Source: Streptomyces sp. Q6
GTDB taxonomy: Bacteria; Actinomycetota; Actinomycetes; Streptomycetales; Streptomycetaceae
Assembly: GCF_036967205.1 (NCBI RefSeq)
Contig: NZ_CP146022.1
Location: forward strand, 2,666,001 to 2,730,000
Direction of reading: 5' to 3'
DNA: 64,000 nt
In this document: piece by piece, positions 1-64,000 of the stretch
Layout: the number at the start of each line of letters is the position of its first letter
Position numbering within the stretch: position 1 is the stretch's first letter
Position numbers and translations under genes: made by a program
The notes under the pieces: model-generated
What the model was told of the DNA's origin: nothing
The model's input: only the letters and a program-made list of their open reading frames with translations
Database searches by the model: none

Positions 1-299
1 CACAGCGACTGCCCGCGTCGGACCTGGTGGTCCTCGGTTCACCCGGAATGCGCGCGGACAGCGTGGCCGACCTGCACACGCGGGCCCGGGTATGGGCGGC
101 GCGGGACGACAGCGACTGGATCGCGAAGGTCCCGAACGTCGAACTCTTCGGCCTGGGCCACGGCGTCGATCCCACCGACCGCGCCTTCGGTGCCCGACGG
201 GTGCCCGCCGAGCGCGCTGAGGGCCACACCGGATATTTCGCACCAGGCACGGACTCGCTGCGCGCGTTCGCCGCCATCGCCACCGGAGCATCGTCATGA
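1..299 (+). CDS. alpha/beta hydrolase (DUF1023-type), C-terminal part
   Basis: This is the 3' end of a gene that begins before the window; codons run in frame from base 3. The visible 98 residues look like the last third of actinobacterial DUF1023 alpha/beta hydrolases: a buried strand (DLVVLGSPGM), a helix-rich stretch, then GLGHGVDPT and GHTGYFAP, whose histidine is in the usual place of the catalytic base. The nucleophile elbow lies outside the window, so activity cannot be judged. Its stop codon overlaps the start of the acyltransferase gene by 4 bp (ATGA), which suggests co-translation. The substrate is unknown. Confidence 0.7.
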   Translation, partial: QRLPASDLVVLGSPGMRADSVADLHTRARVWAARDDSDWIAKVPNVELFGLGHGVDPTDRAFGARRVPAERAEGHTGYFAPGTDSLRAFAAIATGASS

Positions 300-1525
300 C
301 TCTCACCACCTTGCGCGCCCGCGTGTCCTCGGCCATGTCGCGGATCGACGCGAAGACCCCCGCTCACCGTGACCGGGCCGTGGACGGGCTGCGCGCTCTG
401 GCCCTGCTCGCCGTGCCGACCGGCCACTGGCTCCTCGGTGGTTTCACCGTGGATTCTCAGGGCGCCCTGCACAACGCGAGTCCGCTGTCCGCCTTCGGCT
501 TCTTCGCGCCGCTGAGCTGGGTGCTACAGATGCTCGGCGTCTTCTTCCTCGTCGGCGGGTACGCGTCGGTCCTGTCGTACCGGCGGGCCCAGGAGCGCGG
601 TGTCTCCACAGGGGGCTGGTTGCGGGGCAGGATCGCCCGGCTCGGCCGACCCGTCCTCGGGGTCACCGCGGTCTGGGCCGCGATGATTCCGCTCCTTTAC
701 GCCCTGGGGATACCGGCGACGACCTTGCGGACCGGGTCCACGCTGGTCATCCAGCCACTGTGGTTCGTCGGCATCTACACGGTGATGACCGCGCTCACCC
801 CGTGGTGCATCCGGGCGGCACACCGGCTCGGTGCCTGGGCTGCCGCACCGCTGCTCGGTTCGGTCGCCGCCGTCGACTTCCTGCGGTACGGGCCGCCCTC
901 GTCCGTCATGCCGTCCTGGCTGAGCCTGCTGAATCTGCTGCCGGGCTGGATGTTCGCCTACCAACTGGGCGTCTGCTGGGGCGAGAAGAGGCTGGGCCGC
1001 CGGGGCGCCTGGGTACTGCTCGTGGGAGGAACGGCCTTGTTCGCGCTGCTGCTGCTCGCCTTCCACTACCCGACATCGATGGTCGGTGTGCCCGGTGAGG
1101 CACGGACGAACTCGCACCCGCCGTCGCTGCTGGTCCTCGCGTTGGCGGCCGCGCAGAGCGGCGCCGCGATTCTGCTGCGGGACCGGATCGGTCGCCTGCT
1201 GCGGCGGCCCGCCCTGTGGGCGCCGGTGGTGGTGATCAACCTGTCGGCGATGACGATCCTGTGCTGGCATCAGACCGCCATGCTCGCGGCGGCGGTCCCG
1301 GCCTCGTTCGCCGGGGCGATACCGGGGCTGACGGCAGCGCCGGACACGCTCGCCTGGACGGCCACTCGGCTCGCCTGGTTGCCGCTCTTCGCGGCGCTGC
1401 TCGTCCTGATAGGTCGCTATGCGCGCGGCTTCGAGTCGCCGTGGCGGCGTGCGAGCCGGGGGCGCGGCGTGCTGGCGGGGCTGCTCGCCGCGGGGTTCAC
1501 GGCGTTCGCCCTGGGGCTCGCGTGA
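296..1525 (+). CDS. membrane acyltransferase, acyltransferase-3 family
   Basis: This is a 409-residue integral membrane protein with about ten hydrophobic segments. Near the N terminus it has DRAVDGLRALALLAVPTGHW, the first-helix signature of acyltransferase-3 (OafA/YrhL-like) enzymes, including the histidine thought to act in acyl transfer. The family moves acyl groups across or at the membrane onto sugars, lipids or secondary metabolites. The length is normal for a stand-alone transmembrane domain without a periplasmic SGNH fusion. The start overlaps the upstream hydrolase stop by 4 bp, so the pair probably acts on the same or successive substrates. The acceptor cannot be predicted. Confidence 0.75.
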   Translation: MTLTTLRARVSSAMSRIDAKTPAHRDRAVDGLRALALLAVPTGHWLLGGFTVDSQGALHNASPLSAFGFFAPLSWVLQMLGVFFLVGGYASVLSYRRAQERGVSTGGWLRGRIARLGRPVLGVTAVWAAMIPLLYALGIPATTLRTGSTLVIQPLWFVGIYTVMTALTPWCIRAAHRLGAWAAAPLLGSVAAVDFLRYGPPSSVMPSWLSLLNLLPGWMFAYQLGVCWGEKRLGRRGAWVLLVGGTALFALLLLAFHYPTSMVGVPGEARTNSHPPSLLVLALAAAQSGAAILLRDRIGRLLRRPALWAPVVVINLSAMTILCWHQTAMLAAAVPASFAGAIPGLTAAPDTLAWTATRLAWLPLFAALLVLIGRYARGFESPWRRASRGRGVLAGLLAAGFTAFALGLA

Positions 1526-1627
1526 GGGCCTGGGCGACCCGCGCCGCCGTGGAGGTTGACCCGCTGCGGGGCGGACGCCCGGTCCGGCGCCGGGCAGGAG
1601 GCGCCGGCCGGGGCGTCGCCGGCACGG

Positions 1628-2686
1628 CTACTGTTCGCGGCCCGCCGAGGTGAAGCTCATGTCGGCGTAGCGGTCGCCGGACACCTGTGAGGCGATCGGC
1701 TCCAGCAGCGTCAACTCCTCGTCGGCGAGGACGACATGGGTCGCCGCGGTGTTCTCCTCGATCCGGGTGCGCTTGCGAGTGCCGGGGATGGGGACGACGG
1801 CGAGGCCGAACGCCTGCGCCTGCCGCTGCACCCAGGCCAGTGCGATCTGGCCGAGGGAGGCGCCATGGGCGTCGGCGACCTGGCGGACCGGTTCGAGCAG
1901 GGCCGCGTTGGCGGCGGCGTTGTCCCCGGTGAACCGGGGCTGCTGGCGGCGGAAGTCGTCGTCAGCGAGCTCCTTGTCGGCGCTGACGAAGGAGCCCGTG
2001 AGGAAACCACGACCGAGAGGGGAGTACGGAACGAGGGCGACGCCGAGTTCGGCGGCCGTGGGCACCACCGCGCGTTCGATGTCACGGCTGAACAGCGACC
2101 ACTCGGACTGGACCGCCGCGATGGGGTGGACGGCGTGGGCGGCGCGGAGTTCGTCGGCGGTGACCTCGCTGAGGCCGAGGTGCTTGACCTTGCCGGCGGC
2201 GACGAGTTCGGCCATCACGCCGACCGTCTCCTCGATGGGGACCTTCGGGTCACGGCGGTGCATGTAGTACAGGTCGACCGAGTCGACGCCCAGCCGCTGG
2301 AGGCTGGCGTCGATGCAGGTCCGAATGTAGGCGGGGTCGTTGCTGATGACGCGCTTGTACGGGTCGCTCGGGTCGAGCCCGATGGCGAACTTGGTGGCCA
2401 GGACGATCTCGTCACGGTGCGCCTTGACGAAAGGAGCAAGAAACTTCTCGTTCTCACCGGCGGCGTAGGCGTCGGCGGTGTCGTACAGGGTGACGCCGAG
2501 TTCCAGGGCCCGCTCCAGGGTGGCCCTGGCCTCGTCGGCGTCCGTCGGTCCGTAGGCCCAGCTCATCCCCATGCAGCCGAGGCCCTGAATGCCCACCACG
2601 GGCCCGTTGCTTCCCAACTCAACAGTGGAGATGCGCTGCCGCTCGCCCGGCTGCGGCGTCCGTTGCGTGCTGTTCATGCGGTTCAC
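1628..2686 (-). CDS. aldo/keto reductase
   Basis: This is a 352-residue NAD(P)H-dependent aldo/keto reductase with a TIM barrel. The catalytic tetrad is visible as the Asp and Tyr of YDTADAY, the Lys of ATKF and the His of YYMHR. The entry motif is GLGCMGMSWAYGP, and PYSPLGRGFLTG lies in the later barrel strands. It resembles the AKR13 group of broad carbonyl reductases. The chosen GTG start overlaps the stop of the MerR gene by 4 bp; an ATG nine bases further in is the alternative. Such reductases are often switched on by a MerR protein of the same operon, which fits the layout here. The physiological aldehyde or ketone is unknown. Confidence 0.88.
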   Translation of the reverse strand: MNRMNSTQRTPQPGERQRISTVELGSNGPVVGIQGLGCMGMSWAYGPTDADEARATLERALELGVTLYDTADAYAAGENEKFLAPFVKAHRDEIVLATKFAIGLDPSDPYKRVISNDPAYIRTCIDASLQRLGVDSVDLYYMHRRDPKVPIEETVGVMAELVAAGKVKHLGLSEVTADELRAAHAVHPIAAVQSEWSLFSRDIERAVVPTAAELGVALVPYSPLGRGFLTGSFVSADKELADDDFRRQQPRFTGDNAAANAALLEPVRQVADAHGASLGQIALAWVQRQAQAFGLAVVPIPGTRKRTRIEENTAATHVVLADEELTLLEPIASQVSGDRYADMSFTSAGREQ

Positions 2687-3150
2687 GCCCTCTCAGGCGC
2701 CTGGCGGGCGCCCGCATAGAAATTGATCTTGTGATCGAGCACGGCCAGAGTGTCCTGGAGTTCGGCCATCCGGTTCAGGACGTCGCGGCGGGTCGACTCG
2801 AGGAGTTCTTTGCGCTCCTCGAAGGTGTGCTCGCCCAGGCGCACGAGTTCGGCGTAGCGGACCATGTGGGCCACCGGCATCCCGGTGAGCCGCAGCTTGC
2901 CGACGAAGGCGAGCCAGTCCAGATCACGGTTGGTGTAGCGGCGCTGGCCGGTGTGCGAGCGGTCGACGTCGGGCATCAGGCCGATCCGCTCGTACCAGCG
3001 CAAGGTGTGCGCGGTCAGCCCGGTGAAGGCGACGACCTCGCTGATGGTGTAGCGGTCCTGGCCGTCCGGACGCGGGTGCGCTTCGGGCGCGGCGGAGCAG
3101 GCGTCGACCTTGGTCCGGGCAGGTGCGGGCGTGGTCTCCATCACCGTCAT
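2683..3150 (-). CDS. MerR family transcriptional regulator
   Basis: This 155-residue regulator has the MerR winged helix at about residues 33-100 (YTISEVVAFTGLTAHTLRWY then GLMPDVDR and RRYTNRDL). A dimerisation coiled coil follows to the C terminus. There is no cysteine-rich metal loop, so it probably senses an organic or redox signal rather than a metal. It lies upstream of the aldo/keto reductase with a 4 bp overlap and is the first gene of the pair. A perfect 18 bp palindrome sits 17 bases before its start, in the usual place of a MerR operator, so autoregulation of the operon is likely. An ATG three codons further in is an alternative start. Confidence 0.88.
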   Translation of the reverse strand: MTVMETTPAPARTKVDACSAAPEAHPRPDGQDRYTISEVVAFTGLTAHTLRWYERIGLMPDVDRSHTGQRRYTNRDLDWLAFVGKLRLTGMPVAHMVRYAELVRLGEHTFEERKELLESTRRDVLNRMAELQDTLAVLDHKINFYAGARQAPERA

Positions 3151-3167
3151 GGGCCCCACGCTAGAAC

Positions 3168-3185
3168 CTTGGAGTGCACTCCAAG
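3168..3185. promoter_or_regulatory. 18 bp palindromic operator, probable MerR site
   Basis: CTTGGAGTGCACTCCAAG is a perfect inverted repeat just upstream of the merR-AKR operon. MerR regulators typically bind such dyads inside an over-long promoter spacer. On the minus strand, TTGGAG at its left edge and TCTAGC after it could serve as imperfect promoter elements. The assignment to the adjacent regulator is inferred from position. Confidence 0.65.
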
Positions 3186-3246
3186 CAAGCACATCGTGGG
3201 GATTTCCGGGCGACAGCGGCGTGGCCCCCTCGTTACGGTGCGGATC

Positions 3247-3714
3247 ATGACTCCCGTACGCCGTGCCGTCCCCGGGGACGCCGACGAGCTGGTCCGGCTG
3301 CGCAAGATCATGCTGGACTCCATGAGCCCGAGCGCCGATGTGGCCTGGCAGCCGGCCACGGCCGATGCCCTGCGCCGCCATCTCGCCGATCCGGCGGGCG
3401 AGTTGACGGCTTTCGTGGTCGACGATCCGGACGTCCCCGGAAGTCTCGCCGCGTGCGCGACGGGGGCGCTCCACCACGGCCTGGGCAGCCCGGGCAACCC
3501 CCTCGGCACGTCCGGGCACGTCTTCAACGTGTGCACCGGGCCGGGGCATCGGCGCCGGGGCTATTCGCGGGCGTGCATGGAGGCGCTCCTCGACTGGTTC
3601 CGGGAGCGCGGCGTCCGCTGGATCGATCTGCACGCGACGGAGGCGGGCGAGCCGCTGTACGCCTCCCTCGGGTTCGCCCGCACCCCCGCGCCCTCGATGA
3701 GGCTGACGCTCTAG
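3247..3714 (+). CDS. GNAT family N-acetyltransferase
   Basis: This is a 155-residue single-domain GNAT protein. The acetyl-CoA pyrophosphate loop is visible as GPGHRRRGYSRACMEALL at about residues 98-115, matching the Q/R-x-x-G-x-A type motif A. The C-terminal motif LHATEAGEPLYASLGF is the usual GNAT motif B. The start is an ATG close to the divergent MerR promoter. It probably acetylates an amine of a small molecule or protein terminus, but the substrate is not predictable. A serine hydrolase gene follows after 10 bases in the same direction. Confidence 0.82.
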   Translation: MTPVRRAVPGDADELVRLRKIMLDSMSPSADVAWQPATADALRRHLADPAGELTAFVVDDPDVPGSLAACATGALHHGLGSPGNPLGTSGHVFNVCTGPGHRRRGYSRACMEALLDWFRERGVRWIDLHATEAGEPLYASLGFARTPAPSMRLTL

Positions 3715-3724
3715 GCTCGTAGGC

Positions 3725-4534
3725 ATGCAGAGCCTCGCGATGATCGAGAACTGGCCGGTACCGACCGCCGCAGCAGCCGTCGTCCGTGCGGACGGCACGG
3801 TCCTGGGGACGCGGGGACCCACGGCGCACCGCTTCCCGTTGGCCTCGGTCACCAAGCCGCTCGCGGCGTACGCGGCGCTCGTCGCGTACGAGGAGGGTGC
3901 CATCGAACTCGACGAGTCGGCCGGACCGGCGGGTTCCACAGTGCGGCACCTGCTGGCCCACACCAGTGGTCTCGCCTTCGACGAGCACCGGACGACGTCC
4001 GAGCCGGGGGCGCGCCGGCTGTACTCGAACGCCGGCTTCGAGGTGCTCGGGGACCACATCGCGAAGGCGACCGACATCCCGTTCGCCGAGTATCTGCGCC
4101 AGGCCGTGTTCGAGCCGCTCGGGATGGCCGCGACCACGCTGGACGGCTCGCCCGCCAAGGACGGGGTGTCCACGGTGGACGACCTGGTGCGGTTCGCCGC
4201 GGAGGTGCAGGCACCGCGACTGCTCGACCCGCGGACCGTGGCCGAGGCGATGACGGTGCAGTACCCGGGCACGAAGGGGGTGCTGCCGGGGTACGGGCAT
4301 CAGAACCCGAACGACTGGGGGCTCGGCTTCGAGATCCGGGACCACAAGTCGCCGCACTGGACGGGCGGTTCGTCGTCGCCGCGGACGTTCGGGCACTTCG
4401 GGCAGTCCGGCACGTTCCTGTGGGTGGACCCGGACGCGGGAGTGGCCTGCGTGGCCCTGACGGACCGGGCGTTCGGGCCGTGGGCGGCCGAGGTGTGGCC
4501 GCCGTTCACCGACGCGGTGCGCGCCGAGGTCTGA
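3725..4534 (+). CDS. serine hydrolase, class C beta-lactamase-like
   Basis: This is a 269-residue penicillin-binding/beta-lactamase-fold hydrolase without a signal peptide. The three active-site motifs are readable: SVTK (SxxK nucleophile) near residue 40, YSN in RRLYSNAGFEVLG near residue 100, and HFG in GHFGQSGTFLWVDP near residue 220. The short length and cytoplasmic location suggest an esterase or D-amino-acid amidase-like enzyme rather than a true beta-lactamase. It follows the GNAT gene by 10 bp and is probably co-transcribed with it. Confidence 0.8.
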   Translation: MQSLAMIENWPVPTAAAAVVRADGTVLGTRGPTAHRFPLASVTKPLAAYAALVAYEEGAIELDESAGPAGSTVRHLLAHTSGLAFDEHRTTSEPGARRLYSNAGFEVLGDHIAKATDIPFAEYLRQAVFEPLGMAATTLDGSPAKDGVSTVDDLVRFAAEVQAPRLLDPRTVAEAMTVQYPGTKGVLPGYGHQNPNDWGLGFEIRDHKSPHWTGGSSSPRTFGHFGQSGTFLWVDPDAGVACVALTDRAFGPWAAEVWPPFTDAVRAEV

Positions 4535-4561
4535 TCCGACAGCCCTGAACGCAGGGCGCCA

Positions 4562-4664
4562 GGCTCTGGGCGGCAGGCTCTGGGCGCTGGACTCTGGGCT
4601 CGCCTACCGCCGCATGCCCCAGAACCCGCGGAACTCCAAGACCCCCCGGAACCCCCGGAACCCC
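4562..4664. repeat. degenerate tandem repeats between convergent genes
   Basis: Two short low-complexity arrays lie in the 146 bp gap between converging genes. The first has three copies of a GGCTCTGGGCG-like unit from 4562 to about 4600. The second has repeats of an ACCCCCGGA-like unit from about 4640 to 4664. No reading frame or strong hairpin is associated with them. Their location suggests neutral slippage products. Confidence 0.5.
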
Positions 4665-4680
4665 CTGTGCCTCCGCCGGG

Positions 4681-5337
4681 TCACCTGCTCATCTCCCAGA
4701 TGAGCAGGTGGGCTTCCTCCGTGGTCGATGCCTCCAGGTTCGCCTCGTCCGTGATGCGGGCGGCGTCGCCCGGCCCCAATCGCGCGTCGCCCAAGCGCAC
4801 TTCACCCCGCACGACGTGCAGGTAGACGTACGGCGCCACCGGCAGCGCCGTGCGCTCACCTCCGGTCAGGCGGCGGACGTGGAGCATCGCGCCCGCGGCG
4901 GGGACGTCGTACGGGGTCGAGTCGGCGATGCCGTGCACCACTTCGTACAGCGGATCGCCGCCCGGGTCGATGGGGGCCAGCCACATCTGGAGGAAGGTGA
5001 GGGGCTCGGTGCTGTCGTTGCGCTCGGTGTGCCGGACGCCGCCGCCGGAGCTGAGGCGCTGGACGTCGCCGGGCCGCACCACGGACTCGTGGCCGGCGGA
5101 GTCGCGGTGGGTGAGTTCGCCGGTGACGACCCACGTGATGATCTCGGTGTGGCTGTGCGGGTGCTCGTCGAAGCCGGCGCCCGGGGCCAGGTGCTCCTCG
5201 TTGCAGGCGAGGATCGCGCCGAAGCGCAGGTTGTCCGGGTCGTAGTGCGGGCCGAAGGAGAAGGCGTGGAGGGACTCGATCCCTGCCTCGGGTTCGCCCC
5301 CGGGATAGCGGTCGCCGGAGCGACGTACATCAATCAC
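4681..5337 (-). CDS. pirin family protein
   Basis: This is a 218-residue bicupin of the pirin/YhhW type. The metal-binding cupin motif is clear: FDEHPHSHTEIITWVVTGEL at about residues 57-76, with the His residues expected to hold Fe(II), and a further His in GGVRHTERN. The second cupin half is degenerate, as in YhhW. The family includes quercetin 2,3-dioxygenases and redox sensors, so the substrate is left open. The start is a GTG, chosen because the conserved domain begins immediately with VIDVRRSGDRYPGG. It is divergent from fasR with 94 bp between them. Confidence 0.85.
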   Translation of the reverse strand: MIDVRRSGDRYPGGEPEAGIESLHAFSFGPHYDPDNLRFGAILACNEEHLAPGAGFDEHPHSHTEIITWVVTGELTHRDSAGHESVVRPGDVQRLSSGGGVRHTERNDSTEPLTFLQMWLAPIDPGGDPLYEVVHGIADSTPYDVPAAGAMLHVRRLTGGERTALPVAPYVYLHVVRGEVRLGDARLGPGDAARITDEANLEASTTEEAHLLIWEMSR

Positions 5338-5431
5338 CCGGTACACGGTAGCCGCCGGGTCCGGGACTTGGCCGGGGTCGGCTAGGACCCTCCACTCCGC
5401 TGAGCCGCCCTGATAAGGCAGTCTTGTCCCC

Positions 5432-6664
5432 GTGCCCCAATCGGAATCAGCGCAGCCCTCAGAGAACGAACCGGCGGACCGTCGCCCGGATGCCCTCGCG
5501 GCCTCCCACCCGCACTCGGCGACCCTGAAGCGTCTGGAGAAGTCGTCCGGGTCGCTCGCCGCGCAGGCGATCACGCGCATGGACGAGACGCTGTCCTGGT
5601 ACCGGGCCATGCCGCCGGAGAACCGGTCGTGGATCGGCCTGGTGGCACAGGCGGGTATCGCCGCGTTCACCGAGTGGTTCCGGCACCCCGACGCCCCGCA
5701 GGCCATCTCGACCGATGTGTTCGGCACGGCGCCGCGGGAGCTGACGCGGGCGATCACCTTGCGTCAGACCGTGGAGATGGTGCGCACCACGATCGAGGTC
5801 ATGGAGTCGGCCATCGACGAGGTGGCGGCGCCCGGCGACGAGAGCGTGCTGCGTGAGGCGCTGCTGGTGTACGCACGGGAGATCGCGTTCGCGACCGCTC
5901 AGGTGTACGCGCAGGCGGCGGAGGCGCGGGGCGCGTGGGACGCGCGGCTCGAGTCCCTCGTGGTGAACGCGGTCCTGTCCGGGGAGGCCGACGAGGGTGC
6001 GGTCAGCCGGGCCGCGGCGCTCGGCTGGAACTCGCCGGAGCATGTCTGCGTGGTGCTCGGCACGGCCCCCGACGGCGACAGCGAGCTGACCGTGGAGGCG
6101 ATCAGGCGGGCCTCGCGCCACGCCAAGCTCCAGGTCCTGACCGGAGTGCTCGGCAACCGGCTCGTGGTGATCGCGGGCGGCAGCGACAATCCGCTGGCGG
6201 TGGCGAAGTCGCTGATCGGGCCGTTCGCCGCGGGGTCCGTGGTCGCGGGGCCCGTGGTGCCGGACCTGCTCGCCGCCACGCGGTCCGCCCAGGCGGCGGC
6301 CGCCGGGCTCAAGGCCTGCGGCGCCTGGCAGGACGCTCCGCGGCCGGTGCTGGCGGACGATCTGCTTCCGGAGCGGGCGATCGCCGGAGACCCGTCCGCG
6401 CGGGAGCAGTTGGTGGAGGAGATCTACAGACCGCTGGAGGAGGCGGGCTCGGCGCTTCTGGAGACGCTCAGCGTCTATCTGGAACAGGCGAGCAGCCTCG
6501 AAGGCGCGGCCCGGATGCTCTTTGTGCACCCGAACACCGTCCGCTACCGGCTCCGACGTGTGACCGACGTCACCGGGTGGTCGCCATCCGATGTCCGGTC
6601 GGCGTTCACCTTGCGCATCGCGCTGATCCTGGGGCGTCTGGCCGACGCGGATCCTCAGTCGTAG
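5432..6664 (+). CDS. fasR: FasR, PucR-type activator of fatty acid synthase genes
   Basis: This is a 410-residue regulator with a C-terminal PucR helix-turn-helix (MLFVHPNTVRYRLRRVTDVTG at about residues 357-377) and a GGDEF-like middle domain typical of CdaR/PucR proteins. It stands directly upstream of fabD-fabH-acpP-fabF. In Streptomyces coelicolor the protein at this position, FasR, activates the fab genes by binding in front of fabD. The start is a GTG (MPQSESAQ). The 83 bases between its stop and fabD carry a candidate promoter. The assignment rests on synteny plus domain structure. Confidence 0.88.
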   Translation: MPQSESAQPSENEPADRRPDALAASHPHSATLKRLEKSSGSLAAQAITRMDETLSWYRAMPPENRSWIGLVAQAGIAAFTEWFRHPDAPQAISTDVFGTAPRELTRAITLRQTVEMVRTTIEVMESAIDEVAAPGDESVLREALLVYAREIAFATAQVYAQAAEARGAWDARLESLVVNAVLSGEADEGAVSRAAALGWNSPEHVCVVLGTAPDGDSELTVEAIRRASRHAKLQVLTGVLGNRLVVIAGGSDNPLAVAKSLIGPFAAGSVVAGPVVPDLLAATRSAQAAAAGLKACGAWQDAPRPVLADDLLPERAIAGDPSAREQLVEEIYRPLEEAGSALLETLSVYLEQASSLEGAARMLFVHPNTVRYRLRRVTDVTGWSPSDVRSAFTLRIALILGRLADADPQS

Positions 6665-6673
6665 GCTTTTGTC

Positions 6674-6692
6674 GGGGGTCTACAATTCCCCC
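6674..6692 (+). promoter_or_regulatory. candidate fabD promoter with GGGGG/CCCCC dyad
   Basis: GGGGG at 6674-6678 and CCCCC at 6688-6692 flank TACAAT at 6681-6686, a good -10 hexamer in an otherwise GC-saturated region. This is the natural place for the FasR-controlled promoter of the fab operon. No convincing -35 box is present, as is common for activator-dependent promoters. The transcription start is inferred. Confidence 0.45.
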
Positions 6693-6753
6693 TTCGGTTC
6701 TTCGTCCCTGTCCCCACGGGCGGCCCGCACCGTCCACAAGAGAGAGTGTGAGA

Positions 6754-7677
6754 GTGCTCGTACTCGTCGCTCCCGGCCAAGGCGCCCAGACGCCCGGCTT
6801 CCTGACTCCCTGGCTCGAACTCCCCGGCGCCGCCGACCGCGTCGCCGCGTGGTCCGACGCCATCGGACTCGACCTTGCCCACTACGGCACGCAGGCCGAC
6901 GCGGACGCGATCCGTGACACGGCCGTGGCCCAGCCGCTCCTTGTCGCGGCCGGGCTCCTGTCCGCGGCCGCCCTCGGCGACGTGGCGCCGGGCGCGGTGG
7001 CGGGGCACAGCGTCGGTGAGATCACCGCTGCGGCGTTCGCGGGCGTGCTCGACGACTCCGCGGCTCTTCAGCTCGTGCGCAAGCGCGGTCTGGCCATGGC
7101 CGAGGCCGCGGCGATCACGCAGACCGGCATGTCGGCGCTGCTCGGCGGCGACCCCGAGGTCACCGTGGCGCACCTGGAGAAGCTCGGGCTGACCCCGGCG
7201 AACGTGAACGGGGCGGGCCAGATCGTGGCCGCCGGCACGCTCGAGGAGCTGGCCGCGCTCGAGGCCGACAAGCCCGAGGGTGTGCGCCGCGTGGTGCCGC
7301 TGAAGGTGGCCGGCGCGTTCCACACCCGGCACATGGCCCCCGCCGTGGCGAAGCTGGAGGAGGCCGCCGCCGCGCTGGCCCCGGCCCACCCCACGGTCAC
7401 GTACGTGTCGAACAAGGACGGCAGAACGGTCGCGACCGGCGCCGAGGTCGTCTCCCGGCTGGTGGGCCAGGTCGCGAACCCGGTCCGCTGGGACCTGTGC
7501 ATGGAGACGTTCCAGGAGCTCGGCGCGACCGCGCTCATCGAGGTGTGCCCGGGCGGCACCCTCACCGGTATCGCCAAGCGGGCGCTGCCGGGTGTGAAGA
7601 CCCTCGCCCTGAAGACCCCCGACGACCTCGACGCAGCCCGCGCCCTGATCGCCGAAGCCACTCAAGCAACGGCCTGA
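6754..7677 (+). CDS. fabD: malonyl-CoA:ACP transacylase FabD
   Basis: This 307-residue enzyme transfers malonyl from CoA to the acyl carrier protein AcpP, supplying extender units for type II fatty acid synthesis. The nucleophile motif GHSVGE is at about residues 84-89, and the catalytic His is in AGAFHTRHM near residue 190. The GTG start at 6754 gives VLVLVAPGQGAQTPG, the family's usual N terminus, and has an AGAGAG ribosome-binding sequence about 7 bases upstream. A GTG two codons earlier (6748) is the alternative. fabH follows after 18 bp. Because FabD can also load polyketide carrier proteins, it links primary and secondary metabolism. Confidence 0.96.
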   Translation: MLVLVAPGQGAQTPGFLTPWLELPGAADRVAAWSDAIGLDLAHYGTQADADAIRDTAVAQPLLVAAGLLSAAALGDVAPGAVAGHSVGEITAAAFAGVLDDSAALQLVRKRGLAMAEAAAITQTGMSALLGGDPEVTVAHLEKLGLTPANVNGAGQIVAAGTLEELAALEADKPEGVRRVVPLKVAGAFHTRHMAPAVAKLEEAAAALAPAHPTVTYVSNKDGRTVATGAEVVSRLVGQVANPVRWDLCMETFQELGATALIEVCPGGTLTGIAKRALPGVKTLALKTPDDLDAARALIAEATQATA

Positions 7678-7695
7678 CAAGGAGATCCGAGCAGC

Positions 7696-8727
7696 ATGTC
7701 GAAGATCAAGCCCAGCAAGGGTGCCCCGTACGCGCGCATCCTCGGCGTCGGTGGCTACCGGCCGACGCGGGTCGTGCCGAACGAGGTGATCCTCGAGAAG
7801 ATCGACTCGTCCGACGAGTGGATCCGTTCGCGCTCCGGTATCTCCACCCGTCACTGGGCGAACGACGAAGAGACCGTCGCGATGATGTCCATCGAGGCGT
7901 CCGGCAAGGCCATCGCCGACGCGGGCATCCAGGCCGAGCAGATCGGCGCCGTGGTCGTGTCGACCGTCTCGCACTTCGCGCAGACGCCGGCCATCGCGAC
8001 GGAGATCGCGGACAAGCTGGGGACGCAGAAGGCCGCCGCGTTCGACATCTCGGCGGGCTGTGCCGGCTTCGGTTACGGCCTGACTCTCGCCAAGGGCATG
8101 ATCGTCGAGGGCAGCGCGGAGTACGTGCTCGTCATCGGCGTGGAGCGGCTGTCGGACCTGACCGACCTGGAGGACCGCGCGACGGCCTTCCTGTTCGGTG
8201 ACGGCGCCGGTGCCGTGGTCGTCGGTCCGTCCGCCGAGCCCGCGATCGGCCCCACCGTGTGGGGCTCGGAGGGCGACAAGGCCGGGACGATCAAGCAGAC
8301 CGTGCCGTGGGACGTGTTCCGCATCGGCGACGTGTCGCAGCTGCCCCTGGACTCCGAGGGCAACGTCAAGTTCCCTGCGATCACGCAGGAGGGCCAGGCG
8401 GTGTTCCGCTGGGCCGTGTTCGAGATGGCGAAGGTCGCCCAGCAGGCACTGGACGCGGCCGGGATCAGCCCGGACGACCTGGATGTCTTCATTCCTCACC
8501 AGGCCAACGAGCGAATCATCGACTCGATGGTGAAGACTCTGAAACTGCCGGAGCACGTCACGGTCGCCCGCGACGTGCGCACCACCGGCAACACGTCGGC
8601 CGCCTCGATTCCGCTCGCGATGGAGCGGCTTCTGGCGACCGGCGAGGCGAAGAGCGGCGACACCGCGCTCGTCATCGGCTTCGGGGCGGGTCTCGTATAC
8701 GCCGCCACGGTCGTTACCCTCCCCTAG
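7696..8727 (+). CDS. fabH: 3-oxoacyl-ACP synthase III FabH
   Basis: This 343-residue condensing enzyme starts fatty acid synthesis by joining a branched or straight acyl-CoA to malonyl-ACP. The Cys-His-Asn triad is complete: C122 in ISAGCAGFGYGL, H269 in VFIPHQANER and N300 in VRTTGNTSAASIP. Streptomyces FabH accepts isobutyryl- and anteiso-type primers, which sets the branched membrane lipid profile. An AAGGAG ribosome-binding site precedes the ATG. Between this gene and acpP there is a perfect 12 bp hairpin. Confidence 0.96.
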   Translation: MSKIKPSKGAPYARILGVGGYRPTRVVPNEVILEKIDSSDEWIRSRSGISTRHWANDEETVAMMSIEASGKAIADAGIQAEQIGAVVVSTVSHFAQTPAIATEIADKLGTQKAAAFDISAGCAGFGYGLTLAKGMIVEGSAEYVLVIGVERLSDLTDLEDRATAFLFGDGAGAVVVGPSAEPAIGPTVWGSEGDKAGTIKQTVPWDVFRIGDVSQLPLDSEGNVKFPAITQEGQAVFRWAVFEMAKVAQQALDAAGISPDDLDVFIPHQANERIIDSMVKTLKLPEHVTVARDVRTTGNTSAASIPLAMERLLATGEAKSGDTALVIGFGAGLVYAATVVTLP

Positions 8728-8732
8728 GCATC

Positions 8733-8758
8733 CTGTGCGGATCACCTGATCCGCACAG
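8733..8758 (+). terminator. 12 bp hairpin between fabH and acpP
   Basis: Positions 8733-8744 and 8747-8758 form a perfect 12 bp inverted repeat around a CC loop centre, 5 bases after the fabH stop. There is no T run, so it may act as a partial terminator, or as an RNA processing or stability element that lets acpP be expressed at a different level from fabD and fabH. This role is inferred from position. Confidence 0.6.
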
Positions 8759-8825
8759 CTGCCACTCACCTGCCGCTCCGCGGCGGGCGCCACACCCTCT
8801 GGATACACACCGAAGGAGCGCCACA

Positions 8826-9074
8826 ATGGCCGCCACTCAGGAAGAGATCGTCGCCGGTCTCGCCGAGATCGTGAACGAGATCGCCGGCATCCCGGTCGAG
8901 GACGTCCAGCTGGACAAGTCCTTCACCGACGACCTGGACGTCGACTCGCTGTCCATGGTCGAGGTCGTCGTCGCCGCCGAAGAGCGCTTCGACGTCAAGA
9001 TCCCGGACGACGACGTCAAGAACCTCAAGACCGTCGGCGACGCCACGAAGTACATCCTCGACCACCAGGCCTGA
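8826..9074 (+). CDS. acpP: acyl carrier protein AcpP
   Basis: This 82-residue acidic carrier protein holds growing fatty acyl chains on a 4'-phosphopantetheine arm. The arm attaches to Ser41 in DDLDVDSLSMVEVVV. The rest is the usual four-helix pattern ending in a hydrophobic helix (VGDATKYILDHQA). A GAAGGAG ribosome-binding site lies just before the ATG. It sits between fabH and fabF and is expected to be the most abundant product of the operon. Confidence 0.97.
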   Translation: MAATQEEIVAGLAEIVNEIAGIPVEDVQLDKSFTDDLDVDSLSMVEVVVAAEERFDVKIPDDDVKNLKTVGDATKYILDHQA

Positions 9075-9163
9075 GCCACCGGCTTCAGTCCCTAAGGTCA
9101 GTCGCTCCGCCACCCGGCGGTGGCGCCGCTGAATCCCTCGCATCCGTTGGAGAAAGAATTCCT

Positions 9164-10435
9164 GTGAGCTCGACCAATCGCACCGTGGTCGTCACCGGTA
9201 TCGGCGCAACCACACCGCTGGGTGGCGACGCGACATCCACCTGGGAGGGTCTGGTCGCCGGACGTTCCGGTGTCACGCCCCTCGAGCAGGAGTGGGCCGC
9301 CGACCAGGCGGTCCGTATCGCGGCGCAGATCGCCGTGGATCCGGGCGAGGTCATTCCTCGTCCTCAGGCCCGCAAGCTGGACCGCTCCGCGCAGTTCGCG
9401 CTGATCGCCGCCAAGGAAGCCTGGGCCGACGCCGGTTTCACCGACAAGGCCGGTGACGATCCGGCCGTCGACCCCGACCGTCTGGGCGCCGTCATCGCGT
9501 CCGGCATCGGCGGTGTGACCACGCTGCTCGACCAGTACGACGTGCTGAAGGAGAAGGGCGTTCGCCGCGTCTCCCCGCACACCGTGCCGATGCTGATGCC
9601 CAACGGCCCGTCGGCCAACGTGGGCCTGGCCGTGAACGCCCGCGCGGGTGTGCACACCCCGGTCTCCGCCTGCGCGTCGGGCGCCGAGGCCATCGGCTAC
9701 GGCATCGAGATGATCCGCACCGGCCGCGCCGACGTCGTCGTCTGCGGTGGCACCGAGGCGGCCATCCACCCGCTGCCCATCGCCGCGTTCGGCAACATGA
9801 TGGCGATGTCCAAGAACAACGACGACCCACAGGGTGCCTCGCGCCCCTACGACACCGGCCGGGACGGCTTCGTCCTCGGTGAGGGTGCCGGCGTCGTCGT
9901 CCTGGAGTCCGCCGAGCACGCCGCACGGCGTGGCGCCCGCGTCTACGCGGAGGCCGTCGGCCAGGGCATCTCCGCCGACAGCCACGACATCGTGCAGCCG
10001 GAGCCGGAGGGCCGCGGTATCGCGCAGGCCCTTCAGCACCTGCTCGACAACACCGACCTGGACCCGGCCGAGATCGTGCACGTGAACGCGCACGCGACGT
10101 CGACGCCCGCCGGTGACGTGGCCGAGCTGAAGGCGCTGCGCAAGGTCTTCGGTGACGACACCGACCACATGGCGGTCTCCGCCACGAAGTCCATGACGGG
10201 TCACCTGCTGGGTGGCGCCGGTGGCGTCGAGAGCGTCGCTTCGGTGCTCGCGCTGTACCACCGGGTCGCTCCGCCGACGATCAACGTGGAGAACCTGGAC
10301 CCCGAGGCCGAGGCCAACGCGGACATCGTCCGTGGCGAGGCGCGCAAGCTGCCCGTCGAGGGCCGGATCGCCGCGCTGAACGACTCGTTCGGCTTCGGTG
10401 GGCACAACGTCGTCCTGGCCTTCCGGACGGTCTGA
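9164..10435 (+). CDS. fabF: 3-oxoacyl-ACP synthase II FabF
   Basis: This 423-residue elongating ketosynthase condenses malonyl-ACP with acyl-ACP. The Cys-His-His triad is present: C170 in PVSACASGAEAIG, H310 in NAHATSTPAGD and H347 in TKSMTGHLLGG. The start is a GTG with a GGAG site at about -10. It is the last gene of the fab operon and is followed by a long perfect hairpin terminator. Length and motifs are normal. Confidence 0.96.
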   Translation: MSSTNRTVVVTGIGATTPLGGDATSTWEGLVAGRSGVTPLEQEWAADQAVRIAAQIAVDPGEVIPRPQARKLDRSAQFALIAAKEAWADAGFTDKAGDDPAVDPDRLGAVIASGIGGVTTLLDQYDVLKEKGVRRVSPHTVPMLMPNGPSANVGLAVNARAGVHTPVSACASGAEAIGYGIEMIRTGRADVVVCGGTEAAIHPLPIAAFGNMMAMSKNNDDPQGASRPYDTGRDGFVLGEGAGVVVLESAEHAARRGARVYAEAVGQGISADSHDIVQPEPEGRGIAQALQHLLDNTDLDPAEIVHVNAHATSTPAGDVAELKALRKVFGDDTDHMAVSATKSMTGHLLGGAGGVESVASVLALYHRVAPPTINVENLDPEAEANADIVRGEARKLPVEGRIAALNDSFGFGGHNVVLAFRTV

Positions 10436-10459
10436 CACGCCCCGACGCTCCGCTGAACA

Positions 10460-10503
10460 CGGCAGTGGGCCCGCTCCGGTAACCCGGGGCGGGCCCACTG
10501 CCG
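10460..10503 (+). terminator. strong hairpin terminator after fabF
   Basis: The 15-base arms 10460-10474 and 10489-10503 (starting CGGCAGTGGGCCCGC) are perfectly complementary with a 14-base loop. It lies between converging fabF and the DUF3145 gene, so it probably stops transcription from both sides. It lacks a U tract, as is usual for Streptomyces terminators. Confidence 0.85.
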
Positions 10504-10527
10504 TTCGCAGAGGCGTCAGACCACTCG

Positions 10528-11022
10528 TCAGACCACCTGATGGAGCCAGCGGACCGGGGCGCCCTCGCCCGCGTAGCGGAAAGGCTCCAGTTCGTCGTCC
10601 CAGGGCTTGCCGAGGAGTCTGGCGAGTTCTGCTTCCAGGTTCGTCTCGCCGGCCTTGGAGCGGGCGAGAGCGGCGCGCAGACGGTCCTCGGGGATGAGGA
10701 TGTCGCCGTGGATGCCGGTGACGGCGTGGAAGATGCCGAGTTCGGGGGTGGCGCTGTAGCGCTCGCCCTCGGCGGCGGCACAGGGTTCGGCCGTCACCTC
10801 GAAGCGCAGCAGTTGCCAGCCGCGCAGCGCGGAGGCCAACTGGGACGCGGTGCCCACCTCGCCCCGCCACGAGAACTCGGATCTCCAGGTGCCCGGCGCC
10901 GCCGGCTGCCTGATCCAGTCGAGGCTGACGCGCGCGCCTAGGACGCCCGCGACCGCCCATTCGACGTGCGGGCACAGCGCGCGCGGCGCGGAGTGCACGT
11001 ACAGAACTCCACGTGTCGTCAC
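10528..11022 (-). CDS. DUF3145 domain-containing protein
   Basis: This is a 164-residue protein that matches DUF3145 throughout, beginning TTRGVLYVHSAPRALCPHVE and containing WRSEFSWRGEVGTASQLASA and LGKPWDDELEPFRYAGEG. Family members are confined to actinobacteria, usually sit next to fabF, and have no known function. No catalytic or metal-binding set is obvious. The GTG start is chosen because the conserved domain begins there. Its persistent linkage to the fab operon suggests a link to lipid synthesis, but that is inference. Confidence 0.85.
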   Translation of the reverse strand: MTTRGVLYVHSAPRALCPHVEWAVAGVLGARVSLDWIRQPAAPGTWRSEFSWRGEVGTASQLASALRGWQLLRFEVTAEPCAAAEGERYSATPELGIFHAVTGIHGDILIPEDRLRAALARSKAGETNLEAELARLLGKPWDDELEPFRYAGEGAPVRWLHQVV

Positions 11023-11310
11023 CGGGACCTCCAGTGTGGGTCGAGGTTCGCCTTCCCCAGCGGCCTCGCGCCCGTGCCGAGCCTTCTTCCCTCTGAGCCC
11101 GACCCATGAGGTTCAGACAAAAAGGGACACATCTGACGTGTTGTAATTTAGCGGAACCGGTACAGCGGGGTCTCACTGGGTCGACCGGGGACCCCGGGGC
11201 GAGGCTATCGCGCAGCGGTGCAAGGAGTGTGACGTACTGTCGGTCCCGAGGCCGACAAACACCGACCTTTCACCCGACAGGGCCACGGCATATGACGGAG
11301 GGGACACGGG

Positions 11311-12231
11311 ATGCGGGAGCGAAGCCACCGGTCGACCGCCGTTCGGGCGGCCGTCGCCGGTGCGGTGGTCGCGGTGCTCGGGGTCGCGGGGCTGACGGCC
11401 TGTGACGCCTCCGGTGACAACTCCCCCGGTCCCGGCGGTTCGACAGCGGCCACGAAGCCGTCGCCGAAGCCCACTCCGACGTGGGACACGAGTCCGCGTT
11501 CCGTCGCCGCCGTGGGCGATTCGATCACGCGGGGGTTCGACGCCTGCTCCGTGCTGTCGGACTGCCCCGAGGTCTCGTGGGCGACCGGTTCCGACGCGCA
11601 GGTCAAGAGTCTCGCCGTACGGCTGCTCGGCAAGAGCCGTGCCGCGTCGCACAGTTGGAACTACGCGCAGACGGGGGCGCGGATGGCCGATCTGCCGGAG
11701 CAGATGCGGCGGGCGGCGGAGCGCGGGCCGGGGCTCGTGACGGTGATGGCCGGGGCCAATGACGCGTGCCGGACGACCGCGGCGGCGATGACGCCCGTGG
11801 CCGACTTCCGGGCCGACTTCGAGGAGTCCCTGCGGCAGTTGCGGCGTACGGCGCCGAAGGCGCAGGTGTACGTGATGAGCGTGCCGGACCTGAAGCGGCT
11901 GTGGTCCGAGGGGCGGGCGAATCCGCTGGGCAAGCAGGTGTGGAAGCTGGGCATCTGCTCGTCGATGCTGGCCGATCCGGACGCCGTCGACAGTGCGGCC
12001 ACCGCGCGGCGCGACGCCGTGCAGGAGCGCGTGGTGGCGTACAACAAGGTGCTGAAGGACGTCTGCGCGAAGGACAAGCGGTGCCGTGACGACGACGGCG
12101 CGGTCTTCGGATACCGGTTCGGGCAGACGCAGTTGAGTCACTGGGACTGGTTCCACCCGAGTGTGAACGGGCAGGCGCGGCTGGCCGAGCTCGCCTATCG
12201 CGCGGTGACCGCGAAGGATCCGGCCGCCTGA
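11311..12231 (+). CDS. secreted SGNH/GDSL hydrolase lipoprotein
   Basis: This is a 306-residue lipoprotein. The signal sequence ends in the lipobox LTAC at about residue 31, followed by a Ser/Gly/Pro-rich linker that places the enzyme on the outer face of the membrane. SGNH blocks are visible: GDSITRGFD (Ser nucleophile), the Asn of GANDAC, and the C-terminal DWFHPS with Asp and His. The family hydrolyses esters of lipids or acetylated glycans. The stop lies 30 bp before a mutarotase gene in the same direction. A TGA-rich start region and the ATG at 11311 fit the signal peptide. Confidence 0.85.
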   Translation: MRERSHRSTAVRAAVAGAVVAVLGVAGLTACDASGDNSPGPGGSTAATKPSPKPTPTWDTSPRSVAAVGDSITRGFDACSVLSDCPEVSWATGSDAQVKSLAVRLLGKSRAASHSWNYAQTGARMADLPEQMRRAAERGPGLVTVMAGANDACRTTAAAMTPVADFRADFEESLRQLRRTAPKAQVYVMSVPDLKRLWSEGRANPLGKQVWKLGICSSMLADPDAVDSAATARRDAVQERVVAYNKVLKDVCAKDKRCRDDDGAVFGYRFGQTQLSHWDWFHPSVNGQARLAELAYRAVTAKDPAA

Positions 12232-12261
12232 GTGTCACAGGGCGGGCGTAGGGTCTCGATC

Positions 12262-13257
12262 ATGCGCAGCGAACTCTTCGACGCCCTCCCCGACGGCACC
12301 GACGTCCACCGCTGGATCCTGGAGCGGGACGGGGTGCGGGTCCGTGTCCTGACGTACGGCGGCATCGTGCAGACCGTCGAGACGCCCGACCGGGAGGGGA
12401 CCGAGGGGCAGATCGTGCTCGGGTTCCCCGATCTCGCCGGCTATCTCGCGCACCCGGGTCCTTACCTGGGCGCGCTGGTGGGGCGGTACGCGAACCGGAT
12501 CGCGGGCGGCCGGTTCCCGCTCGACGACCGGACTTATCACCTCGCGCAGAACGACGGATCGAACTCGCTGCACGGCGGTGAGCGCGGCTTCGACAAGCGG
12601 GTGTGGGGCGCGGAGGCCGTCGGCGAGCACGCGGTGCGGCTGAGCCGGGTCTCGCCGCACGGCGAGGAGGGGTTCCCGGGGCGTCTCGAGGTGTCGGCGA
12701 CGTACGCGCTGGAGGAGGGCGGGGCGCTGCGGATCTCGTACGAGGCCGTGACCGACGCGCCGACGGTCGTGAACCTCACGAACCACACGTACTGGAATCT
12801 CGGCGGGGCCGGTGCCGGGGACGCGGCCGGTGGGCACGAGGTGCGCATCGACGCCGGGCGGGTGACCGCCGTGGACGAGAACCTGATTCCGACCGGTGAG
12901 CTGAGCCCGGTCGAGGGGACGCGGTTCGACTTCCGGGAGAGCCGGAAGGCCGGGCCCGGGTACGACCACAACTATGTGCTCGACAAGGGCGTCACCGGCG
13001 AGGCCGTGACGGTGGCGGAGGTGCGCGACCCGGTGTCGGGGCGGACGTTGAGCGTGGCCACGACCGAGCCGGGGTTGCAGTTCTACACCGCGGACCACTT
13101 CGACGCCGATGTGCCGTTCGCGCCCGGTGACGGGATCGCGCTGGAGACGCAGCACTTCCCGGACTCGCCGAACCGGCCGGAGTTCCCGAGCACCGTGCTG
13201 CGGCCCGGCGAGGTGTACCGGTCGCAGACGGTGTACGGGTTCGGTGTCCGCCCGTAA
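12262..13257 (+). CDS. aldose 1-epimerase (mutarotase), cytoplasmic
   Basis: This is a 331-residue GalM-type mutarotase that interconverts alpha and beta anomers of aldoses. Diagnostic segments are GRYANRIAGGRF, SLHGGERGFDKRVW with a catalytic-region His, NLTNHTYWNLGG with the second His, and the C-terminal ALETQHFPDSPNRPEFPST that carries the catalytic acid Glu. There is no signal peptide, unlike the paralogue at 28258. The ATG at 12262 is chosen because the domain begins right after it. It may serve sugars released by the adjacent GH3 enzyme, which is encoded convergently. Confidence 0.9.
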   Translation: MRSELFDALPDGTDVHRWILERDGVRVRVLTYGGIVQTVETPDREGTEGQIVLGFPDLAGYLAHPGPYLGALVGRYANRIAGGRFPLDDRTYHLAQNDGSNSLHGGERGFDKRVWGAEAVGEHAVRLSRVSPHGEEGFPGRLEVSATYALEEGGALRISYEAVTDAPTVVNLTNHTYWNLGGAGAGDAAGGHEVRIDAGRVTAVDENLIPTGELSPVEGTRFDFRESRKAGPGYDHNYVLDKGVTGEAVTVAEVRDPVSGRTLSVATTEPGLQFYTADHFDADVPFAPGDGIALETQHFPDSPNRPEFPSTVLRPGEVYRSQTVYGFGVRP

Positions 13258-13285
13258 AGAGCCGTCGGAGGTGTGAGGACGGCAA

Positions 13286-13316
13286 AGGGGCGGCGGGGTC
13301 AGGTGCCGCCGCCCCT
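13286..13316. terminator. bidirectional hairpin terminator
   Basis: The 11-base arms 13286-13296 and 13306-13316 (AGGGGCGGCGG and its complement) form a stem with a 9-base loop. It lies between converging galM and the GH3 gene. Confidence 0.8.
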
Positions 13317-13333
13317 GGTCGTGGGGCCGCCGG

Positions 13334-15787
13334 TCAGACGGTGAGCGTCGTGCTCACGCGGTGGTCGGTGAGCGAGCGGCCGGCCGACAGCTCGTAGGAA
13401 CCGGCCTGGTGGGACCAGGACCTGGTGTGCTCGTCCCAGATCTCGAAGGCGCGGCGCGGGAGTTCGACGACGGCTTCGACGCTCTCGCCGGGGGCCGCGC
13501 CGACGCCCGCGAATCCGGCGAGCCAGCGCTCGGGGCGGGCCGCGTCGGGCTCGGTCGGCGACAGGTAGAGCTGGACGACCTCGCGGCCGGGGCGTTCGCC
13601 GGTGTTGCGGACGCGGATCGTCGCCGTGGTGCCGGTGACCTCGATCGACTCGTACGTCCAGTCGGTGTAGCCGAGGCCGTGGCCGAAGGGGTACGCGGGG
13701 GTGGCGCCGGCCTTGTCCCAGGCGCGGTAGCCGATGAACACGCCCTCGGTGTAGGCGAGTTCGCCGTCGGTCGGGGTGACCTGGGTGACCGGGGCGTCGG
13801 TGAGCGAGCCCCAGGTGGTGGGCAGTCGGCCGCCGGGCTCCTCGGCGCCGAACAGGACGTCGGCGAGCGCGTCGCCGCCCTCCTGGCCGGGGAACCAGCT
13901 GAGCAGCACGGCAGCCACGTCATCCCGCCACGGGAGTTCCACCGGGGAGCCGGAGTTGACGACCACGACGGTGTTCGGGTTGGCGGCGGCGACGGCGCGC
14001 ACCACGTCGTCCTGGCGGCCCGGGAGTCGCAGGTCGGTGCGGTCGAAGCCCTCGGACTCGACGCGCTCCGTCGTGGCGACCACGACGACGGCGACCTCGG
14101 CGTCGCGCGCGGCCTCGACGGCCTCGGCGATCAGGGCGTCCTCGTCGCGGCGGGGGCCGAGGTGCGTGAAGGTGAACATCACGGCGGGCAGCGGCATGGC
14201 GAGGGACTTGTCGAGGGGGTGCAGGAGGGAGACCTCGACGGGCACGCCCTCGGTCAGCGCCACCTTGCCGCGCTCCAGCGGGGCGCCGAAGAACGCCTCG
14301 AAGGGGTCGGACTCGTCGCCCATCGGCTGGACACCGTCGTAGAGGACGGTGCCGTCGACGGTGAGGGTGAAGGCGCCGAGGCCGCGCGTGCCGAAGGCGT
14401 GGTCGCCGCTCTCGCGCGGGGTGAAGGTGCCCGTGATCTCGATGCTGTGCAGCGCCTCGTGGGTGACGCCGTCGGGCAGGTCGTCGCCCATCCACTGGAG
14501 CTGGCCGCTGGGCAGGGAGCCCTCGCCGATGACGGTGCCGTCGGCGTCCCGGCAGACCGCGCGCAGCTCGAACCCCTTGTCGGCGGGGCCGAGTTCGTCG
14601 CTCGGGTCGGCGCCGACGGCGTACGTGAGGGAGGTCGCGGCCGCGCTCAGGCCGTCGAGCGGGGAGACGATGCGGGAGGGGAAGACGGTGGCGGAGCCGC
14701 CGCCGAGGACGCGGGCGTCGCGGGCGGCGGCGCCGATCAGGGCGATCCGGGTGTCGGAACGCAGCGGCAGCACACCGGAGTTGCGGACGAGGACGAACGC
14801 GCGGCGGGCGATCTCGCGGGCCAGCGCCTCGCCGTCGATCTCCGCGGGCACCTCGGTGACGACGGGCTCGGCGCCGTCGAGGATGCCGACGCGGGCGGCG
14901 AGCCGCAGCACGTTGCGCACGGCGTCGTCGACCTCGGACTCCTCGGCCTCGCCCGCGCGGACCGCCGCGGCGAGCGCCGGGCCGTAGACCGTCTGCGGTC
15001 CCGGCATGGCGACGTCGAGGCCGCCCTTGAGGTCGCCGGTCGTCGAGCGGGCGGCCATCCAGTCGGAGACGTTGAAGCCGTCGAAGCCCCATTCGCCGCG
15101 CAGGACCTCGTTCACGAGGTAGCGGTGCTCGGTCATCGTCGTGCCGTTGACGGTGTTGTAGGCGGTCATGATGCCCCACGGGTGGGCGTTGGCGACGATG
15201 GCCTCGAAGGGGGCCAGGTAGAGCTCGCGCAGGACGCGTTCGCTGAGCAGGTTGTTCACGGTGAAGCGGTCGGTCTCGGCGTCGTTGGCGACGAAGTGCT
15301 TGACCGTGGTGCCGACGCCGCCGGACTGGACGCCCCGGACGTATCCGGTGCCGATGGCGCCGGTGAGGTACGGGTCCTCGCTGTACGCCTCGAAGTGGCG
15401 GCCGCCGAGCGGGGAGCGGTGCAGGTTCACGGTCGGCGCGAGGAGGACGTGGACGCCCTTGCGGCGGGCTTCCTGGGCGAGCAACTCCCCCGCCCTGCGC
15501 GCGAGTTCCGGGTCCCAGGTGGCGGCGAGCGCGGTCGGGGACGGCAGGGCGATCGACGGGTCGTCCGCGGTCCAGCGCACGCCGCGCACCCCGATCGGGC
15601 CGTCGGACATGACCAGGGACGCCAGGCCGATCTCGGGGATCTCCGGCAGCGACCACATGTCCTGGCCCGCGAGGAGTCGCGCCTTGGTGTCGAGGTCGAG
15701 CTTGCCGAGGGCGGCCTCCACCACCGCCTCGCGGGCCCGCGCCCTCTCGCCGTCCACCTGGTCCGTGCGGTTCGCCTGGTTCGCCAT
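13334..15787 (-). CDS. GH3 beta-glucosidase with PA14 insert
   Basis: This is an 817-residue glycoside hydrolase family 3 enzyme without a signal peptide, so probably cytoplasmic. The N-terminal barrel holds the substrate-binding KHFVANDAE and the nucleophile Asp242 in GFNVSDWMAA. An alpha/beta sandwich domain follows. A PA14 carbohydrate-binding insert occupies about residues 385-530 (TPRESGDHAFGTRG, LTVDGTVLYDG), as in BglS-type beta-glucosidases that prefer short or substituted glucans. A fibronectin-like C-terminal domain ends the protein. It is divergent from a TetR gene that is the likely local regulator. Confidence 0.92.
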   Translation of the reverse strand: MANQANRTDQVDGERARAREAVVEAALGKLDLDTKARLLAGQDMWSLPEIPEIGLASLVMSDGPIGVRGVRWTADDPSIALPSPTALAATWDPELARRAGELLAQEARRKGVHVLLAPTVNLHRSPLGGRHFEAYSEDPYLTGAIGTGYVRGVQSGGVGTTVKHFVANDAETDRFTVNNLLSERVLRELYLAPFEAIVANAHPWGIMTAYNTVNGTTMTEHRYLVNEVLRGEWGFDGFNVSDWMAARSTTGDLKGGLDVAMPGPQTVYGPALAAAVRAGEAEESEVDDAVRNVLRLAARVGILDGAEPVVTEVPAEIDGEALAREIARRAFVLVRNSGVLPLRSDTRIALIGAAARDARVLGGGSATVFPSRIVSPLDGLSAAATSLTYAVGADPSDELGPADKGFELRAVCRDADGTVIGEGSLPSGQLQWMGDDLPDGVTHEALHSIEITGTFTPRESGDHAFGTRGLGAFTLTVDGTVLYDGVQPMGDESDPFEAFFGAPLERGKVALTEGVPVEVSLLHPLDKSLAMPLPAVMFTFTHLGPRRDEDALIAEAVEAARDAEVAVVVVATTERVESEGFDRTDLRLPGRQDDVVRAVAAANPNTVVVVNSGSPVELPWRDDVAAVLLSWFPGQEGGDALADVLFGAEEPGGRLPTTWGSLTDAPVTQVTPTDGELAYTEGVFIGYRAWDKAGATPAYPFGHGLGYTDWTYESIEVTGTTATIRVRNTGERPGREVVQLYLSPTEPDAARPERWLAGFAGVGAAPGESVEAVVELPRRAFEIWDEHTRSWSHQAGSYELSAGRSLTDHRVSTTLTV

Positions 15788-15946
15788 GCCGGCGCCTCCT
15801 CGTCGAGGTCGTCACCTCCGGGTCCGGGCGGGGTGCCCGTCGGAGCACGTCCATCCTGCACCCGATACCTGTAGAGCGGTAGGTTTTGTTATCTGGACGT
15901 TATAAACGATGGCGGCCGCACCTCGTCGATGTCGTACGGTGACCGC

Positions 15947-16600
15947 ATGAGCAGCACCAGAAGCGCCAGGAGCGAGGAGCGGCGGGCCGAGATCCTGCGG
16001 GCCACGCTCGAAGTGATCGCCGAGCGCGGCTACCGGGGCGCGAGCCTGGCGGCCGTCGCCGAGCGGGTGGGGCTCACCCAGCAGGGGCTGCTGCACCACT
16101 TCCCGACCAAGGAGGCGCTGCTCGTCGCCGTCCTGGAGGAGCGGGACCAGTGGGACGCGGTGCCGAACAGCCAGTGGCGGCTCGATCTGCTCGGCTCACT
16201 GGTGGAGTACAACGCGATGCGGCCGGCCATCGTCCAGACGTTCTCGGCGCTGCTCGGGGAGTCGGTGACCGAGGGGCACCCGGCGCGCGACTTCTTCACG
16301 CGGCGCTACGTCGGCGTACGGGAGTCGATGGTGGACGTGCTGCGCACGGAGTACGGGGACCGACTGCCCGGCGGGCTCACCCCGGAGCGGGCCGCGCCCC
16401 TGCTCGTGGCCGTGATGGACGGGCTCCAGTACCAGTGGCTGCTCGACCCGGAGGCCGTGGACATGCCGGGTGCGTTCCGCGATTTCCTCGAACTGCTCGG
16501 CGGCGGCGGGCAGTCGACGGACGCGAGCACGGGCGAGGGTACGGACGCAGATACGGATACGGATACGGGTACGGGTACGGGTCCTACTGGTTCCAGGTGA
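15947..16600 (+). CDS. TetR family transcriptional regulator
   Basis: This is a 217-residue TetR protein. The DNA-binding helix-turn-helix is at about residues 12-58 (ILRATLEVIAERGYRGASLA, VGLTQQGLLHHFPTKEALL). The ligand domain resembles regulators in which FDFLELLGG-like helices end the fold. The last 30 residues are a low-complexity Asp/Thr/Gly tail encoded by a 6 bp tandem repeat, and the tail runs into the next gene on the opposite strand (17 bp overlap at 16584-16600). It is divergent from the GH3 gene, whose promoter it probably controls. The ATG at 15947 is preferred to one six codons upstream. Confidence 0.85.
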   Translation: MSSTRSARSEERRAEILRATLEVIAERGYRGASLAAVAERVGLTQQGLLHHFPTKEALLVAVLEERDQWDAVPNSQWRLDLLGSLVEYNAMRPAIVQTFSALLGESVTEGHPARDFFTRRYVGVRESMVDVLRTEYGDRLPGGLTPERAAPLLVAVMDGLQYQWLLDPEAVDMPGAFRDFLELLGGGGQSTDASTGEGTDADTDTDTGTGTGPTGSR

Positions 16601-16913
16601 CCGCGAGGGCCTTGCTCACCGCGCAGACCGCCGCGAAGACGGCCGCCCAGACGTACGCGCCGGAGAGGGCGAGGGCGGCGACCCCCGCGCCGAACCAGAG
16701 CACTTCGAACGCGACGCGGGTCGCCCCGTGGGTCTTGTAGCGGGCCCTCGGGGAGCCGAAGAGGGACCACGTCGTGATCATCACCGCCAGCCCGGCGAGG
16801 CCGAGCAGCCAGGCCGCCGCCGTGGGGACGTCCCGGGTGAAGCCGTAGGCGCCGACGGCGCCGAGCGCGACCAGTTCCACGGCGAAGAGCACGCCCAGAT
16901 TCAGCGCCTTCAC
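16584..16913 (-). CDS. YrdB/DUF2568 family membrane protein
   Basis: This is a 109-residue membrane protein with four hydrophobic helices and the DUF2568 motif TTWSLFGSPRARY near the middle. The function of the family is not known. The GTG start overlaps the stop of the EI24 gene by 4 bp, so the two are translationally coupled. Its 3' end overlaps the tetR tail by 17 bp on the other strand, an unusually tight convergent arrangement. Confidence 0.8.
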   Translation of the reverse strand: MKALNLGVLFAVELVALGAVGAYGFTRDVPTAAAWLLGLAGLAVMITTWSLFGSPRARYKTHGATRVAFEVLWFGAGVAALALSGAYVWAAVFAAVCAVSKALAVTWNQ

Positions 16914-17746
16914 GACGTGAGACCTCGCGGGGTTTCGTCGGCCCCCGCGATGTGGGGTGCCGGGTGCGGGTGTGGCGCGGTCGTCGGCGCGGCCCCCCGC
17001 GCCTCCGGGTCGCCTTCCAGGTCGCGGACCATCAAGGTCGCCCCCGCCACCGCCCCCGGCATCAGGAACACCGCCACGAACGGGACGAGGAAGGACACCG
17101 CGAGCGGCGCCCCGAAGCCCCAGGCCAGGCCCTTGCGGGACCTCAACAGGGTGAGCCGGTCGCGGAGTTGGACGCCTCGGCGCTGGAGGGCCACCGCCGT
17201 CAGCTCCTCCGTCAGGAAGAAGCCCGTGACGAAGAAACCGAGCACCGGGATGACCGTCTGGCCGACGAAGGGGACGAAGCCGAGCGCGAAGAGGAGCAGG
17301 CCCCACAGCGCCGCGCGGGCCAGGATGCGCAGGCTGTCGCGGGCGGAGATCCACAGCTCGCGCCAGAGCGGGAGGCCCGACTCGGGGACCTCACCGCCGC
17401 TCTCCGCCCGGTCGACCTCCTCGGACAGCGACTCGTAGAAGGGCTGGCCGATCAGGAGGGTGACCGCGGTGAACGTGAGGACCGCGAGGAGCAGGGCGAG
17501 CGCGAAGAGGACCGCCGTCAAGAAGCCGCGGAAGAGGCCGGACCACGGGGACGACCAGTCGTCGGCGAACGGGGTCACCCAGGTGATGGCGTCGTCGCCC
17601 CAGACCCCGAGGCAGACCAGCGCCACCGCGTACAGGACGAGGGTGATCAGGCCGGGCAGCAGACTCCAGCCGTACCGCTTGCCGTGCTGGGCAACCCAGC
17701 GCTGCCCCTTCATCAAATAGCCGAAGCCCGCCCCGAGATCACGCAT
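16910..17746 (-). CDS. EI24/CysZ-like membrane protein
   Basis: This is a 278-residue integral membrane protein with six to seven hydrophobic stretches and EI24/CysZ landmarks: FGYLMKGQRWVAQHGKRYG at the N terminus and FALGFVPFVGQTVIPVLGFF in the middle. CysZ proteins transport sulfate, but many actinobacterial EI24 members have no assigned role, so transport is only a possibility. The ATG at 17746 is used because the domain begins at MRDLGAGFGY; an upstream in-frame ATG would add ten residues. It is followed by the DUF2568 gene with a 4 bp overlap. Confidence 0.82.
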   Translation of the reverse strand: MRDLGAGFGYLMKGQRWVAQHGKRYGWSLLPGLITLVLYAVALVCLGVWGDDAITWVTPFADDWSSPWSGLFRGFLTAVLFALALLLAVLTFTAVTLLIGQPFYESLSEEVDRAESGGEVPESGLPLWRELWISARDSLRILARAALWGLLLFALGFVPFVGQTVIPVLGFFVTGFFLTEELTAVALQRRGVQLRDRLTLLRSRKGLAWGFGAPLAVSFLVPFVAVFLMPGAVAGATLMVRDLEGDPEARGAAPTTAPHPHPAPHIAGADETPRGLTS

Positions 17747-17786
17747 GGCGCAAACCTTACGGGACGGGTCCGACACCCGAAAAAGG

Positions 17787-18209
17787 TCAGACGGAAAGCG
17801 TGACCGTGATGTTGCCGCGGGTCGCCTTGGAGTACGGGCAGACCTGGTGGGCCTTCTCGATCAGGGCCTGCGCGGTGGCCGCGTCGGCGTTCGGGATCGA
17901 GGCCGAGATGTCGACGATGAGGCCGAAGCCCTCGTCGTTCTTGCCGATGCCGACCTTCGCGGTGAGGGTCGAGCCGGTGATGTCCACGCCCTCCTGGCGG
18001 GCGACGACGGCGAGGGCACCCTGGAAGCAGGCGCTGTAGCCGGCGGCGAAGAGCTGCTCCGGGTTGGTGCCCGCACCCGAACCGCCCTGCTCCTTGGGCG
18101 GGTTGACGACGACGTCGAGCTTGCCGTCGTCGGTGGAGACGCGGCCGTCGCGACCGTTCTCGGCGGTGGCTACGGCGGTGTAGACGACATCGGACTGCGT
18201 GATGGCCAT
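17787..18209 (-). CDS. ohr: organic hydroperoxide resistance protein (Ohr/OsmC)
   Basis: This is a 140-residue thiol peroxidase that reduces organic and fatty-acid hydroperoxides. Both redox cysteines are in place: C60 in GYSACFQGAL and C124 in HQVCPYSKATRGN, and GTNPEQLFAAGY is the Ohr signature before the first one. An OhrR-type regulator is often nearby. The only MarR protein here (19455) lacks the N-terminal sensing Cys and is separated by another gene, so that link is weak. Confidence 0.92.
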   Translation of the reverse strand: MAITQSDVVYTAVATAENGRDGRVSTDDGKLDVVVNPPKEQGGSGAGTNPEQLFAAGYSACFQGALAVVARQEGVDITGSTLTAKVGIGKNDEGFGLIVDISASIPNADAATAQALIEKAHQVCPYSKATRGNITVTLSV

Positions 18210-18286
18210 GACCGGCTCCCTCGTTCGCTCATTTCAATAGGCGGAAGGAGGTTACCGAATCATGGAACATCACGGTGTGGCGTGGG

Positions 18287-19318
18287 TCACTCGCCGAGCT
18301 TGACGACCATCTTTCCGGTGTTGTCGCCGCGCAGGACGCCGAGGAACGCCTCCAGGTTGTTCTCGATGCCCTCGACGACCGTCTCGCGGTACTTCAGCTC
18401 GCCGGAGCGGATCCAGGCGCCGACCTCCTGCACGAACTGCGGCTGAAGGTCGTAGTGGTCGCCGACGAGGAAGCCCTCGATACGGCCGCGGGTCTGGATG
18501 AGGCGGGCCAGGTTGCGCGGGCCGGGAGCCGGCTCCGTGCTGTTGTAGACCGAGATCGCGCCACAGATGGCGATGCGGCCGTCGCGGTTCAGGCGGGCGA
18601 TGGCCGCCTCCAGGTGGTCGCCGCCGACATTGTCGAAGTAGACGTCGATGCCGTCGGGGGCCGCCTGCTTCAGCTGCTCGTGGACGTCGCCGTTCTTGTA
18701 GTTGAAGGCCGCGTCGAAGCCGTACTCCTCGATGAGGAGCTTGACCTTGTCGTCCGAACCGGCCGAGCCGACGACGCGCGAGGCGCCCTTGAGCTTGGCG
18801 ATCTGGCCGACCTGGCCGCCGACCGCGCCGGCCGCGCCGGACACGAAGACGCTGTCGCCCTCCTTGAAGGCGAGGGTGCGCAGCAGGCCCGCGTACGCCG
18901 TGAGGCCGGTCATGCCGAGCACGCCGAGGTACGTGGACAGGGGCGCGGCCTCGGGGTCGACCTTGACGGCCTGCTTCGCGTCGAACGTCGCGTACTCGCG
19001 CCAGCCGAAGAAGTGCAGGACGTGGTCGCCGACCGCGACGCCCTCGTCGTTCGAGGCGATGACGACGCCGACGGCACCGGCCTGCATGGCCTTGCCCAGC
19101 TCGTACGGGGCGACGTACGACTTCGCGGCGCTCATCCGGCCGCGCATGTACGGGTCGACCGACACGTACAGGTTCTTGACCAGCACCTGACCGGGGCCGG
19201 GCGCCTCCACGGGGACCTCGCGCAGCTCGAAGTCCTCGGGCTTGGGCCAGCCGACCGGGCGGCTGATCAAGGCCCACTCGCGGCCGGTGGCGGGGATCTG
19301 GGGGGTCTCGGCGGCCAT
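18287..19318 (-). CDS. NADP-dependent oxidoreductase, zinc-free MDR family
   Basis: This is a 343-residue medium-chain reductase of the leukotriene B4 12-hydroxydehydrogenase/15-oxo-prostaglandin reductase type, which reduces alpha,beta-unsaturated carbonyls with NADPH. No zinc ligands are present. The cofactor site is VFVSGAAGAVGGQVGQIAKL, and DVYFDNVGGDHLEAAI is a signature of this subgroup. The N-terminal VDPYMRGRM is also typical. It is divergent from marR, with two related operator-like repeats in between, so MarR control is likely. It fits a detoxification role beside Ohr. Confidence 0.88.
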   Translation of the reverse strand: MAAETPQIPATGREWALISRPVGWPKPEDFELREVPVEAPGPGQVLVKNLYVSVDPYMRGRMSAAKSYVAPYELGKAMQAGAVGVVIASNDEGVAVGDHVLHFFGWREYATFDAKQAVKVDPEAAPLSTYLGVLGMTGLTAYAGLLRTLAFKEGDSVFVSGAAGAVGGQVGQIAKLKGASRVVGSAGSDDKVKLLIEEYGFDAAFNYKNGDVHEQLKQAAPDGIDVYFDNVGGDHLEAAIARLNRDGRIAICGAISVYNSTEPAPGPRNLARLIQTRGRIEGFLVGDHYDLQPQFVQEVGAWIRSGELKYRETVVEGIENNLEAFLGVLRGDNTGKMVVKLGE

Positions 19319-19380
19319 GCGCTGAATCCTTCGTCGCAGAGGGGGAACTTCACGCGCCGCTGGGGGGAGCGTCACGGGAA

Positions 19381-19433
19381 GAATATTTCAGTACGTGAAA
19401 CAACCATGCTCCTGAATATTTCATGATGTCAAG
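19381..19433. promoter_or_regulatory. paired MarR-type operators
   Basis: GAATATTTCA occurs twice, at 19381-19390 and 19414-19423, exactly 33 bp apart (about three helical turns). The first copy begins the dyad TTTCAGTACGTGAAA (19386-19400). The second begins the weaker TTTCATGATGTCAAG (19419-19433). They lie between the divergent oxidoreductase and marR starts in an AT-richer patch, and are probably bound by the adjacent MarR. Confidence 0.6.
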
Positions 19434-19454
19434 TAACTGGGTACCCTGAATGAC

Positions 19455-19892
19455 ATGACCAGTACCCGCCCCCGCCGTACGGACGCACTCACGCTCGAAG
19501 TCGTCGAGCTGATCGGCGCCGTCGTCGCCCGCTATCACGAGGAGTACGAGCAGGCCGCGGGGCGGCACGGGCTGACCGGGGCGCAGGCGCGGGTGCTCGG
19601 CCTGCTGGCGCTCGATCCGCTGCCGATGCGGCAGATCGCCCAGCGGCTGAAGTGCGAGCCGTCGAACATCACGGGGATCGTGGACCGCCTGGAGGCACGC
19701 GGGCTCGTGGAGCGGCGGCCCTCGCCCGGGGACCGGCGCGTGAAGGTGGCCGCGCCGACGGACGAGGGCACGCGGGTGGCCGAAAGCCTGCGGGAGTCCC
19801 TCGACTTCGCGCGCGAGCCGCTGGCCGGACTCTCGCGGGAGGAGCGCGTGGTGTTCCGGGACATGCTGCGGCGGATGCTCGGGGTGGACTGA
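19455..19892 (+). CDS. MarR family transcriptional regulator
   Basis: This is a 145-residue winged-helix regulator. The recognition region is MRQIAQRLKCEPSNITGIVD at about residues 58-77, followed by the wing SPGDRRVKVAAPTDEG. A single Cys in the recognition helix is the only candidate redox residue, so it is not a classical OhrR. The start is an ATG 22 bases after the second operator-like repeat. It probably represses itself and the divergent NADPH oxidoreductase in the absence of a phenolic or electrophilic ligand. Confidence 0.88.
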   Translation: MTSTRPRRTDALTLEVVELIGAVVARYHEEYEQAAGRHGLTGAQARVLGLLALDPLPMRQIAQRLKCEPSNITGIVDRLEARGLVERRPSPGDRRVKVAAPTDEGTRVAESLRESLDFAREPLAGLSREERVVFRDMLRRMLGVD

Positions 19893-19923
19893 CCCCCGGG
19901 ACGCCCGCCCGGTTCGCCTCGGG

Positions 19924-20576
19924 CTACGTGCACCACCACAGGAACCGGTCGCAGGTCGGGGACGGCGACGGGTCGGGGGCCGCGCTGGTGGCCGTCGGGC
20001 GCGGGGCCGAGGTGGTCGGACGCGCTGTCGTCGGGGAACCCTGGGGCGAGGTGGCCGCCGAGGACGTGGCGCCGGCCGGGGTGTCGTCGTGCCGCGTGGG
20101 CCGCGCCGACGGGGAGCCCTCGGTACTGCCGGGGGTCGGGGACGCCGACGTGGACGCGGCCGTCGTGGTGGTGGTGCGCGCGGTGGTCGGCGCGGCCGGA
20201 TCCGCGTCCGAGCCCGAAGGCGGCGGGGACGTCGGGTCGCTCTCCAGGAGTTCCCCGTGGCGTCCGGGGCCGCCCGGGTGTCGTCGTTCCCCGCGGACTC
20301 CGTGCCGAGTTCGGCGAGGCCGAGACCGCCCGCCGCGAGAGCGAGCGCCGCTGTCGCGAGCAGGACCCGGCGTCTGCGGCGGCGGTGTGCCGTGCGGGGG
20401 CGGCGTCGGCCGCGCGGGCGGCCCGGCTCGCCGTCGGGCAGCGCCTCCGTCTCGTCGGCGGCCTCCTGCGCGGCGAGCGCTTCGGCGTACGCGCGCACGG
20501 CGTCGGCGGGGGTGCCGCACCCCGGGCAGGCCAGAGCGCCGTTGAGGTGCCTGCGGCACGGGTGGCAGTAGTCCAT
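19924..20576 (-). pseudogene. zinc-ribbon membrane-anchored protein (SCO2400-like), frameshifted
   Basis: The N-terminal part (MDYCHPCRRHLNGALACPGCG) has two CxxC knuckles that should hold zinc, then an Arg-rich stretch and one transmembrane segment (VLLATAALALAAGGLGLAEL). The C-terminal part, Pro/Ser/Thr-rich and ending CDRFLWWCT, is in a different frame. The break is at the CCCC run 20253-20256 on the plus strand. Adding one base there gives a single 217-residue protein. This architecture resembles the Streptomyces SCO2400 family of unknown function. As written, the first frame would run on into unrelated sequence, so a sequencing error or a recent mutation is likely. Confidence 0.65.
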
Positions 20577-20689
20577 GACGTAGGGAGGCTAGGCGCCCGA
20601 GCGGTGACGGAAGAAGCCTGTGCTGTGAAACTTCTGTGCGGAACACTCCGTTCCGACATCACGGGAGCGGGCCTGTTCGGGCAGACCCA

Positions 20690-20756
20690 TTGACACCTCC
20701 CCAGGGCCGTCCTTACTGTCACGCCAGCATTTCGAACGTGTGACGAAATATCGAAC
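20690..20756 (+). promoter_or_regulatory. promoter and IclR-type operator A
   Basis: TTGACA (20690-20695), an 18 bp spacer and TACTGT (20714-20719) form a good promoter. The operator-like TGACGAAATATCGAAC (20741-20756) starts 21 bases after the -10 box, with an extra TTCGAA at 20731-20736. It matches 12 of 16 positions of the motif shared with four other promoters in this window. Confidence 0.65.
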
Positions 20757-20775
20757 AGCTCAGGGGGCAACTGCC

Positions 20776-21936
20776 TTGCGCATCACGGGAATCAGCACGC
20801 ATGTGGTCGGGACTCCGTGGCGGAATCTGACCTACGTCCAGGTGCACACCGACGAGGGCATCACGGGCGTCGGCGAGACCCGGATGCTGGGCCACACCGA
20901 CGCTCTCATCGGCTACTTGAACGAGGCCAAGGCCAACCACATTCTCGGCTCCGATCCGTTCGCCGTCGAGGACCTCGTCAAGCGGATGAAGTACGGCGAC
21001 TACGGCCGCGCCGGCGAGATCGTCATGTCCGGCATCGCGGTGATCGAGATGGCCTGTTGGGACATCAAGGGCAAGGCCCTCGGCGTCCCCGTCTGGCAGC
21101 TGCTGGGCGGCAAGGTCACCGACAAGGTCAAGGCGTACGCCAACGGCTGGTACACCACGGAGCGGACGCCCGAGGCGTACCACAAGGCCGCGCGCACGGT
21201 GATGGAGCGCGGCTACAAGGCGCTGAAGATCGACCCCTTCGGGACCGGCCACTTCGAGCTCGACCACGCGCAGTCGCTGTACGCGGTCTCCCTGATCGAG
21301 GCCGTCCGCGACGCCATCGGGCCCGACGCGGAGCTGATGCTGGAGATGCACGGGCGGTTCTCCCCCGCCACGGCGATCCGGCTCGCCCGCGACCTCGCGC
21401 CGTTCAAGCCCGCGTGGCTGGAGGAGCCGGTGCCGCCGGAGAACCTCAAGGCGCTGGAGAAGGTCGCCGCGAAGGTCGACATGCCGGTCGCCACCGGTGA
21501 GCGGATCCACGACCGGATCGAGTTCCGGGAGCTCTTCGAGAGCCAGGCCGTCGACATCATCCAGCCCGACGTCGGTCACATCGGCGGCATCTGGGAGACG
21601 CGGAAGCTGGCCGCAACGGCCGAGACGCACTACATGCTCGTCGCCCCGCACAACGTGGGCGGCCCGGTGCTGACCGCCGCCTCGCTCCAGGTCGGCTTCA
21701 CCTCGCCGAACTTCAAGATCCTGGAGCACTTCAACGACTTCGCCGACGCCGACATCAAGAAGGTCGTCAAGGGCGCCCCGAAGGTCGTCGACGGCTACTT
21801 CGAGCTGTCGCACGAGCCGGGCCTCGGCGTCGAGTTCGACGCCGACGCGGCCGCCGAGTTCCCGCAGCAGCAGGCCCGGTTCGACCTGTGGGCCGAGGGC
21901 TGGGAGAAGCGCGACCCGACGGGCGGCTCCAAGTGA
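20776..21936 (+). CDS. enolase-superfamily sugar-acid dehydratase
   Basis: This is a 386-residue mandelate racemase/galactonate dehydratase-like enzyme. The metal ligands are expected at E190 (LMLEMHGRF), E216 (WLEEPVPPE) and E242 (GERIHDR). H192 and the D265/H292 pair (QPDVGHIGG, APHNVGG) are the acid/base groups, as in D-galactonate dehydratase. Such enzymes turn aldonates into 2-keto-3-deoxy acids. The TTG start at 20776 is chosen for its CAGGGGG ribosome-binding sequence and because an earlier in-frame GTG (20740) lies inside the operator. It is coupled by a 4 bp overlap to a zinc dehydrogenase. L-arabonate, galactonate or fuconate are possible substrates; the shared operator favours arabonate. 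Confidence 0.82.
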   Translation: MRITGISTHVVGTPWRNLTYVQVHTDEGITGVGETRMLGHTDALIGYLNEAKANHILGSDPFAVEDLVKRMKYGDYGRAGEIVMSGIAVIEMACWDIKGKALGVPVWQLLGGKVTDKVKAYANGWYTTERTPEAYHKAARTVMERGYKALKIDPFGTGHFELDHAQSLYAVSLIEAVRDAIGPDAELMLEMHGRFSPATAIRLARDLAPFKPAWLEEPVPPENLKALEKVAAKVDMPVATGERIHDRIEFRELFESQAVDIIQPDVGHIGGIWETRKLAATAETHYMLVAPHNVGGPVLTAASLQVGFTSPNFKILEHFNDFADADIKKVVKGAPKVVDGYFELSHEPGLGVEFDADAAAEFPQQQARFDLWAEGWEKRDPTGGSK

Positions 21937-22937
21937 GCAGCGCCGTCGTCGTCGAGGCGCCCGGCGAGCACCGGGTCGTGGCGCACGAGCCCGCCGCGCC
22001 GGGGCCCGGCGCGGCCCGGGTGCGGGTGCACGCCGTGGGCATCTGCGGCTCCGACCGCGAGGTGTACCAGGGCAACAGGCCCGAGGGGTACGTCCGTTAC
22101 CCGCTCACGCCCGGACACGAGTGGTCCGGTGTCGTGGACGCCGTGGGCGAGGGGGTGCCGGAGAGTCTGCTCGGGCGGAAGGTCGTCGGCGAGGGCTTCC
22201 GGAACTGCCAGGTGTGCGACCGGTGCCACGCGGGCGAGACAACGTTGTGCACCGCCGGGTACGAGGAGACCGGGTTCACCCAGCCGGGGGCCATGGCGGC
22301 CACGCTGACGCTGCCGGCGCGGCTGTTGCACGTACTGCCGGACGACGCCGACCTGACGGCCGCGGCGCTGCTCGAACCGGCCGCGTGCATCGCGGCCGCG
22401 GCGATCAAGGCGCAGGCGCTGCCCGGTGAGCGGGTGGCCGTGGTCGGGACCGGGACGCTCGGGATGTTCGCCGTGCAGTTCCTCGCGGCGGGGTCGCCGT
22501 CGGAGCTGCTCGTGGTGGGCTCGCGGGACGAACGGGCCGCGCTGTCACGGCAGTTCGGTGCCACCGACTTCCGCCTTCGGGGCGACGAGCTGCCGGACGA
22601 CTTCGACGTGGTGATCGAGACGGCCGGGTCGGCCTCGGCCGCGCGGACCGCCGCGTCGCTGCTGCGGCGGGGCGGACGGCTCGTCCTCACCGGGATTCCG
22701 GCGGCCGGGGCCGAGGGCCTCGACCCGACGGACCTGGTGGTGCGGCAGCTGGAGGTGCGGACCGTGTTCGGGGCCGCGCCGGACGCGTGGGCCCACGCGG
22801 TGCGGGTGTTCGGGGCAGGGCTGCTCGATCCGCTGCCGCTCGTGACGCACGAGGTTCCGCTGGAGCGTTTCGCCGAGGCCATCGAGTTGGTGGGCGCCGG
22901 GGATCCGAAGGTGGGGAAGGTTCTGTTGCGTCCTTGA
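21933..22937 (+). CDS. zinc-dependent sugar/polyol dehydrogenase (MDR)
   Basis: This is a 334-residue zinc alcohol dehydrogenase. The catalytic zinc ligands are C38 (VGICGSDRE) and H62-E63 (TPGHEWSG). The structural zinc cysteines are at 92, 95, 98 and 106. The NAD(P) motif VAVVGTGTLGMFAVQF follows. The GTG start overlaps the dehydratase stop by 4 bp. Next to a sugar-acid dehydratase, oxidation of an aldose at C1 to its lactone is the likely reaction, with L-arabinose the best guess; oxidation of a hydroxy acid is an alternative. Confidence 0.82.
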   Translation: MSSAVVVEAPGEHRVVAHEPAAPGPGAARVRVHAVGICGSDREVYQGNRPEGYVRYPLTPGHEWSGVVDAVGEGVPESLLGRKVVGEGFRNCQVCDRCHAGETTLCTAGYEETGFTQPGAMAATLTLPARLLHVLPDDADLTAAALLEPAACIAAAAIKAQALPGERVAVVGTGTLGMFAVQFLAAGSPSELLVVGSRDERAALSRQFGATDFRLRGDELPDDFDVVIETAGSASAARTAASLLRRGGRLVLTGIPAAGAEGLDPTDLVVRQLEVRTVFGAAPDAWAHAVRVFGAGLLDPLPLVTHEVPLERFAEAIELVGAGDPKVGKVLLRP

Positions 22938-22950
22938 GTCGTGCGCGGGG

Positions 22951-23072
22951 GATCTGCGGCGGTCCAACCGGCCGCGGGAGCCGACCTGTTGGACCGGTTC
23001 CCGCTCGTCGTGGCAGGTCGCGCCCCGCGGCGGAGCCGCAGATCGACACCGCCCCGCACCCCTTACGGGGCG
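22951..23072 (+). other. structured intergenic region with nested inverted repeats
   Basis: GATCTGCGGC (22951-22960) pairs perfectly with GCCGCAGATC (23035-23044). Inside, GGTCCAAC (22961-22968) pairs with GTTGGACC (22988-22995). A separate CGCCCC/GGGGCG hairpin (23050-23055, 23067-23072) followed by CTTT comes last and may terminate the upstream operon. The nesting predicts a multi-stem RNA of about 95 nt. No known riboswitch class was recognised. Confidence 0.5.
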
Positions 23073-23104
23073 CTTTCATCCGAACCCTGTTCGAAATCTC
23101 GAAC
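23064..23104 (+). promoter_or_regulatory. IclR-type operator B with candidate -10
   Basis: GTTCGAAATCTCGAAC at 23089-23104 is the best copy of the shared motif, with 6 bp arms GTTCGA/TCGAAC. TACGGG (23064-23069), 19 bases upstream, matches the TACGGT-type -10 box of the other sites. The -35 box is not convincing here. Confidence 0.65.
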
Positions 23105-23127
23105 CTATGGAACGTAAGGACAACAGC

Positions 23128-24084
23128 GTGACCTCCTCCCCCCGTCTCCCCGGCGAACCCGCCCTCTCCGCACTCGGGCTCGGCGCACCCGCCCTCGACC
23201 CGGCCGACGCCTCCGCGCACGCGTTCCCGGACGGGGGCACCTGGCGGGTCGAGATCCCCTCCGTCGAGGGGCCCGAGGCCGTCGGGGTCGTGCTCAAGGA
23301 GGCCTCGCGGCTCGATGTGCCGATCCACCGGATCAGCCAGGGCAGCGGCGTCTGGATGCTGCGCGACGCCGAGATCGTCGAGATGGTCGAGGCGACCGCC
23401 GAGCGCGACATCGAGCTGTGCCTGTTCACCGGGCCGCGCGGCACCTGGGACACCGGCGCCTCCGTGCGCACCGACTCGCGCGGCGCGGGCCTGCGGGCCC
23501 GGGGCCACGACGCCGTCGCCGGATGCGTCGAAGACGCCGTGCGCGCCACGGAGTTGGGCGTGAAGTGCCTGCTGGTCGCCGACGAGGGCGTCCTGTGGAC
23601 CCTGCACCGGGCGCGTACCCAGGGGGTCATCCCCGCCGACACCACCCTCAAGGTCTCCGCGCTGATCGGACCCGTGAATCCGGCCGCGTACGCGGTCTAC
23701 GAGCAGCTCGGCGCCGACTCCCTGAACGTGCCGAGCGACCTGACGCTCCAGCACCTCACCGAGATCCGGCGGGTCTCGGCCGCGCCGATGGACATGTACG
23801 TCGAGGCCCCCGACGACCTCGGCGGGTATGTCCGGATGTACGAGATCGCCGAACTCGTGCGGCGCGGCGCTCCGTTGTATCTGAAGTTCGGGCTCGCCAA
23901 GGCTCCGGCGATCTACCCCTACGGCGCCCACCTGCGCGACGTCACCCTCGACACCGCGCGCGAGCGGGTGCGCCGCGGACGGCTCGCGCTCGACCTCCTG
24001 GAGCGGCACGGCGCCGACACCGGGATGTCACCGCTCGGGTCCCGGCTGCCCGGTGATCTCAAGCGCTTCGACACGGCCCAATAA
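23128..24084 (+). CDS. TIM-barrel-like protein of unknown function, candidate sugar-acid lyase
   Basis: This is a 318-residue soluble protein. Alternating strand-helix units ([75 protein letters not shown]) suggest a TIM barrel, loosely like the peptidase U32 fold or HpcH-type aldolases. No zinc or Schiff-base lysine motif is certain, though KFGL carries a conserved-looking Lys. The GTG at 23128 is preferred to an ATG at 23107 because AAGGA lies 9 bases before it and the ATG directly abuts operator B. It lies between the dehydratase pair and the sugar transporter, so it is a candidate for cleaving or dehydrating the 2-keto-3-deoxy acid. Confidence 0.55.
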
Positions 24085-24223
24085 CGTTCCGGAAACACAA
24101 CTTCCCAGATCCGCACAAGGCCGCGCAGAATCCGACGCAACTCTCCTCGGTCAACCCCCGCTCCTCACCAGCGACTTCGCACCGCCGACCGAGCTCTGCA
24201 CTCACACATCAAGGATGATGACC

Positions 24224-25339
24224 ATGCGAAACCGCCGAGCCGCTCTCGCAGCGATAGCCGCCTCCGCCTCCCTCGCCCTGACGCTGACCGCCTGCGGTCA
24301 AAGCAGCGAGGGCGGCAAGGACGAGGGCAAGAAGAGTGCCGAAGGATCGACGGTCGGCATCGCGATGCCGACGAAGTCCTCGGAGCGTTGGATCGCCGAC
24401 GGCAACAACGTCGTGAAGTCGCTGAAGGCGAAGGGCTACAAGACGAAGCTGGTCTTCGGCGAGGACGACCCCGACCAGCAGGTCTCGCAGATCGAGAACA
24501 TGATCACGCAGGGCGTCTCGGCGCTGATCGTCGCCGCGATCGACAACAAGTCGCTCAGCTCGGTGCTCCAGCAGGCCGCCGACGCCGACATCCCGGTCAT
24601 CGCCTACGACCGGCTCATCCTCGACTCGAAGAACGTCAGCTATTACGCGACGTTCGACAACGAGAAGGTCGGCGAGCTCCAGGCCGGTTCGCTGGTCACC
24701 AAGCTGGGCCTCGACTCCGGCAAGAAGGGCCCGTTCAACGTCGAGCTGTTCGCCGGCTCCAACGACGACAACAACACCAAGTACTTCTTCAACGGAGCGA
24801 TGAAGACGCTCCAGCCGTACATCGACAAGAAGCAGGTCGTCGTCAAGTCCGGCCAGACCAAGCTCAACCAGGTCACCACGCTGCGCTGGGACGGCGCCAC
24901 CGCCCAGAAGCGCATGGACGACATCCTGACCTCGACGTACAAGGGCAGCACCCGCGTGGACGCGGTGCTCTCCCCGTACGACGGCATCTCCATCGGCATC
25001 CTCTCCGCCCTGAAGTCGGACGGCTACGGCTCCAAGTCCAAGCCGCTGCCGGCCGTCTCGGGCCAGGACGCCGAGGTCGCCTCGGTGAAGTCGATCATCG
25101 CGGACGAGCAGTACTCGACCGTCTACAAGGACACCCGTGAGCTGGCCAAGGTCGCGGTGACCATGGTCGACGACGTGCTGCACGACAAGAAGCCCGAGGT
25201 CAACGACACCAAGACGTACGACAACGGCGCCAAGGTCGTCCCCTCGTACCTGCTCAAGCCCGTCCTGGTCACCAAGGAGAACTACGAGAAGGAACTGGTC
25301 GACGGCGGTTACTACACCAAGGCCGACCTGGGCCTGTAA
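24224..25339 (+). CDS. sugar ABC transporter substrate-binding lipoprotein (ChvE-like)
   Basis: This is a 371-residue periplasmic-binding-type lipoprotein. The signal ends at the lipobox LTAC (Cys24). The mature part is a ribose/xylose/ChvE-type two-lobe binder, with [42 protein letters not shown] and [13 protein letters not shown]. Of three clustered ATG codons, 24224 is best placed behind AAGGA. ATPase and permease genes follow directly. ChvE homologues bind arabinose, galactose and glucose, which fits the neighbouring enzymes. Confidence 0.9.
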
Positions 25340-25375
25340 GTACCCCTGTCCGACCACTAGTTGAAGGGCACGACC

Positions 25376-26938
25376 ATGGCGGGACCCGTCCTGGAAATGC
25401 GCTCGATCGTCAAGACCTTTCCCGGTGTCAAAGCGCTCTCGGACGTCACGCTGACAGTACGTCAGGGCGAGGTCCACGCCATCTGCGGTGAGAACGGCGC
25501 CGGAAAGTCCACTTTGATGAAGGTGCTCTCCGGCGTCCATCCGCACGGCACGTACGAGGGCGAGATCCTCTTCGAGGGGCAGCCCTGCGAGTTCAAGGAC
25601 ATCAACGCGTCCGAGAAGCGCGGCATCGTGATCATCCATCAGGAACTGGCCCTCGTGCCGTTCCTGTCGATCGCCGAGAACATGTTCCTCGGCAACGAGC
25701 ACGCCACCCGCGGAATGATCGACTGGCGCGAGACCCTGCGCCACGCCACCCGGCAGCTGCGCCGGGTGGGCCTGTCCGAGAACCCCAACACCCGGATCGC
25801 CGACATCGGTGTCGGCAAGCAGCAGCTCGTGGAGATCGCCAAGGCGCTCGCCAAGGACGTGAAACTGCTGATCCTGGACGAGCCGACCGCGTCGCTCAAC
25901 GACGAGGACTCCGGCAAACTCCTCGACTTGATCCTGGAGTTGAAGGAACAGGGCATCACCTCGATCATCATCTCGCACAAGCTCAACGAGATCCGGCGCG
26001 TCGCCGACTCGGTGACGATCCTGCGCGACGGCCGCACCATCGAGACCCTCGACGTGCACGCCGACGAGACCAGTGAGGACCGGATCATCTCCGGGATGGT
26101 CGGCCGCGACCTGGAGCACCGCTTCCCCGAGCGGACCCCGCACCAGGCCGAGAAGGGCGCCGCCCCGGCCCTGGAGATCCGCAACTGGACCGTGCACCAC
26201 CCCATCGACCGCGAGCGCAAGGTCGTCGACGACGTCTCGCTGCACGTACGCCGCGGGGAGATCGTCGGCGTCGCGGGCCTGATGGGCGCCGGCCGCACCG
26301 AACTCGCGATGAGCGTCTTCGGGCGGACCTACGGCCGGTACGCGGGCGGCACCGTCCTCAAGGACGGCAAGGAGATCCGTACGAAGTCGGTCGCGGAGGC
26401 CGTCGGACACGGCATCGCCTACGCCACCGAGGACCGCAAGCACTACGGGCTCAACCTCATCGACACCATCAACCGCAACATCTCCCTCGCCGCGCTCGGC
26501 AAGGTCTCCAAGCGGGGTGTGGTCGACGAGCACGGCGAGCGTCAGGTCGCCGAGGAGTACCGCACGTCGATGAACATCAAGGCCCCGACGGTCTTCGAAC
26601 CGGCGGGCAAGCTGTCCGGCGGCAACCAGCAGAAGGTCGTCCTCAGCAAGTGGATCTTCGCGGGTCCCGAGGTGCTGATCCTCGACGAGCCGACCCGCGG
26701 GATCGACGTCGGTGCCAAGTACGAGATCTACACGGTCATCGACAAGCTGGCCGCCGAGGGGAAGGCGGTCGTCTTCATCTCGTCCGAGCTGCCCGAACTG
26801 CTCGGCATGTGCGACCGCATCTACACGATGAGCGCGGGACGGCTGACCGGTGAGGTCACCCGCGCGGAGGCGACGCAGGAGTCCCTGATGCGCCTGATGA
26901 CCAAGGACAAGAACGGGACAGAAGAGGTAACGCGATGA
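25376..26938 (+). CDS. sugar ABC transporter ATP-binding protein (GguA/MmsA-like)
   Basis: This is a 520-residue tandem ATPase. Domain 1 has Walker [10 protein letters not shown] at about residues 38-46 and Walker [12 protein letters not shown]. Domain 2 has a degenerate Walker A (GLMGAGRTE), the signature LSGGNQQK and [13 protein letters not shown], the usual asymmetry of ribose-type importers. The ATG at 25376 follows GAAGGG by 7 bases. Its stop overlaps the permease start by 4 bp. Confidence 0.93.
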
Positions 26939-28179
26939 GCACGGACGTGATGGACAAGTCCCCGGCGCCCGCGCCGCCGGGCAAGGGCGGGACCACCGCC
27001 GAAGGCGGACTGCTGCGTCTCGTGCTCGACGGGATGCGCCGCAACATGCGCCAGTACGGCATGCTGCTCGCGCTCGGCCTGCTCGTGATCGTGTTCGCCA
27101 TCTGGACCAACGGCGACCTGATCCTGCCGCGCAACGTCTCCAACCTGGTGCTGCAGAACAGCTACATCCTGATCCTCGCGATCGGCATGATGCTGGTCAT
27201 CATCGCCGGGCACATCGACCTGTCGGTCGGCTCGCTGACCGCGTTCGTCGGGTCGACGGCCGCCGTCCTGATGGTCAGCCACGACGTGGCCTGGCCGATC
27301 GCCGCGATCATCTGCCTCGCGATGGGCGGCGCCGCCGGCTGCATCCAGGGCTGGCTGATCGCGTACGGAGGCATACCCTCCTTCATCGTGACGCTGGCGG
27401 GCATGCTGGTGTGGCGCGGCCTCACCGAGATCCTGCTGAAGGGCCAGACGCTCGGCCCGTTCCCCGAGGGCCTCGGCAAGCTCGGCAACGGCTTCCTGCC
27501 CGAGGTCGGCCCGAACACGAACTACCACAACCTGACCCTGCTGCTGGGCGTCGTGCTCGCCGCCGCCGTGGTGATCCAGGAGCTGCGCGACCGGCGCCGC
27601 CAGCAGGAGTTCGCGCTCGAACTGCCGCCGTTCAACCTGTTCGTCCTGAAGCTGGTCGCGATCGTCGCCGCCATCGCCGTGGTGACGATGCTGCTCGCCA
27701 GCTACAAGGGCGCCCCGATCGTCCTGCTGATCCTCGGCGTCCTGGTCGTCGGCTACGGCTACCTGATGCGCAACTCGATCTTCGGCCGGCACATCTACGC
27801 CATCGGCGGCAACCTCCCGGCGGCGAAGCTCTCCGGCGTGAAGGACAAGAAGGTCTCCTTCTACGTCTTCCTGAACATGGGCGTGCTCGCGGCCCTGGCG
27901 GGTCTGGTCGTGGCCGCCCGCCTGAACGCGGCCTCGCCGAAGGCCGGCCTCAACTTCGAGCTGGAGGCCATCGCCGCGTCGTTCATCGGCGGCGCCTCCA
28001 TGAGCGGCGGTGTCGGCACCGTTCTCGGCGCGATCATCGGCGGTCTCGTCCTCGGTGTGCTGAACAACGGCATGAACCTGCTCGGCGTCGGCTCCGACTG
28101 GCAGTCGGTGATCAAGGGGCTCGCCCTGCTCGCCGCGGTCGGCTTCGACGTCTGGAACAAGCGCCGCGTCGGCTCGTAG
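26935..28179 (+). CDS. sugar ABC transporter permease (GguB/MmsB-like)
   Basis: This is a 414-residue permease of the ribose/xylose BPD_transp_2 family with about ten or eleven transmembrane helices. Typical segments are [33 protein letters not shown] and, near the end, [20 protein letters not shown]. The ATGA overlap with the ATPase gene makes the three transporter genes one unit. A single permease presumably acts as a homodimer. A mutarotase follows after 78 bp. Confidence 0.93.
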
Positions 28180-28257
28180 CCGCTCGCGCGTCGATCAGGA
28201 GTCGCAACTCGTACGTCGCACGTCATCAGGCACCACTCCCCCAGCTAGGAGCGTCAG

Positions 28258-29409
28258 ATGGACACGACCAGACGAACGGTGCTCGCGGCGGCCGCTGCCG
28301 CGGGCATCGCCGCCACCACCACCGTCGGTGGCACGGCGCACGCCGCGTCAGGAAGGAAGCCGGTGAAGGAGCCCTTCGGTAAGCTCGCCGACGGCACGAA
28401 GATCTACCGCTGGTCCCTGGAGAACGGCGGCACCCGCCTGAAGGTCCTCTCCTACGGCGGCATCGTGCAGTCGCTGGAGATCCCTGACCGCCACGGCCGC
28501 TACAAGAACGTCTCCCTCGGCTACGACAACATCGAGGACTACGTCGCGGGCACCACGTTCTTCGGCGCCACCATCGGCCGCTACGGCAACCGCATCGCGA
28601 ACGGCCGCTTCACGCTCGACGGGAAGACGTACCAGCTCTCCGTGAACGACGGGGTCAACTCCCTGCACGGCGGCGCCAAGGGCTTCAACACGCGGGTGTG
28701 GGACGTGGAGGGCTTCACCTCGGGCTCCGACGTCGGCCTGAAGCTGCACTACACGTCGGTCGACGGCGAGATGGGCTACCCCGGCACGCTGCGCACCACG
28801 GTCACGTACACGCTGACCGCGCGCGGCGACTGGCGGATCGACTACACGGCCACGACGGACAAGGCGACCGTCGTGAACCTCACCAACCACACGTACTACA
28901 ACCTGGCGGGTGAGGGCAGCGGCGGCATCTACGACCACGAACTGACCCTCGCCGCCTCGCGCTTCACGCCCACCGACTCGGGGCTCATCCCGACCGGTGA
29001 GCTGGCGAAGGTCGCGGGCACCCCGTTCGACTTCCGCTCCGCGAAGCCGATCGGCCGCGACATCCGGATCGCGCACCCGCAGCTGGTCACGGCCAAGGGC
29101 TTCGACCACAACTGGGTGCTCGACAAGGGGATCACCGCGAAGCCCGTGCACTTCGCGACGCTGCGCGACCCGTCGTCGGGCCGCACCCTGAAGATCGCCA
29201 CCGACCAGCCCGCCGTCCAGTTCTACTCGGGCAACTTCCTCGACGGCACGCTCACCGGCCCGTCCGGGCGCACCTACCGGCAGGGCGACGGCCTCTGCCT
29301 GGAGACGCAGCACTTCCCGGACTCGCCGAACCAGCCCTCGTTCCCCTCCACCGTGCTGCGGCCCGGTGAGACCTACCGGACGACGACGGTGCACTCCTTC
29401 AGCGCCTGA
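28258..29409 (+). CDS. exported aldose 1-epimerase
   Basis: This is a 383-residue GalM-type mutarotase with a Tat-like signal peptide (TTRRTVLAAAAAAGIAA and an AHA cleavage site near residue 30), so it acts outside the membrane. Active-site segments are GRYGNRIANGRF, SLHGGAKGFNTRVWD, NLTNHTYYNLAG and CLETQHFPDSPNQPSFPST. It is the last gene of the sugar ABC operon. Extracellular mutarotation would present the anomer preferred by the binding protein, and it would be useful for arabinose released by the arabinan-degrading enzymes at 33-36 kb. Confidence 0.9.
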   Translation: MDTTRRTVLAAAAAAGIAATTTVGGTAHAASGRKPVKEPFGKLADGTKIYRWSLENGGTRLKVLSYGGIVQSLEIPDRHGRYKNVSLGYDNIEDYVAGTTFFGATIGRYGNRIANGRFTLDGKTYQLSVNDGVNSLHGGAKGFNTRVWDVEGFTSGSDVGLKLHYTSVDGEMGYPGTLRTTVTYTLTARGDWRIDYTATTDKATVVNLTNHTYYNLAGEGSGGIYDHELTLAASRFTPTDSGLIPTGELAKVAGTPFDFRSAKPIGRDIRIAHPQLVTAKGFDHNWVLDKGITAKPVHFATLRDPSSGRTLKIATDQPAVQFYSGNFLDGTLTGPSGRTYRQGDGLCLETQHFPDSPNQPSFPSTVLRPGETYRTTTVHSFSA

Positions 29410-29427
29410 CCCGTCACCCCAAAACCC

Positions 29428-29463
29428 CCGGCCCCGCCCTGTGTCGACCACGGGCGGGGCCGG
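29428..29463 (+). terminator. hairpin terminator after the exported mutarotase gene
   Basis: The 12-base arms 29428-29439 (CCGGCCCCGCCC) and 29452-29463 are perfectly complementary with a 12-base loop, 19 bases after the stop codon. It closes the 23-29 kb sugar operon. Confidence 0.85.
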
Positions 29464-29581
29464 TGTCGTGTCCCGTGCGGCAATTTCCGCCCCACGCGTT
29501 GAACACGGCACCGCTCTCCCGCGTACTCCTGGGCACCCCACATCACCTATCCGGTAACGACACACAGGGAGGGAGGCGGCA

Positions 29582-30850
29582 GTGGCAGGCCAGGTCACCG
29601 CGCTGTTCCGCACCACGGCGGCACACAGCCCCTCGTTCGCCGAGATCGGTCGGAGCGGCGCGGCGGCCGGTCACCCCGAGCACGCGGGGCCCGTCGCGGC
29701 CCCCGTCGACTTCTGCATCCCGTGCAACCCGTACTTCCCCACCCCCGCCATGCTCGACGCGCTGCGCGGGCGGCTGCACGAGATCCTGACGTACTACCCG
29801 AGCGGCGCCGACACCATCACGGCCGAGCTGTGCCAGGTCCTCGGGCTCAATCCGCAGACCGTCGCGATGGGCAACGGCTCGACCGAACTCATCACCTGGA
29901 TCGACCACCTGCTGGTGCGCGAGTCGCTCGCCGTGCCGGTGCCGACGTTCGGGCGGTGGACCGACCAGCCGATGGAGACGGGCAAACGGGTCGACATGTT
30001 CCCGCTGGCGGAGCGGGACGGATTCGCCCTGGACCCGGCGCAGTACGCCGAGTTCATCCACGCGCGCGGCTCACGGGTCGCCGTCGTCTGCAATCCGAAC
30101 AACCCCGACGGCGGACTCCTCGGGCGGCGCGCCCTGCTCACCCTCGTCGACGAGCTGCGCCATCTCGATCTGATCGTGATCGACGAGTCGTTCCTCGACT
30201 TCGCGGACGCCGAGGGCGGGCAGGACCCGAGCCTCGTCCAGGAGGCGGTGCTCCGCCCGAACGTGATCGTGCTGCGCAGCCTCGGCAAGAACTTCGGGCT
30301 GCACGGCATCCGCTTCGGCTATCTCGTCGCGAACCCGGGCCTCGCCGGACGGGTGCGGGCCGCGCTGCCGAAGTGGAACCTCAACTCCTTCGCGGAGACG
30401 GTGGTGTTCATGCTGCGCGACCACCGCCCCGAGTACACCGACAGCATCCGCCAGGTGTGCCGCGACCGCCAGGACATGCGCTGGCACCTGGCCCGCCTGC
30501 CCGGTCTCACCGTCTATCCGTCGCAGGGCAACTTCCTGTACGTGCGCCTGCCCGACGGCGTCGACGGGGTCGAGGTGCGCGACCGGCTGCTCGCCGAGCA
30601 CGGGGTCCTGGTGCGCGAGTGCGGCAACAAGATCGGATCTTCCAGTAGCTTCCTGCGCCTCGTGGTGCGCCCCCAGCCGGACGTCCTGCGCCTGGTGGCC
30701 GGCCTGGAGGCCCTGATGGGGCGCGGGAGGGCTGTGTCCTCTGGGGGACACCCCCAGAACCCCGCCGCCGTGCCCGAGCTGGGCGGAGGGACCACCTACA
30801 GCTCGGGCACGGCGGCGGTGGACCGGCTCATCCGGACGGCCGGGGCCTGA
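29582..30850 (+). CDS. class I/II PLP-dependent aminotransferase (HisC/CobD-like)
   Basis: This is a 422-residue fold-type I PLP enzyme. Cofactor motifs are VCNPNNPDGG, DESFLDFAD and RSLGKNFGLHGIRFGY with the Schiff-base Lys. It resembles histidinol-phosphate aminotransferases and threonine-phosphate decarboxylases; hisC usually lies elsewhere, so the substrate is open. The start is a GTG behind GGGAGG. The last ~40 residues are encoded by two strong hairpins (30741-30818) and look unlike the family C terminus, so the natural end may have been replaced. Confidence 0.8.
   Translation: MAGQVTALFRTTAAHSPSFAEIGRSGAAAGHPEHAGPVAAPVDFCIPCNPYFPTPAMLDALRGRLHEILTYYPSGADTITAELCQVLGLNPQTVAMGNGSTELITWIDHLLVRESLAVPVPTFGRWTDQPMETGKRVDMFPLAERDGFALDPAQYAEFIHARGSRVAVVCNPNNPDGGLLGRRALLTLVDELRHLDLIVIDESFLDFADAEGGQDPSLVQEAVLRPNVIVLRSLGKNFGLHGIRFGYLVANPGLAGRVRAALPKWNLNSFAETVVFMLRDHRPEYTDSIRQVCRDRQDMRWHLARLPGLTVYPSQGNFLYVRLPDGVDGVEVRDRLLAEHGVLVRECGNKIGSSSSFLRLVVRPQPDVLRLVAGLEALMGRGRAVSSGGHPQNPAAVPELGGGTTYSSGTAAVDRLIRTAGA
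30741..30818 (+). repeat. two strong inverted repeats inside the 3' end of the aminotransferase gene
   Basis: CTGGGGG/CCCCCAG (30741-30747 and 30751-30757) forms a 7 bp stem with a 3-base loop. The 20-base arms 30762-30781 and 30799-30818 are perfectly complementary with a 17-base loop. Both are read through in frame. The first resembles short palindromes often found near gene ends in Streptomyces. They could stop transcription before the downstream convergent gene. Confidence 0.7.
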
Positions 30851-30857
30851 GCTCCGG

Positions 30858-31070
30858 TCAGGGGTTGCGCCAGGCGGCCGGGTCGGCGGCCAGTTCCCCG
30901 ACGGCGTCCGCCAGTTGGTCGTGCGCGATGTCGGCGAGCGTGACGCCCGCCAGGAACTTGTGCGGGATCTCCTGGACGGCCGAGACGGCCTCCGCCCCGA
31001 CCGGGTCGCCGCCGTCGGCGAGCTCCAGGACGGCGCGCACCGCGTAGTCGACTCGGGCCGAGATCCTCAC
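30858..31070 (-). pseudogene. internally deleted Rrf2-type regulator
   Basis: This is an open frame of 70 residues that joins the two ends of an Rrf2 protein. The first 40 residues (ISARVDYAVRAVLELADGGD to EIPHKFL) are the start of the Rrf2 winged helix. The rest (GVTLADIAHDQL to ADPAAWRNP) matches the usual C-terminal tail. The middle ~80 residues, including the recognition wing and any cysteine cluster, are missing in frame. It can probably not bind DNA normally. The GTG start overlaps the TauE/SafE stop by 4 bp. It is either decaying or a small dominant-negative-like remnant. Confidence 0.7.
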
Positions 31071-32008
31071 GGGGTCATTGTCGGGGACGGCAGGGGGGCC
31101 GGTTCCTCGGTGCCGGCGGCGGGCTCCGCGGCCGGTGCGCGTCGCTCCGCGCGCCGGGTGCGCCGCGTCACGGCCACGCCGAGGGCCGCGAACGCCAGGC
31201 AGACCAGGACCAGCGGGGTCCCGGACATGCCCCACATGGCGAGGCCGGAGCCGGTGAGCAGCACGACGAGGGCCCAGCGCAGCGCGGGCCCGGAGACTCG
31301 GGTGGAGAGCAGCGCGCCCGCCAGCACACCCGGGATCGCGCCGATGAGCAGCGTTCCGGCCAGGCCGAGCGACACGTCCCCGACCAGGAAGTGGCCGAGG
31401 GCCGCGGCGCCGACCAGCGGGACGGCCTGGACGAGGTCGGTGCCGACCAGGTGGTTGGCCTTGAGCCGGGGGTGGGCGAGCATCAGCATGACGATGATCA
31501 GGGACCCGGAGCCGACCGAGGTCATCCCGACGACGAGCCCGCCGACCAGACCGATCAGGAGCGTCGGCACCGTCCTGACCCGCACGGCGGCGTCCTCGGC
31601 CGCGGCGGAGCCGAGCCCGCGGCGCCGGTCGAGCCACATCCGGGCGAGCATGCCGGTCACGGCGAGCAGCAGGGCGCCGCCGATGACGTACTTCACGCGG
31701 GTCTGGAGCTGCTCCCCGTCCCCGAAGGCCCGCAGGAGCAGGGCACCGCCGAAGGCCGCGGGCAGGGCGGTGGGCAGCAGCCGGCGGACGATGTCCCACC
31801 GGATGGTGCCCGCCTTCTGGTGCACGGCGGCGCCGAACGGCTTCATGAACAGCGACGTGGCCAGGTCACTGCCGATGGCGGCGGTCGGGTCGACCCCGAA
31901 GCACATGACCATGATCGGGGTCATCAGGGCGCCACCGCCCATGCCGGTGAGGCCCACGGCGAGCCCGACGAGGGCGCCGGCGACGACGATCGTCCACGAG
32001 AAGTCCAT
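31067..32008 (-). CDS. TauE/SafE family membrane permease
   Basis: This is a 313-residue membrane protein with eight or nine hydrophobic helices and the paired family motifs GLTGMGGGALMTPIM (N-terminal half) and VGMTSVGSGSLIIVML (C-terminal half). Members export sulfite, sulfoacetate or related organosulfur anions. The ATG at 32008 fits the first helix. The Rrf2 remnant overlaps its end. Rrf2 proteins often regulate sulfur genes, which is consistent with a former sulfur-linked pair. Confidence 0.85.
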   Translation of the reverse strand: MDFSWTIVVAGALVGLAVGLTGMGGGALMTPIMVMCFGVDPTAAIGSDLATSLFMKPFGAAVHQKAGTIRWDIVRRLLPTALPAAFGGALLLRAFGDGEQLQTRVKYVIGGALLLAVTGMLARMWLDRRRGLGSAAAEDAAVRVRTVPTLLIGLVGGLVVGMTSVGSGSLIIVMLMLAHPRLKANHLVGTDLVQAVPLVGAAALGHFLVGDVSLGLAGTLLIGAIPGVLAGALLSTRVSGPALRWALVVLLTGSGLAMWGMSGTPLVLVCLAFAALGVAVTRRTRRAERRAPAAEPAAGTEEPAPLPSPTMTP

Positions 32009-32162
32009 GGCGCCCACTGTGCCGACGTTCCCTATGGGGAAGGTATGAGGAGGGCCAGGATCTCGGATGCCGGAACGGACCCGGGCGATTCCCGCCACCA
32101 GACGCGGACGTGATGGAGTGGCCGCCGCACCGCCGCACGTCGCACCGGAAGGGACCGCCCCC

Positions 32163-33260
32163 GTGACCCGCACGACTCCCCCGCGCCCGCTGGACCCCGA
32201 GGCGCTCTTCCCCGGGCTGCGGGCCTACCGGCGCACGACGACGCGGCTGCATCCGCGGCCCGGGACCGCGGGGCCCGCGGAGAGTTCGGTGGGCGGGCCG
32301 CTGCTGTGGCCGGCGGACGAGCCGTGGCCGGTGTGCGCGGCCGCGCACCGCAAGAACACCGGGTACCGGCTCGCGCACGTACGCGCGTACCGCGAGCTTC
32401 TCGCGGCGGCCTGGCGCCGGGACCCCGGGCACGGGCCGACCGAGGCGGAGCGGGAGGAGCTGACGCGGCTGGGGCGGCGGGAGCGGCGCGTGCCCGGCAT
32501 CGAGGACGAGGACCCGGTGCCGCTGCTCGCCGCGGCCCAGTTCTACGCCCGCGACATCCCCGATCTGCCGGCCGGTCCGGACGGTGCCGACCTGCTCCAG
32601 GTCCTGTGGTGTCCGTTCGAGGCGCACGGCCCCGAGCGGTCGATCGACGTGGTGCTGCGGTGGCGGCGGGCGGCGGACGTCACGCGGGCCCTCGCGGTCA
32701 TGCCGGAGCCGCGGCTCGCCGGGCGCCGGGAGTGCGTTCCTGCCCCGTGCGTCCTCGATCCGGAGCAGGTCGTGGAGCACGAGTACGCGGATCTGCTCGA
32801 CGACGCGCTGCGGGACGCCGTGGACGCCTGGGAGGACGAGCAACTCGCCCTGGAGGAGGCGGCGTTGGAGGCAGCCGAGGAGGAGCCGGGCGGGAGCTAC
32901 GCCTCCTTCGCGGAGTACGAGGCCGCGATGGCCGCGCGCCCCGCGCCGCCGGAGACCTTCTCGTACCGGCATGATCTGTCCATCGCCCCGGGCTGGAAGG
33001 TCGGCGGCTACGCCTCGTGGCATCTGACCGACCCGGCCCGCGTCGACTGCTCCGTCTGCCGGACGCCGATGCGGCCGCTGCTCACCGTCGGCTCCGGCGA
33101 GTGGGACGGCACCACGAGCTGGGTGCCGCTGGAGGACCGCCATCTGATCGGCGCCCCCGGAGCGTCCACGCCGACGGAAGTACATCTGGGCCGGGACGAG
33201 ATGCGCGTCTTCGTGTGCCCCGACGACCTCACGCACCCGCACCGGCTGAGCTTTCAGTAG
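32163..33260 (+). CDS. DUF1963-like hypothetical protein
   Basis: This is a 365-residue soluble protein. SSVGGPLLWPADEPWPVC near residue 50 and SVCRTPMRPLLTVGSGEWDG near residue 300 resemble DUF1963 proteins, which have no known activity. An acidic Glu/Ala-rich helical insert lies around residues 220-265. A CxxC pair in the C-terminal part could bind zinc. The GTG at 32163 is preferred because GGAAGGG lies 8-9 bases upstream; an ATG at 32067 would add 32 low-complexity residues. Confidence 0.6.
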   Translation: MTRTTPPRPLDPEALFPGLRAYRRTTTRLHPRPGTAGPAESSVGGPLLWPADEPWPVCAAAHRKNTGYRLAHVRAYRELLAAAWRRDPGHGPTEAEREELTRLGRRERRVPGIEDEDPVPLLAAAQFYARDIPDLPAGPDGADLLQVLWCPFEAHGPERSIDVVLRWRRAADVTRALAVMPEPRLAGRRECVPAPCVLDPEQVVEHEYADLLDDALRDAVDAWEDEQLALEEAALEAAEEEPGGSYASFAEYEAAMAARPAPPETFSYRHDLSIAPGWKVGGYASWHLTDPARVDCSVCRTPMRPLLTVGSGEWDGTTSWVPLEDRHLIGAPGASTPTEVHLGRDEMRVFVCPDDLTHPHRLSFQ

Positions 33261-33324
33261 GCACCGCGTTCCCGAGGCGCGGACGGCCTCGGCCGATCGC
33301 ACCTCGGGGACGGGTCGGTGCGGG

Positions 33325-34833
33325 TCAGCCGAGCCGGATCACGTTCCACGACAGCGGTTCGAGGGTGGCCTTGAGCGTGCCGGCGTCCAGGGTCGTGCCG
33401 GTGCCGGCGTGCGGGGCCACACGCTCCGGGTCGGTGAGGGTGTTGCGGGCGTCCGGGTCGGCGTCGGCGAGCACCGAGTGCTCGACGACCGTCGTCAACT
33501 CAAGTGCATGCAGGGCGACTTCGAGGGGAAGCGCTTGTGTCTGGCTGCGGTTGACCGCGAAGACGGTAACCGTGCCGTCCTCGGCGCGGACGGCCGTCGC
33601 GTGCAGCAGGTCCGCGGTGCCGTGGCGCTTCGTGTCGTAGGTGGGACCCGACACGCGGACGTCGAGGACCTCGCCCCGGCCGTACTTGGCGGCGGCCGCG
33701 AACGGGAAGAACGTCGTCTGGCGCCAGGCCGCGCCGCCGGGCTCGGTCATGATCGGCGCGATGACGTTGACCAGCTGGGCCAGGCACGCGACCGTGACGC
33801 GGTCCGCGTGGCGCAGCAGCGCGATCAGGAGCGAGCCGAAGACGACCGCGTCCGTGACGGAGTAGACGTCCTCCAGGAGGCGGGGGGCCTCCGGCCAGTC
33901 CAGGGCCGAGACCTGGGCGTCGGTGCGGGACATGTACCAGACGTTCCACTCGTCGAAGGAGAGGTTGATCTTCTTCGACGACTTGAGCTTGGCGCCCACG
34001 TGGTCGCAGGTCGCGACGACGTTCTCGATGAACGACTCCATGTCGACCGCGGAGGCGAGGAACGAGTCGCGGTCGCCGTCGTGCTCCTCGTAGTAGGCGT
34101 GCAGGGAGATGTAGTCGACGAGGTCGTAGGTCTCGGTGAGGACCGTCGCCTCCCACTCGGCGAACGTGTCCATGCCCTGGCCGGAGGAGCCGCAGGCGAC
34201 GAGTTCGACGTCCTTGTCTATCTGGCGCATCGCGCGGGCCGTCTCGGCCGCGATCCGCCCGTACTCCTCGGCCGTCTTGTGGCCGGTCTGCCAGGGGCCG
34301 TCCATCTCGTTGCCCAGGCACCACAGGCGGATGCCGAAGGGGTCCTTGTCGCCGTGGGCGATGCGCAGGTCGGAGAGCGCCGTGCCCTGCGGGTGGTTGG
34401 CGTACTCCTGGAGCTCGATGGCCTCGGCGACCCCGCGCGTGCCGAGGTTGACCGCCATCATCGGCTCGGCCTGCGGGCCGACCTTCTTCAGGAAGGCGAT
34501 GTACTCGGACAGGCCGAACCGGTTCGACTCCGTCGTGCGCCAGGCGAGGTCGAGGCGCTTGGGGCGGTCCTCGACGGGGCCGACGGAGTCCTCCCACTTG
34601 TAGCCGGAGACGAAGTTGCCGCCGGGGTAGCGGATGGCCGTGACCCCGAGTTCACGGACCAGTTCGAGGACGTCCGTGCGCAGTCCGGCCTCGTCGGCCG
34701 TGGGGTGCTCCGGCTCGAAGATGCCGGTGTAGACGCAGCGGCCGAGGTGTTCCACGAACGAGCCGAACAGGCGCGGATCGACCTTGCCGACGGTGAACGC
34801 GGGGTCGAGGGCGAATCGGGCGGTACGAGTCAT
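33325..34833 (-). CDS. GH51 alpha-L-arabinofuranosidase
   Basis: This is a 502-residue GH51 retaining enzyme that releases L-arabinofuranose from arabinan and arabinoxylan oligosaccharides. The acid/base Glu is in LWCLGNEMDGPWQ and the nucleophile Glu in LSFDEWNVWY. RLFGSFVEHLGRCVYTGI is the characteristic N terminus. There is no signal peptide, so it works in the cytoplasm on imported oligomers. It is transcribed alone from promoter C, which carries the shared operator, and lies downstream of the arabinanase operon. Confidence 0.94.
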   Translation of the reverse strand: MTRTARFALDPAFTVGKVDPRLFGSFVEHLGRCVYTGIFEPEHPTADEAGLRTDVLELVRELGVTAIRYPGGNFVSGYKWEDSVGPVEDRPKRLDLAWRTTESNRFGLSEYIAFLKKVGPQAEPMMAVNLGTRGVAEAIELQEYANHPQGTALSDLRIAHGDKDPFGIRLWCLGNEMDGPWQTGHKTAEEYGRIAAETARAMRQIDKDVELVACGSSGQGMDTFAEWEATVLTETYDLVDYISLHAYYEEHDGDRDSFLASAVDMESFIENVVATCDHVGAKLKSSKKINLSFDEWNVWYMSRTDAQVSALDWPEAPRLLEDVYSVTDAVVFGSLLIALLRHADRVTVACLAQLVNVIAPIMTEPGGAAWRQTTFFPFAAAAKYGRGEVLDVRVSGPTYDTKRHGTADLLHATAVRAEDGTVTVFAVNRSQTQALPLEVALHALELTTVVEHSVLADADPDARNTLTDPERVAPHAGTGTTLDAGTLKATLEPLSWNVIRLG

Positions 34834-34898
34834 GAAGGACTGCCTCTGTGGTGTGTCGGTTGGGTCTGGCGCCCCCGGCGAGGGATCACGCCAACTTC

Positions 34899-34964
34899 GT
34901 TCGAAATCACGGACATTGGTCGAACCAGCGGACAAACCGTAAGGCGGGCGCGAACCGTCGTCAA
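34899..34964 (-). promoter_or_regulatory. promoter and IclR-type operator C for GH51
   Basis: On the minus strand TTGACG (34964-34959), a 17 bp spacer and TACGGT (34941-34936) form the promoter. The operator, plus-strand GTTCGAAATCACGGAC at 34899-34914, begins 21 bases after the -10 box and matches 14 of 16 motif positions. The -35 box lies in the loop of the terminator of the upstream operon. Confidence 0.7.
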
Positions 34965-34979
34965 TGCTTCGCGCCCGCC
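34943..34979 (-). terminator. hairpin terminator after the GH43 gene
   Basis: The 12-base arms 34943-34954 (GGCGGGCGCGAA) and 34968-34979 pair perfectly around a 13-base loop, 23 bases beyond the GH43 stop. It separates the ABC-arabinanase operon from the GH51 gene while overlapping the GH51 promoter. Confidence 0.8.
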
Positions 34980-35001
34980 CCGGCGCCGGTGGGCCGCGTC
35001 G

Positions 35002-35979
35002 TCAGGACACGGCCGGCCAGCCGTCCTTGCCCCAGCTCAGCTCGTTGAGGCCGAGCTTCGGGGTGCCGTTGTCCTCGGCGTCGTAGTAGTGGTACGCGAG
35101 GACGTCGCGCCCCTTGTCCTGGAAGACGGACTCGCCGCCGGTGCCGACGAACCGGCCGTGCCCGGCGAGGAGCAGCGAACCGCCGCCGTCCAGGAGGGCC
35201 TTGCCGTCCTTGTCGACGTACGGGCCCGTGACCGACGTCGAGCGGCCCACCCGGATCTTGTACGTGGAGTTCACACCGGAGCAGCACGCGTCGTACGAGG
35301 CGAGGAGGTAGTAGTGGCGGCCGTGCTTGACGACCGCCGGGCCCTCCACGGCGTACGGGGCGTCGGGGCGGGTGGCGAGGTGGTGGACGGTGGCCCCGGT
35401 GATCGCTTTCCCCGTGCGGGGGTCGAGCTCGACCATGCGGATGCCGGTCCAGTACGAGCCGAAGGACATCCAGAGCCTGCCGCCCGCGCGGACGATCCCC
35501 GGGTCGATGGCGTTCCAGCTGTCGCCGGTCTCCGAGGAGAAGACCTTGCCGTGGTCCGTCCAGGTGCCCGGGAGTCCGGAGTCGGAGGTCGCGACGCCGA
35601 TCGCCGAGTGGTTCGTGCCCCAGGAGGAGACCGCGTAGTAGAGCCAGTATCTGCCGTCCCGGTACGAGATGTCCGGGGCCCACGGGTCGCCGGTGGCGTT
35701 GTACTCGTACCACCAGCTCGGCGGGGTGGCGAAGGCGTTGCCCTCGTCGGACCAGTCGACGCGGTTCGACGAGAGGCGGGCGCCGATGATCCCGCCGGTG
35801 GAGTAGGCGACGTAGCGGCCGTCCTTGAGCTTGACGACGGTCGGGTCGTGGATGATCTGCTGGCCGGTGATGGTCTGCGGGTCCGGGTAACTCTGCGCCG
35901 CCTGGGCCGCGTTCGGCAGGAGGGCGAGCATGCTCGCCGCGGCCGCCGCGCCGATCGCCGCGCGCACGGTCGTGGTCAC
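35002..35979 (-). CDS. GH43 endo-alpha-1,5-L-arabinanase, secreted
   Basis: This is a 325-residue GH43 enzyme with an N-terminal signal peptide (about residues 1-28, ending AQA). The five-bladed propeller active site is visible: base D45 in IIHDPTVV, pKa-modulating D159 in NAIDPGIV and acid E212 in YAVEGPAV. WAPDISYRDGRYWLYY is a family core motif. It cuts linear arabinan outside the cell, feeding arabino-oligosaccharides to the adjacent ABC importer. The GTG start overlaps the permease stop by 4 bp, so it is the last gene of that operon. Confidence 0.92.
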   Translation of the reverse strand: MTTTVRAAIGAAAAASMLALLPNAAQAAQSYPDPQTITGQQIIHDPTVVKLKDGRYVAYSTGGIIGARLSSNRVDWSDEGNAFATPPSWWYEYNATGDPWAPDISYRDGRYWLYYAVSSWGTNHSAIGVATSDSGLPGTWTDHGKVFSSETGDSWNAIDPGIVRAGGRLWMSFGSYWTGIRMVELDPRTGKAITGATVHHLATRPDAPYAVEGPAVVKHGRHYYLLASYDACCSGVNSTYKIRVGRSTSVTGPYVDKDGKALLDGGGSLLLAGHGRFVGTGGESVFQDKGRDVLAYHYYDAEDNGTPKLGLNELSWGKDGWPAVS

Positions 35980-36842
35980 TGTCCCGCCAATCCCGTGTGG
36001 GCGACGCCCGCCACGATCTGCCGCTGGAAGAAGACGAACACGATGATGAGCGGCAGGCCCGCCATCAGGCCGCCGGCCATGAGCTGGGCCCACTGGATGC
36101 CGTAGGAGTTCATGACGGTCGCGATGCCGTTCGGCATGGTCATCAGGTCGGGGTTGTTGGTGACCATGTACGGCCACAGGAAGTTGTTCCACGACGCGAT
36201 GAAGGTGAAGATGCCGACCGCCGCGAGGGAGGGGCGGGCGAGCGGGACGACGATGGTGAAGAAGACCCGCCAGCGGCCCGCGCCGTCGATGAACGCGGCC
36301 TCCTCCAGCTCGCGCGGGATGCCCTGGAAGAACTTGTAGAGGATGTAGACCATGGCCGCCGGGGCGCACTGCGGCAGGATCATGCCCCAGTACGTGTCGA
36401 CCATCCCCATCTGCTGGACCGTGGTGAACAGCGGGACGCCGAGGACCGCCGGGGAGACCATGAGGCCGGCCATGACGACGCCCATCAGGACGTTCTTGCC
36501 CTTGAACTCCGTGCGGGCGAAGCCGTATCCGGCGAGTGCGGCGACGGCGAGCACGATCGCGGTGACGCAGACGGAGACGACGAGCGAGTTCACGAACCAG
36601 TTGGAGACGTTGCCGGTCTCCCACAGCGCCTTCCACGCCTGGGTCGTCCACACCTTCGGCAGCCAGTGCGGCGGGATCTCGGCGGCCTCGGCCTCGGACT
36701 TGAGGGAGGTGAGCAGGGCCGCGGCGATCGGCGCCAGGAAGGCGGCGGAGACGGCCACGCCGAGCAGCGTGAGGACGATCTGGCTGGGCGTCCAGGGCCT
36801 GCGTGCCTTGCGGGACCCGACCGGTGTCTCGGTGGCGGTCAT
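35976..36842 (-). CDS. carbohydrate ABC permease, MalG type
   Basis: This is a 288-residue permease with six predicted helices and the EAA loop EEAAFIDGAGRWRVFFTIVVPL that docks a shared ATPase. It is the second of two permeases between the binding-protein gene and the arabinanase gene, with 4 bp overlaps on both sides. No ATPase gene is in the operon; in Streptomyces the common MsiK ATPase usually serves such CUT1 importers. The likely cargo is arabino-oligosaccharide. Confidence 0.92.
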   Translation of the reverse strand: MTATETPVGSRKARRPWTPSQIVLTLLGVAVSAAFLAPIAAALLTSLKSEAEAAEIPPHWLPKVWTTQAWKALWETGNVSNWFVNSLVVSVCVTAIVLAVAALAGYGFARTEFKGKNVLMGVVMAGLMVSPAVLGVPLFTTVQQMGMVDTYWGMILPQCAPAAMVYILYKFFQGIPRELEEAAFIDGAGRWRVFFTIVVPLARPSLAAVGIFTFIASWNNFLWPYMVTNNPDLMTMPNGIATVMNSYGIQWAQLMAGGLMAGLPLIIVFVFFQRQIVAGVAHTGLAGQ

Positions 36843-37780
36843 CGAGTGCCCTCCTCACGGTTGCGCAGCAGCACCATCCGCCCGAGGGCGACGGCCGCGA
36901 TGATCACGAAGAAGATGATGGACATCGCGGAGGCGTAGCCCACGCGGTAGCTGGTGAAGCCCTGTTCGAGGGTGTACTGCACGAAGGAGCGGGTGGAGAG
37001 CTCGGGTCCTGGACCGAAGTCCATCATCACGACGGCCTGGTCGAAGAGCTGGAGCGAGGCCAGGATCTGGAGCGCGACGACGAGCCCCGTGATGTGGCGC
37101 AGCATCGGCAGGGTGATGTGGACCATGCGGTGCCAGGCGTTGGCGCCGTCCAGCTTCGCGGCCTCGTAGAGGTGGCCGGGGATGCCCTGGAGCGCGGCGA
37201 GGTACAGCAGGAAGGAGAAGCCGACGGTCCACCACAGGGTGGTGATGACGATGGCGAGCATCGCGTACGACTTGTCGGTCAGCCAGGGCGTCTCGATGCC
37301 GAAGGTGTGGTTGAACAGGCCGATGCCCTGCGTGAACAGCCACTGCCACATGTTGGCCGCGACCGTCGACGGCAGCAGGAACGGGGCGAAGAAGCACAGC
37401 CGCCACAGCCACTTCGCGCGCTCGATGTGGTGCGCGAGCATCGCGAGCAGGAACGCGAGGAGCGTGATGCACGGGACGACGAGGAGCGTGAAGTACGCGC
37501 TGTGTCCGAGCGCGTCCCACATGGCCTGGTCGTTCAGGGCGTCGCGGTAGTTGTCGAGGCCGACGAAGCTGGCGCCGTCGCCGGAGATGTTGGCGTCCGT
37601 GAAGCTGAGGTAGACGCCACGCAGCAGCGGCCAGATCACGAACAGCGCGAACAGCACCAGGAAGGGGGCGACGAACCAGCCCCCGTGCTGGAAGCCCTGC
37701 TTGCGGCGGACGGTGGTGCTCACGACCGCGCTCTTCGCGCGCGCCGGGGCGATGACGCTCTCAGCACTGGTCGTCGTCAT
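36839..37780 (-). CDS. carbohydrate ABC permease, MalF type
   Basis: This is a 313-residue CUT1 permease with six helices after a cytoplasmic N-terminal tail of about 30 residues. The EAA loop is YEAAKLDGANAWHRMVHITLP. PFLVLFALFVIWPLLRGVYLSF is the typical first helix. Its start overlaps the binding-protein stop and its end overlaps the MalG-type permease start, each by 4 bp. It pairs with that permease to form the import channel. Confidence 0.92.
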   Translation of the reverse strand: MTTTSAESVIAPARAKSAVVSTTVRRKQGFQHGGWFVAPFLVLFALFVIWPLLRGVYLSFTDANISGDGASFVGLDNYRDALNDQAMWDALGHSAYFTLLVVPCITLLAFLLAMLAHHIERAKWLWRLCFFAPFLLPSTVAANMWQWLFTQGIGLFNHTFGIETPWLTDKSYAMLAIVITTLWWTVGFSFLLYLAALQGIPGHLYEAAKLDGANAWHRMVHITLPMLRHITGLVVALQILASLQLFDQAVVMMDFGPGPELSTRSFVQYTLEQGFTSYRVGYASAMSIIFFVIIAAVALGRMVLLRNREEGTR

Positions 37781-39126
37781 GCGACCGCACCTCCCTGCGC
37801 GGCGGTCTTGCCGTCCATCGGGTTCTTCGAGGCGAGGAGCTTGCCGAGCTCCGTCTTCATGCGCCGCGCGACGGCGTCCGGCTTGGCGGAGCCCATCGTC
37901 GAGGAGACGACCATCGGACCGAGGTCCTGGGCGAGGACGCCGGTGGAGCCCGCGAACCACACCTTGGGCTCGGTGGCCTGGTGGTCCATGGCGCTCACGT
38001 ACTCGTTCTGCGGGGTGAGCTTCTTGTACGCGGCCGTCGACAGGTTCGGCGTGTACGCGGGGATGTGGCCGCCGGCCGCCCACTGCTGGGCGTGCTTGAC
38101 GACGTACGCGGCGAGTTCGTGCGCGCCCTCGTTGGTGGCGCCGCCGCGGTCGCCCTGGTGCGGCAGGACGAAGGAGTGCGACTCGGCGTGCGTGGCCTGC
38201 TTGCCGAAGACGGGCGGCAGCGGGGTGGCGCCGTAGTCCAGCTCGGCGCCGGAGAAGACGGGCACCGACCAGTTGCCCTCCCAGGTGAAGGGGGCGCCGT
38301 TGATGAACTGCTCGCCGGTGGGCGCGCCCGGGATCACATAGCCGTCGGTGACGTGCCGGCGGAGGAACTCCAGGACCTGGGTGGCCTTGTCGGCGTCGAA
38401 GCGGACGTCGGTGCGCTCGTCGTTGAACCACTCGCCGCCGAGCTGGGTGTAGAAGGCGACGAAGAACCACCACTGGAAGTTCTGGTCGTTGGTCCACAGG
38501 CCGATGGTCTGGAGGCCCTTCTTCTGGACCTTCTTGGCCTTCTTCAGCACGTCGAACCAGTCGGCGGTGGAGGTGGCCTGGATCATCCGGCCGTCGTCGT
38601 CGAGCAGGTCCGCCTTCTTCAGGACGTCCTTGCGGTAGAAGCAGAGCTGTACGTGGATGTCGAGCGGCAGGGCGTAGAGCTTGCCGTCGATGATGCCGCG
38701 GTTCCACAGATCGGGGTTGTAGTCCTCCTTCCGTACGCCGTACTTGGCGAGGAGGTCCATGTCCCAGGGGTCGAGGAGGCGACCCGGCGAGAAGCCCGCG
38801 ACCCGGCCGAGGTGCATCACGCCGAGCTCGGGGGCGCGGTTGCCCGCGGCCGCCATGGCGAGTTTCGTGTAGAAGGGGTTGCCCCACTGGAGGGTGGAGT
38901 CCTTCACGTCGATGTCCGGATGCTCCTTACGGAAGGAGTCCAGCATCGCGATCATGTTCGCGCCGTCGCCGCCACTGAAGAGGTTCCAGTAGCGCACTCG
39001 GGTGTCCGCGCCGGAGGCCAGCGCGTCGGCGCCGGTGCCGAGCGCCGCGAAGCCGAAGCTTCCGGCGACCGTCAACCCGCCTATCCCGCCAAGGATCTGC
39101 CTGCGACTCAGGCCAGGTCGTCCCAT
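37777..39126 (-). CDS. carbohydrate ABC substrate-binding protein (CUT1), Tat-exported
   Basis: This is a 449-residue solute-binding protein whose N terminus carries a Tat-type signal (LSRRQILGGIGGLTVAGSFG), with no lipobox Cys seen. The mature part shows the SBP family 1 pattern: VRYWNLFSGGDGANM, KLYALPLDIHVQLCFYRKDV and INGAPFTWEGNWSVP. It is the first gene of the transporter-arabinanase operon, behind promoter D and its operator. The genomic setting indicates arabino-oligosaccharides as ligand. Confidence 0.92.
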   Translation of the reverse strand: MGRPGLSRRQILGGIGGLTVAGSFGFAALGTGADALASGADTRVRYWNLFSGGDGANMIAMLDSFRKEHPDIDVKDSTLQWGNPFYTKLAMAAAGNRAPELGVMHLGRVAGFSPGRLLDPWDMDLLAKYGVRKEDYNPDLWNRGIIDGKLYALPLDIHVQLCFYRKDVLKKADLLDDDGRMIQATSTADWFDVLKKAKKVQKKGLQTIGLWTNDQNFQWWFFVAFYTQLGGEWFNDERTDVRFDADKATQVLEFLRRHVTDGYVIPGAPTGEQFINGAPFTWEGNWSVPVFSGAELDYGATPLPPVFGKQATHAESHSFVLPHQGDRGGATNEGAHELAAYVVKHAQQWAAGGHIPAYTPNLSTAAYKKLTPQNEYVSAMDHQATEPKVWFAGSTGVLAQDLGPMVVSSTMGSAKPDAVARRMKTELGKLLASKNPMDGKTAAQGGAVA

Positions 39127-39146
39127 GCCCTGCCCTTACTGTTGAT

Positions 39147-39214
39147 GTTCGAGATTTCGGCTGCTGCCCGTAACTTCGAACGGGACCGTATGGTTGAAGC
39201 GCTTCGACCGTCAA
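39147..39214 (-). promoter_or_regulatory. promoter and IclR-type operator D for the ABC-arabinanase operon
   Basis: On the minus strand TTGACG (39214-39209), an 18 bp spacer and TACGGT (39190-39185) are followed after 22 bases by the operator at 39162-39147 (plus strand GTTCGAGATTTCGGCT, 13 of 16 matches). The same -10 hexamer is used at promoter C. Confidence 0.7.
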
Positions 39215-39260
39215 TGGGTTGGACACCGAAAAGTTTCGGTCGCGTGACGGCACGGAAAAG

Positions 39261-39303
39261 CCGCAGCCGCGCCCGCCCGGTGTGCGGGCGGACGCGGCTG
39301 CGG
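39261..39303 (-). terminator. hairpin terminator after the lactonase gene
   Basis: CCGCAGCCGCG and CCGCCC on the left (39261-39278) pair with GGGCGG and CGCGGCTGCGG on the right (39286-39303), with one mismatched base. It lies 34 bases beyond the restored SMP-30 stop, which supports that stop as the true gene end. Confidence 0.8.
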
Positions 39304-39336
39304 CGTGGGTGCGGCCGGGTGTGCGGCCGGCGGCGG

Positions 39337-40181
39337 CTATCCGAAGGCGGGCTGCGGCAGCCCTGTCCCGCGCCGGGCAGCACCAGCAGTGAACCCTCCA
39401 GCGGGGACGGTGAGTTGAGGCCCACGCGGGCCGTGGAGACGTACAGGTCCGTCAGGTCGCGGCCGCCGAACGCACACGCCGTCGGGCGGCGCACCGGCAG
39501 CGGGACGACCCGGTCCAGGGCGCCGGACGGCGTGTAGCGGCGCAGGGCTCCGCCGTCCCACAGGGCCACCCAGACGCAGCCGTCGGCGTCGACGGTGAGG
39601 CCGTCGGGGAAGCCGGCGCCCTCCTCCACGGTCGCCAACTCCCTGCGCCCGCGCACCTGTTCACTGTCCACGTCGAAGACGTCGATGCGGCGGGTCGCCG
39701 TGTCGACGTAGTACATGAGCGTGCCGTCGGGGCTCCAGCCGGTGCCGTTGGAGACGGTGACGTCGTCGAGGATCCCGGCCACCGCGCCGTCGGGCGCCAG
39801 GCGGATCAGGGTGCCGCCGCCGGGCGTCTCGTCGTACGCCATCGAGCCCGCCCAGAGCGAGCCGTCGGGGGCGACCGCCGCGTCGTTGCCGCGGCGGCCG
39901 GGGACGGGGTCGCGGTGCAGCCAGGCGAAGGCGCCCTCGGGCGAGTAACCGCCCACGCCGTCCCGGAGGTTGACCACGAGACCGCCGTCGGTGCGCGGCT
40001 TCGCGGCGCCCACGTGCTGCTCGGTGGCCAGGACCGTGCGGCGGCCGCTGCCGGGCTCGTACGTGTGGACGCGCGAGCCGAGGATGTCCACCCAGATCAG
40101 CCGGTCCTTCGCCGCGTCCCAGGTCGGGCCCTCGCCCAGTTCGGCGGTGGCGAGGACCGCCACGTCGGGCGCCGTGGTCAT
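39337..40181 (-). pseudogene. SMP-30/gluconolactonase family lactonase, frameshifted near the end
   Basis: This is a six-bladed propeller sugar lactonase. Metal-site segments are visible: the Glu of ELGEGPTWD near residue 15, RGNDAAVAPDG (Asn) near residue 98, SNGTGWSPDG (Asn) near 145 and FPDGLTVDADG (Asp) near 193. At CCC 39361-39363 one base seems lost. Adding it gives a 281-residue protein ending GLPQPAFG, the normal family ending. As written, the frame reads on for 83 codons through the terminator and promoter D to 39108. It would open L-arabino-lactone or a similar aldonolactone. The start overlaps the IclR stop by 4 bp. Confidence 0.8.
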
Positions 40182-40954
40182 CGGGCCACCCCGCGGTGGC
40201 CGAGCCGCTCGGACAGGTCGGCGGCGCCCTTGGTGGCGAGCTGCGCCAGCTCGTCCTCGCGCGCGTCGCTCCAGCGGATCATCGGTACGGAGATGGAGAG
40301 GGCGGCGACGACCCGGTTGGTGCGGTCGTGGACGGGGGCGGCGACGCAGGACACGTCCGTGTTCGACTCGCGGCTCTCGACGGCCCAGCCGCGCTCGCGG
40401 ATGCCGAGGAGGTGCTCGCGCAGCACGGCCGGGTCCGTGATGCTGTTCTCCGTCATGGCGAGCAGGTCGGCGTCGTCCGGGATCCGCGCGGCCAGCTCGG
40501 GCTCGGGCAGCGACGCGAGGAGCATCTTGCCGACCGAGGTGCAGTGGGCGGGCAGCCGGCGTCCGGCGGCGGAGACCATCCGCACGGCGTGCGTGGAGTC
40601 GACCTTGGCGATGTAGATGACGTCGGTGCCTTCGAGGATCGCCACGTGGACCGTCTCGTCGCAGGTCTCGGCGACGGTACGGGCGACCTGCTGGCCCTCG
40701 GCGGCGAGGTCGAGCTGCTCCGCGTACCGGCTGCCGAGCTGGTAGGGGCGTACCCCGAGCCGATAGCGGCCGGGCTGGCCCGGGACCTGGACGATGTAGG
40801 AGCGGGCGGCGAGGGTGGTGACGAGTTCGTGCACGGTGGTGCGCGGGAGCTGTAGCTTGCGGACGATGTCGGGGGCGGACAGCGTGCCGTCCCCGTCCAG
40901 GAAGAGCTCCAATATGTCCAGAGCCCGGGTCACGGCGGGTACGAGGCGTCCCAC
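40178..40954 (-). CDS. IclR family transcriptional regulator
   Basis: This is a 258-residue regulator with an N-terminal winged helix (AVTRALDILELFLD, LPRTTVHELVTTLAARSYI) and the IclR effector domain (LPAHCTSVGKMLLA, AAPVHDRTNRVVAALSIS). The GTG start is used. Its own promoter carries the shared operator (site E), so it is the best candidate for the protein that binds all five sites. KdgR-type IclR proteins respond to 2-keto-3-deoxy sugar acids, which would fit the enzymes controlled here. It is coupled to the lactonase gene. Confidence 0.9.
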   Translation of the reverse strand: MGRLVPAVTRALDILELFLDGDGTLSAPDIVRKLQLPRTTVHELVTTLAARSYIVQVPGQPGRYRLGVRPYQLGSRYAEQLDLAAEGQQVARTVAETCDETVHVAILEGTDVIYIAKVDSTHAVRMVSAAGRRLPAHCTSVGKMLLASLPEPELAARIPDDADLLAMTENSITDPAVLREHLLGIRERGWAVESRESNTDVSCVAAPVHDRTNRVVAALSISVPMIRWSDAREDELAQLATKGAADLSERLGHRGVAR

Positions 40955-41007
40955 GTCCGGCCCCCCTCCAAGTCGAGATGCCGTTGTTCCGTCGACCCGT
41001 TTCCGGT

Positions 41008-41074
41008 GTTCGAGATTTCAACGGTCGGTCGGTATGACGAACATAGGCTAGTCATAGCCGCCTCGACCCGGCAA
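41008..41074 (-). promoter_or_regulatory. promoter and IclR-type operator E for iclR
   Basis: On the minus strand TTGCCG (41074-41069), an 18 bp spacer and TAGCCT (41050-41045) precede the operator at 41023-41008 (plus strand GTTCGAGATTTCAACG, 13 of 16 matches) by 21 bases. This arrangement predicts autorepression. Confidence 0.65.
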
Positions 41075-41113
41075 TGGGTCTGCCGAATCCCCAGGACACG
41101 GCCTTGATCGCGG

Positions 41114-42343
41114 TTATACGGGACCGAGTTCGCCGCGCAACCGCCGGGCCCGCAGCACCAGCTCCAGCTCGAAGCGGCGGTCCGGGTCGTCGACCTCGTC
41201 GCCCCACAACTCGCGGATCTGGCGCAGGCGGTAGCGGACGGTCTGCGGGTGGACGCCGAGCCGGGCGGCGACCTCGGGGGCGCCGCCGCGCGTCTCCAGC
41301 CAGGCGAGCAGCGTCTCGGCCAGCCGGCGCGCGTGGGTGGGGCCGCAGTGGGCGAGGGGGGCGAGGGCGCGCCGGGTCAGGTCGTCGACGAGCTCCTCGG
41401 GCTGGAGCAGGACGAGGGCCTGGGTGTGTTCGGTGCAGCGCAGGACCCCGTCGGCGGGGAGCAGGCCGCGCTCCATGAGGGCGACGGCCGCCTCGGCCCA
41501 GCGCAGCGACTTCGCGGCCTCGGGCGGGGCGACCGGCGGCCCGATCGCGCCGGACCAGCCGGACAGGGCCCGGCGCAACAGATCGGGCCGGCCCGCCGCG
41601 TCGGGGTCGGGGATGACGAGCCGGGGCCGCTCGGCCTCCATGTCGAGCAGGACGTCCGGGCCGACCGCCGGGGCGACGGCGTCACGGGCGGGGCGCAGCA
41701 GCACGCCGACGGCGACCTGGTCGGGGACCGGCCAGCCGATGCGGGCGGCGCGCTCGGTGAGCGCCTTGACCGGGTCGGGCGGCGCCATGGCCCGCCCTTC
41801 GAGCAACAGGTCCATCAACTTGCGCTGCTGGCGCAGGCGTTCACCCTCCTTGCGGGCGGCGGCCTCGGCGTAGCCGCGCACCGACTGGTCGACGAGGCCG
41901 TCGAGGTACTCGTAACCGGACTCGGCGAGTTCGTACATCGCCGGCGGCGGGATGTGCAGCCGCTGCCCGATGTCGGCGAGGCGGCGCCAGGCCAGTTTCA
42001 CGCCGAGCCGGTACATGGCCTGGAGCGAGTCGAGGCTGCGGCCGTGCAGGGACTGGCCGCGCCCGAACTCCTGGAAGACGGACGGCGGTTGGCCCTCCAG
42101 GGGGGAGGTGGTGGCGACATGGGTGAGCTGGTGCACGAAGCCCTCGATGGCGCGCCGGATGCCGACCAGGGCCATCGGCTCGCCCGACTCGTCGAGCACC
42201 AGCGGCAGATGGGGGAACTCGCGCCGGATCTCGTCGAGGATGTCCTCGGCGAGCCGGGGCGCCTCGTCCATGGCGAGCGCGGCGAACTGCTTGACCTGGA
42301 GGCGCGGCACGTCGCACCAGGCGGATCGCGTGGTGGCGGGCAC
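41114..42343 (-). CDS. PucR-type helix-turn-helix regulator
   Basis: This is a 409-residue regulator with a C-terminal PucR helix-turn-helix (ARLGVHPQTVRYRLRQIREL at about residues 367-386). An N-terminal helical sensory domain holds SLDSLQAMYRLGVKLAWRRL, typical of Streptomyces PucR/RsbR-like proteins. It resembles FasR in architecture but not closely in sequence. It precedes a 50-residue membrane protein gene with 3 bp between them, and its targets are unknown. There is no shared operator in front of it. Confidence 0.82.
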   Translation of the reverse strand: MPATTRSAWCDVPRLQVKQFAALAMDEAPRLAEDILDEIRREFPHLPLVLDESGEPMALVGIRRAIEGFVHQLTHVATTSPLEGQPPSVFQEFGRGQSLHGRSLDSLQAMYRLGVKLAWRRLADIGQRLHIPPPAMYELAESGYEYLDGLVDQSVRGYAEAAARKEGERLRQQRKLMDLLLEGRAMAPPDPVKALTERAARIGWPVPDQVAVGVLLRPARDAVAPAVGPDVLLDMEAERPRLVIPDPDAAGRPDLLRRALSGWSGAIGPPVAPPEAAKSLRWAEAAVALMERGLLPADGVLRCTEHTQALVLLQPEELVDDLTRRALAPLAHCGPTHARRLAETLLAWLETRGGAPEVAARLGVHPQTVRYRLRQIRELWGDEVDDPDRRFELELVLRARRLRGELGPV

Positions 42344-42346
42344 GGC

Positions 42347-42499
42347 TCAGCGCCCCTGCCCTGGGGTCTCGTAGGTCACGAGTGGGGTGTTGGGCTGGTC
42401 GGGTGTGACGTTGATCAGGGCGAGCACGCCGATGGCGGCGGCCACGGCGAGCGCGGCGCCGGCGGCCGCGGACAGCGCGGCGGCGAGCAGTCGGTTCAT
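42347..42499 (-). CDS. small membrane protein, DUF2613-like
   Basis: This is a 50-residue protein with one N-terminal transmembrane helix (LLAAALSAAAGAALAVAAAI) and a short outside tail (NVTPDQPNTPLVTYETPGQG). Size and layout resemble DUF2613 proteins of actinobacteria, which are uncharacterised. The ATG at 42499 is the only reasonable start. It lies immediately upstream of the PucR gene on the same strand and may be in its operon. Confidence 0.6.
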   Translation of the reverse strand: MNRLLAAALSAAAGAALAVAAAIGVLALINVTPDQPNTPLVTYETPGQGR

Positions 42500-42566
42500 C
42501 GCAGGGTCAGCCTCTCGTCCGAGATCTGGTCCCCACCCCGTACGCCCCGTACATCGGTTCATCCCC

Positions 42567-42622
42567 GTCAAGTCCCCAGTCTTGACAGTGCATTGACACC
42601 TCGTCAAGAGCGCGTCTACGGT
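42567..42622 (+). promoter_or_regulatory. promoter with GTCAAG/CTTGAC repeats before the DUF3068 gene
   Basis: TTGACA (42593-42598), an 18 bp spacer and TACGGT (42617-42622) form a strong promoter. Around it GTCAAG (42567-42572) and CTTGAC (42581-42586) form one inverted repeat, and TTGAC (42593-42597) with GTCAA (42603-42607) another. This suggests repressor or activator binding at the start of the surface-glycan operon. Confidence 0.55.
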
Positions 42623-42684
42623 TCCCGGCCCATGACCGGCAGACCACGGGCACACCGTGGTGCCCCATCCATCAGGAGTGCCGG

Positions 42685-43707
42685 ATGAGCCGAACCACTT
42701 CCCGTACCGCCTCACCTCTTTCCCTGGTCAGCCTGGGTCTCGGCACGTTTCTGCTCGTCCTCGCGGCACTGCTCGCCTGGTACGTGGAGCCGCGCGCCGA
42801 GCGCACGCCGATCGACACCGACACGACGACCGTGTTCACCGGAACCGGGAGTTATTTCGACACCGACAAGATCGAGACGGTGCGCGGCAAGCGCCTGACG
42901 ATCACCCGGCAGGTGCGCGCCGACGTCGCCGCGAGCGAGAAGAGCGGCCGGGCCGTGTGGGACGTCGTGACGTCCGTCGACACGGCGAAGTCGCTGCCCG
43001 CGGCCGATCCGCACGACGCGCTCCAGTGGACCCAGGAGCGCTGGGTCACCCACCGCGCGACCAACGCCCCGGTGCACTGCTGCGGCGAGGAGCCGACGTT
43101 CGAGGGCGAGGCGTACCTCAAGTTCCCCTTCGACGTCGAGAAGCGCACGTACACCTGGTGGGACAACACGCTGGGCGCGACCGTCCCGCTCCGCTTCAGC
43201 GGCACGAAGAAGATCCAGGGCTACGAGGGCTACCGGTTCACCGGCACCGTCGCGCCCGCCAGGACCGGCTCGCGGCTGGTGCCGGGATCGATCCTGGGGC
43301 AGCCCGAGAAGAGCCAGGTGCTGGCCGAGGAGTGGTACGCCAACCACCGTGTCGAGCTGGTCGTCGACCAGCTGACGGGCCGCGTCCTGTACGCGGCGAT
43401 CGGCCCGCGCAAGACGCTGCGCACCCCCGGCGGGACGAAGGACGCGGCCGTCCTGCTGGACAGCCGGAGGATCGCGTTCACCCCCCGGACCCAGCGCGAG
43501 CAGGTCGCTCTCGCCCGGGACGACAACGACCGCCTCACGCTGCTCGGCACGACGCTGCCCATCGGTGCGGGTGCGCTGGGTGTGCTGCTCGTGGCGGCCG
43601 GGATCGTCTTCGTCGTACGGGGCAGGGGTGGCCGTGAGCAGCCCGAAGGGCCGAAGCGTCCGGATCCCGATACGTCCCCGACGACCCTGGAAACGTCCAC
43701 GATGTGA
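42685..43707 (+). CDS. DUF3068 (PorA-like) membrane-anchored protein
   Basis: This is a 340-residue protein with one helix near each end (SLGLGTFLLVLAALLAWY and LPIGAGALGVLLVAAGIVFV) and a large outside domain between them. The domain matches DUF3068, including NAPVHCCGEEPTFEGEAYLK and FDVEKRTYTWWDNTLG. The paired CC may form or exchange disulfides. Function is not established; relatives are found beside envelope glycan genes. A hairpin follows it before the GT4 gene, so the genes may be separately transcribed. Confidence 0.8.
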   Translation: MSRTTSRTASPLSLVSLGLGTFLLVLAALLAWYVEPRAERTPIDTDTTTVFTGTGSYFDTDKIETVRGKRLTITRQVRADVAASEKSGRAVWDVVTSVDTAKSLPAADPHDALQWTQERWVTHRATNAPVHCCGEEPTFEGEAYLKFPFDVEKRTYTWWDNTLGATVPLRFSGTKKIQGYEGYRFTGTVAPARTGSRLVPGSILGQPEKSQVLAEEWYANHRVELVVDQLTGRVLYAAIGPRKTLRTPGGTKDAAVLLDSRRIAFTPRTQREQVALARDDNDRLTLLGTTLPIGAGALGVLLVAAGIVFVVRGRGGREQPEGPKRPDPDTSPTTLETSTM

Positions 43708-43755
43708 CGGTACGTCAGCTCAGCAAAGCCCGAAACTTGTCACGCCGGTGAGTAG

Positions 43756-43773
43756 CCGCGGCGAACGCCGCGG
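43756..43773 (+). terminator. compact hairpin after the DUF3068 gene
   Basis: CCGCGGCG (43756-43763) and CGCCGCGG (43766-43773) pair around AA, 49 bases after the stop. A tract of nine consecutive C residues follows at about 43872-43880 before the next gene. Confidence 0.6.
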
Positions 43774-43914
43774 CGAAAACTGTGCCACCCCACCCCGTGC
43801 ACAGTCCCCGCACATGCCCAGCACAGTACCCCCCGGTAGCCCCACCCCACGGAACCCGAAGCACCACCCCACCCCCCCCCACAGTTCCGCACCCTGAGAC
43901 GAGTTGGAGCACCG

Positions 43915-45069
43915 ATGCCCCAGCACGTGCCTTCGTCGCTGCGCACCGCGTCCCCACCCGGCGCGCAGCGGCTTCCGGCAGGTCCCCCACCACCGCGCCG
44001 GATCGTGTTCCTCGCCCACCGCGACCTGGGCAACCCGGCCGCGGGCGGGTCCGAACTGCTCGTCGACCGGCTCGCCGACGGGCTGACGCGCCAGGGTCAC
44101 CAGGTGACGCTGCTGTGCGGCGGGCCGGCCGCGTACCGCGACTACCGCGTGGTGTCGGCGGGCGGCCAGGCCGGCCACTACCTGCGCGCACGCTCGGCGT
44201 TCGCCCGTCAGGTCGGCGACTGCGATCTGCTGGTCGAGGTCTGCAACGGCATGCCGTACCTGGCGCCGCTGTGGCACCACGGCCCGACGCTCTGCCTGGT
44301 CAACCACGTCCACACGGACCTGTGGCGGATGCGGCTGCGCGGGCCGCTGGCGCCCGCGGCCCACCTCGGCCGAAGACTTGAGCACTGGGCCCTGTCCGGG
44401 GTCGCCCAGCGCCGCAATCTGCTCGTCGCCGTCTCGCCGTCGACGGCGAACGCCCTGCACGGCATCGGTGTGGACCCGGCGCGCATCCGCCTCGTCCCGA
44501 ACGGGGTCGAGGAGCCGGGCCCGCGCGCCGACCGGTCCCCCGAGCCGCTCTTCCTGGCGATGGGCCGGCTCGTCGAGTACAAGCGGATCGATCTGCTCCT
44601 GCGGCTGTGGGAGCGGGTGCGTCCGGTGACCGGCGGTCGCCTGGTGATCGTCGGCGACGGTCCGGAAGGCGCCCGACTGCGTCAACTGGCGGGTGCCGGA
44701 GTCGAGTTCGCGGGCCATGTCTCCGAGGCCGACAAGCACCGGCTGCTGTGCGAGGCGTGGCTGCTGCTGCACCCGTCGGCCGTCGAGGGATGGGGTCTGG
44801 TGATCACGGAGGCGGCGGCCCGCGGCACGCCAGCGGTCGGCTTCGACGTGCCCGGCGTGCGCGACTCCGTCGAGGACGGCGTCACCGGCCTGCTCGCCCA
44901 CGGCGACTCGTCGTTCGCGGCGGCCTGGTGCACCCTCGCCCTGTCCACGCACCGCCGCGAGCTCATGGGCAAGGCGGCGGAGGAGCGCGCGTCGGCGTAC
45001 CGCTGGGCGCACTCCGTACGGCAGTTCAGAAGCGTGGCCGCGGAGGCGGTGAGGGGCTGGGCGCCGTGA
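43915..45069 (+). CDS. GT4 family glycosyltransferase
   Basis: This is a 384-residue GT-B glycosyltransferase. Donor-site motifs are FLAMGRLVEYKRIDLLLRLW, VIVGDGPEGARL and, near residue 285, PSAVEGWGLVITEAAARGTP with the conserved E-x7-E. The acceptor half starts with FLAHRDLGNPAAGGSE. There are no membrane helices, so it acts at the inner face of the membrane with a nucleotide sugar. It is the first gene of the ten-gene run, and its stop overlaps the next start by 4 bp. Confidence 0.88.
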   Translation: MPQHVPSSLRTASPPGAQRLPAGPPPPRRIVFLAHRDLGNPAAGGSELLVDRLADGLTRQGHQVTLLCGGPAAYRDYRVVSAGGQAGHYLRARSAFARQVGDCDLLVEVCNGMPYLAPLWHHGPTLCLVNHVHTDLWRMRLRGPLAPAAHLGRRLEHWALSGVAQRRNLLVAVSPSTANALHGIGVDPARIRLVPNGVEEPGPRADRSPEPLFLAMGRLVEYKRIDLLLRLWERVRPVTGGRLVIVGDGPEGARLRQLAGAGVEFAGHVSEADKHRLLCEAWLLLHPSAVEGWGLVITEAAARGTPAVGFDVPGVRDSVEDGVTGLLAHGDSSFAAAWCTLALSTHRRELMGKAAEERASAYRWAHSVRQFRSVAAEAVRGWAP

Positions 45070-45803
45070 CCGCGGCCGGGTTCAGGGACCCGTCGCCGCG
45101 CCGTTCCCTCACGCTCTTCCGCGCGTTCCTGCGCGAGCAGCGCGACCCCGAGGCGTGCTACGCGCTGCTCGCCAGGGACGCCGCCGACCAGGTGGAGGCG
45201 TACGGGAAGGTGGCCGGGAAGGTCGTCGTGGACGTCGGCGGCGGCAGCGGGCACTTCACCCGCGAGTTCCGGGCGCGCGGCGCCACGGGCATCCTCTTCG
45301 AGCCGGACACCGGCGAGCTGGGCCCGCGGCCGCCGGCGGCGACGGTCGTGGCGGACGGCTATCTGCTGCCGCTGGCCGACGGGTCGGCGGACGTCACGTT
45401 CTCCTCGAACGTCCTGGAGCACGTCGCCGACCGCGACACGTTCCTGAGCGAGCTCGTCCGGGTCACGCGTCCGGGCGGCCTGATCTACGTCTCGTTCACC
45501 AACTGGTTCTCACCCTGGGGCGGCCACGAGTGGGCGCCCTGGCACTACCTGGGCGCCGAGCGCGCGCAGGCCCGCTACCGGCGCCGCACGGGCAAGGCCC
45601 CCAAGCACACGCTGGGCGAGAACCTCTTCGCCCATCACATCGGGCCCACGCTGCGCCATGTCCGCGCCCGCGACGACGTGAGCGTCGTCTCGGCGCGCTC
45701 CCGCTACTGGCCGTTCCTCACCGAGGCGGTCGCGCGGGTGCCCGGGGTGCGCGAGTTCGCCACCTGGAACCTTCTCCTCATCCTCAGGCGGTGTCCCCCA
45801 TGA
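45066..45803 (+). CDS. class I SAM-dependent methyltransferase
   Basis: This is a 245-residue Rossmann methyltransferase. Motif I is VVVDVGGGSGHF at about residues 53-64, and the later motifs are FSSNVLEHV and VRVTRPGGLIYVSF. The GTG start overlaps the GT4 stop by 4 bp and its own stop overlaps the arabinosyltransferase start. In this setting a sugar or lipid-linked glycan is the likely acceptor. Confidence 0.88.
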   Translation: MTAAGFRDPSPRRSLTLFRAFLREQRDPEACYALLARDAADQVEAYGKVAGKVVVDVGGGSGHFTREFRARGATGILFEPDTGELGPRPPAATVVADGYLLPLADGSADVTFSSNVLEHVADRDTFLSELVRVTRPGGLIYVSFTNWFSPWGGHEWAPWHYLGAERAQARYRRRTGKAPKHTLGENLFAHHIGPTLRHVRARDDVSVVSARSRYWPFLTEAVARVPGVREFATWNLLLILRRCPP

Positions 45804-48800
45804 CGACCATGGTCCAGGCCCCACCCGCCGCGGCGACGAACCCGGAGCCCGGTCCGGGCCCGCGTTCGCGCCGCTGGCTGTTCACGTTCTGGGCCGTGCT
45901 GTTCGTCGCGTTCTGCGCGGTGCACCCGGGCCGGGCGACGTTCGAGACGAAGCTCGGCGTCGCGCTCGATCCGTGGCGGTTCATCGCGGACCTGGGCCAG
46001 TTGTGGCACGACAGAGCCGGGTTCGGCGGGATCGCGGACCAGTACATCGGCTACGCGTTCCCGATGCTGCCGTTCTACGGCCTGACCGATCTGCTGCACG
46101 TTCCGGTGTGGCTGGCGGAACGGCTGTGGCTGTCGATCGTCGTGACGGTCGCGTTCTGGGGCGCGCTGCGGCTGATGGAACGGCTGGGCGTCGGCACGCC
46201 GCGCAGCCGCCTGCTCGGCGCGGTCGCGTACGCGCTGTGGCCGACGTTCACGATCGTCGTCGGGTCGACCTCGGCGGCGGCCCTGCCGGGAGCCTTCCTT
46301 CCCTGGGTGCTGCTCCCGCTGACCAACCCCCTGACGTCCGGCCGCATCTCGGCGGTCCGGTCGGCGCTCCTCATTCCGTTCATGGGCGGTGTGAACGCGT
46401 CGTCGACCCTCGCCTCGCTCGTGCCGGTCGGCCTGTACCTCCTGTCCCGGCCGCCCTCCCCCCGTAAGCGGCAGCAGATCGCCTGGTGGATCCCGGCCGT
46501 GATCCTGGCGACGGCCTGGTGGGTGATCCCGCTGCTGCTGCTCGGCATCCACGGCGAGAACTTCCTTCCGTACGTGGAGAGCGCGCGGACCACGACCGAG
46601 ACGATGTCGGCGACGGAGACCCTGCGCGGCGCCGGCAACTGGGTGGCCTATCTGCATCTCGGCGACGCCTGGCTCCCGGCGGGCTGGACCGTGGCGACCG
46701 CCGCCGTCACGATCGTCTGCTCGGCGCTCGCGGCCGCGCTCGGCCTCGCGGGCCTGGCCCGCCGCGACGTGCCGGAGCGCCGCTGGCTGCTGCTCACCGT
46801 CATGACGGCGGCCCTCATCACCCTCGCCGGGTACGGGGGTTCGCTCGGCGCCCCCTTCCACGGCACGGTGCAGTCGTGGCTGGACGGGGGCCTCGCCCCG
46901 TTCCGCAACGTCTACAAGTTCGAGACGGGCCTCGCGCTCGCCCTCGTCCTCGGTCTCGCGCACCTCGTCGGCATCGCCACGGAGTCCCGGGGCACGCGCC
47001 CGCTGCGCGTCCGCGGGCACGCCCCGCTGATCGCCGCGATCCTGATCCTGCCGGGCCTGGCGTGGCCGTACCTCAACGGCTCGATCCTGCAACCGGGTTC
47101 GTTCCAGAAGCTCCCCACGTACTGGGAGACGACCGCCGACTGGCTGCACACGTACTCGCCCGACTCGCGCGCCCTGGTGGTCCCCGCGACGGCCCACGGC
47201 ATCTACACCTGGGGCTCGCCCATCGACCAGCCGCTCGACGTCCTCGCGGACTCCCGGTGGGCGCAGCGCGACTTCGTGCCGTTCGGCACGGCGGGCAACC
47301 GGCGCGCGCTCGACGCGGTCGAGCAGGCCCTGATGTCGGGCGTCGAAGTCCCGGGCCTCCAGGACTTCCTGAGCCGCGCGGGCCTCTACTACGTCGTGGT
47401 CCGCAACGACCTCGATCCGGACCAGTTCGGCTACGTCCCCACGGCCACGGTCAAGCGCACCCTCAGCGAGTCCGGCTTCCACCGCGTCACCGGCTTCGGG
47501 CCGATGATCACCGGCGGCCGTATCGCCGAGGACACGCCGACGCAGGTCGAGGGCCTGTACCCGCGCACCCGCTCCGTCGAGATCTACGCGCCCGCCACCG
47601 CCACCCAGCGCCCCGGCCAGGCCGGACTGCTGCCGGTGCGCAACACGGCGGAGGTCAGCGGCGGCCCCGAGTCGCTCCTGCCGCTCTCCGCCGACCCGTC
47701 CTTCCGCGACCGCCCGACCGTGCTGACCGGCGACAACCACCCCGGCATCGGAACTCCCGCCCTGCGTACGGCGGTCGACGGGCTGCGGCGCGCCGACACC
47801 CGGTTCGGCCTGGTCAACACCAACACCTCGTACCCGTACACCCCGAAGGAACGCAACAGCCCCGACGCCGCGCAGAACCCGGGCGAGGAGCCGAAGCAGC
47901 TGCTGCCCACCAAGGGCGGCGGCCACCAGACGACGGCCCGCATCGAGGGCGCGCGCTCGGTCACGGCGTCGTCCAGCGGCAACTGGCTGCTGTACCTCCC
48001 CCAGTTCGACCCGGTGAACGCGTTCGACGGCGACCCGGACACGGCGTGGGCCGAGGGCAGCCCGGACTCGGCGAACGGCGAGTGGCTGCGCATCGACTTC
48101 GACGGGCCGACCGACCTGCCCACCACGCTCGCCGTCACCCCGCTCCCGCAGGACGGCGTACGGGCGGCGCCCACCCGCATCCGTATCGAGACGGACAAGG
48201 GCTCGGCCACCGCCACCCTCCAGCCGGACGGCGAGCGGCAGCGCGTCGACTCGCCCGGCGGTACGGCGAAGTGGCTGAAGGTGACGATCCTCGACACCCA
48301 GCGCGTCCGCCCCGGTGTGACCGGCGCCGGCTTCTCCGACATCGAGATCCCGGGCGTCGAGGCGACCCGCTCGCTCGTCCTGCCCGCCGACTCCACGCGG
48401 GCCGACCGGTTCACCTTCCACCGCGCCACGGGCGACGGCGCCCTGACCCTCACCGACACGGAGTCCGACCTCGACCGTGTCTTCACCACCGAGTCCTCCG
48501 GCCGCTACACGTTCGAGGCGACGGCCACCCCGACCCCCACCGCGGCCCTCGACAAGCTCCTCTACGACGTGGCTCCCGACCAGCGCCGCGCGATCACGGC
48601 GACGGCCGATTCCACGGCGCGGATCGGCACGAACACCTCGGCCCGCAATCTGACCGACGGCGACCTGACCACGGCGTGGATCGCCGGCGACGACCCGACG
48701 ATCCACCTGCGCTGGCCGGACAAGCAGCCGGTCTCCACCCTCGTCCTGCCCGCGGCCGGCGGCCTGTCCACCCGGCCCGAGAAGATCGAGATCAGCAGCC

Positions 48801-50026
48801 CCGACGGCGCGGCGGTCGCCGGCGTCGACGAGAACGGGGTCGCCCACTTCGACCCGATCACCACCGACCGCCTCGACGTCACCGTCACGAGGACGGCGCC
48901 GCTCAAGGTCTACAACCCGATCGCGGACGAGGACCTCCAGCTCCCGGTCGGCCTGACCGAGGCCTACATCCCGACGCTCGACAAGTACCGCGTCCAACAG
49001 CCCACTCCGGAGCGGGAGTTCAAGCTCCCCTGCGGAAAGGGCCCGGCGGTCACGATCGACGGCACCCGCCACCGCACCTCCGCGCGGGGCACGCTCCGCG
49101 ACCTCACCGAGCGCCGCCCGGTCGACGTCACCCTGTGCGACACGCTCACCCTCCCGGCCGGCGAGCACACCCTCACCTCGTCCGGCGGCGGCGCGCTGGC
49201 CCTCACGGACATCGGCCTCACCCGCTCCGCGACGGACGCGGACGAGAGGACGACGCCCACCACCCGGGACCTGAGCATCCAGGACTGGCGGGGCGACCGC
49301 CGCCAGGTCCACGTCGGGGCGGGCGAGGCCACCTACCTGACCACCTACGAGAACGCCAACGACGGCTGGAAGGCCACCCTGAACGGCAAGGAGCTCACGT
49401 CCCTGCGCCTGGACGGCTGGCAGCAGGCGTGGCTGGTCCCCGGTGGCGCGAGCGGCACGGTCAAGCTGTCGTACGAGCCGGCCGGGACGTACGACATCGG
49501 GCTGATCGCGGCGGGCGTGGCCCTGCTCGCCCTGGGCGCCCTGGCCCTGTGGCGCCGCGAACCGCCCGAGCACCCCGAGCTCCCCGCGGAGCCACCGGCG
49601 CCCGGCTGGATCCTCGGCACGGTCGTCCTCACCCTCGTCGGGATCGTGATCGCGGGCCCGTGGGCGGCGCTCGTCCCGGCCCTGGCCCTGCTCGCGTGGA
49701 AACGCCACGCGCTGCTCGTACCGATCGCGTTCCTGGCGATGACGGCGGCGGGCGTCATCGCGGCGACGGGCGCGGGCCATCCGGTCCGCGAGGGGCAGGG
49801 CGCGTACAGCACGGCGGCCCAACTCCTGGCTCTGATCGCCTTGTTCGCGGCCCTGGTCACGCCCTACGCCACACGAACCCGCACCGATCAAGCCTCTCCG
49901 GACGCCGTGCGAGCCCCTCCGACGATCGAGGAGCGGAGTCCGGGACAGAGCACCGCGACCCGCACCCCCACGCGGGGAACCGCCTCCGGACAGGGCAAGA
50001 ACGCCGACGACGGGACCGCCCCATGA
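45800..50026 (+). CDS. DUF3367/AftD-like arabinofuranosyltransferase
   Basis: This is a 1408-residue membrane glycosyltransferase of the GT-C type. About eleven helices fill residues 30-430. A long extracytoplasmic part follows with two discoidin-like modules (FDGDPDTAWAEGSPDSANGE near residue 755; LTDGDLTTAWIAGDD near residue 950). Two or three helices lie near the C terminus. The layout is that of mycobacterial AftD, an alpha-(1->3)-arabinofuranosyltransferase that uses decaprenyl-phospho-arabinose. Streptomyces lacks arabinogalactan, so the real donor and glycan are uncertain. It is coupled on both sides by 4 bp overlaps. Confidence 0.85.
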   Translation: MTTMVQAPPAAATNPEPGPGPRSRRWLFTFWAVLFVAFCAVHPGRATFETKLGVALDPWRFIADLGQLWHDRAGFGGIADQYIGYAFPMLPFYGLTDLLHVPVWLAERLWLSIVVTVAFWGALRLMERLGVGTPRSRLLGAVAYALWPTFTIVVGSTSAAALPGAFLPWVLLPLTNPLTSGRISAVRSALLIPFMGGVNASSTLASLVPVGLYLLSRPPSPRKRQQIAWWIPAVILATAWWVIPLLLLGIHGENFLPYVESARTTTETMSATETLRGAGNWVAYLHLGDAWLPAGWTVATAAVTIVCSALAAALGLAGLARRDVPERRWLLLTVMTAALITLAGYGGSLGAPFHGTVQSWLDGGLAPFRNVYKFETGLALALVLGLAHLVGIATESRGTRPLRVRGHAPLIAAILILPGLAWPYLNGSILQPGSFQKLPTYWETTADWLHTYSPDSRALVVPATAHGIYTWGSPIDQPLDVLADSRWAQRDFVPFGTAGNRRALDAVEQALMSGVEVPGLQDFLSRAGLYYVVVRNDLDPDQFGYVPTATVKRTLSESGFHRVTGFGPMITGGRIAEDTPTQVEGLYPRTRSVEIYAPATATQRPGQAGLLPVRNTAEVSGGPESLLPLSADPSFRDRPTVLTGDNHPGIGTPALRTAVDGLRRADTRFGLVNTNTSYPYTPKERNSPDAAQNPGEEPKQLLPTKGGGHQTTARIEGARSVTASSSGNWLLYLPQFDPVNAFDGDPDTAWAEGSPDSANGEWLRIDFDGPTDLPTTLAVTPLPQDGVRAAPTRIRIETDKGSATATLQPDGERQRVDSPGGTAKWLKVTILDTQRVRPGVTGAGFSDIEIPGVEATRSLVLPADSTRADRFTFHRATGDGALTLTDTESDLDRVFTTESSGRYTFEATATPTPTAALDKLLYDVAPDQRRAITATADSTARIGTNTSARNLTDGDLTTAWIAGDDPTIHLRWPDKQPVSTLVLPAAGGLSTRPEKIEISSPDGAAVAGVDENGVAHFDPITTDRLDVTVTRTAPLKVYNPIADEDLQLPVGLTEAYIPTLDKYRVQQPTPEREFKLPCGKGPAVTIDGTRHRTSARGTLRDLTERRPVDVTLCDTLTLPAGEHTLTSSGGGALALTDIGLTRSATDADERTTPTTRDLSIQDWRGDRRQVHVGAGEATYLTTYENANDGWKATLNGKELTSLRLDGWQQAWLVPGGASGTVKLSYEPAGTYDIGLIAAGVALLALGALALWRREPPEHPELPAEPPAPGWILGTVVLTLVGIVIAGPWAALVPALALLAWKRHALLVPIAFLAMTAAGVIAATGAGHPVREGQGAYSTAAQLLALIALFAALVTPYATRTRTDQASPDAVRAPPTIEERSPGQSTATRTPTRGTASGQGKNADDGTAP

Positions 50027-51329
50027 CAACCCTGGACACCCCCCGGACCCGCGCCCCCCGCAGGGTCCCGTTCCCCACCGTCGACGAGATCGCCCGGCAC
50101 TGCCTCCAGGGCGAGGAACCCGAGACGGTGCACATCGAGGTCCACCTCACGGGCCGCCTCGACCCGGACCGCCTGACGACCGCGTTCACCGAGGCGCTGC
50201 GCCGCCATCCGCGCATCCTGATGCGGGAGGCGCACCGGCCCTGGTACGCGCGGCGTTACGAGTGGGAGCTGACCGGCGACCCGGACGTGCCGCCCGTGGC
50301 GTTCCCCGAGGCCACGCCCGACGCCCTCAAGGAGGCCCGCGTCCGGGCGCTCGCCGAGGCCCCGCCGCTCACCGCGTCGCCCCCGATCCGCCTGGAGGCG
50401 GTCGCGGACCCCGCGTCGGAGTCGGGCGCCACGGTCCTCTTCCTCACCATCAACCACACGGCTCTCGACGGTCCCGCGTGCCTGCGCGTCCTCGCCACCG
50501 CCGCGGAACTGTACGGCGGCCGCGACAACGCGCCCCCGCCGACGCAGCCCCCGCCCGCCGCGACCACGCCGCCCCCGACCTCCCCTCGACCTGGTCGCGG
50601 CCGGCCCGCGTCGCGCACGGCACACCCGAGCCGCGCCCCGGCAACGGCCTCCTGGTCTGCGAGCTGCCGGTGCCGCGCCGCCCCAAGGGCGCCCCCTACA
50701 CGGTGAACGACCAGCTCATGGTGGCCACGGCCCGGACCCTCGCCGACTGGAACGAGGAGCACGGCACGGCCCCGAGCCGGCGCAGGCCGCTGCGCATCAC
50801 GATGCCGGTGGACGACCGGCCCCGGGACGCGTCGATGCCCATCGGCAACGGCACCCGGCTGGTCGAGGTGCCCTTCACCCCGGCCGATCTGCGCCTGCCG
50901 ACGCCCCGCCTGCTGCACCTCACGTCCACCCGCACCACCGCCCTGAAGTCCGTGCCACGACCCCAACTCGGCCATGGCGCCGCTCTGTTGACGGCGCCGT
51001 ACGCGCCGGTCGCCTGGCGGGCGGCCGCCACCCGCGCCCTGCGCACGGCGGCCGCGCCCTGGACATCGACGACCCTGCTCAGCAACATCGGCCGCATCCC
51101 GTACCCGCTGGACTTCGGGGACGGCGGCCGGGCGAGCGCCGTGTGGTTCTCGGCGCCCGCCCGGATGCCGCGCGGCCTGACCTTCACCACCGCGTCCACG
51201 GCGGGCCGTCTGCACCTGGCCCTGCGCTGGTCGCGCACGCTCCTCGGCCACGGTGACGGGGCGCACCTGCGCGACCTGTTCGAGCACCACCTCCGCACGA
51301 CCCAGGAGGAAGCCGAGGAGGCACCATGA
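50023..51329 (+). pseudogene. condensation-domain/PapA-like acyltransferase, frameshifted
   Basis: The first half carries NHTALDG at residues 144-150, the second His replaced variant of the HHxxxDG active site of condensation and PapA-type acyltransferases. The second half (APYTVNDQLMVATARTLADW, TTLLSNIGRIPYPLDFGDGG) is in another frame. The break falls in a C-rich stretch, most simply at CCCCC 50572-50576. One added base gives a continuous 435-residue protein. The two ends still overlap their neighbours by 4 bp, which argues that the gene is really intact. It may acylate a surface glycan or lipid. Confidence 0.75.
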
Positions 51330-52045
51330 CGAGCACGCTCCCCGGGCTGCGGGACTTCTACGAGAACCCCGCCGTCCCGGTCGCCTCGGGCACCCCGCGC
51401 ACCCTGCGCCAGACCCGCGTCCTCGCGACCGCGCTGACCGGGACCCGGGCCGCCACGGTCCTCGACGTGGGCTGCGGCGACGGCTCGGCGGCGGCGGTCG
51501 CCGCCCGGCTGCTGCCCGGCCACCGGCTGATCGGCGTCGACTGGTCGCAGGACGCCCTGCGCCGCGCGGCGCCCCGCGTCCCGCACGTGGTACGGGGCGA
51601 ACTCACCGACCACGGGCTGCCGTTCAGGGACGGCGCCGCCGACGCGGTCCTGCTCTCCGAGGTCGTCGAGCACCTCGTCGACCCGGACGCGGCGCTCGAC
51701 GAGATCCGCCGCGTGCTGCGCCCCGGCGGCCATCTGATGCTCTCCACACCGAACCTGGCCGCCTGGTACAACCGCGCGCTGCTCCTCGCCGGAGTCCAGC
51801 CGGTCTTCTCCGAGGTGAGCCTGCGCGCGATCCACGGCCGCCCGGGGACGGAGGTCGTCGGCCATCTGCGCCTCTACACGGCGCGTGCGCTGCGCGAGTT
51901 CGTCGCCGCGTCCGGCTTCGAGGTCGTCCGCCTGACCGGGGCGCCCTTCCACGGAGTGCCCCGTGCGCTGCGCCCCCTGGACCGGCTCGCCTGCGCGGCA
52001 CCCGCCCTGGCCTCGATCCTCCTGCTGCACGCCCGAAGGACGTGA
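51326..52045 (+). CDS. class I SAM-dependent methyltransferase
   Basis: This is a 239-residue methyltransferase with motif I VLDVGCGDGSAAAVAA at about residues 45-60, then AVLLSEVVEHL and RRVLRPGGHLMLSTPN. It is similar in plan to, but distinct from, the one at 45066. The ATG overlaps the preceding stop. It probably modifies the same polymer or lipid. Confidence 0.88.
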   Translation: MTSTLPGLRDFYENPAVPVASGTPRTLRQTRVLATALTGTRAATVLDVGCGDGSAAAVAARLLPGHRLIGVDWSQDALRRAAPRVPHVVRGELTDHGLPFRDGAADAVLLSEVVEHLVDPDAALDEIRRVLRPGGHLMLSTPNLAAWYNRALLLAGVQPVFSEVSLRAIHGRPGTEVVGHLRLYTARALREFVAASGFEVVRLTGAPFHGVPRALRPLDRLACAAPALASILLLHARRT

Positions 52046-52051
52046 CCGGCG

Positions 52052-52981
52052 ATGCCCGCCGTGGCATGGGGAGTCGGCGCGGCGCTCCTCGCGAACACCC
52101 TGTACAGCGTCGGCTTCGTCCTGGAGAAACGTGCCCTCACCCGGCTGCCCGAAGTGAGCGTGCGCCGCCCGGCCCACCTCCTGCGCCAGGTGGTCACGAG
52201 CCCGCTGTGGCTCGCCGGTTCGATCGCCCTGGCCTCGGGGTTCGGCGCCCAGCTCGCCGTCTACCGGACGCTGCCCATCGCGGCGGCGCAGGGCATCTTC
52301 GTCTCGGGTCTGGTGCTGCTCCTGCTGCTGTCCTCGCGCCTCCTGGGCGAGCGCACCAGCGGCCGCGAGCGGTACGCGATCGGGGCGATCCTGGCGGCGC
52401 TGCTCATGGTGGTGCTCTCGCTGCGCGACGCCGGACAGGGCCAGGAGGCGATCGGCGGCCGGGCCCCGGCACCGCTGATCCTCACGGTCTGCGTCCCGTC
52501 GCTCGCCGCGGGCCTGTTCCTGTACGCGTCCGCGGAACGCAGGGCCCGCCACCGGCACCGGCTGCCGACCACGGGCGTCGAGTACGGCGTCGCGGTGGGC
52601 CTGCTCTACGGGGTGAGCTCACTGGCGATCAAGGGCGTGTCCGGGGTGCTCCCCGACGTGCCCGCCCTGTTCACGTCCCCCTACCCGTACCTCCTGCTGT
52701 GCACCGGGGCGTGCGGCCTCGTCATGTCGCAGGCGGCGCTGCAACGCTGCCGGGCCTCGCTGATCGTGCCGGTGTGCACGACGGTGACCTGCCTGTTCAC
52801 CGCCGTACTCGGCACCCTCGCGTTCGGCGAGTCACTGCCGCACGAACCGCTGCGGCTCGCGCTGCGCGTGGCGGGCACGGCCCTCGCGGTGGCCGTGCTC
52901 CTGCTGATGCCGAAGCACGACCCACCCCCCGCCTCCGCGTCCTCGTCCGACCCTCACCCCACCGGAGTTGCCGCCCCATGA
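52052..52981 (+). CDS. EamA/DMT-type multidrug or lipid-sugar transporter
   Basis: This is a 309-residue membrane protein with about nine or ten helices arranged as two halves, as in the drug/metabolite transporter group (GQAAL-type turns, ERTSGRERYAIGAILAALL and FTAVLGTLAFGESLP). In a glycan operon a role in flipping a lipid-linked sugar is possible, as for ArnE/F-like DMT proteins. A six-base gap separates it from the methyltransferase gene, and its stop overlaps the Trm112-like start. Confidence 0.75.
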   Translation: MPAVAWGVGAALLANTLYSVGFVLEKRALTRLPEVSVRRPAHLLRQVVTSPLWLAGSIALASGFGAQLAVYRTLPIAAAQGIFVSGLVLLLLLSSRLLGERTSGRERYAIGAILAALLMVVLSLRDAGQGQEAIGGRAPAPLILTVCVPSLAAGLFLYASAERRARHRHRLPTTGVEYGVAVGLLYGVSSLAIKGVSGVLPDVPALFTSPYPYLLLCTGACGLVMSQAALQRCRASLIVPVCTTVTCLFTAVLGTLAFGESLPHEPLRLALRVAGTALAVAVLLLMPKHDPPPASASSSDPHPTGVAAP

Positions 52982-53217
52982 CCCCCGACGACCCGCTGCT
53001 GAAGATCCTGGCCTGCCCGCTCGACAAAGGCCCGCTGCTGCTCGTGCCCGACGACGGCGCGCACGGCCAGGCCCTCTACAACCCGCGCCTGCACCGCCGC
53101 TACCCGATCGTCGACGGCATCCCGCAACTGCTGCCCTCCTCCGGCGAGCAGCTCCCCGAGGACGTCCACGAACAGCTCCTCAAACAGGTGGAGCAGGCGG
53201 GCCGGGCGACCCCATGA
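52978..53217 (+). CDS. Trm112-like zinc-ribbon protein
   Basis: This is a 79-residue protein of the Trm112 type (LLKILACPLDKGPLLLV, RRYPIVDGIPQLLP). It keeps only one Cys of the usual zinc cluster, so metal binding may be lost. Trm112 proteins support methyltransferases by direct contact, and this one is encoded between two methyltransferase genes with 4 bp overlaps on both sides. A partner role is therefore likely. Confidence 0.82.
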   Translation: MTPDDPLLKILACPLDKGPLLLVPDDGAHGQALYNPRLHRRYPIVDGIPQLLPSSGEQLPEDVHEQLLKQVEQAGRATP

Positions 53218-54053
53218 CGACGCTCGCCGCCCGCCTCGCCCCCTACCTCCCGGCCCGGCTGACCGCCGCGGCGGCCCGTGCCCTGTACCCGCGCTTCGAA
53301 CCGGAGCTGGCCCGCCTGGCCGACATGTCCCCGGCGGGCGGCACGTTCCGCACGGCGGTCGACGTCGGGGGCTGGTACGGGCCCTGGACCCACCGCCTCG
53401 CGGCCCGCGCCCGGCACGTCGTCACCCTCGAACCGGTCCCGCACCTCGCCCGTACGCTCACCGCCTCCGCACCCTCGAACGTCAAGGTCGTCCGGGCCGC
53501 GGCCAGCGACCGGCCGGGGACGGCGCCGCTGTGGCAGCCGCCGCACGACGAGCGCGGCGAACGCGGCGTCTCGTCCCTGGTCCGCCGCGCGGACCTGCAC
53601 GCGGAGACCGGCCACCAGGTCACCTGCGTCACGCTCGACGAACTCGCCCTGCGCGAGGTCGACCTGATGAAGATCGACGTGGACGGGGCCGAGCTACAGG
53701 TGCTGCGCGGCGCGAGCGCGCTGATCGCCCGCGACCGCCCGGCCCTCTTCATCGAGCTGGAGACCCGTATCCAGCCGATCGCGCCGGTCGTCGGCCATCT
53801 GCGGGCGCGGGGCTACGAGGGCTGGGTCCTGCCGGCGGACAGCTGGCTCCCGCTGCCCCGCTTCGACCTGGCGGCCCACCAGCGGGGCACGGCCCACATC
53901 GCGTCCCAGGGTCTCCTGCGCCGGGCCCTGACCCCGTCCGCCCGCCGCCCGCGCTATGTGAACTCGGTCCTCTTCCTTCCCGACGGGCGGGTCCCCGGCC
54001 GGGTGCGCGACCATGGGCGGCATGCCCCGTCGCCCGCCCACCGGACCCGCTGA
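53214..54053 (+). CDS. FkbM family methyltransferase
   Basis: This is a 279-residue FkbM-type O-methyltransferase. The SAM site begins AVDVGGWYGPWTHRLA near residue 48, and DLMKIDVDGAELQVLRGA near residue 150 is the family signature. LFIELETR follows. FkbM enzymes methylate hydroxyls of sugars or polyketides. It is the third methyltransferase of the operon. Its 3' end overlaps the next gene by 41 bp in another frame. Confidence 0.88.
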   Translation: MTTLAARLAPYLPARLTAAAARALYPRFEPELARLADMSPAGGTFRTAVDVGGWYGPWTHRLAARARHVVTLEPVPHLARTLTASAPSNVKVVRAAASDRPGTAPLWQPPHDERGERGVSSLVRRADLHAETGHQVTCVTLDELALREVDLMKIDVDGAELQVLRGASALIARDRPALFIELETRIQPIAPVVGHLRARGYEGWVLPADSWLPLPRFDLAAHQRGTAHIASQGLLRRALTPSARRPRYVNSVLFLPDGRVPGRVRDHGRHAPSPAHRTR

Positions 54054-54615
54054 ACCGTTCACGCCGCTCCACTTCCAGCTGGTGCTGCTGCGCCGCATGG
54101 CCGACCACAATCCGCACCTGGTCGAGACGGCCCGCGCCGACCTCGGGGTGTCCGTCGCCGACCTGCGCGAGGCCAATCGCCGCTGGCAGGCGATGCTGCG
54201 CGCGCGGGGCGGCCGCTCGGCGGTCTCCCGCTACCGCGCGATCCTCGGCGCCCCCGAACAGCGCCTGACGCGCCGGATCGGCGACATGGAGTGCGAGGCC
54301 CTCCTGTGGCCGGTCCCGCTCTGGCCCGACCTCCGCTTCGAGGTGCTGCTGTCCCCCACGGGCGCGGTCTGGAACGAGTGGCTGATCCGCGCCCCGGGCG
54401 CCCCCGGACCCGCCCTGCGCACCCTCGACGATCTGACGCCCTGGTCCTGCACGGTCGACGAGGCGGCTCGCGCGTTCCCTCCGGCCCGCCCGCTGGAGGG
54501 CTCGGCCCCGACGAGGTGGGGCCTGGCGTTCACGGCGCCGGACGCGGCGGGGGCGGGGCGTGCGGTGCGCGCGGAGTTCACCTGGGGGCTGCTCCAGCGG
54601 TGGTCCCCGGCCTGA
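54013..54615 (+). CDS. hypothetical protein, last gene of the glycan run
   Basis: This is a 200-residue soluble protein that was not recognised. An N-terminal helical segment (LVLLRRMADHNPHLVETARA) is followed by a beta-rich half (FEVLLSPTGAVWNEWLIRAP, TRWGLAFTAPDA). No catalytic motif stands out. It overlaps the FkbM gene by 41 bp; an ATG three codons in is an alternative start. The overlap makes co-expression with the operon likely. Confidence 0.55.
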   Translation: MGGMPRRPPTGPAEPFTPLHFQLVLLRRMADHNPHLVETARADLGVSVADLREANRRWQAMLRARGGRSAVSRYRAILGAPEQRLTRRIGDMECEALLWPVPLWPDLRFEVLLSPTGAVWNEWLIRAPGAPGPALRTLDDLTPWSCTVDEAARAFPPARPLEGSAPTRWGLAFTAPDAAGAGRAVRAEFTWGLLQRWSPA

Positions 54616-54637
54616 GGGACCCGGCGTCGGCGCGGCC

Positions 54638-55393
54638 TCACATCCGGGATCGCAGCACGTCGACCTCGCAGCCCGGCGCGAACGGGTCGAAGCCGTGCTC
54701 GGCCAGCCAGCGCACGGCGAGCAGGCTGCGCAGCGACCACCAGGCGTGGATCACGTCGAGGTCGACGTCGGTACCGTACCCGGCGATGACGTCGTCCAGG
54801 TGTTCCTCGTGCCCGAGCGTGAAGGTGGCGAGGTCGTACAGGGCATCGCCCCGACCCGCCTCGGACCAGTCGATGATGCCGGTGACCTCGTCGCCGTCGA
54901 GGAAGACGTGCGCGATCTGGAGGTCGCCGTGGGTGAACGCGGGCGTCCACGGCCGCAGCGCGGCCTCGGCGGCCCGGCGGTTGCGGGCGACCAGGCCGAC
55001 GGGCAGGAGACCGCTCGCCACGAGCCGCCCGCACTCGTCGTCGAGTTCCGCCGTCAGCGCGGCGGCACTGCGGCCCGCCCGGCCCGGCCGGGGCGGCAGC
55101 GGCGCGTCGTGCAGCTTCCGCAGGGCGGCGCCCGCCGCGGCCCACGCCGCCGACGACCCGGTCGCCGGCCCGCCGAGGCGGCCGAGTGTCGCGCCCGGGA
55201 CCGCGGTGATCGCGAGCACGGGCGGCTTGCGCCACAGGACCTTGGGGGTCGGCACCGGCGCGAGGGACATCGCCTCGACCTCGGCGTCGATCCGCGCCTG
55301 ATCGGCGTCCACCTTCAGGAACACGTCGCCCACGCGCAGGGTCGCGCGCTCGGAGTGGGCGACGACGACTTGGACCTCATCCATGGGAGCCAT
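54638..55393 (-). CDS. aminoglycoside phosphotransferase (APH) family protein
   Basis: This is a 251-residue kinase-like protein. The catalytic loop FTHGDLQIAHVFLD near residue 150 and the metal-binding IIDWSEAGRGD near residue 170 are intact. APH-fold proteins phosphorylate antibiotics, sugars, choline or amino acids, so resistance should not be assumed. The ATG at 55393 has GGGAGA nine bases upstream; the one at 55384 has none. It converges with the glycan operon and is divergent from the VOC gene. Confidence 0.82.
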   Translation of the reverse strand: MAPMDEVQVVVAHSERATLRVGDVFLKVDADQARIDAEVEAMSLAPVPTPKVLWRKPPVLAITAVPGATLGRLGGPATGSSAAWAAAGAALRKLHDAPLPPRPGRAGRSAAALTAELDDECGRLVASGLLPVGLVARNRRAAEAALRPWTPAFTHGDLQIAHVFLDGDEVTGIIDWSEAGRGDALYDLATFTLGHEEHLDDVIAGYGTDVDLDVIHAWWSLRSLLAVRWLAEHGFDPFAPGCEVDVLRSRM

Positions 55394-55466
55394 CGTCGAC
55401 CACTCTCCCGGCCGGTGCGCCGGAATTCCCTTCCCTCGGAGGGAGGTCGCGCGTTACGGTGCGCCG

Positions 55467-55901
55467 ATGTCCACGATCAGGAAGATCCAAGTCACCTTCG
55501 ACTGCGCGGAACCGGAGCGCGTCGCCCGGTTCTGGTGCGAGGTGTTGGGGTACGTCCCGCCGGAGCCGCCGGAGGGGTTCGCGAGCTGGGACGAGTACAA
55601 CCTCTCCCTGCCCGAGGAGAAGCGGGACGCGTGGTTCGTCGCCAGTGACCCCACCGGGGAGGGGCCGCGCCTCTACTTCCAGCGCGTACCGGAGGGCAAG
55701 GTCGCGAAGAACCGGGTGCACCTCGATGTCCGGGCCGGCACCGGGCTCGTCGGGGAGGAGCGCCTGGCCGCGCTCCAGGCCGAGTGCGACCGGCTGATCA
55801 AGCTCGGCGCCACGCACCTGTACACGCTCCTCGCCGACGAGGAGAACGAGTCGTGCATCACCATGCAGGACGTCGAGGGCAACGAGTTCTGCCTCGACTA
55901 G
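55467..55901 (+). CDS. VOC/glyoxalase-like protein
   Basis: This is a 144-residue vicinal-oxygen-chelate protein (QVTFDCAEPERVARFWCEVL, VHLDVRAG, TMQDVEGNEFCLD). The His of VHLD and the Glu of GNEFCL match two of the usual metal ligands. Many Streptomyces paralogues of this size have no known substrate. The ATG at 55467 is chosen because the domain starts there. Confidence 0.82.
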   Translation: MSTIRKIQVTFDCAEPERVARFWCEVLGYVPPEPPEGFASWDEYNLSLPEEKRDAWFVASDPTGEGPRLYFQRVPEGKVAKNRVHLDVRAGTGLVGEERLAALQAECDRLIKLGATHLYTLLADEENESCITMQDVEGNEFCLD

Positions 55902-55918
55902 GGACGTGCGATCCGGTA

Positions 55919-55950
55919 GGCACGTGCCGTCGGATCGGCAGGCACGTGCC
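55919..55950. repeat. two GGCACGTGCC palindromes
   Basis: The perfect 10 bp palindrome GGCACGTGCC occurs at 55919-55928 and 55941-55950, separated by 12 bases, in the 82 bp gap between converging genes. The two copies can also pair with each other. They may form a terminator; a protein-binding function is less likely at this location. Confidence 0.55.
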
Positions 55951-55983
55951 TTGCGGCGCGGTCGTCCGTGGGGGCGGCGGGGT

Positions 55984-56859
55984 TCAGCCCGCCGCCTTCA
56001 CCATCGCCTCCGCGACCACCGGCACGGACCCCGGGTGCACGGCGCCCAGGAACAGGTTCGGTTCGACGAGTTCCAGCTCCATCACGCAGGGCCGGCCGTC
56101 CGCACCGTCGACCAGGTCGACCCGGGCGTAGAGCAGCTGCTCGGGGCCGCCCGGTACCGCCGCCAACGCCCGCGCCGCGACATCGAACTCGGCCTCGGTC
56201 GGGTTCCACGGCTCCAGGGACGGGTGGGCGACCTTGCGGGCGTCGAAGGCGACGCCCGGGGCGAGGACGGCGCCCTTGCGGATGGAGTGCAGGAAGCGGC
56301 CGCCGTAGAAGAGGACCGCCCGCTCGCCATCGACGTCGATGCCGTCCACGTACGGCTGCACCATCGCGGTCAGACCTTCGGCGTGCATACGGGCCAACTG
56401 CCGCAGCGCGACGTCCCGTTCGGCGGGGGTGTAGCGGGCGGCGTACCGGGCGCCCGCGCCCGTCGTCGGCTTGATGACGTAGTCCCGGTCGGTGGGCAGC
56501 TCGGGGACGTCGCCGGGGGCCACGTAGGTGGTCGGGACCGTGGGGACGCCGTGCCGGGAGAGTTCGCCGAGGTAGCGCTTGTCGGTGTTCCAGCGGATCA
56601 CGTCGACGGGGTTGGCGAGCCGGGTGACGGTGGAGCAGCGCACGGCCCACTCCAGGAACTCCGCGCGCCGCCAGCTGTAGTCCCACGTGGACCGGAGCAC
56701 GGCGAGGTCGAAGGAGCCCCACACGACGTCGGGATCGTCCCAGGACACCACGGCCGCCTCCGCTCCGGCGCGCCCCAACTCCTCGGCGAGCAGTGCCAGA
56801 TCGCGGTCGACGGGCTGCTCGGGGCCGGGCCGGTAGGTGACCAGGGCGATGCGCGGCAT
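55984..56859 (-). CDS. ATP-grasp domain protein
   Basis: This is a 291-residue ATP-grasp enzyme. The nucleotide-binding strand is RDYVIKPTTGAGARYAARYT near residue 125, and the metal-binding end is MELELVEPNLFLG near residue 265, with MVQPYVDGIDVDGERAVLFY between. It resembles proteins annotated as glutathione synthetase-like, which join a carboxylate and an amine with ATP. The substrate is unknown. It stands alone between terminator-like repeats and an MFS gene on the same strand. Confidence 0.82.
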   Translation of the reverse strand: MPRIALVTYRPGPEQPVDRDLALLAEELGRAGAEAAVVSWDDPDVVWGSFDLAVLRSTWDYSWRRAEFLEWAVRCSTVTRLANPVDVIRWNTDKRYLGELSRHGVPTVPTTYVAPGDVPELPTDRDYVIKPTTGAGARYAARYTPAERDVALRQLARMHAEGLTAMVQPYVDGIDVDGERAVLFYGGRFLHSIRKGAVLAPGVAFDARKVAHPSLEPWNPTEAEFDVAARALAAVPGGPEQLLYARVDLVDGADGRPCVMELELVEPNLFLGAVHPGSVPVVAEAMVKAAG

Positions 56860-56928
56860 ACGGAACTACTCCTCGATGGTGCCGGTTCGGTCGGTCTCGC
56901 CGACGGGTGACGTGACCATGGTCCGAGG

Positions 56929-58118
56929 CTAACGCGACGCCCGTCCAGGCATGTCCCGCCGGCCCCCCGCCGCGAGCACCGCCATCACCGCGGCGGCCCC
57001 CACCGCCACGGCGAACCCGCCGTGCGCGCCGCCCGTGTCCACCACCCGCCCCGCGACGGCCGCCGCCCCGGCCGAGCCCGCCGCGCTCGCGGAGTTGCCC
57101 CACGTGAACGCCTGGGTGAGGACGGCGCGCGGTACCGACGCCTCCGTGCGGACGGAGGCGAGGATCAGCAGGACCGGTACCGCGAGGCCGGTCAGGGCGA
57201 GGGTGGCGCCGATCGCGAGGGGCGCGTCGAGGAAGGTCAGCGGCAGGCCGAGCAGGCACAGTCCGGCCGCGGCGGCGGTCTGCCCGCGCCGCGGCGGCAC
57301 TCCGCCGCCCCAGGCCCCGTACGCCCAACCGCCCAGCAGGTTGGTGCAGTTGGAGGCGGCGTAGAGGGGCGCCGCGATGTCCGGCGTGCCGCGCCCGGTC
57401 GCGTACGCGGCGACGGACACCTGCATGGCGCCGAAGAACACCCCGAGGACGAGGCCGAGCGCGGCCTGGCGCAGGAACGCGGGGCGGAGCAGGGCGCGTC
57501 CGGCGTGCCGGCGTTCGGCGTGGCCGGTGGGGGCGGCGCGGTGCGGCGCTGCGCGACGAGGGCGAGTCCGCCGCCGACCACGAGGGCGGCGGCGAGCAGC
57601 ACCCCGGCGTCCGGCCGGCCGGCCGCGCCGAGCACGCTCACCAGGGCCGGGCCCGCCAGGTAGGAGACGCCGTTGGCGAGGGCCTCCAGCGCGAAGGCGG
57701 TGGGCAGTGCGGCGGCGCGTCCGCCGGACAGCAGCGCGGACCAGCGGGCCGCGGACAAGGCGCTGAGCTGGGGCAGCGTGGCGCCGATGAGCGCCCCGGC
57801 GACCAGGTCGGGGGCGGCGCCGGTGAGCAGCAGTGCCACCGAGACGGCGTGCGCGGCCAGCGCGGCGGGCACCACGCGTTCCTGCCCGAACCGGTCGACC
57901 AGGCGGCCGAGTTGAGGGCCGACCAGGGCGTCGGCGACGGCGAACCCGCCGGTGACGAGGCCCGCGGCGGCGTACGACCCGGTGCGCGCGTGCACGAGCC
58001 AGACGAGCGCGATCCCGGTCATGGCGATGCCCACGCGCCCGACGGCGGCGGGTACGAAGAAGGCGGCGGCGCCCGAAGTGCGCAGCAGTGAGCGGTAGGT
58101 GGCCGGAGCCGAAGACAC
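56929..58118 (-). pseudogene. MFS transporter, frameshifted
   Basis: This is a 12-helix-type major facilitator protein split over two frames. The first part (FFVPAAVGRVGIAMTGIALV to GGGLALVAQRRT) covers six or seven helices. The second (RPAFLRQAALGLVLGVFFGA to the end) covers the rest. The break lies at or near GGGGG 57529-57533. One added base gives a continuous 396-residue protein. The GTG at 58118, behind AAGGGGA, is taken as start. The export substrate is unknown. Confidence 0.78.
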
Positions 58119-58503
58119 GGAGCGTCCCCTTCGCCGCCCGGCGGGACGCGCCACACGGGGCCGTCGGCGTCCGGATGGGCCGACCCGTGGCTGCGACTGA
58201 AGCCGTCCAGTGGTGGCGTGGAGCGGGGACGCGCGCCCTACGCCGACTTCTTCACCGGGCAGATGTCATAAGGAAGTTGGGAGTCGAGAGCGTAGACGAA
58301 GAGGCCGCGTAAGCGAACACCGGAAGCGAACAAGGGAGCAGTTGTTCCCTGGAACAGGTGATCGTCGCTCCAGAGTTTGCATGCGGCGCCCGAGAACAAC
58401 GATGCTTACGGGGCGCAAGCAACGGGCTGCAGACCGTAGCGAACGCATCGCGATGCAGTGCACGTCCCACACACATGCAACACCGCTAGGAGAACGCGCC
58501 ACC
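58119..58503. other. 385 bp intergenic region with palindromes, lower GC
   Basis: This gap is less GC-rich than its surroundings. It holds TGTTCCCTGGAACA (58343-58356, 6 bp arms), the perfect 12 bp palindrome GCATCGCGATGC (58445-58456) and two copies of AAGCGAACA (58311-58319 and 58324-58332). It probably contains the promoter and leader of the small-peptide gene at 58504. A frame reading through from 58210 exists but its codon use and sequence look non-coding. Confidence 0.5.
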
Positions 58504-58563
58504 ATGAACCTCATCACCGACATCCTCGCCGGCCTCGTCCACTTCGTCGGCTGGCTGGTGTAA
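58504..58563 (+). CDS. 19-residue hydrophobic peptide, putative small membrane-active peptide
   Basis: The encoded peptide is MNLITDILAGLVHFVGWLV. It is preceded by a strong AGGAG sequence (11 bases before the ATG) and followed after 17 bases by a near-perfect 14 bp hairpin terminator, so it has all the parts of an independent gene. The sequence is amphipathic with one Asp, one His and one Trp. It resembles short membrane peptides such as phenol-soluble modulins or type I toxins in size only. A function is not known. It is too short for routine gene callers. Confidence 0.6.
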   Translation: MNLITDILAGLVHFVGWLV

Positions 58564-58580
58564 CGGCGTCGGACGCCGAA

Positions 58581-58617
58581 GGCGCCGTCTCCCCCGGTCC
58601 CACGGGGAGGCGGCGCC
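58581..58617. terminator. hairpin terminator after the small-peptide gene
   Basis: The arms 58581-58594 (GGCGCCGTCTCCCC) and 58604-58617 pair over 14 bp with a single G-T type mismatch and a 9-base loop. It also lies just beyond the stop of the convergent flavin monooxygenase gene. Confidence 0.85.
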
Positions 58618-58636
58618 GTGGCGTTTCCGGAACCGG

Positions 58637-59443
58637 TCAGGCGGCGGCCCGTAGCTCCCGCAGCCGCGGCGCGACCTCCAGGTGCGCCCGGCTCCCCGAG
58701 AGGATGAACTCGTCGATGCCCGACTCCGCGTAGCCGCTGAGCCGTTGGACCACCTCGTCCACCGCGTCGCGGTCCGTGAGCGGGACCCGCAGGGCGAGCC
58801 GCAGGGACGGATTGCGGTCGCGCACCCGGGCGACCTGCGCGGCGACGGCCGCCGGGTCCTCGCCCGGTTCGCTCCACAGGATGTGGACGTCCGCGCGGCG
58901 CACGGCGACGTCCTCGGCGGCCGGCGAGGCGCCGCCGAAGTACAGCGGCACCTTGTACGCGACGGCGGGGTCGGCCAGTTGGGCGCCCTCGACCTGGACG
59001 TGCGCGCCCTGGAAGTCGATGCGCTTGCCGTCGAGGAGGTCGCGCAGCGCGGCCATCACCTCGTCCGTGCGGCCGTACCGCTGGTCGTGCGTGGGCCGAT
59101 CGCCGTGCGGCCGCCGACCGTCGGAGTCCGTGTCCGTGCCGGTGATCACGTTCAGGCCGAGCCGGCCGCCCGCGAACCTGCGGAAGGCGTCGGCCTGTTG
59201 GGCGAGGACCGTGGGGCTCGCGAAGCCCGCGCGACAGCTGATCAGGAAGCTGATGCGTTCCGTTCGGCGACACAGCGCGGGAGCGAGCGTCCACGGGTCG
59301 GTACAGCCGGGTCCGACCGGGGTCAGGAGCGAGCCGAAGCCCGCCTCTTCGGCGGCGCGGGCCACCCGCACGAGGCGTCCGGGGTCCCGGCCGTCCCCGC
59401 CGGTGGGCAGGAGCCAGTGCAGCAAAGGATGATTCTCGGGCAT
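58637..59443 (-). CDS. compact LLM-class flavin monooxygenase (SsuD-like)
   Basis: This is a 268-residue FMNH2-dependent luciferase-like enzyme. It aligns with alkanesulfonate monooxygenase SsuD at the start (HWLLPTGGDGRDPGRL), middle (LGLNVITGTDTDSDG, PLYFGGASPAAEDVA) and end (YAESGIDEFILSGSRAHLEV). About 80-90 residues that normally lie between LRLALRVPLTD and the last helix, including the mobile active-site loop, are absent in frame. It probably releases sulfite from a sulfonate or oxidises a related molecule. A Cys-containing leader peptide precedes it, suggesting control by sulfur supply. Confidence 0.82.
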   Translation of the reverse strand: MPENHPLLHWLLPTGGDGRDPGRLVRVARAAEEAGFGSLLTPVGPGCTDPWTLAPALCRRTERISFLISCRAGFASPTVLAQQADAFRRFAGGRLGLNVITGTDTDSDGRRPHGDRPTHDQRYGRTDEVMAALRDLLDGKRIDFQGAHVQVEGAQLADPAVAYKVPLYFGGASPAAEDVAVRRADVHILWSEPGEDPAAVAAQVARVRDRNPSLRLALRVPLTDRDAVDEVVQRLSGYAESGIDEFILSGSRAHLEVAPRLRELRAAA

Positions 59444-59501
59444 GGGAGGGCACCTCGGGCTGGGTCGACTGCGCGGCGGCTGTGCTCGGGAAACGGCGAG
59501 G

Positions 59502-59576
59502 TCAGGTGGACTGACAGAGCGCGGTGGAGACACGCAGGAGATCCACGTGCCGACGCGAGACGAGGACGAGGCCCAT
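59502..59576 (-). CDS. 24-residue leader peptide of the sulfur-gene type
   Basis: This short reading frame (ATG at 59576) contains RRHVDLLRVSTALC, the conserved core of the putative leader peptides found upstream of sulfur-metabolism genes in actinobacteria. A Cys codon (TGT) stands four codons before the stop. AGGA lies seven bases before the ATG. The stop is 58 bases upstream of the SsuD-like gene. Ribosome stalling at the Cys codon under cysteine shortage would be a plausible attenuation mechanism. The match is by eye. Confidence 0.7.
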   Translation of the reverse strand: MGLVLVSRRHVDLLRVSTALCQST

Positions 59577-59658
59577 GCCCGCATCCTGTCCGCGCACGGC
59601 CTGTCACGACAACCCATGTCCCGCATCACGGACATCCACATCTCATCAGACGGACAGA

Positions 59659-59692
59659 GGTCCGGCGCGGAGACCTCGCTCCGCACCGGACC
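59659..59692 (-). terminator. hairpin terminator after the S8 protease gene
   Basis: GGTCCGGCGCGGAG (59659-59672) pairs with CTCCGCACCGGACC (59679-59692) over 13 bp with one C/A mismatch and a 6-base loop. It lies 21 bases beyond the protease stop and upstream of the leader peptide. Confidence 0.8.
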
Positions 59693-59712
59693 CCGGCCCG
59701 TGGAACCTCAGC

Positions 59713-62700
59713 TCACGAGGGCTGCTTCACCCCCACCGCGCGCAGCAGCTCCTGCGTGACGCTCGCCCCCTTGTCGTCCTTGGCCGACGCCCGCAGCGAG
59801 ACGGACTTCGCGCCGCGCGGCACGTCGAGCGTGCCCGTCCAGGAGGCCCGGCCGCCGGTCAGCGCGACCTTCGACCAGCTCGTGCCGCCGTCGTACGAGA
59901 CCTGGAGCGAGCCGCCGCCGATGGTGCCCGTCCCCACGGCCTCCGCCACGTACCGGGCGTACAGGCCGATCGGGACGCGGGAGCCCGCGCGGAGGTCGCC
60001 CGCGAGGTCGGTGTCGAGGTCGAAGCCGAGGTTGATCAGCGGCAGGAACACCTCGTCGTCGGTGGCGGGCCGTGCGGAGCGCACCGTCCACTCGGTGTGC
60101 CCGGTGCTGCCGAGCCGCCACTTCGCCGGGTCGAGCGCGGTGTCGGTGACGACCCGGTACGGCTTCTCGGCCGGGTCGGCCTCCCACACGTATCCGGCGG
60201 AGCCCGTCCTGCGGCCCTGGCTGACGCCGTCGGCGAAGACCTCGGTGTACTGGGTCATGCCGCTCTCGCTGCTGTACGCGTCACCGAACCCGGTGTGGTC
60301 GGGCCCGGAGTCGCCCCAGCCGGGGACGTTGAACTGGATCTGCTCGCCGCGCCGCTGCTGCCCCCAGCCGAGCCCGGTGCCCAGCCACGGGTGCCAGACC
60401 GGCTTGAACCAGTTCAACGGCGTGTGCCGGCCGGTCCGGTACGTGACGAGGCCGCCGCGCTCCTCCAGGTCGGAGCCGAGCTGGACGGACTCGTGCCACC
60501 GCTGGCCGCCGGGCTCCATGGACACGTAGTCGGTGCGCCGGCCCGGGAAGTCGTACCGCTCCTGGAAGCCGATCCCGATCGCGAAGGCGTCGGTGAGCGA
60601 GTAGCGGAACTCGCTGCCCTCGGTCTTCCTGGCTCCGTAGTACGTGGTGTCGACGGCGGCGAGGTCGTCGCTGTCGGGGGCGTAGGCGAGGCCGCGGTCA
60701 GGGATGCCGCCCGGGTAGCCCTTGGACAGGTCGTAGACGTATGTGGCGTTGTCCGTGCCGGTCAGGTCGAGGCGGCCGCCGCGGCGCGCGAGGGCGAGCA
60801 GCCGGCCGAAGTCGGCGTTGGTGACGCTCGCGATCTGGATCGGTCGGGCCGAGCCGTCGTCCTCGTCGTAGAAGCTGGTGTTGAGGCGGCCGCGGGTGTC
60901 GTCGGTCAGGAACAGGGCCTTGGCGCCCGCGTCCTGCGCAGCCTGGGCGATCTCGGCGGGGGTGCGGGCGCCGTCGACGTGGACGAGGGCGCCCTTGCCC
61001 TTGAGGTTCTTGCCCGCGTAGTCGGCGGGGGCACCGGCCCCGGCATCGACGAGGGCGAGGCTGCTGCGGCCCTCGATGAGCGTGGAGCCGGGCTGCTCCC
61101 AGACCTCGCTCAGACCGGCGGCGTCGATGCGCGGCTGGGCCTCGCGCCAGACGGTGCGGTACTCGTACGTGCCGTCGGTGACCTTCCCAGTGGGCGCGGC
61201 GAACAGCGAGTCGTACCGGACGGGGACCTGGACGGCGCCCATGATGTCGGCGCCGCCGGCGACCCGTGCGTACTCCATGATCGCCTGGTGCGGGTCGGTG
61301 TCGCGCGGCAGCCGGGTGGCGAGTTCGCGCAGCTTCGTGCCGTCGAGGGTGACCTCGCGGTCCTGGTCCAGGACGACCTCGGGGGCGGCGAGGTAGCCGA
61401 GCCCGAGCGAGTCGGCGCCGTGGCTGCCCGGCACGTCGAGGAACGTGTCGAGGCTGTACGTGCCCGGCTTCAGGCGCAGTCGGACGGTTCCGGAGTCCCC
61501 GACGGCGGCCGGGTACGACTCGGATCCCTCGGCGAGCTGCTGGTAGACGAGGTTCGCGGCGGTCGGCGCGCCGGAGCGGTCCTTCACGTGGACGGTGAGC
61601 GTGTAACGCTCCTCTTCCTTGACGAGTCCGTACGCGGTGTGCGCGACGACGGTTCCGCCCGAACTGGCCACGATCTGACCGCTGTTGATACCGACCGCGG
61701 CCTTGGCTCCGTCACCGGTGACGGTCGTGGCGGCGGTGCCGTGCGCGGGCACGGTCAGCCTGCTGTCGGCGAGCGCGGCGACACCGGCGCCGCCGCCCTG
61801 CACGGCGAGGTCCAACTCCACATCCGTGTCACCGGAGTTGGAGTAGGTGAGGGTCCGGGTGACCGGCTCGTTGCTCTCGTACGGCCAGGTGTAGGAGCCG
61901 AGGTCGGCGCTGCCGGTGGCGGTGATCTTCGCGGTGACGGCGTCGGGCACGGACACCCGCCCGGCCCCCACCTCGTAGCCGGTGGCGTCGAGCCGCTCGC
62001 TCGACGACATCAGCGCGTCCTTGAGCCGGGCGCCCGTCCAGTCCGGGTGCTTCTGGGCGAGCAGCGCGGCGACGCCCGCGACGTGCGGCGTCGCCATCGA
62101 CGTACCGCTCATGGTGGTGTACGCGCCGGAGCCCTCGGTCAGCGAGGAGCGGGCCGCGAGGATGTCGACGCCGGGTGCGGAGACATCGGGCTTGAGGCCG
62201 TTGTCTCCGGTGCGCGGGCCCTGGCTGGAGAAGTCGGCGCGCCGGTCGTCGGCGTCGACCGCGCCGACGGTCAGCGCGGCGTCGGCGGCGCCGGGCGAGC
62301 CGATGGTGTACGCGCCGTACGCGTTGCCCGCGGCGACCACGAAGAGTGCGCCGGTCTCCTGGGACAGGGAGTTGACGGCGGCGGCCATCGGGTCGGTGCC
62401 GTCGCTCCCGGTGTCCGAGCCGAGGCTCATCGAGACGACCTTGGCCTTGACGTCCTTGGCGGCCCACTCCATCCCGGCGATGATCTGCGACTCGCTGCCG
62501 TAGCCCTCGTTGTCGAGGACCTTGCCGACGGCGAGGGTGGCGTCGGGGGCGACGCCCTTCTCCTTGCCGTCGGAGGCGGCGCCGGATCCGCCGACGGTCG
62601 AGGTGACGTGGGTGCCGTGGCCGTGCCGGTCGGCGACCTCCTCGCCGTCGATGAAGGACTTCGACTCGGTGACCCGCGACGCGAGGTCGGGGTGCGCGGG

Positions 62701-63407
62701 GTCGTAGCCGGTGTCGAGGACGGCGACCTTCACGCCCTTGCCGGTGAGCCCGGCCTCCCAGGCGCTCGGGGTGCCGATCTGGGCGTTGGACTGCTCCATG
62801 TCGCCCTCGACGCGGCCGTCGAGCCAGATCTTCCCGATCCCGTCGGCGAACCCGCTCTTGCCGGTGGTGGCCGCGTTCCAGAACGTACGGCCCTTGTCCG
62901 CGTCCAGGGCGGCGCCGCCGATGCTGCCCAGCGCGCGGGTGCGGTCGGCGCCCGCGGGGTGGCGGCGGCGCCGCGGGCGGCCTTGTTCCGATAGGTGACG
63001 ATCAGCGGGGTCGCGGCGGCCTTCTTGTCCGCGAGCCCCTGCCGTATCAGCCCGCTGACGTCGAAGAGGCGGGCGTCGAGGGTGCCCGCTTCGAGATAGG
63101 GCCGCGCCTCGTCGGGCACCACGCTCACCTCGCCGCCCGACACCTGCGTCCTGACGGCACCGGTCGCGCCCTTCGCCCGGTCGACGGTGACGGTCCGCCG
63201 GCCGCCGCCCAGTTCGGTGACGGTCACCTTGTCGCCGGTCACCAGGGTCACGGTGTGCGCGGCGCGCGCGGCCCGCGTGGTCGTCGGCGCCGGTGCCGTC
63301 GACGCGTCCGGTACGGCGGCCTGGGTCCCTCCGGCGGGCAGCAGCGCGAACGCGACACCGGCCGACAGCAGGGCCGCGCCACGTCTCGCGGCAGGTCCTC
63401 TGGTCAT
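59713..63407 (-). pseudogene. large secreted S8 subtilisin-like protease, frameshifted
   Basis: Residues 1-31 form a signal peptide (GAALLSAGVAFALLPAGGTQ). A propeptide follows with VTLVTGDKVTV. The catalytic domain has Asp in VAVLDTGYDPAHPD, His in DRHGHGTHVTSTVGG and Ser in GTSMATPHVAGVAALLAQK. A long C-terminal part of about 700 residues includes a PA-type segment (GAKALFLTDDTRGRLN) and beta-sandwich regions. Propeptide and catalytic frames differ: one base seems lost at GGGG 62956-62959. Adding it gives exactly 1231 residues. It resembles the Streptomyces SSI-insensitive, multi-domain S8 proteases that process extracellular proteins. Confidence 0.85.
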
Positions 63408-63602
63408 CGTTGCCTCTCTTCGTAGCCCTCGGTGCGGGGGTGGTACCGAGTACGCAGAAGACTCTCAAGAGGCGCATGTGGCGCGGAAGTTGATGTCCAC
63501 GGCGGGAACCCGCCCTGGCGCTTTCCCGCCGACGAACGCCACAATGGCCCCAGGCACGACGGGACAGCACCAGCACGGAACGTACGGGTACGGGGGCGGC
63601 AC

Positions 63603-63989
63603 GTGGACAGCGCGGACGGTACGGACGGCATGGACGGCCTGGTGGAGTTCAAGGTCGACGGGACGGGGACACCGATCCTGTTCGAGGTGGCCGGCGACGA
63701 GGAGACGGGCGCCCGCATGGTGGCCCGCGGCGGCGGCCCCGTCCAGGCGACGGCCACCTTCGAGACGGCCCTGGACTCGGTCCGCTCGGCCGCCCAGTCG
63801 GCCCTGCGCGTCCTGCGCGACGGCCCGCTCTCCCCCGACGGCGTGGAGATCGAGTTCGGCGTGAAGCTGTCGGCGGAGGCGGGGGCGTTCATCACGAAGG
63901 GGACGGCGGAGGGCCACCTGGTGGTCAAGCTCAGCTGGTCGCGCGAGACGCCGCAGGACCCGGCCGCGGGAGCTCCGTCCGGCTCATGA
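63603..63989 (+). CDS. CU044_2847/Trypco1-type protein
   Basis: This is a 128-residue protein with the pattern of trypsin-co-occurring domain proteins (GLVEFKVDGTGTPILFEV, DGVEIEFGVKLSAEAGAFIT, HLVVKLSW). These small beta-rich domains occur next to, or fused with, trypsin-like proteases in predicted actinobacterial signalling or defence cassettes. The GTG at 63603 follows a GGGGG sequence; an ATG at 63630 is the alternative. The stop overlaps the next start by 4 bp. Confidence 0.72.
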   Translation: MDSADGTDGMDGLVEFKVDGTGTPILFEVAGDEETGARMVARGGGPVQATATFETALDSVRSAAQSALRVLRDGPLSPDGVEIEFGVKLSAEAGAFITKGTAEGHLVVKLSWSRETPQDPAAGAPSGS

Positions 63990-64000
63990 GCGACGCACAG
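63986..64000 (+). CDS. start of the next gene, cut by the window end
   Basis: An ATG at 63986 overlaps the previous stop (ATGA) and reads MSDAQ before the window ends. By the usual gene pairing a trypsin-like protease or its NTPase partner would be expected, but only five codons are visible. Confidence 0.45.

Follow-up and report, generated by a model that had tools for sequence, protein, structure and literature searches.

A tandem operator shared by genes for arabinose-releasing enzymes as the probable arabinose switch in many Streptomyces

In the 64,000-nucleotide stretch of Streptomyces sp. Q6 analysed here (the window), two sugar-related gene clusters carry the same 16-nucleotide motif in front of several of their genes, which raises the question of whether both are governed by one regulator and which sugar that regulator would serve. 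A sequence-only reading had reported five such sites and assigned them to a single putative IclR regulon. All five proved to be real: the sites at 23089, 34899, 39147 and 41008 match GTTCGAAATCTCGAAC with at most three mismatches in a scan of both strands of the window, and the site at 20741-20756, read directly, is identical to the 16-mer at 12 of 16 positions. The scan returned six match rows, including 23089 on both strands and a sixth row at 8418 on the minus strand, against 0.16 expected per window, and six rows were reached in none of 100 shuffles.

At each of the five sites, a second 16-mer (site A), overlooked in the earlier reading, lies 3 nt ahead of the reported one (site B). The resulting tandem operator spans 35 bp (16-mer, 3 nt, 16-mer) with centres 19 bp apart, and both of its 16-mers are palindromes of the GTTCG..CGAAC type, i.e., of the GTT-11-AAC motif class. 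The operators, promoters and genes are listed in Table 1.

Table 1. Tandem operators, promoters and genes of the window.
Feature	Position	Strand	Details
Dehydratase operon promoter	20690..20719	+	-35 TTGACA 20690-20695, spacer 18, -10 TACTGT 20714-20719
Dehydratase operon tandem operator	20722..20756	+	A 20722-20737, B 20741-20756; untrained matrix score 22.0
Enolase-superfamily sugar-acid dehydratase	20776..21936	+	MR_MLE_N, MR_MLE_C
Zn-dependent dehydrogenase	21933..22937	+	ADH_N, ADH_zinc_N
Orphan-gene tandem operator	23070..23104	+	A 23070-23085, B 23089-23104; untrained matrix score 19.6
Orphan 318-aa protein	23128..24084	+	Proposed catabolic enzyme; orthologue in 81/121 Streptomyces
ChvE-GguA-GguB monosaccharide importer	24218..28179	+	NCBIfam equivalogs above cut-off
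Aldose 1-epimerase	28258..29409	+	PF01263
GH51 arabinofuranosidase (ArfA type)	33325..34833	-	NF051901 above cut-off
GH51 tandem operator	34899..34933	-	Matrix score 19.3 this strand, 23.8 opposite strand
GH51 promoter		-	-35 TTGACG 34959-34964, spacer 17, -10 TACGGT 34936-34941
MalEFG-type sugar importer + GH43	35002..39126	-	ORFs; GH43 match at genome 2701014-2701859
SMP-30/gluconolactonase-type gene	39108..40181	-	PF08450 on first 241 residues; start overlaps iclR stop
ABC-GH43 operon tandem operator	39147..39181	-	Score 45.9, matrix trained on relatives' sites of same class
ABC-GH43 promoter		-	-35 TTGACG 39209-39214, spacer 18, -10 TACGGT 39185-39190
IclR-family regulator	40178..40954	-	PF09339 HTH_IclR 51 bits (cut-off 22), PF01614 IclR_C 162 bits (cut-off 24)
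iclR tandem operator (autoregulation)	41008..41042	-	Complete 35-mer in 79/80 orthologues' upstreams
iclR promoter		-	-35 TTGCCG 41069-41074, spacer 18, -10 TAGCCT 41045-41050

The SMP-30-type gene adjoins iclR in 80 of 80 loci; in the window its C-terminus is odd, the frame staying open to 39108. The components of the MalEFG-type importer were named by eye and are conserved in relatives. For the orphan gene, GTG 23128, located behind AAGGA, is a more likely start than the previously proposed ATG 23107. Its product had been described as a TIM barrel, a description that none of the tests run supports. The protein has no Pfam or NCBIfam match, and its single-sequence structure prediction reached a mean pLDDT of 42. 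A search for RNA elements gave no Rfam match within the window at gathering thresholds.

Taken alone, the 16-mer is unspecific genome-wide: a search of both strands at up to three mismatches, in which palindromes count twice, gives 62 match rows, compared with 11 for a reversed control. This count is in line with reading the five sites as a chance resemblance or a general promoter feature. With a scoring matrix built from the iclR and ABC-type sites of relatives, the dehydratase (22.0), orphan-gene (19.6) and GH51 (23.8/19.3) sites rank far above the next place in the window (13.3). In simulated sequence, scores of 19 or more occur at 3 positions per 10 Mb under an order-3 model and at none under an order-1 model. 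The tandem operator was found in the same place before the dehydratase gene in 30 of 30 loci read, and likewise before the orphan gene in 30 of 30 (scores 5.9-20.5); of the GH51 upstreams in relatives, only 25 of 64 score 15 or more. Conservation and the simulated null thus rule out chance similarity of the sites, and with the matrix ranks and the content of the genome-wide matches also speaking against it, the probability that the resemblance reflects chance or a general promoter feature is practically nil.

The whole-genome scan suggested by the earlier reading was run on the genome itself and on related genomes, and the regulon idea withstood it. Profile searches of the own genome revealed at least five further matches (E<1) beside GH43, GH51, GH127, GH62/GH10 and MFS-GH43 genes, and all five of these distal matches adjoin hydrolase genes for arabinose-containing polymers. 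Across genomes, at least 83 matches were found in 12 IclR-positive genomes and at least 2 in 12 IclR-negative ones. Since a first look yielded 1153-2650 candidates in each genome, of which 150 were scored, the target lists are incomplete. As judged from family names, the targets serve the uptake of arabinose, the hydrolysis of arabinosides and the catabolism of the sugar. The putative regulon thus reaches far beyond the two clusters.

The distribution of the genes points to the IclR protein as the regulator of these sites. Among 121 Streptomyces genomes, 79 encode the dehydratase, 82 the IclR protein and 79 both; that is, 79 of 79 dehydratase-bearing genomes also encode IclR. Furthermore, iclR and the dehydratase gene are divergent neighbours in 13 genomes, and the intergenic region contains two tandem operators in all 13. 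Co-occurrence and these divergent pairs rule out two independent regulons and, together with footprinting, support one operator and a single putative IclR regulon joining both clusters. That a different regulator, of the IclR family or another, binds some or all of the sites, above all those of the dehydratase cluster, seems quite improbable. The own genome does contain 25 IclR_C matches, GTTCG-type palindromes are common in the IclR family according to a family survey (PMC8222616), and 39 of 56 ABC-type promoters have AAGCGCTT-like LacI-type palindromes in their spacers, so that a second regulator probably acts there. Against this stand the operator that the iclR promoter itself carries (79 of 80 upstream regions of orthologues), the complete co-occurrence, the divergent pairs, and the near absence of matches in the 12 IclR-negative genomes.

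The placement of the operator suggests how the IclR protein would act. Constant promoter geometry, noted earlier, was confirmed when re-measured by eye: site B starts 21 (dehydratase), 21 (GH51), 22 (ABC) and 21 (iclR) nt past the -10 element, and about 19 nt at the fifth site. In the four clear promoters, site A starts 2-3 nt past the -10, indicating that the tandem operator covers the transcription start. A -35 pentamer lies 32-33 nt ahead of the dehydratase operator in all 30 loci read; of 45 distal sites, 16 have no such pentamer at 31-33 nt. For the orphan gene, the promoter proposed earlier is weak and overlaps a local inverted repeat, and a TTGAC/TTGCC pentamer 20-59 nt before the operator is missing from all 30 loci read, among them that of the own genome.

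Members of the IclR family can act as activators and/or repressors, which leaves room for the IclR protein to activate, or both activate and repress, at the tandem-operator promoters. Such a role appears unlikely: at four promoters of the window and at most of those in relatives, the operator follows the -10 and overlies the start site, a position not expected for an activator. The earlier reading had predicted a roadblock-type repressor. With the tandem operator lying over the start site, an elongation roadblock is less likely as a general mechanism than occlusion of initiation; it may still apply to the orphan gene, where a site is present and a conserved promoter is lacking.

Alongside the directly observed operator architecture, its conservation, the genome-wide targets, the co-occurrence with iclR and the lack of an araA match in the own genome, we infer binding, repression, the inducer and the enzyme steps from sequence, and consider it likely that the IclR protein controls its own gene and acts as master regulator for the use of L-arabinose and of arabinan/arabinoxylan in this Streptomyces. 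Under the proposed mechanism, a tetramer, its two dimers sitting on the same face of the DNA, would bind the 35-bp tandem operator, which spans the start site together with about 30 bases at the beginning of the transcript. Initiation would thereby be shut off at four units (iclR-SMP30, ABC-GH43, GH51 and dehydratase-dehydrogenase), and one more site lies ahead of the orphan gene. Release of the IclR protein by L-arabinose, or by a compound formed early from it, would switch on import, secreted arabinosidases genome-wide and catabolism together.

The dehydratase cluster may constitute an oxidative arabinose route that includes the orphan enzyme. L-arabinose isomerase (araA, PF02610) has no match in the own genome or in 9 of 12 other IclR-positive genomes (10 of 13 overall); in the 3 of 13 tested genomes where araA is present, a tandem site precedes araBA in all three. 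The oxidative (non-phosphorylating) L-arabinose pathway uses a dehydrogenase, a lactonase and a sugar-acid dehydratase of the IlvD/EDD type. Likewise, the putative regulon described here unites a dehydrogenase, a putative lactonase (the PF08450 gene overlapping iclR) of SMP-30 type and a predicted sugar-acid dehydratase. Unlike in that pathway, the dehydratase belongs to the enolase superfamily, and the orphan protein stands where an aldolase or a second dehydratase would be expected. A plausible, still tentative reading is that many Streptomyces lack araA and use an undescribed oxidative L-arabinose route in which the Zn-dehydrogenase, the SMP-30 lactonase, an enolase-superfamily L-arabinonate dehydratase and the orphan, as a new family handling L-2-keto-3-deoxyarabinonate, operate with the arabinan- and arabinoxylan-degrading secretome under the IclR repressor.

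It is also possible that the dehydratase-dehydrogenase-orphan operon serves another sugar acid, such as galactonate or a product of xylose, and is merely co-induced with the arabinose genes. The dehydratase falls below all NCBIfam equivalog cut-offs listed, and its closest model, galactonate dehydratase, is missed only just (299.5 bits, cut-off 311). Moreover, a similarly named and ordered gene set changes abundance on xylose versus glucose in strain SirexAA-E, being raised by xylose (PMC12772271), and the inducer may accordingly not be arabinose alone; these published changes also count in favour of the IclR regulon itself. The arabinose-related hydrolase loci at the five distal targets, the distribution of araA and the tie between the SMP-30-type gene and iclR argue against another sugar acid.

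For roughly two thirds of the sampled Streptomyces (82/121), the analysis proposes both the gene and the exact 35-bp operator that would govern L-arabinose use, and it links secreted GH43/51/62/127 enzymes with importers and catabolism in one putative regulon. The tandem-operator promoters could serve the genus as tightly controlled promoters of arabinose type, and a testable function is suggested for a conserved orphan protein.

L-arabinose regulators of other bacteria are AraC (AraC family) and AraR (GntR/LacI types). The proposed IclR regulator would share their role of governing arabinose import, hydrolysis and breakdown in a pathway-specific way, but belongs to a different protein family; our literature search found no publication naming such an L-arabinose regulator in Streptomyces. 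Among characterized proteins, IclR is homologous to TtgV of Pseudomonas putida (PDB 2xrn, 2xro; phmmer E 4.2e-17), whose targets differ. In the IclR-family survey (Suvorova and Gelfand 2021, PMC8222616), the motif GKTYCRY..RYGRAMC, of the GTT-11-AAC type, frequently has sugar and sugar-acid targets, tandem palindromes with centres 18-22 nt apart occur in 94 orthologous groups, and tetramer binding of DNA is cited for the family. The string 'arabin' is absent from the main text of that survey, whose supplement may already contain this orthologous group. The operator described here is of the same motif type, and its 19-bp centre spacing falls within the surveyed range.

All five of the GTTCGAAATCTCGAAC-like sites that the sequence-only reading had claimed at a constant promoter distance are present in the window. 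As a single 16-mer, the motif is unspecific in the genome (8.95 Mb, two contigs; the window is G000:C1:2666001-2730000, C1 being the contig that carries it), with 62 match rows at up to three mismatches on both strands versus 11 for the reversed control. The real unit is a tandem palindrome pair, longer than the reported 16-mer. Upstream of 80 iclR orthologues, kept from GTDB genomes that are all titled Streptomyces, the order CCATTGCC, TAGCCTrT, GTTCGtcATnCCGAtC, three bases and nGTTGAAATnTCGAAC is conserved. Of these 80 upstream regions, each taken as 130 nt, 79 contain the complete 35-mer, which occurs in 44 different versions. When aligned in this register, each of the five window sites shows two 16-bp palindromes, sites A and B, separated by a 3-nt gap, with a degenerate left half of site A at the dehydratase and the orphan gene. 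At the four promoters that are clear, site A begins 2-3 nt past the -10; at the doubtful fifth the distance is 0-1 nt. The operator therefore spans the probable start site. The spacings given earlier were correct, and they are constant because site A fills the gap before site B, the palindrome that the sequence-only reading had reported. On this basis the operator is a tandem pair predicted to lie over the start site.

A matrix trained on relatives' sites only (79 iclR and 56 ABC-type) was scanned across the window. It scored 45.9 at the ABC operon, 45.5 at iclR, 23.8 at GH51 (19.3 when read on the gene's strand; this class is not entirely untrained, as some relatives' ABC-type training sites directly precede GH51), 22.0 at the dehydratase and 19.6 at the orphan gene, and 13.3 at the best other position (2074). 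Scores of at least 19 arose three times in 10 Mb of sequence simulated with order-3 statistics and never with order-1 statistics. Among relatives' upstreams, 41 of 42 for ABC, but only 25 of 64 for GH51, reached 15. An aminotransferase-like gene (by eye) follows the epimerase gene, as it lies beside the epimerase in several relatives, and the window scan found no operator of its own.

The dehydratase was found in 79 and the orphan gene in 81 of 121 Streptomyces genomes, and upstreams were compared for the 30 best matches of each, own genome included. All 30 dehydratase upstreams carry the tandem operator (scores 17.0-29.4), preceded by a -35 of the CCATTGACAC type and a -10. For the orphan gene, the best-scoring site lies directly before the gene in all 30 (5.9-20.5), and both right half-sites can be clearly made out by eye. 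A TTGAC/TTGCC pentamer starts 31-33 nt before the operator at 51/53 iclR, 56/56 ABC-type, 30/30 dehydratase and 29/45 distal promoters. None was found 20-59 nt before the operator in the 30 orphan-gene upstreams, and a random control held it anywhere in that range in 133 of 2000 sequences; the orphan gene is therefore probably transcribed from upstream or from another promoter type, and its operator may act as a block. The gap before this gene contains several inverted repeats, and in many relatives visual inspection shows a hairpin resembling GTACGCCGGTACGG..CCGTACCGGCGTAC at this place, possibly a terminator that the operator follows directly.

The IclR gene occurs in 82 of the 121 genomes. 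These comprise every one of the 79 dehydratase-bearing genomes plus three that lack the dehydratase, of which one (relative G047) carries the orphan gene; the other 39 have neither IclR gene nor dehydratase. In 13 of the 79, iclR and the dehydratase gene lie next to each other in divergent orientation, their matches separated by 161-426 bp, and all 13 regions hold two tandem operators, one per promoter. Elsewhere the genes are distant, for example at 7064920 and 2602177 in relative G052. Profile R1, which combines the five sites of the window with 17 from relatives, gave at least 83 matches at E<=0.5 in 12 IclR-positive genomes (3 to 15 each) versus two among the candidates scored (E 0.216 and 0.357) in 12 IclR-negative genomes. 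An orthologue (E<=1e-80) is present in 129 of 197 genomes of the order sample, confined to one of six genera. With 25 IclR_C matches, the own genome contains paralogues of this protein; even so, the distribution pattern singles out this IclR as by far the strongest candidate, and its binding is predicted. Footprints, co-occurrence, divergent pairs and the R1 contrast together support the core interpretation, a putative single IclR regulon joining both sugar clusters. The regulator gene upstream of iclR, PucR-like by eye, is retained close to it in at least 47 of 80 relatives' loci.

The genome-wide scan proposed earlier was carried out with R1 and gave at least five matches with E<1 outside the window, at arabinose-related hydrolase loci whose proteins were assigned by eye from Pfam tallies.

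Coordinates of distal R1 matches (genome) and of neighbouring features (window)
Feature	Position	Strand	Context
R1 match, E<1	828706		before secreted GH43
R1 match, E<1	1540058		before secreted GH51
R1 match, E<1	7258180		before gene read as GH127
R1 match, E<1	8095836		between genes read as GH62 and GH10
R1 match, E<1	G000:C1:6709026 (loci L169, L268)		before MFS transporter, then two GH43 matches
Gap before orphan gene	22938-23104		
Aminotransferase-like gene	29582-30850	+	
SMP-30 lactonase frame	39108-40181	-	
ABC promoter spacer	39191-39208	-	contains GAAGCGCTTC, LacI-type palindrome
PucR-like regulator gene	41114-42343	-	

At E<=10 the own genome has at least 11 matches (150 of 2254 candidates scored), including the five window sites and one at E 8.6 taken as chance. 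Both of its PF06964-type GH51 genes have the operator, and 4 of its 7 GH43 matches lie in units inferred to start at one. Among 40 hand-picked neighbours of R1 matches (own genome and relatives), Pfam counts, which overlap within proteins, were AbfB 12, GH43 10, GH51 domains 4, alpha-galactosidase type (GH27) 4, GH62 3, GH10 3, sugar-binding protein 2, and GH127, ArabFuran-catal, FGGY kinase and amidase 1 each. These data point to a genome-wide, arabinose-centred regulon. The MFS transporter begins about 25 nt past its tandem operator, and its substrate may be an arabinose-derived compound.

L-arabinose isomerase (araA, PF02610) had no match in 10 of 13 IclR-positive genomes, the own genome being one of the ten; it is present in 2 of 12 IclR-negative ones. 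A tandem site lies upstream of araA in each of the three IclR-positive genomes that carry this gene: in relative G107 (score 42.1) before an FGGY kinase gene that directly precedes araA, and in relatives G013 and G110 (25.6) some 1.8 kb ahead of araA, at the place expected for araB. In the latter two 15-kb regions the next-best position scores 0.3. Because no araA was found, an oxidative L-arabinose route is plausible, composed of the dehydrogenase, the SMP-30 lactonase, the enolase-superfamily dehydratase and the orphan protein in their inferred enzyme roles; this metabolic corollary is more novel than the regulator itself. The label 'TIM barrel' for the orphan protein is unproven, since no Pfam or NCBIfam model matched at E 0.001, a single-sequence PDB search gave two weak matches only (E 0.29 and 1.7), its profile gave none, and the predicted model was unusable (pLDDT 42).

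The SMP-30 lactonase frame encodes 357 aa, whereas ten relatives that were compared have 280-284 aa. A few residues short of the usual end it diverges from the common C-terminal sequence, then reads across the ABC promoter and into the beginning of the binding-protein gene, which may reflect either a sequencing error or a real change. Among 56 ABC-type promoters from relatives, 39 carry AAGCGCT or AGCGCTT in the 45 nt ahead of the operator, so a second regulator probably acts there.

In the proposed mechanism, a tetrameric IclR protein would occupy both palindromes and hide the start site from RNA polymerase, until L-arabinose or an early product of it releases the protein. The ChvE-GguA-GguB and MalEFG-type importers, the GH51, GH43 and secreted hydrolases, and catabolism would then all rise together, and iclR would control its own expression.

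Published abundance data from Streptomyces sp. SirexAA-E (PMC12772271) support co-regulation. SACTE_1895 (galactonate dehydratase), 1896 (dehydrogenase), 1898-1900 (sugar importer) and 1901 (alpha-N-arabinofuranosidase) were higher on xylose than on glucose, and 1898 was more abundant on xylan too. By gene names and order alone, these genes look like the window cluster; the same data warn that xylose may act on the regulon too. The IclR-like SACTE_5479 is discussed there as an allantoin repressor homologue, from pull-downs with other promoters. The operator architecture is already known: Suvorova and Gelfand 2021 (PMC8222616) described this type of motif, together with tandem sites spaced by 18-22 nt, in 94 IclR groups. 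The window operator shares that design, and the regulator with its operator is a new case of an already known IclR architecture.
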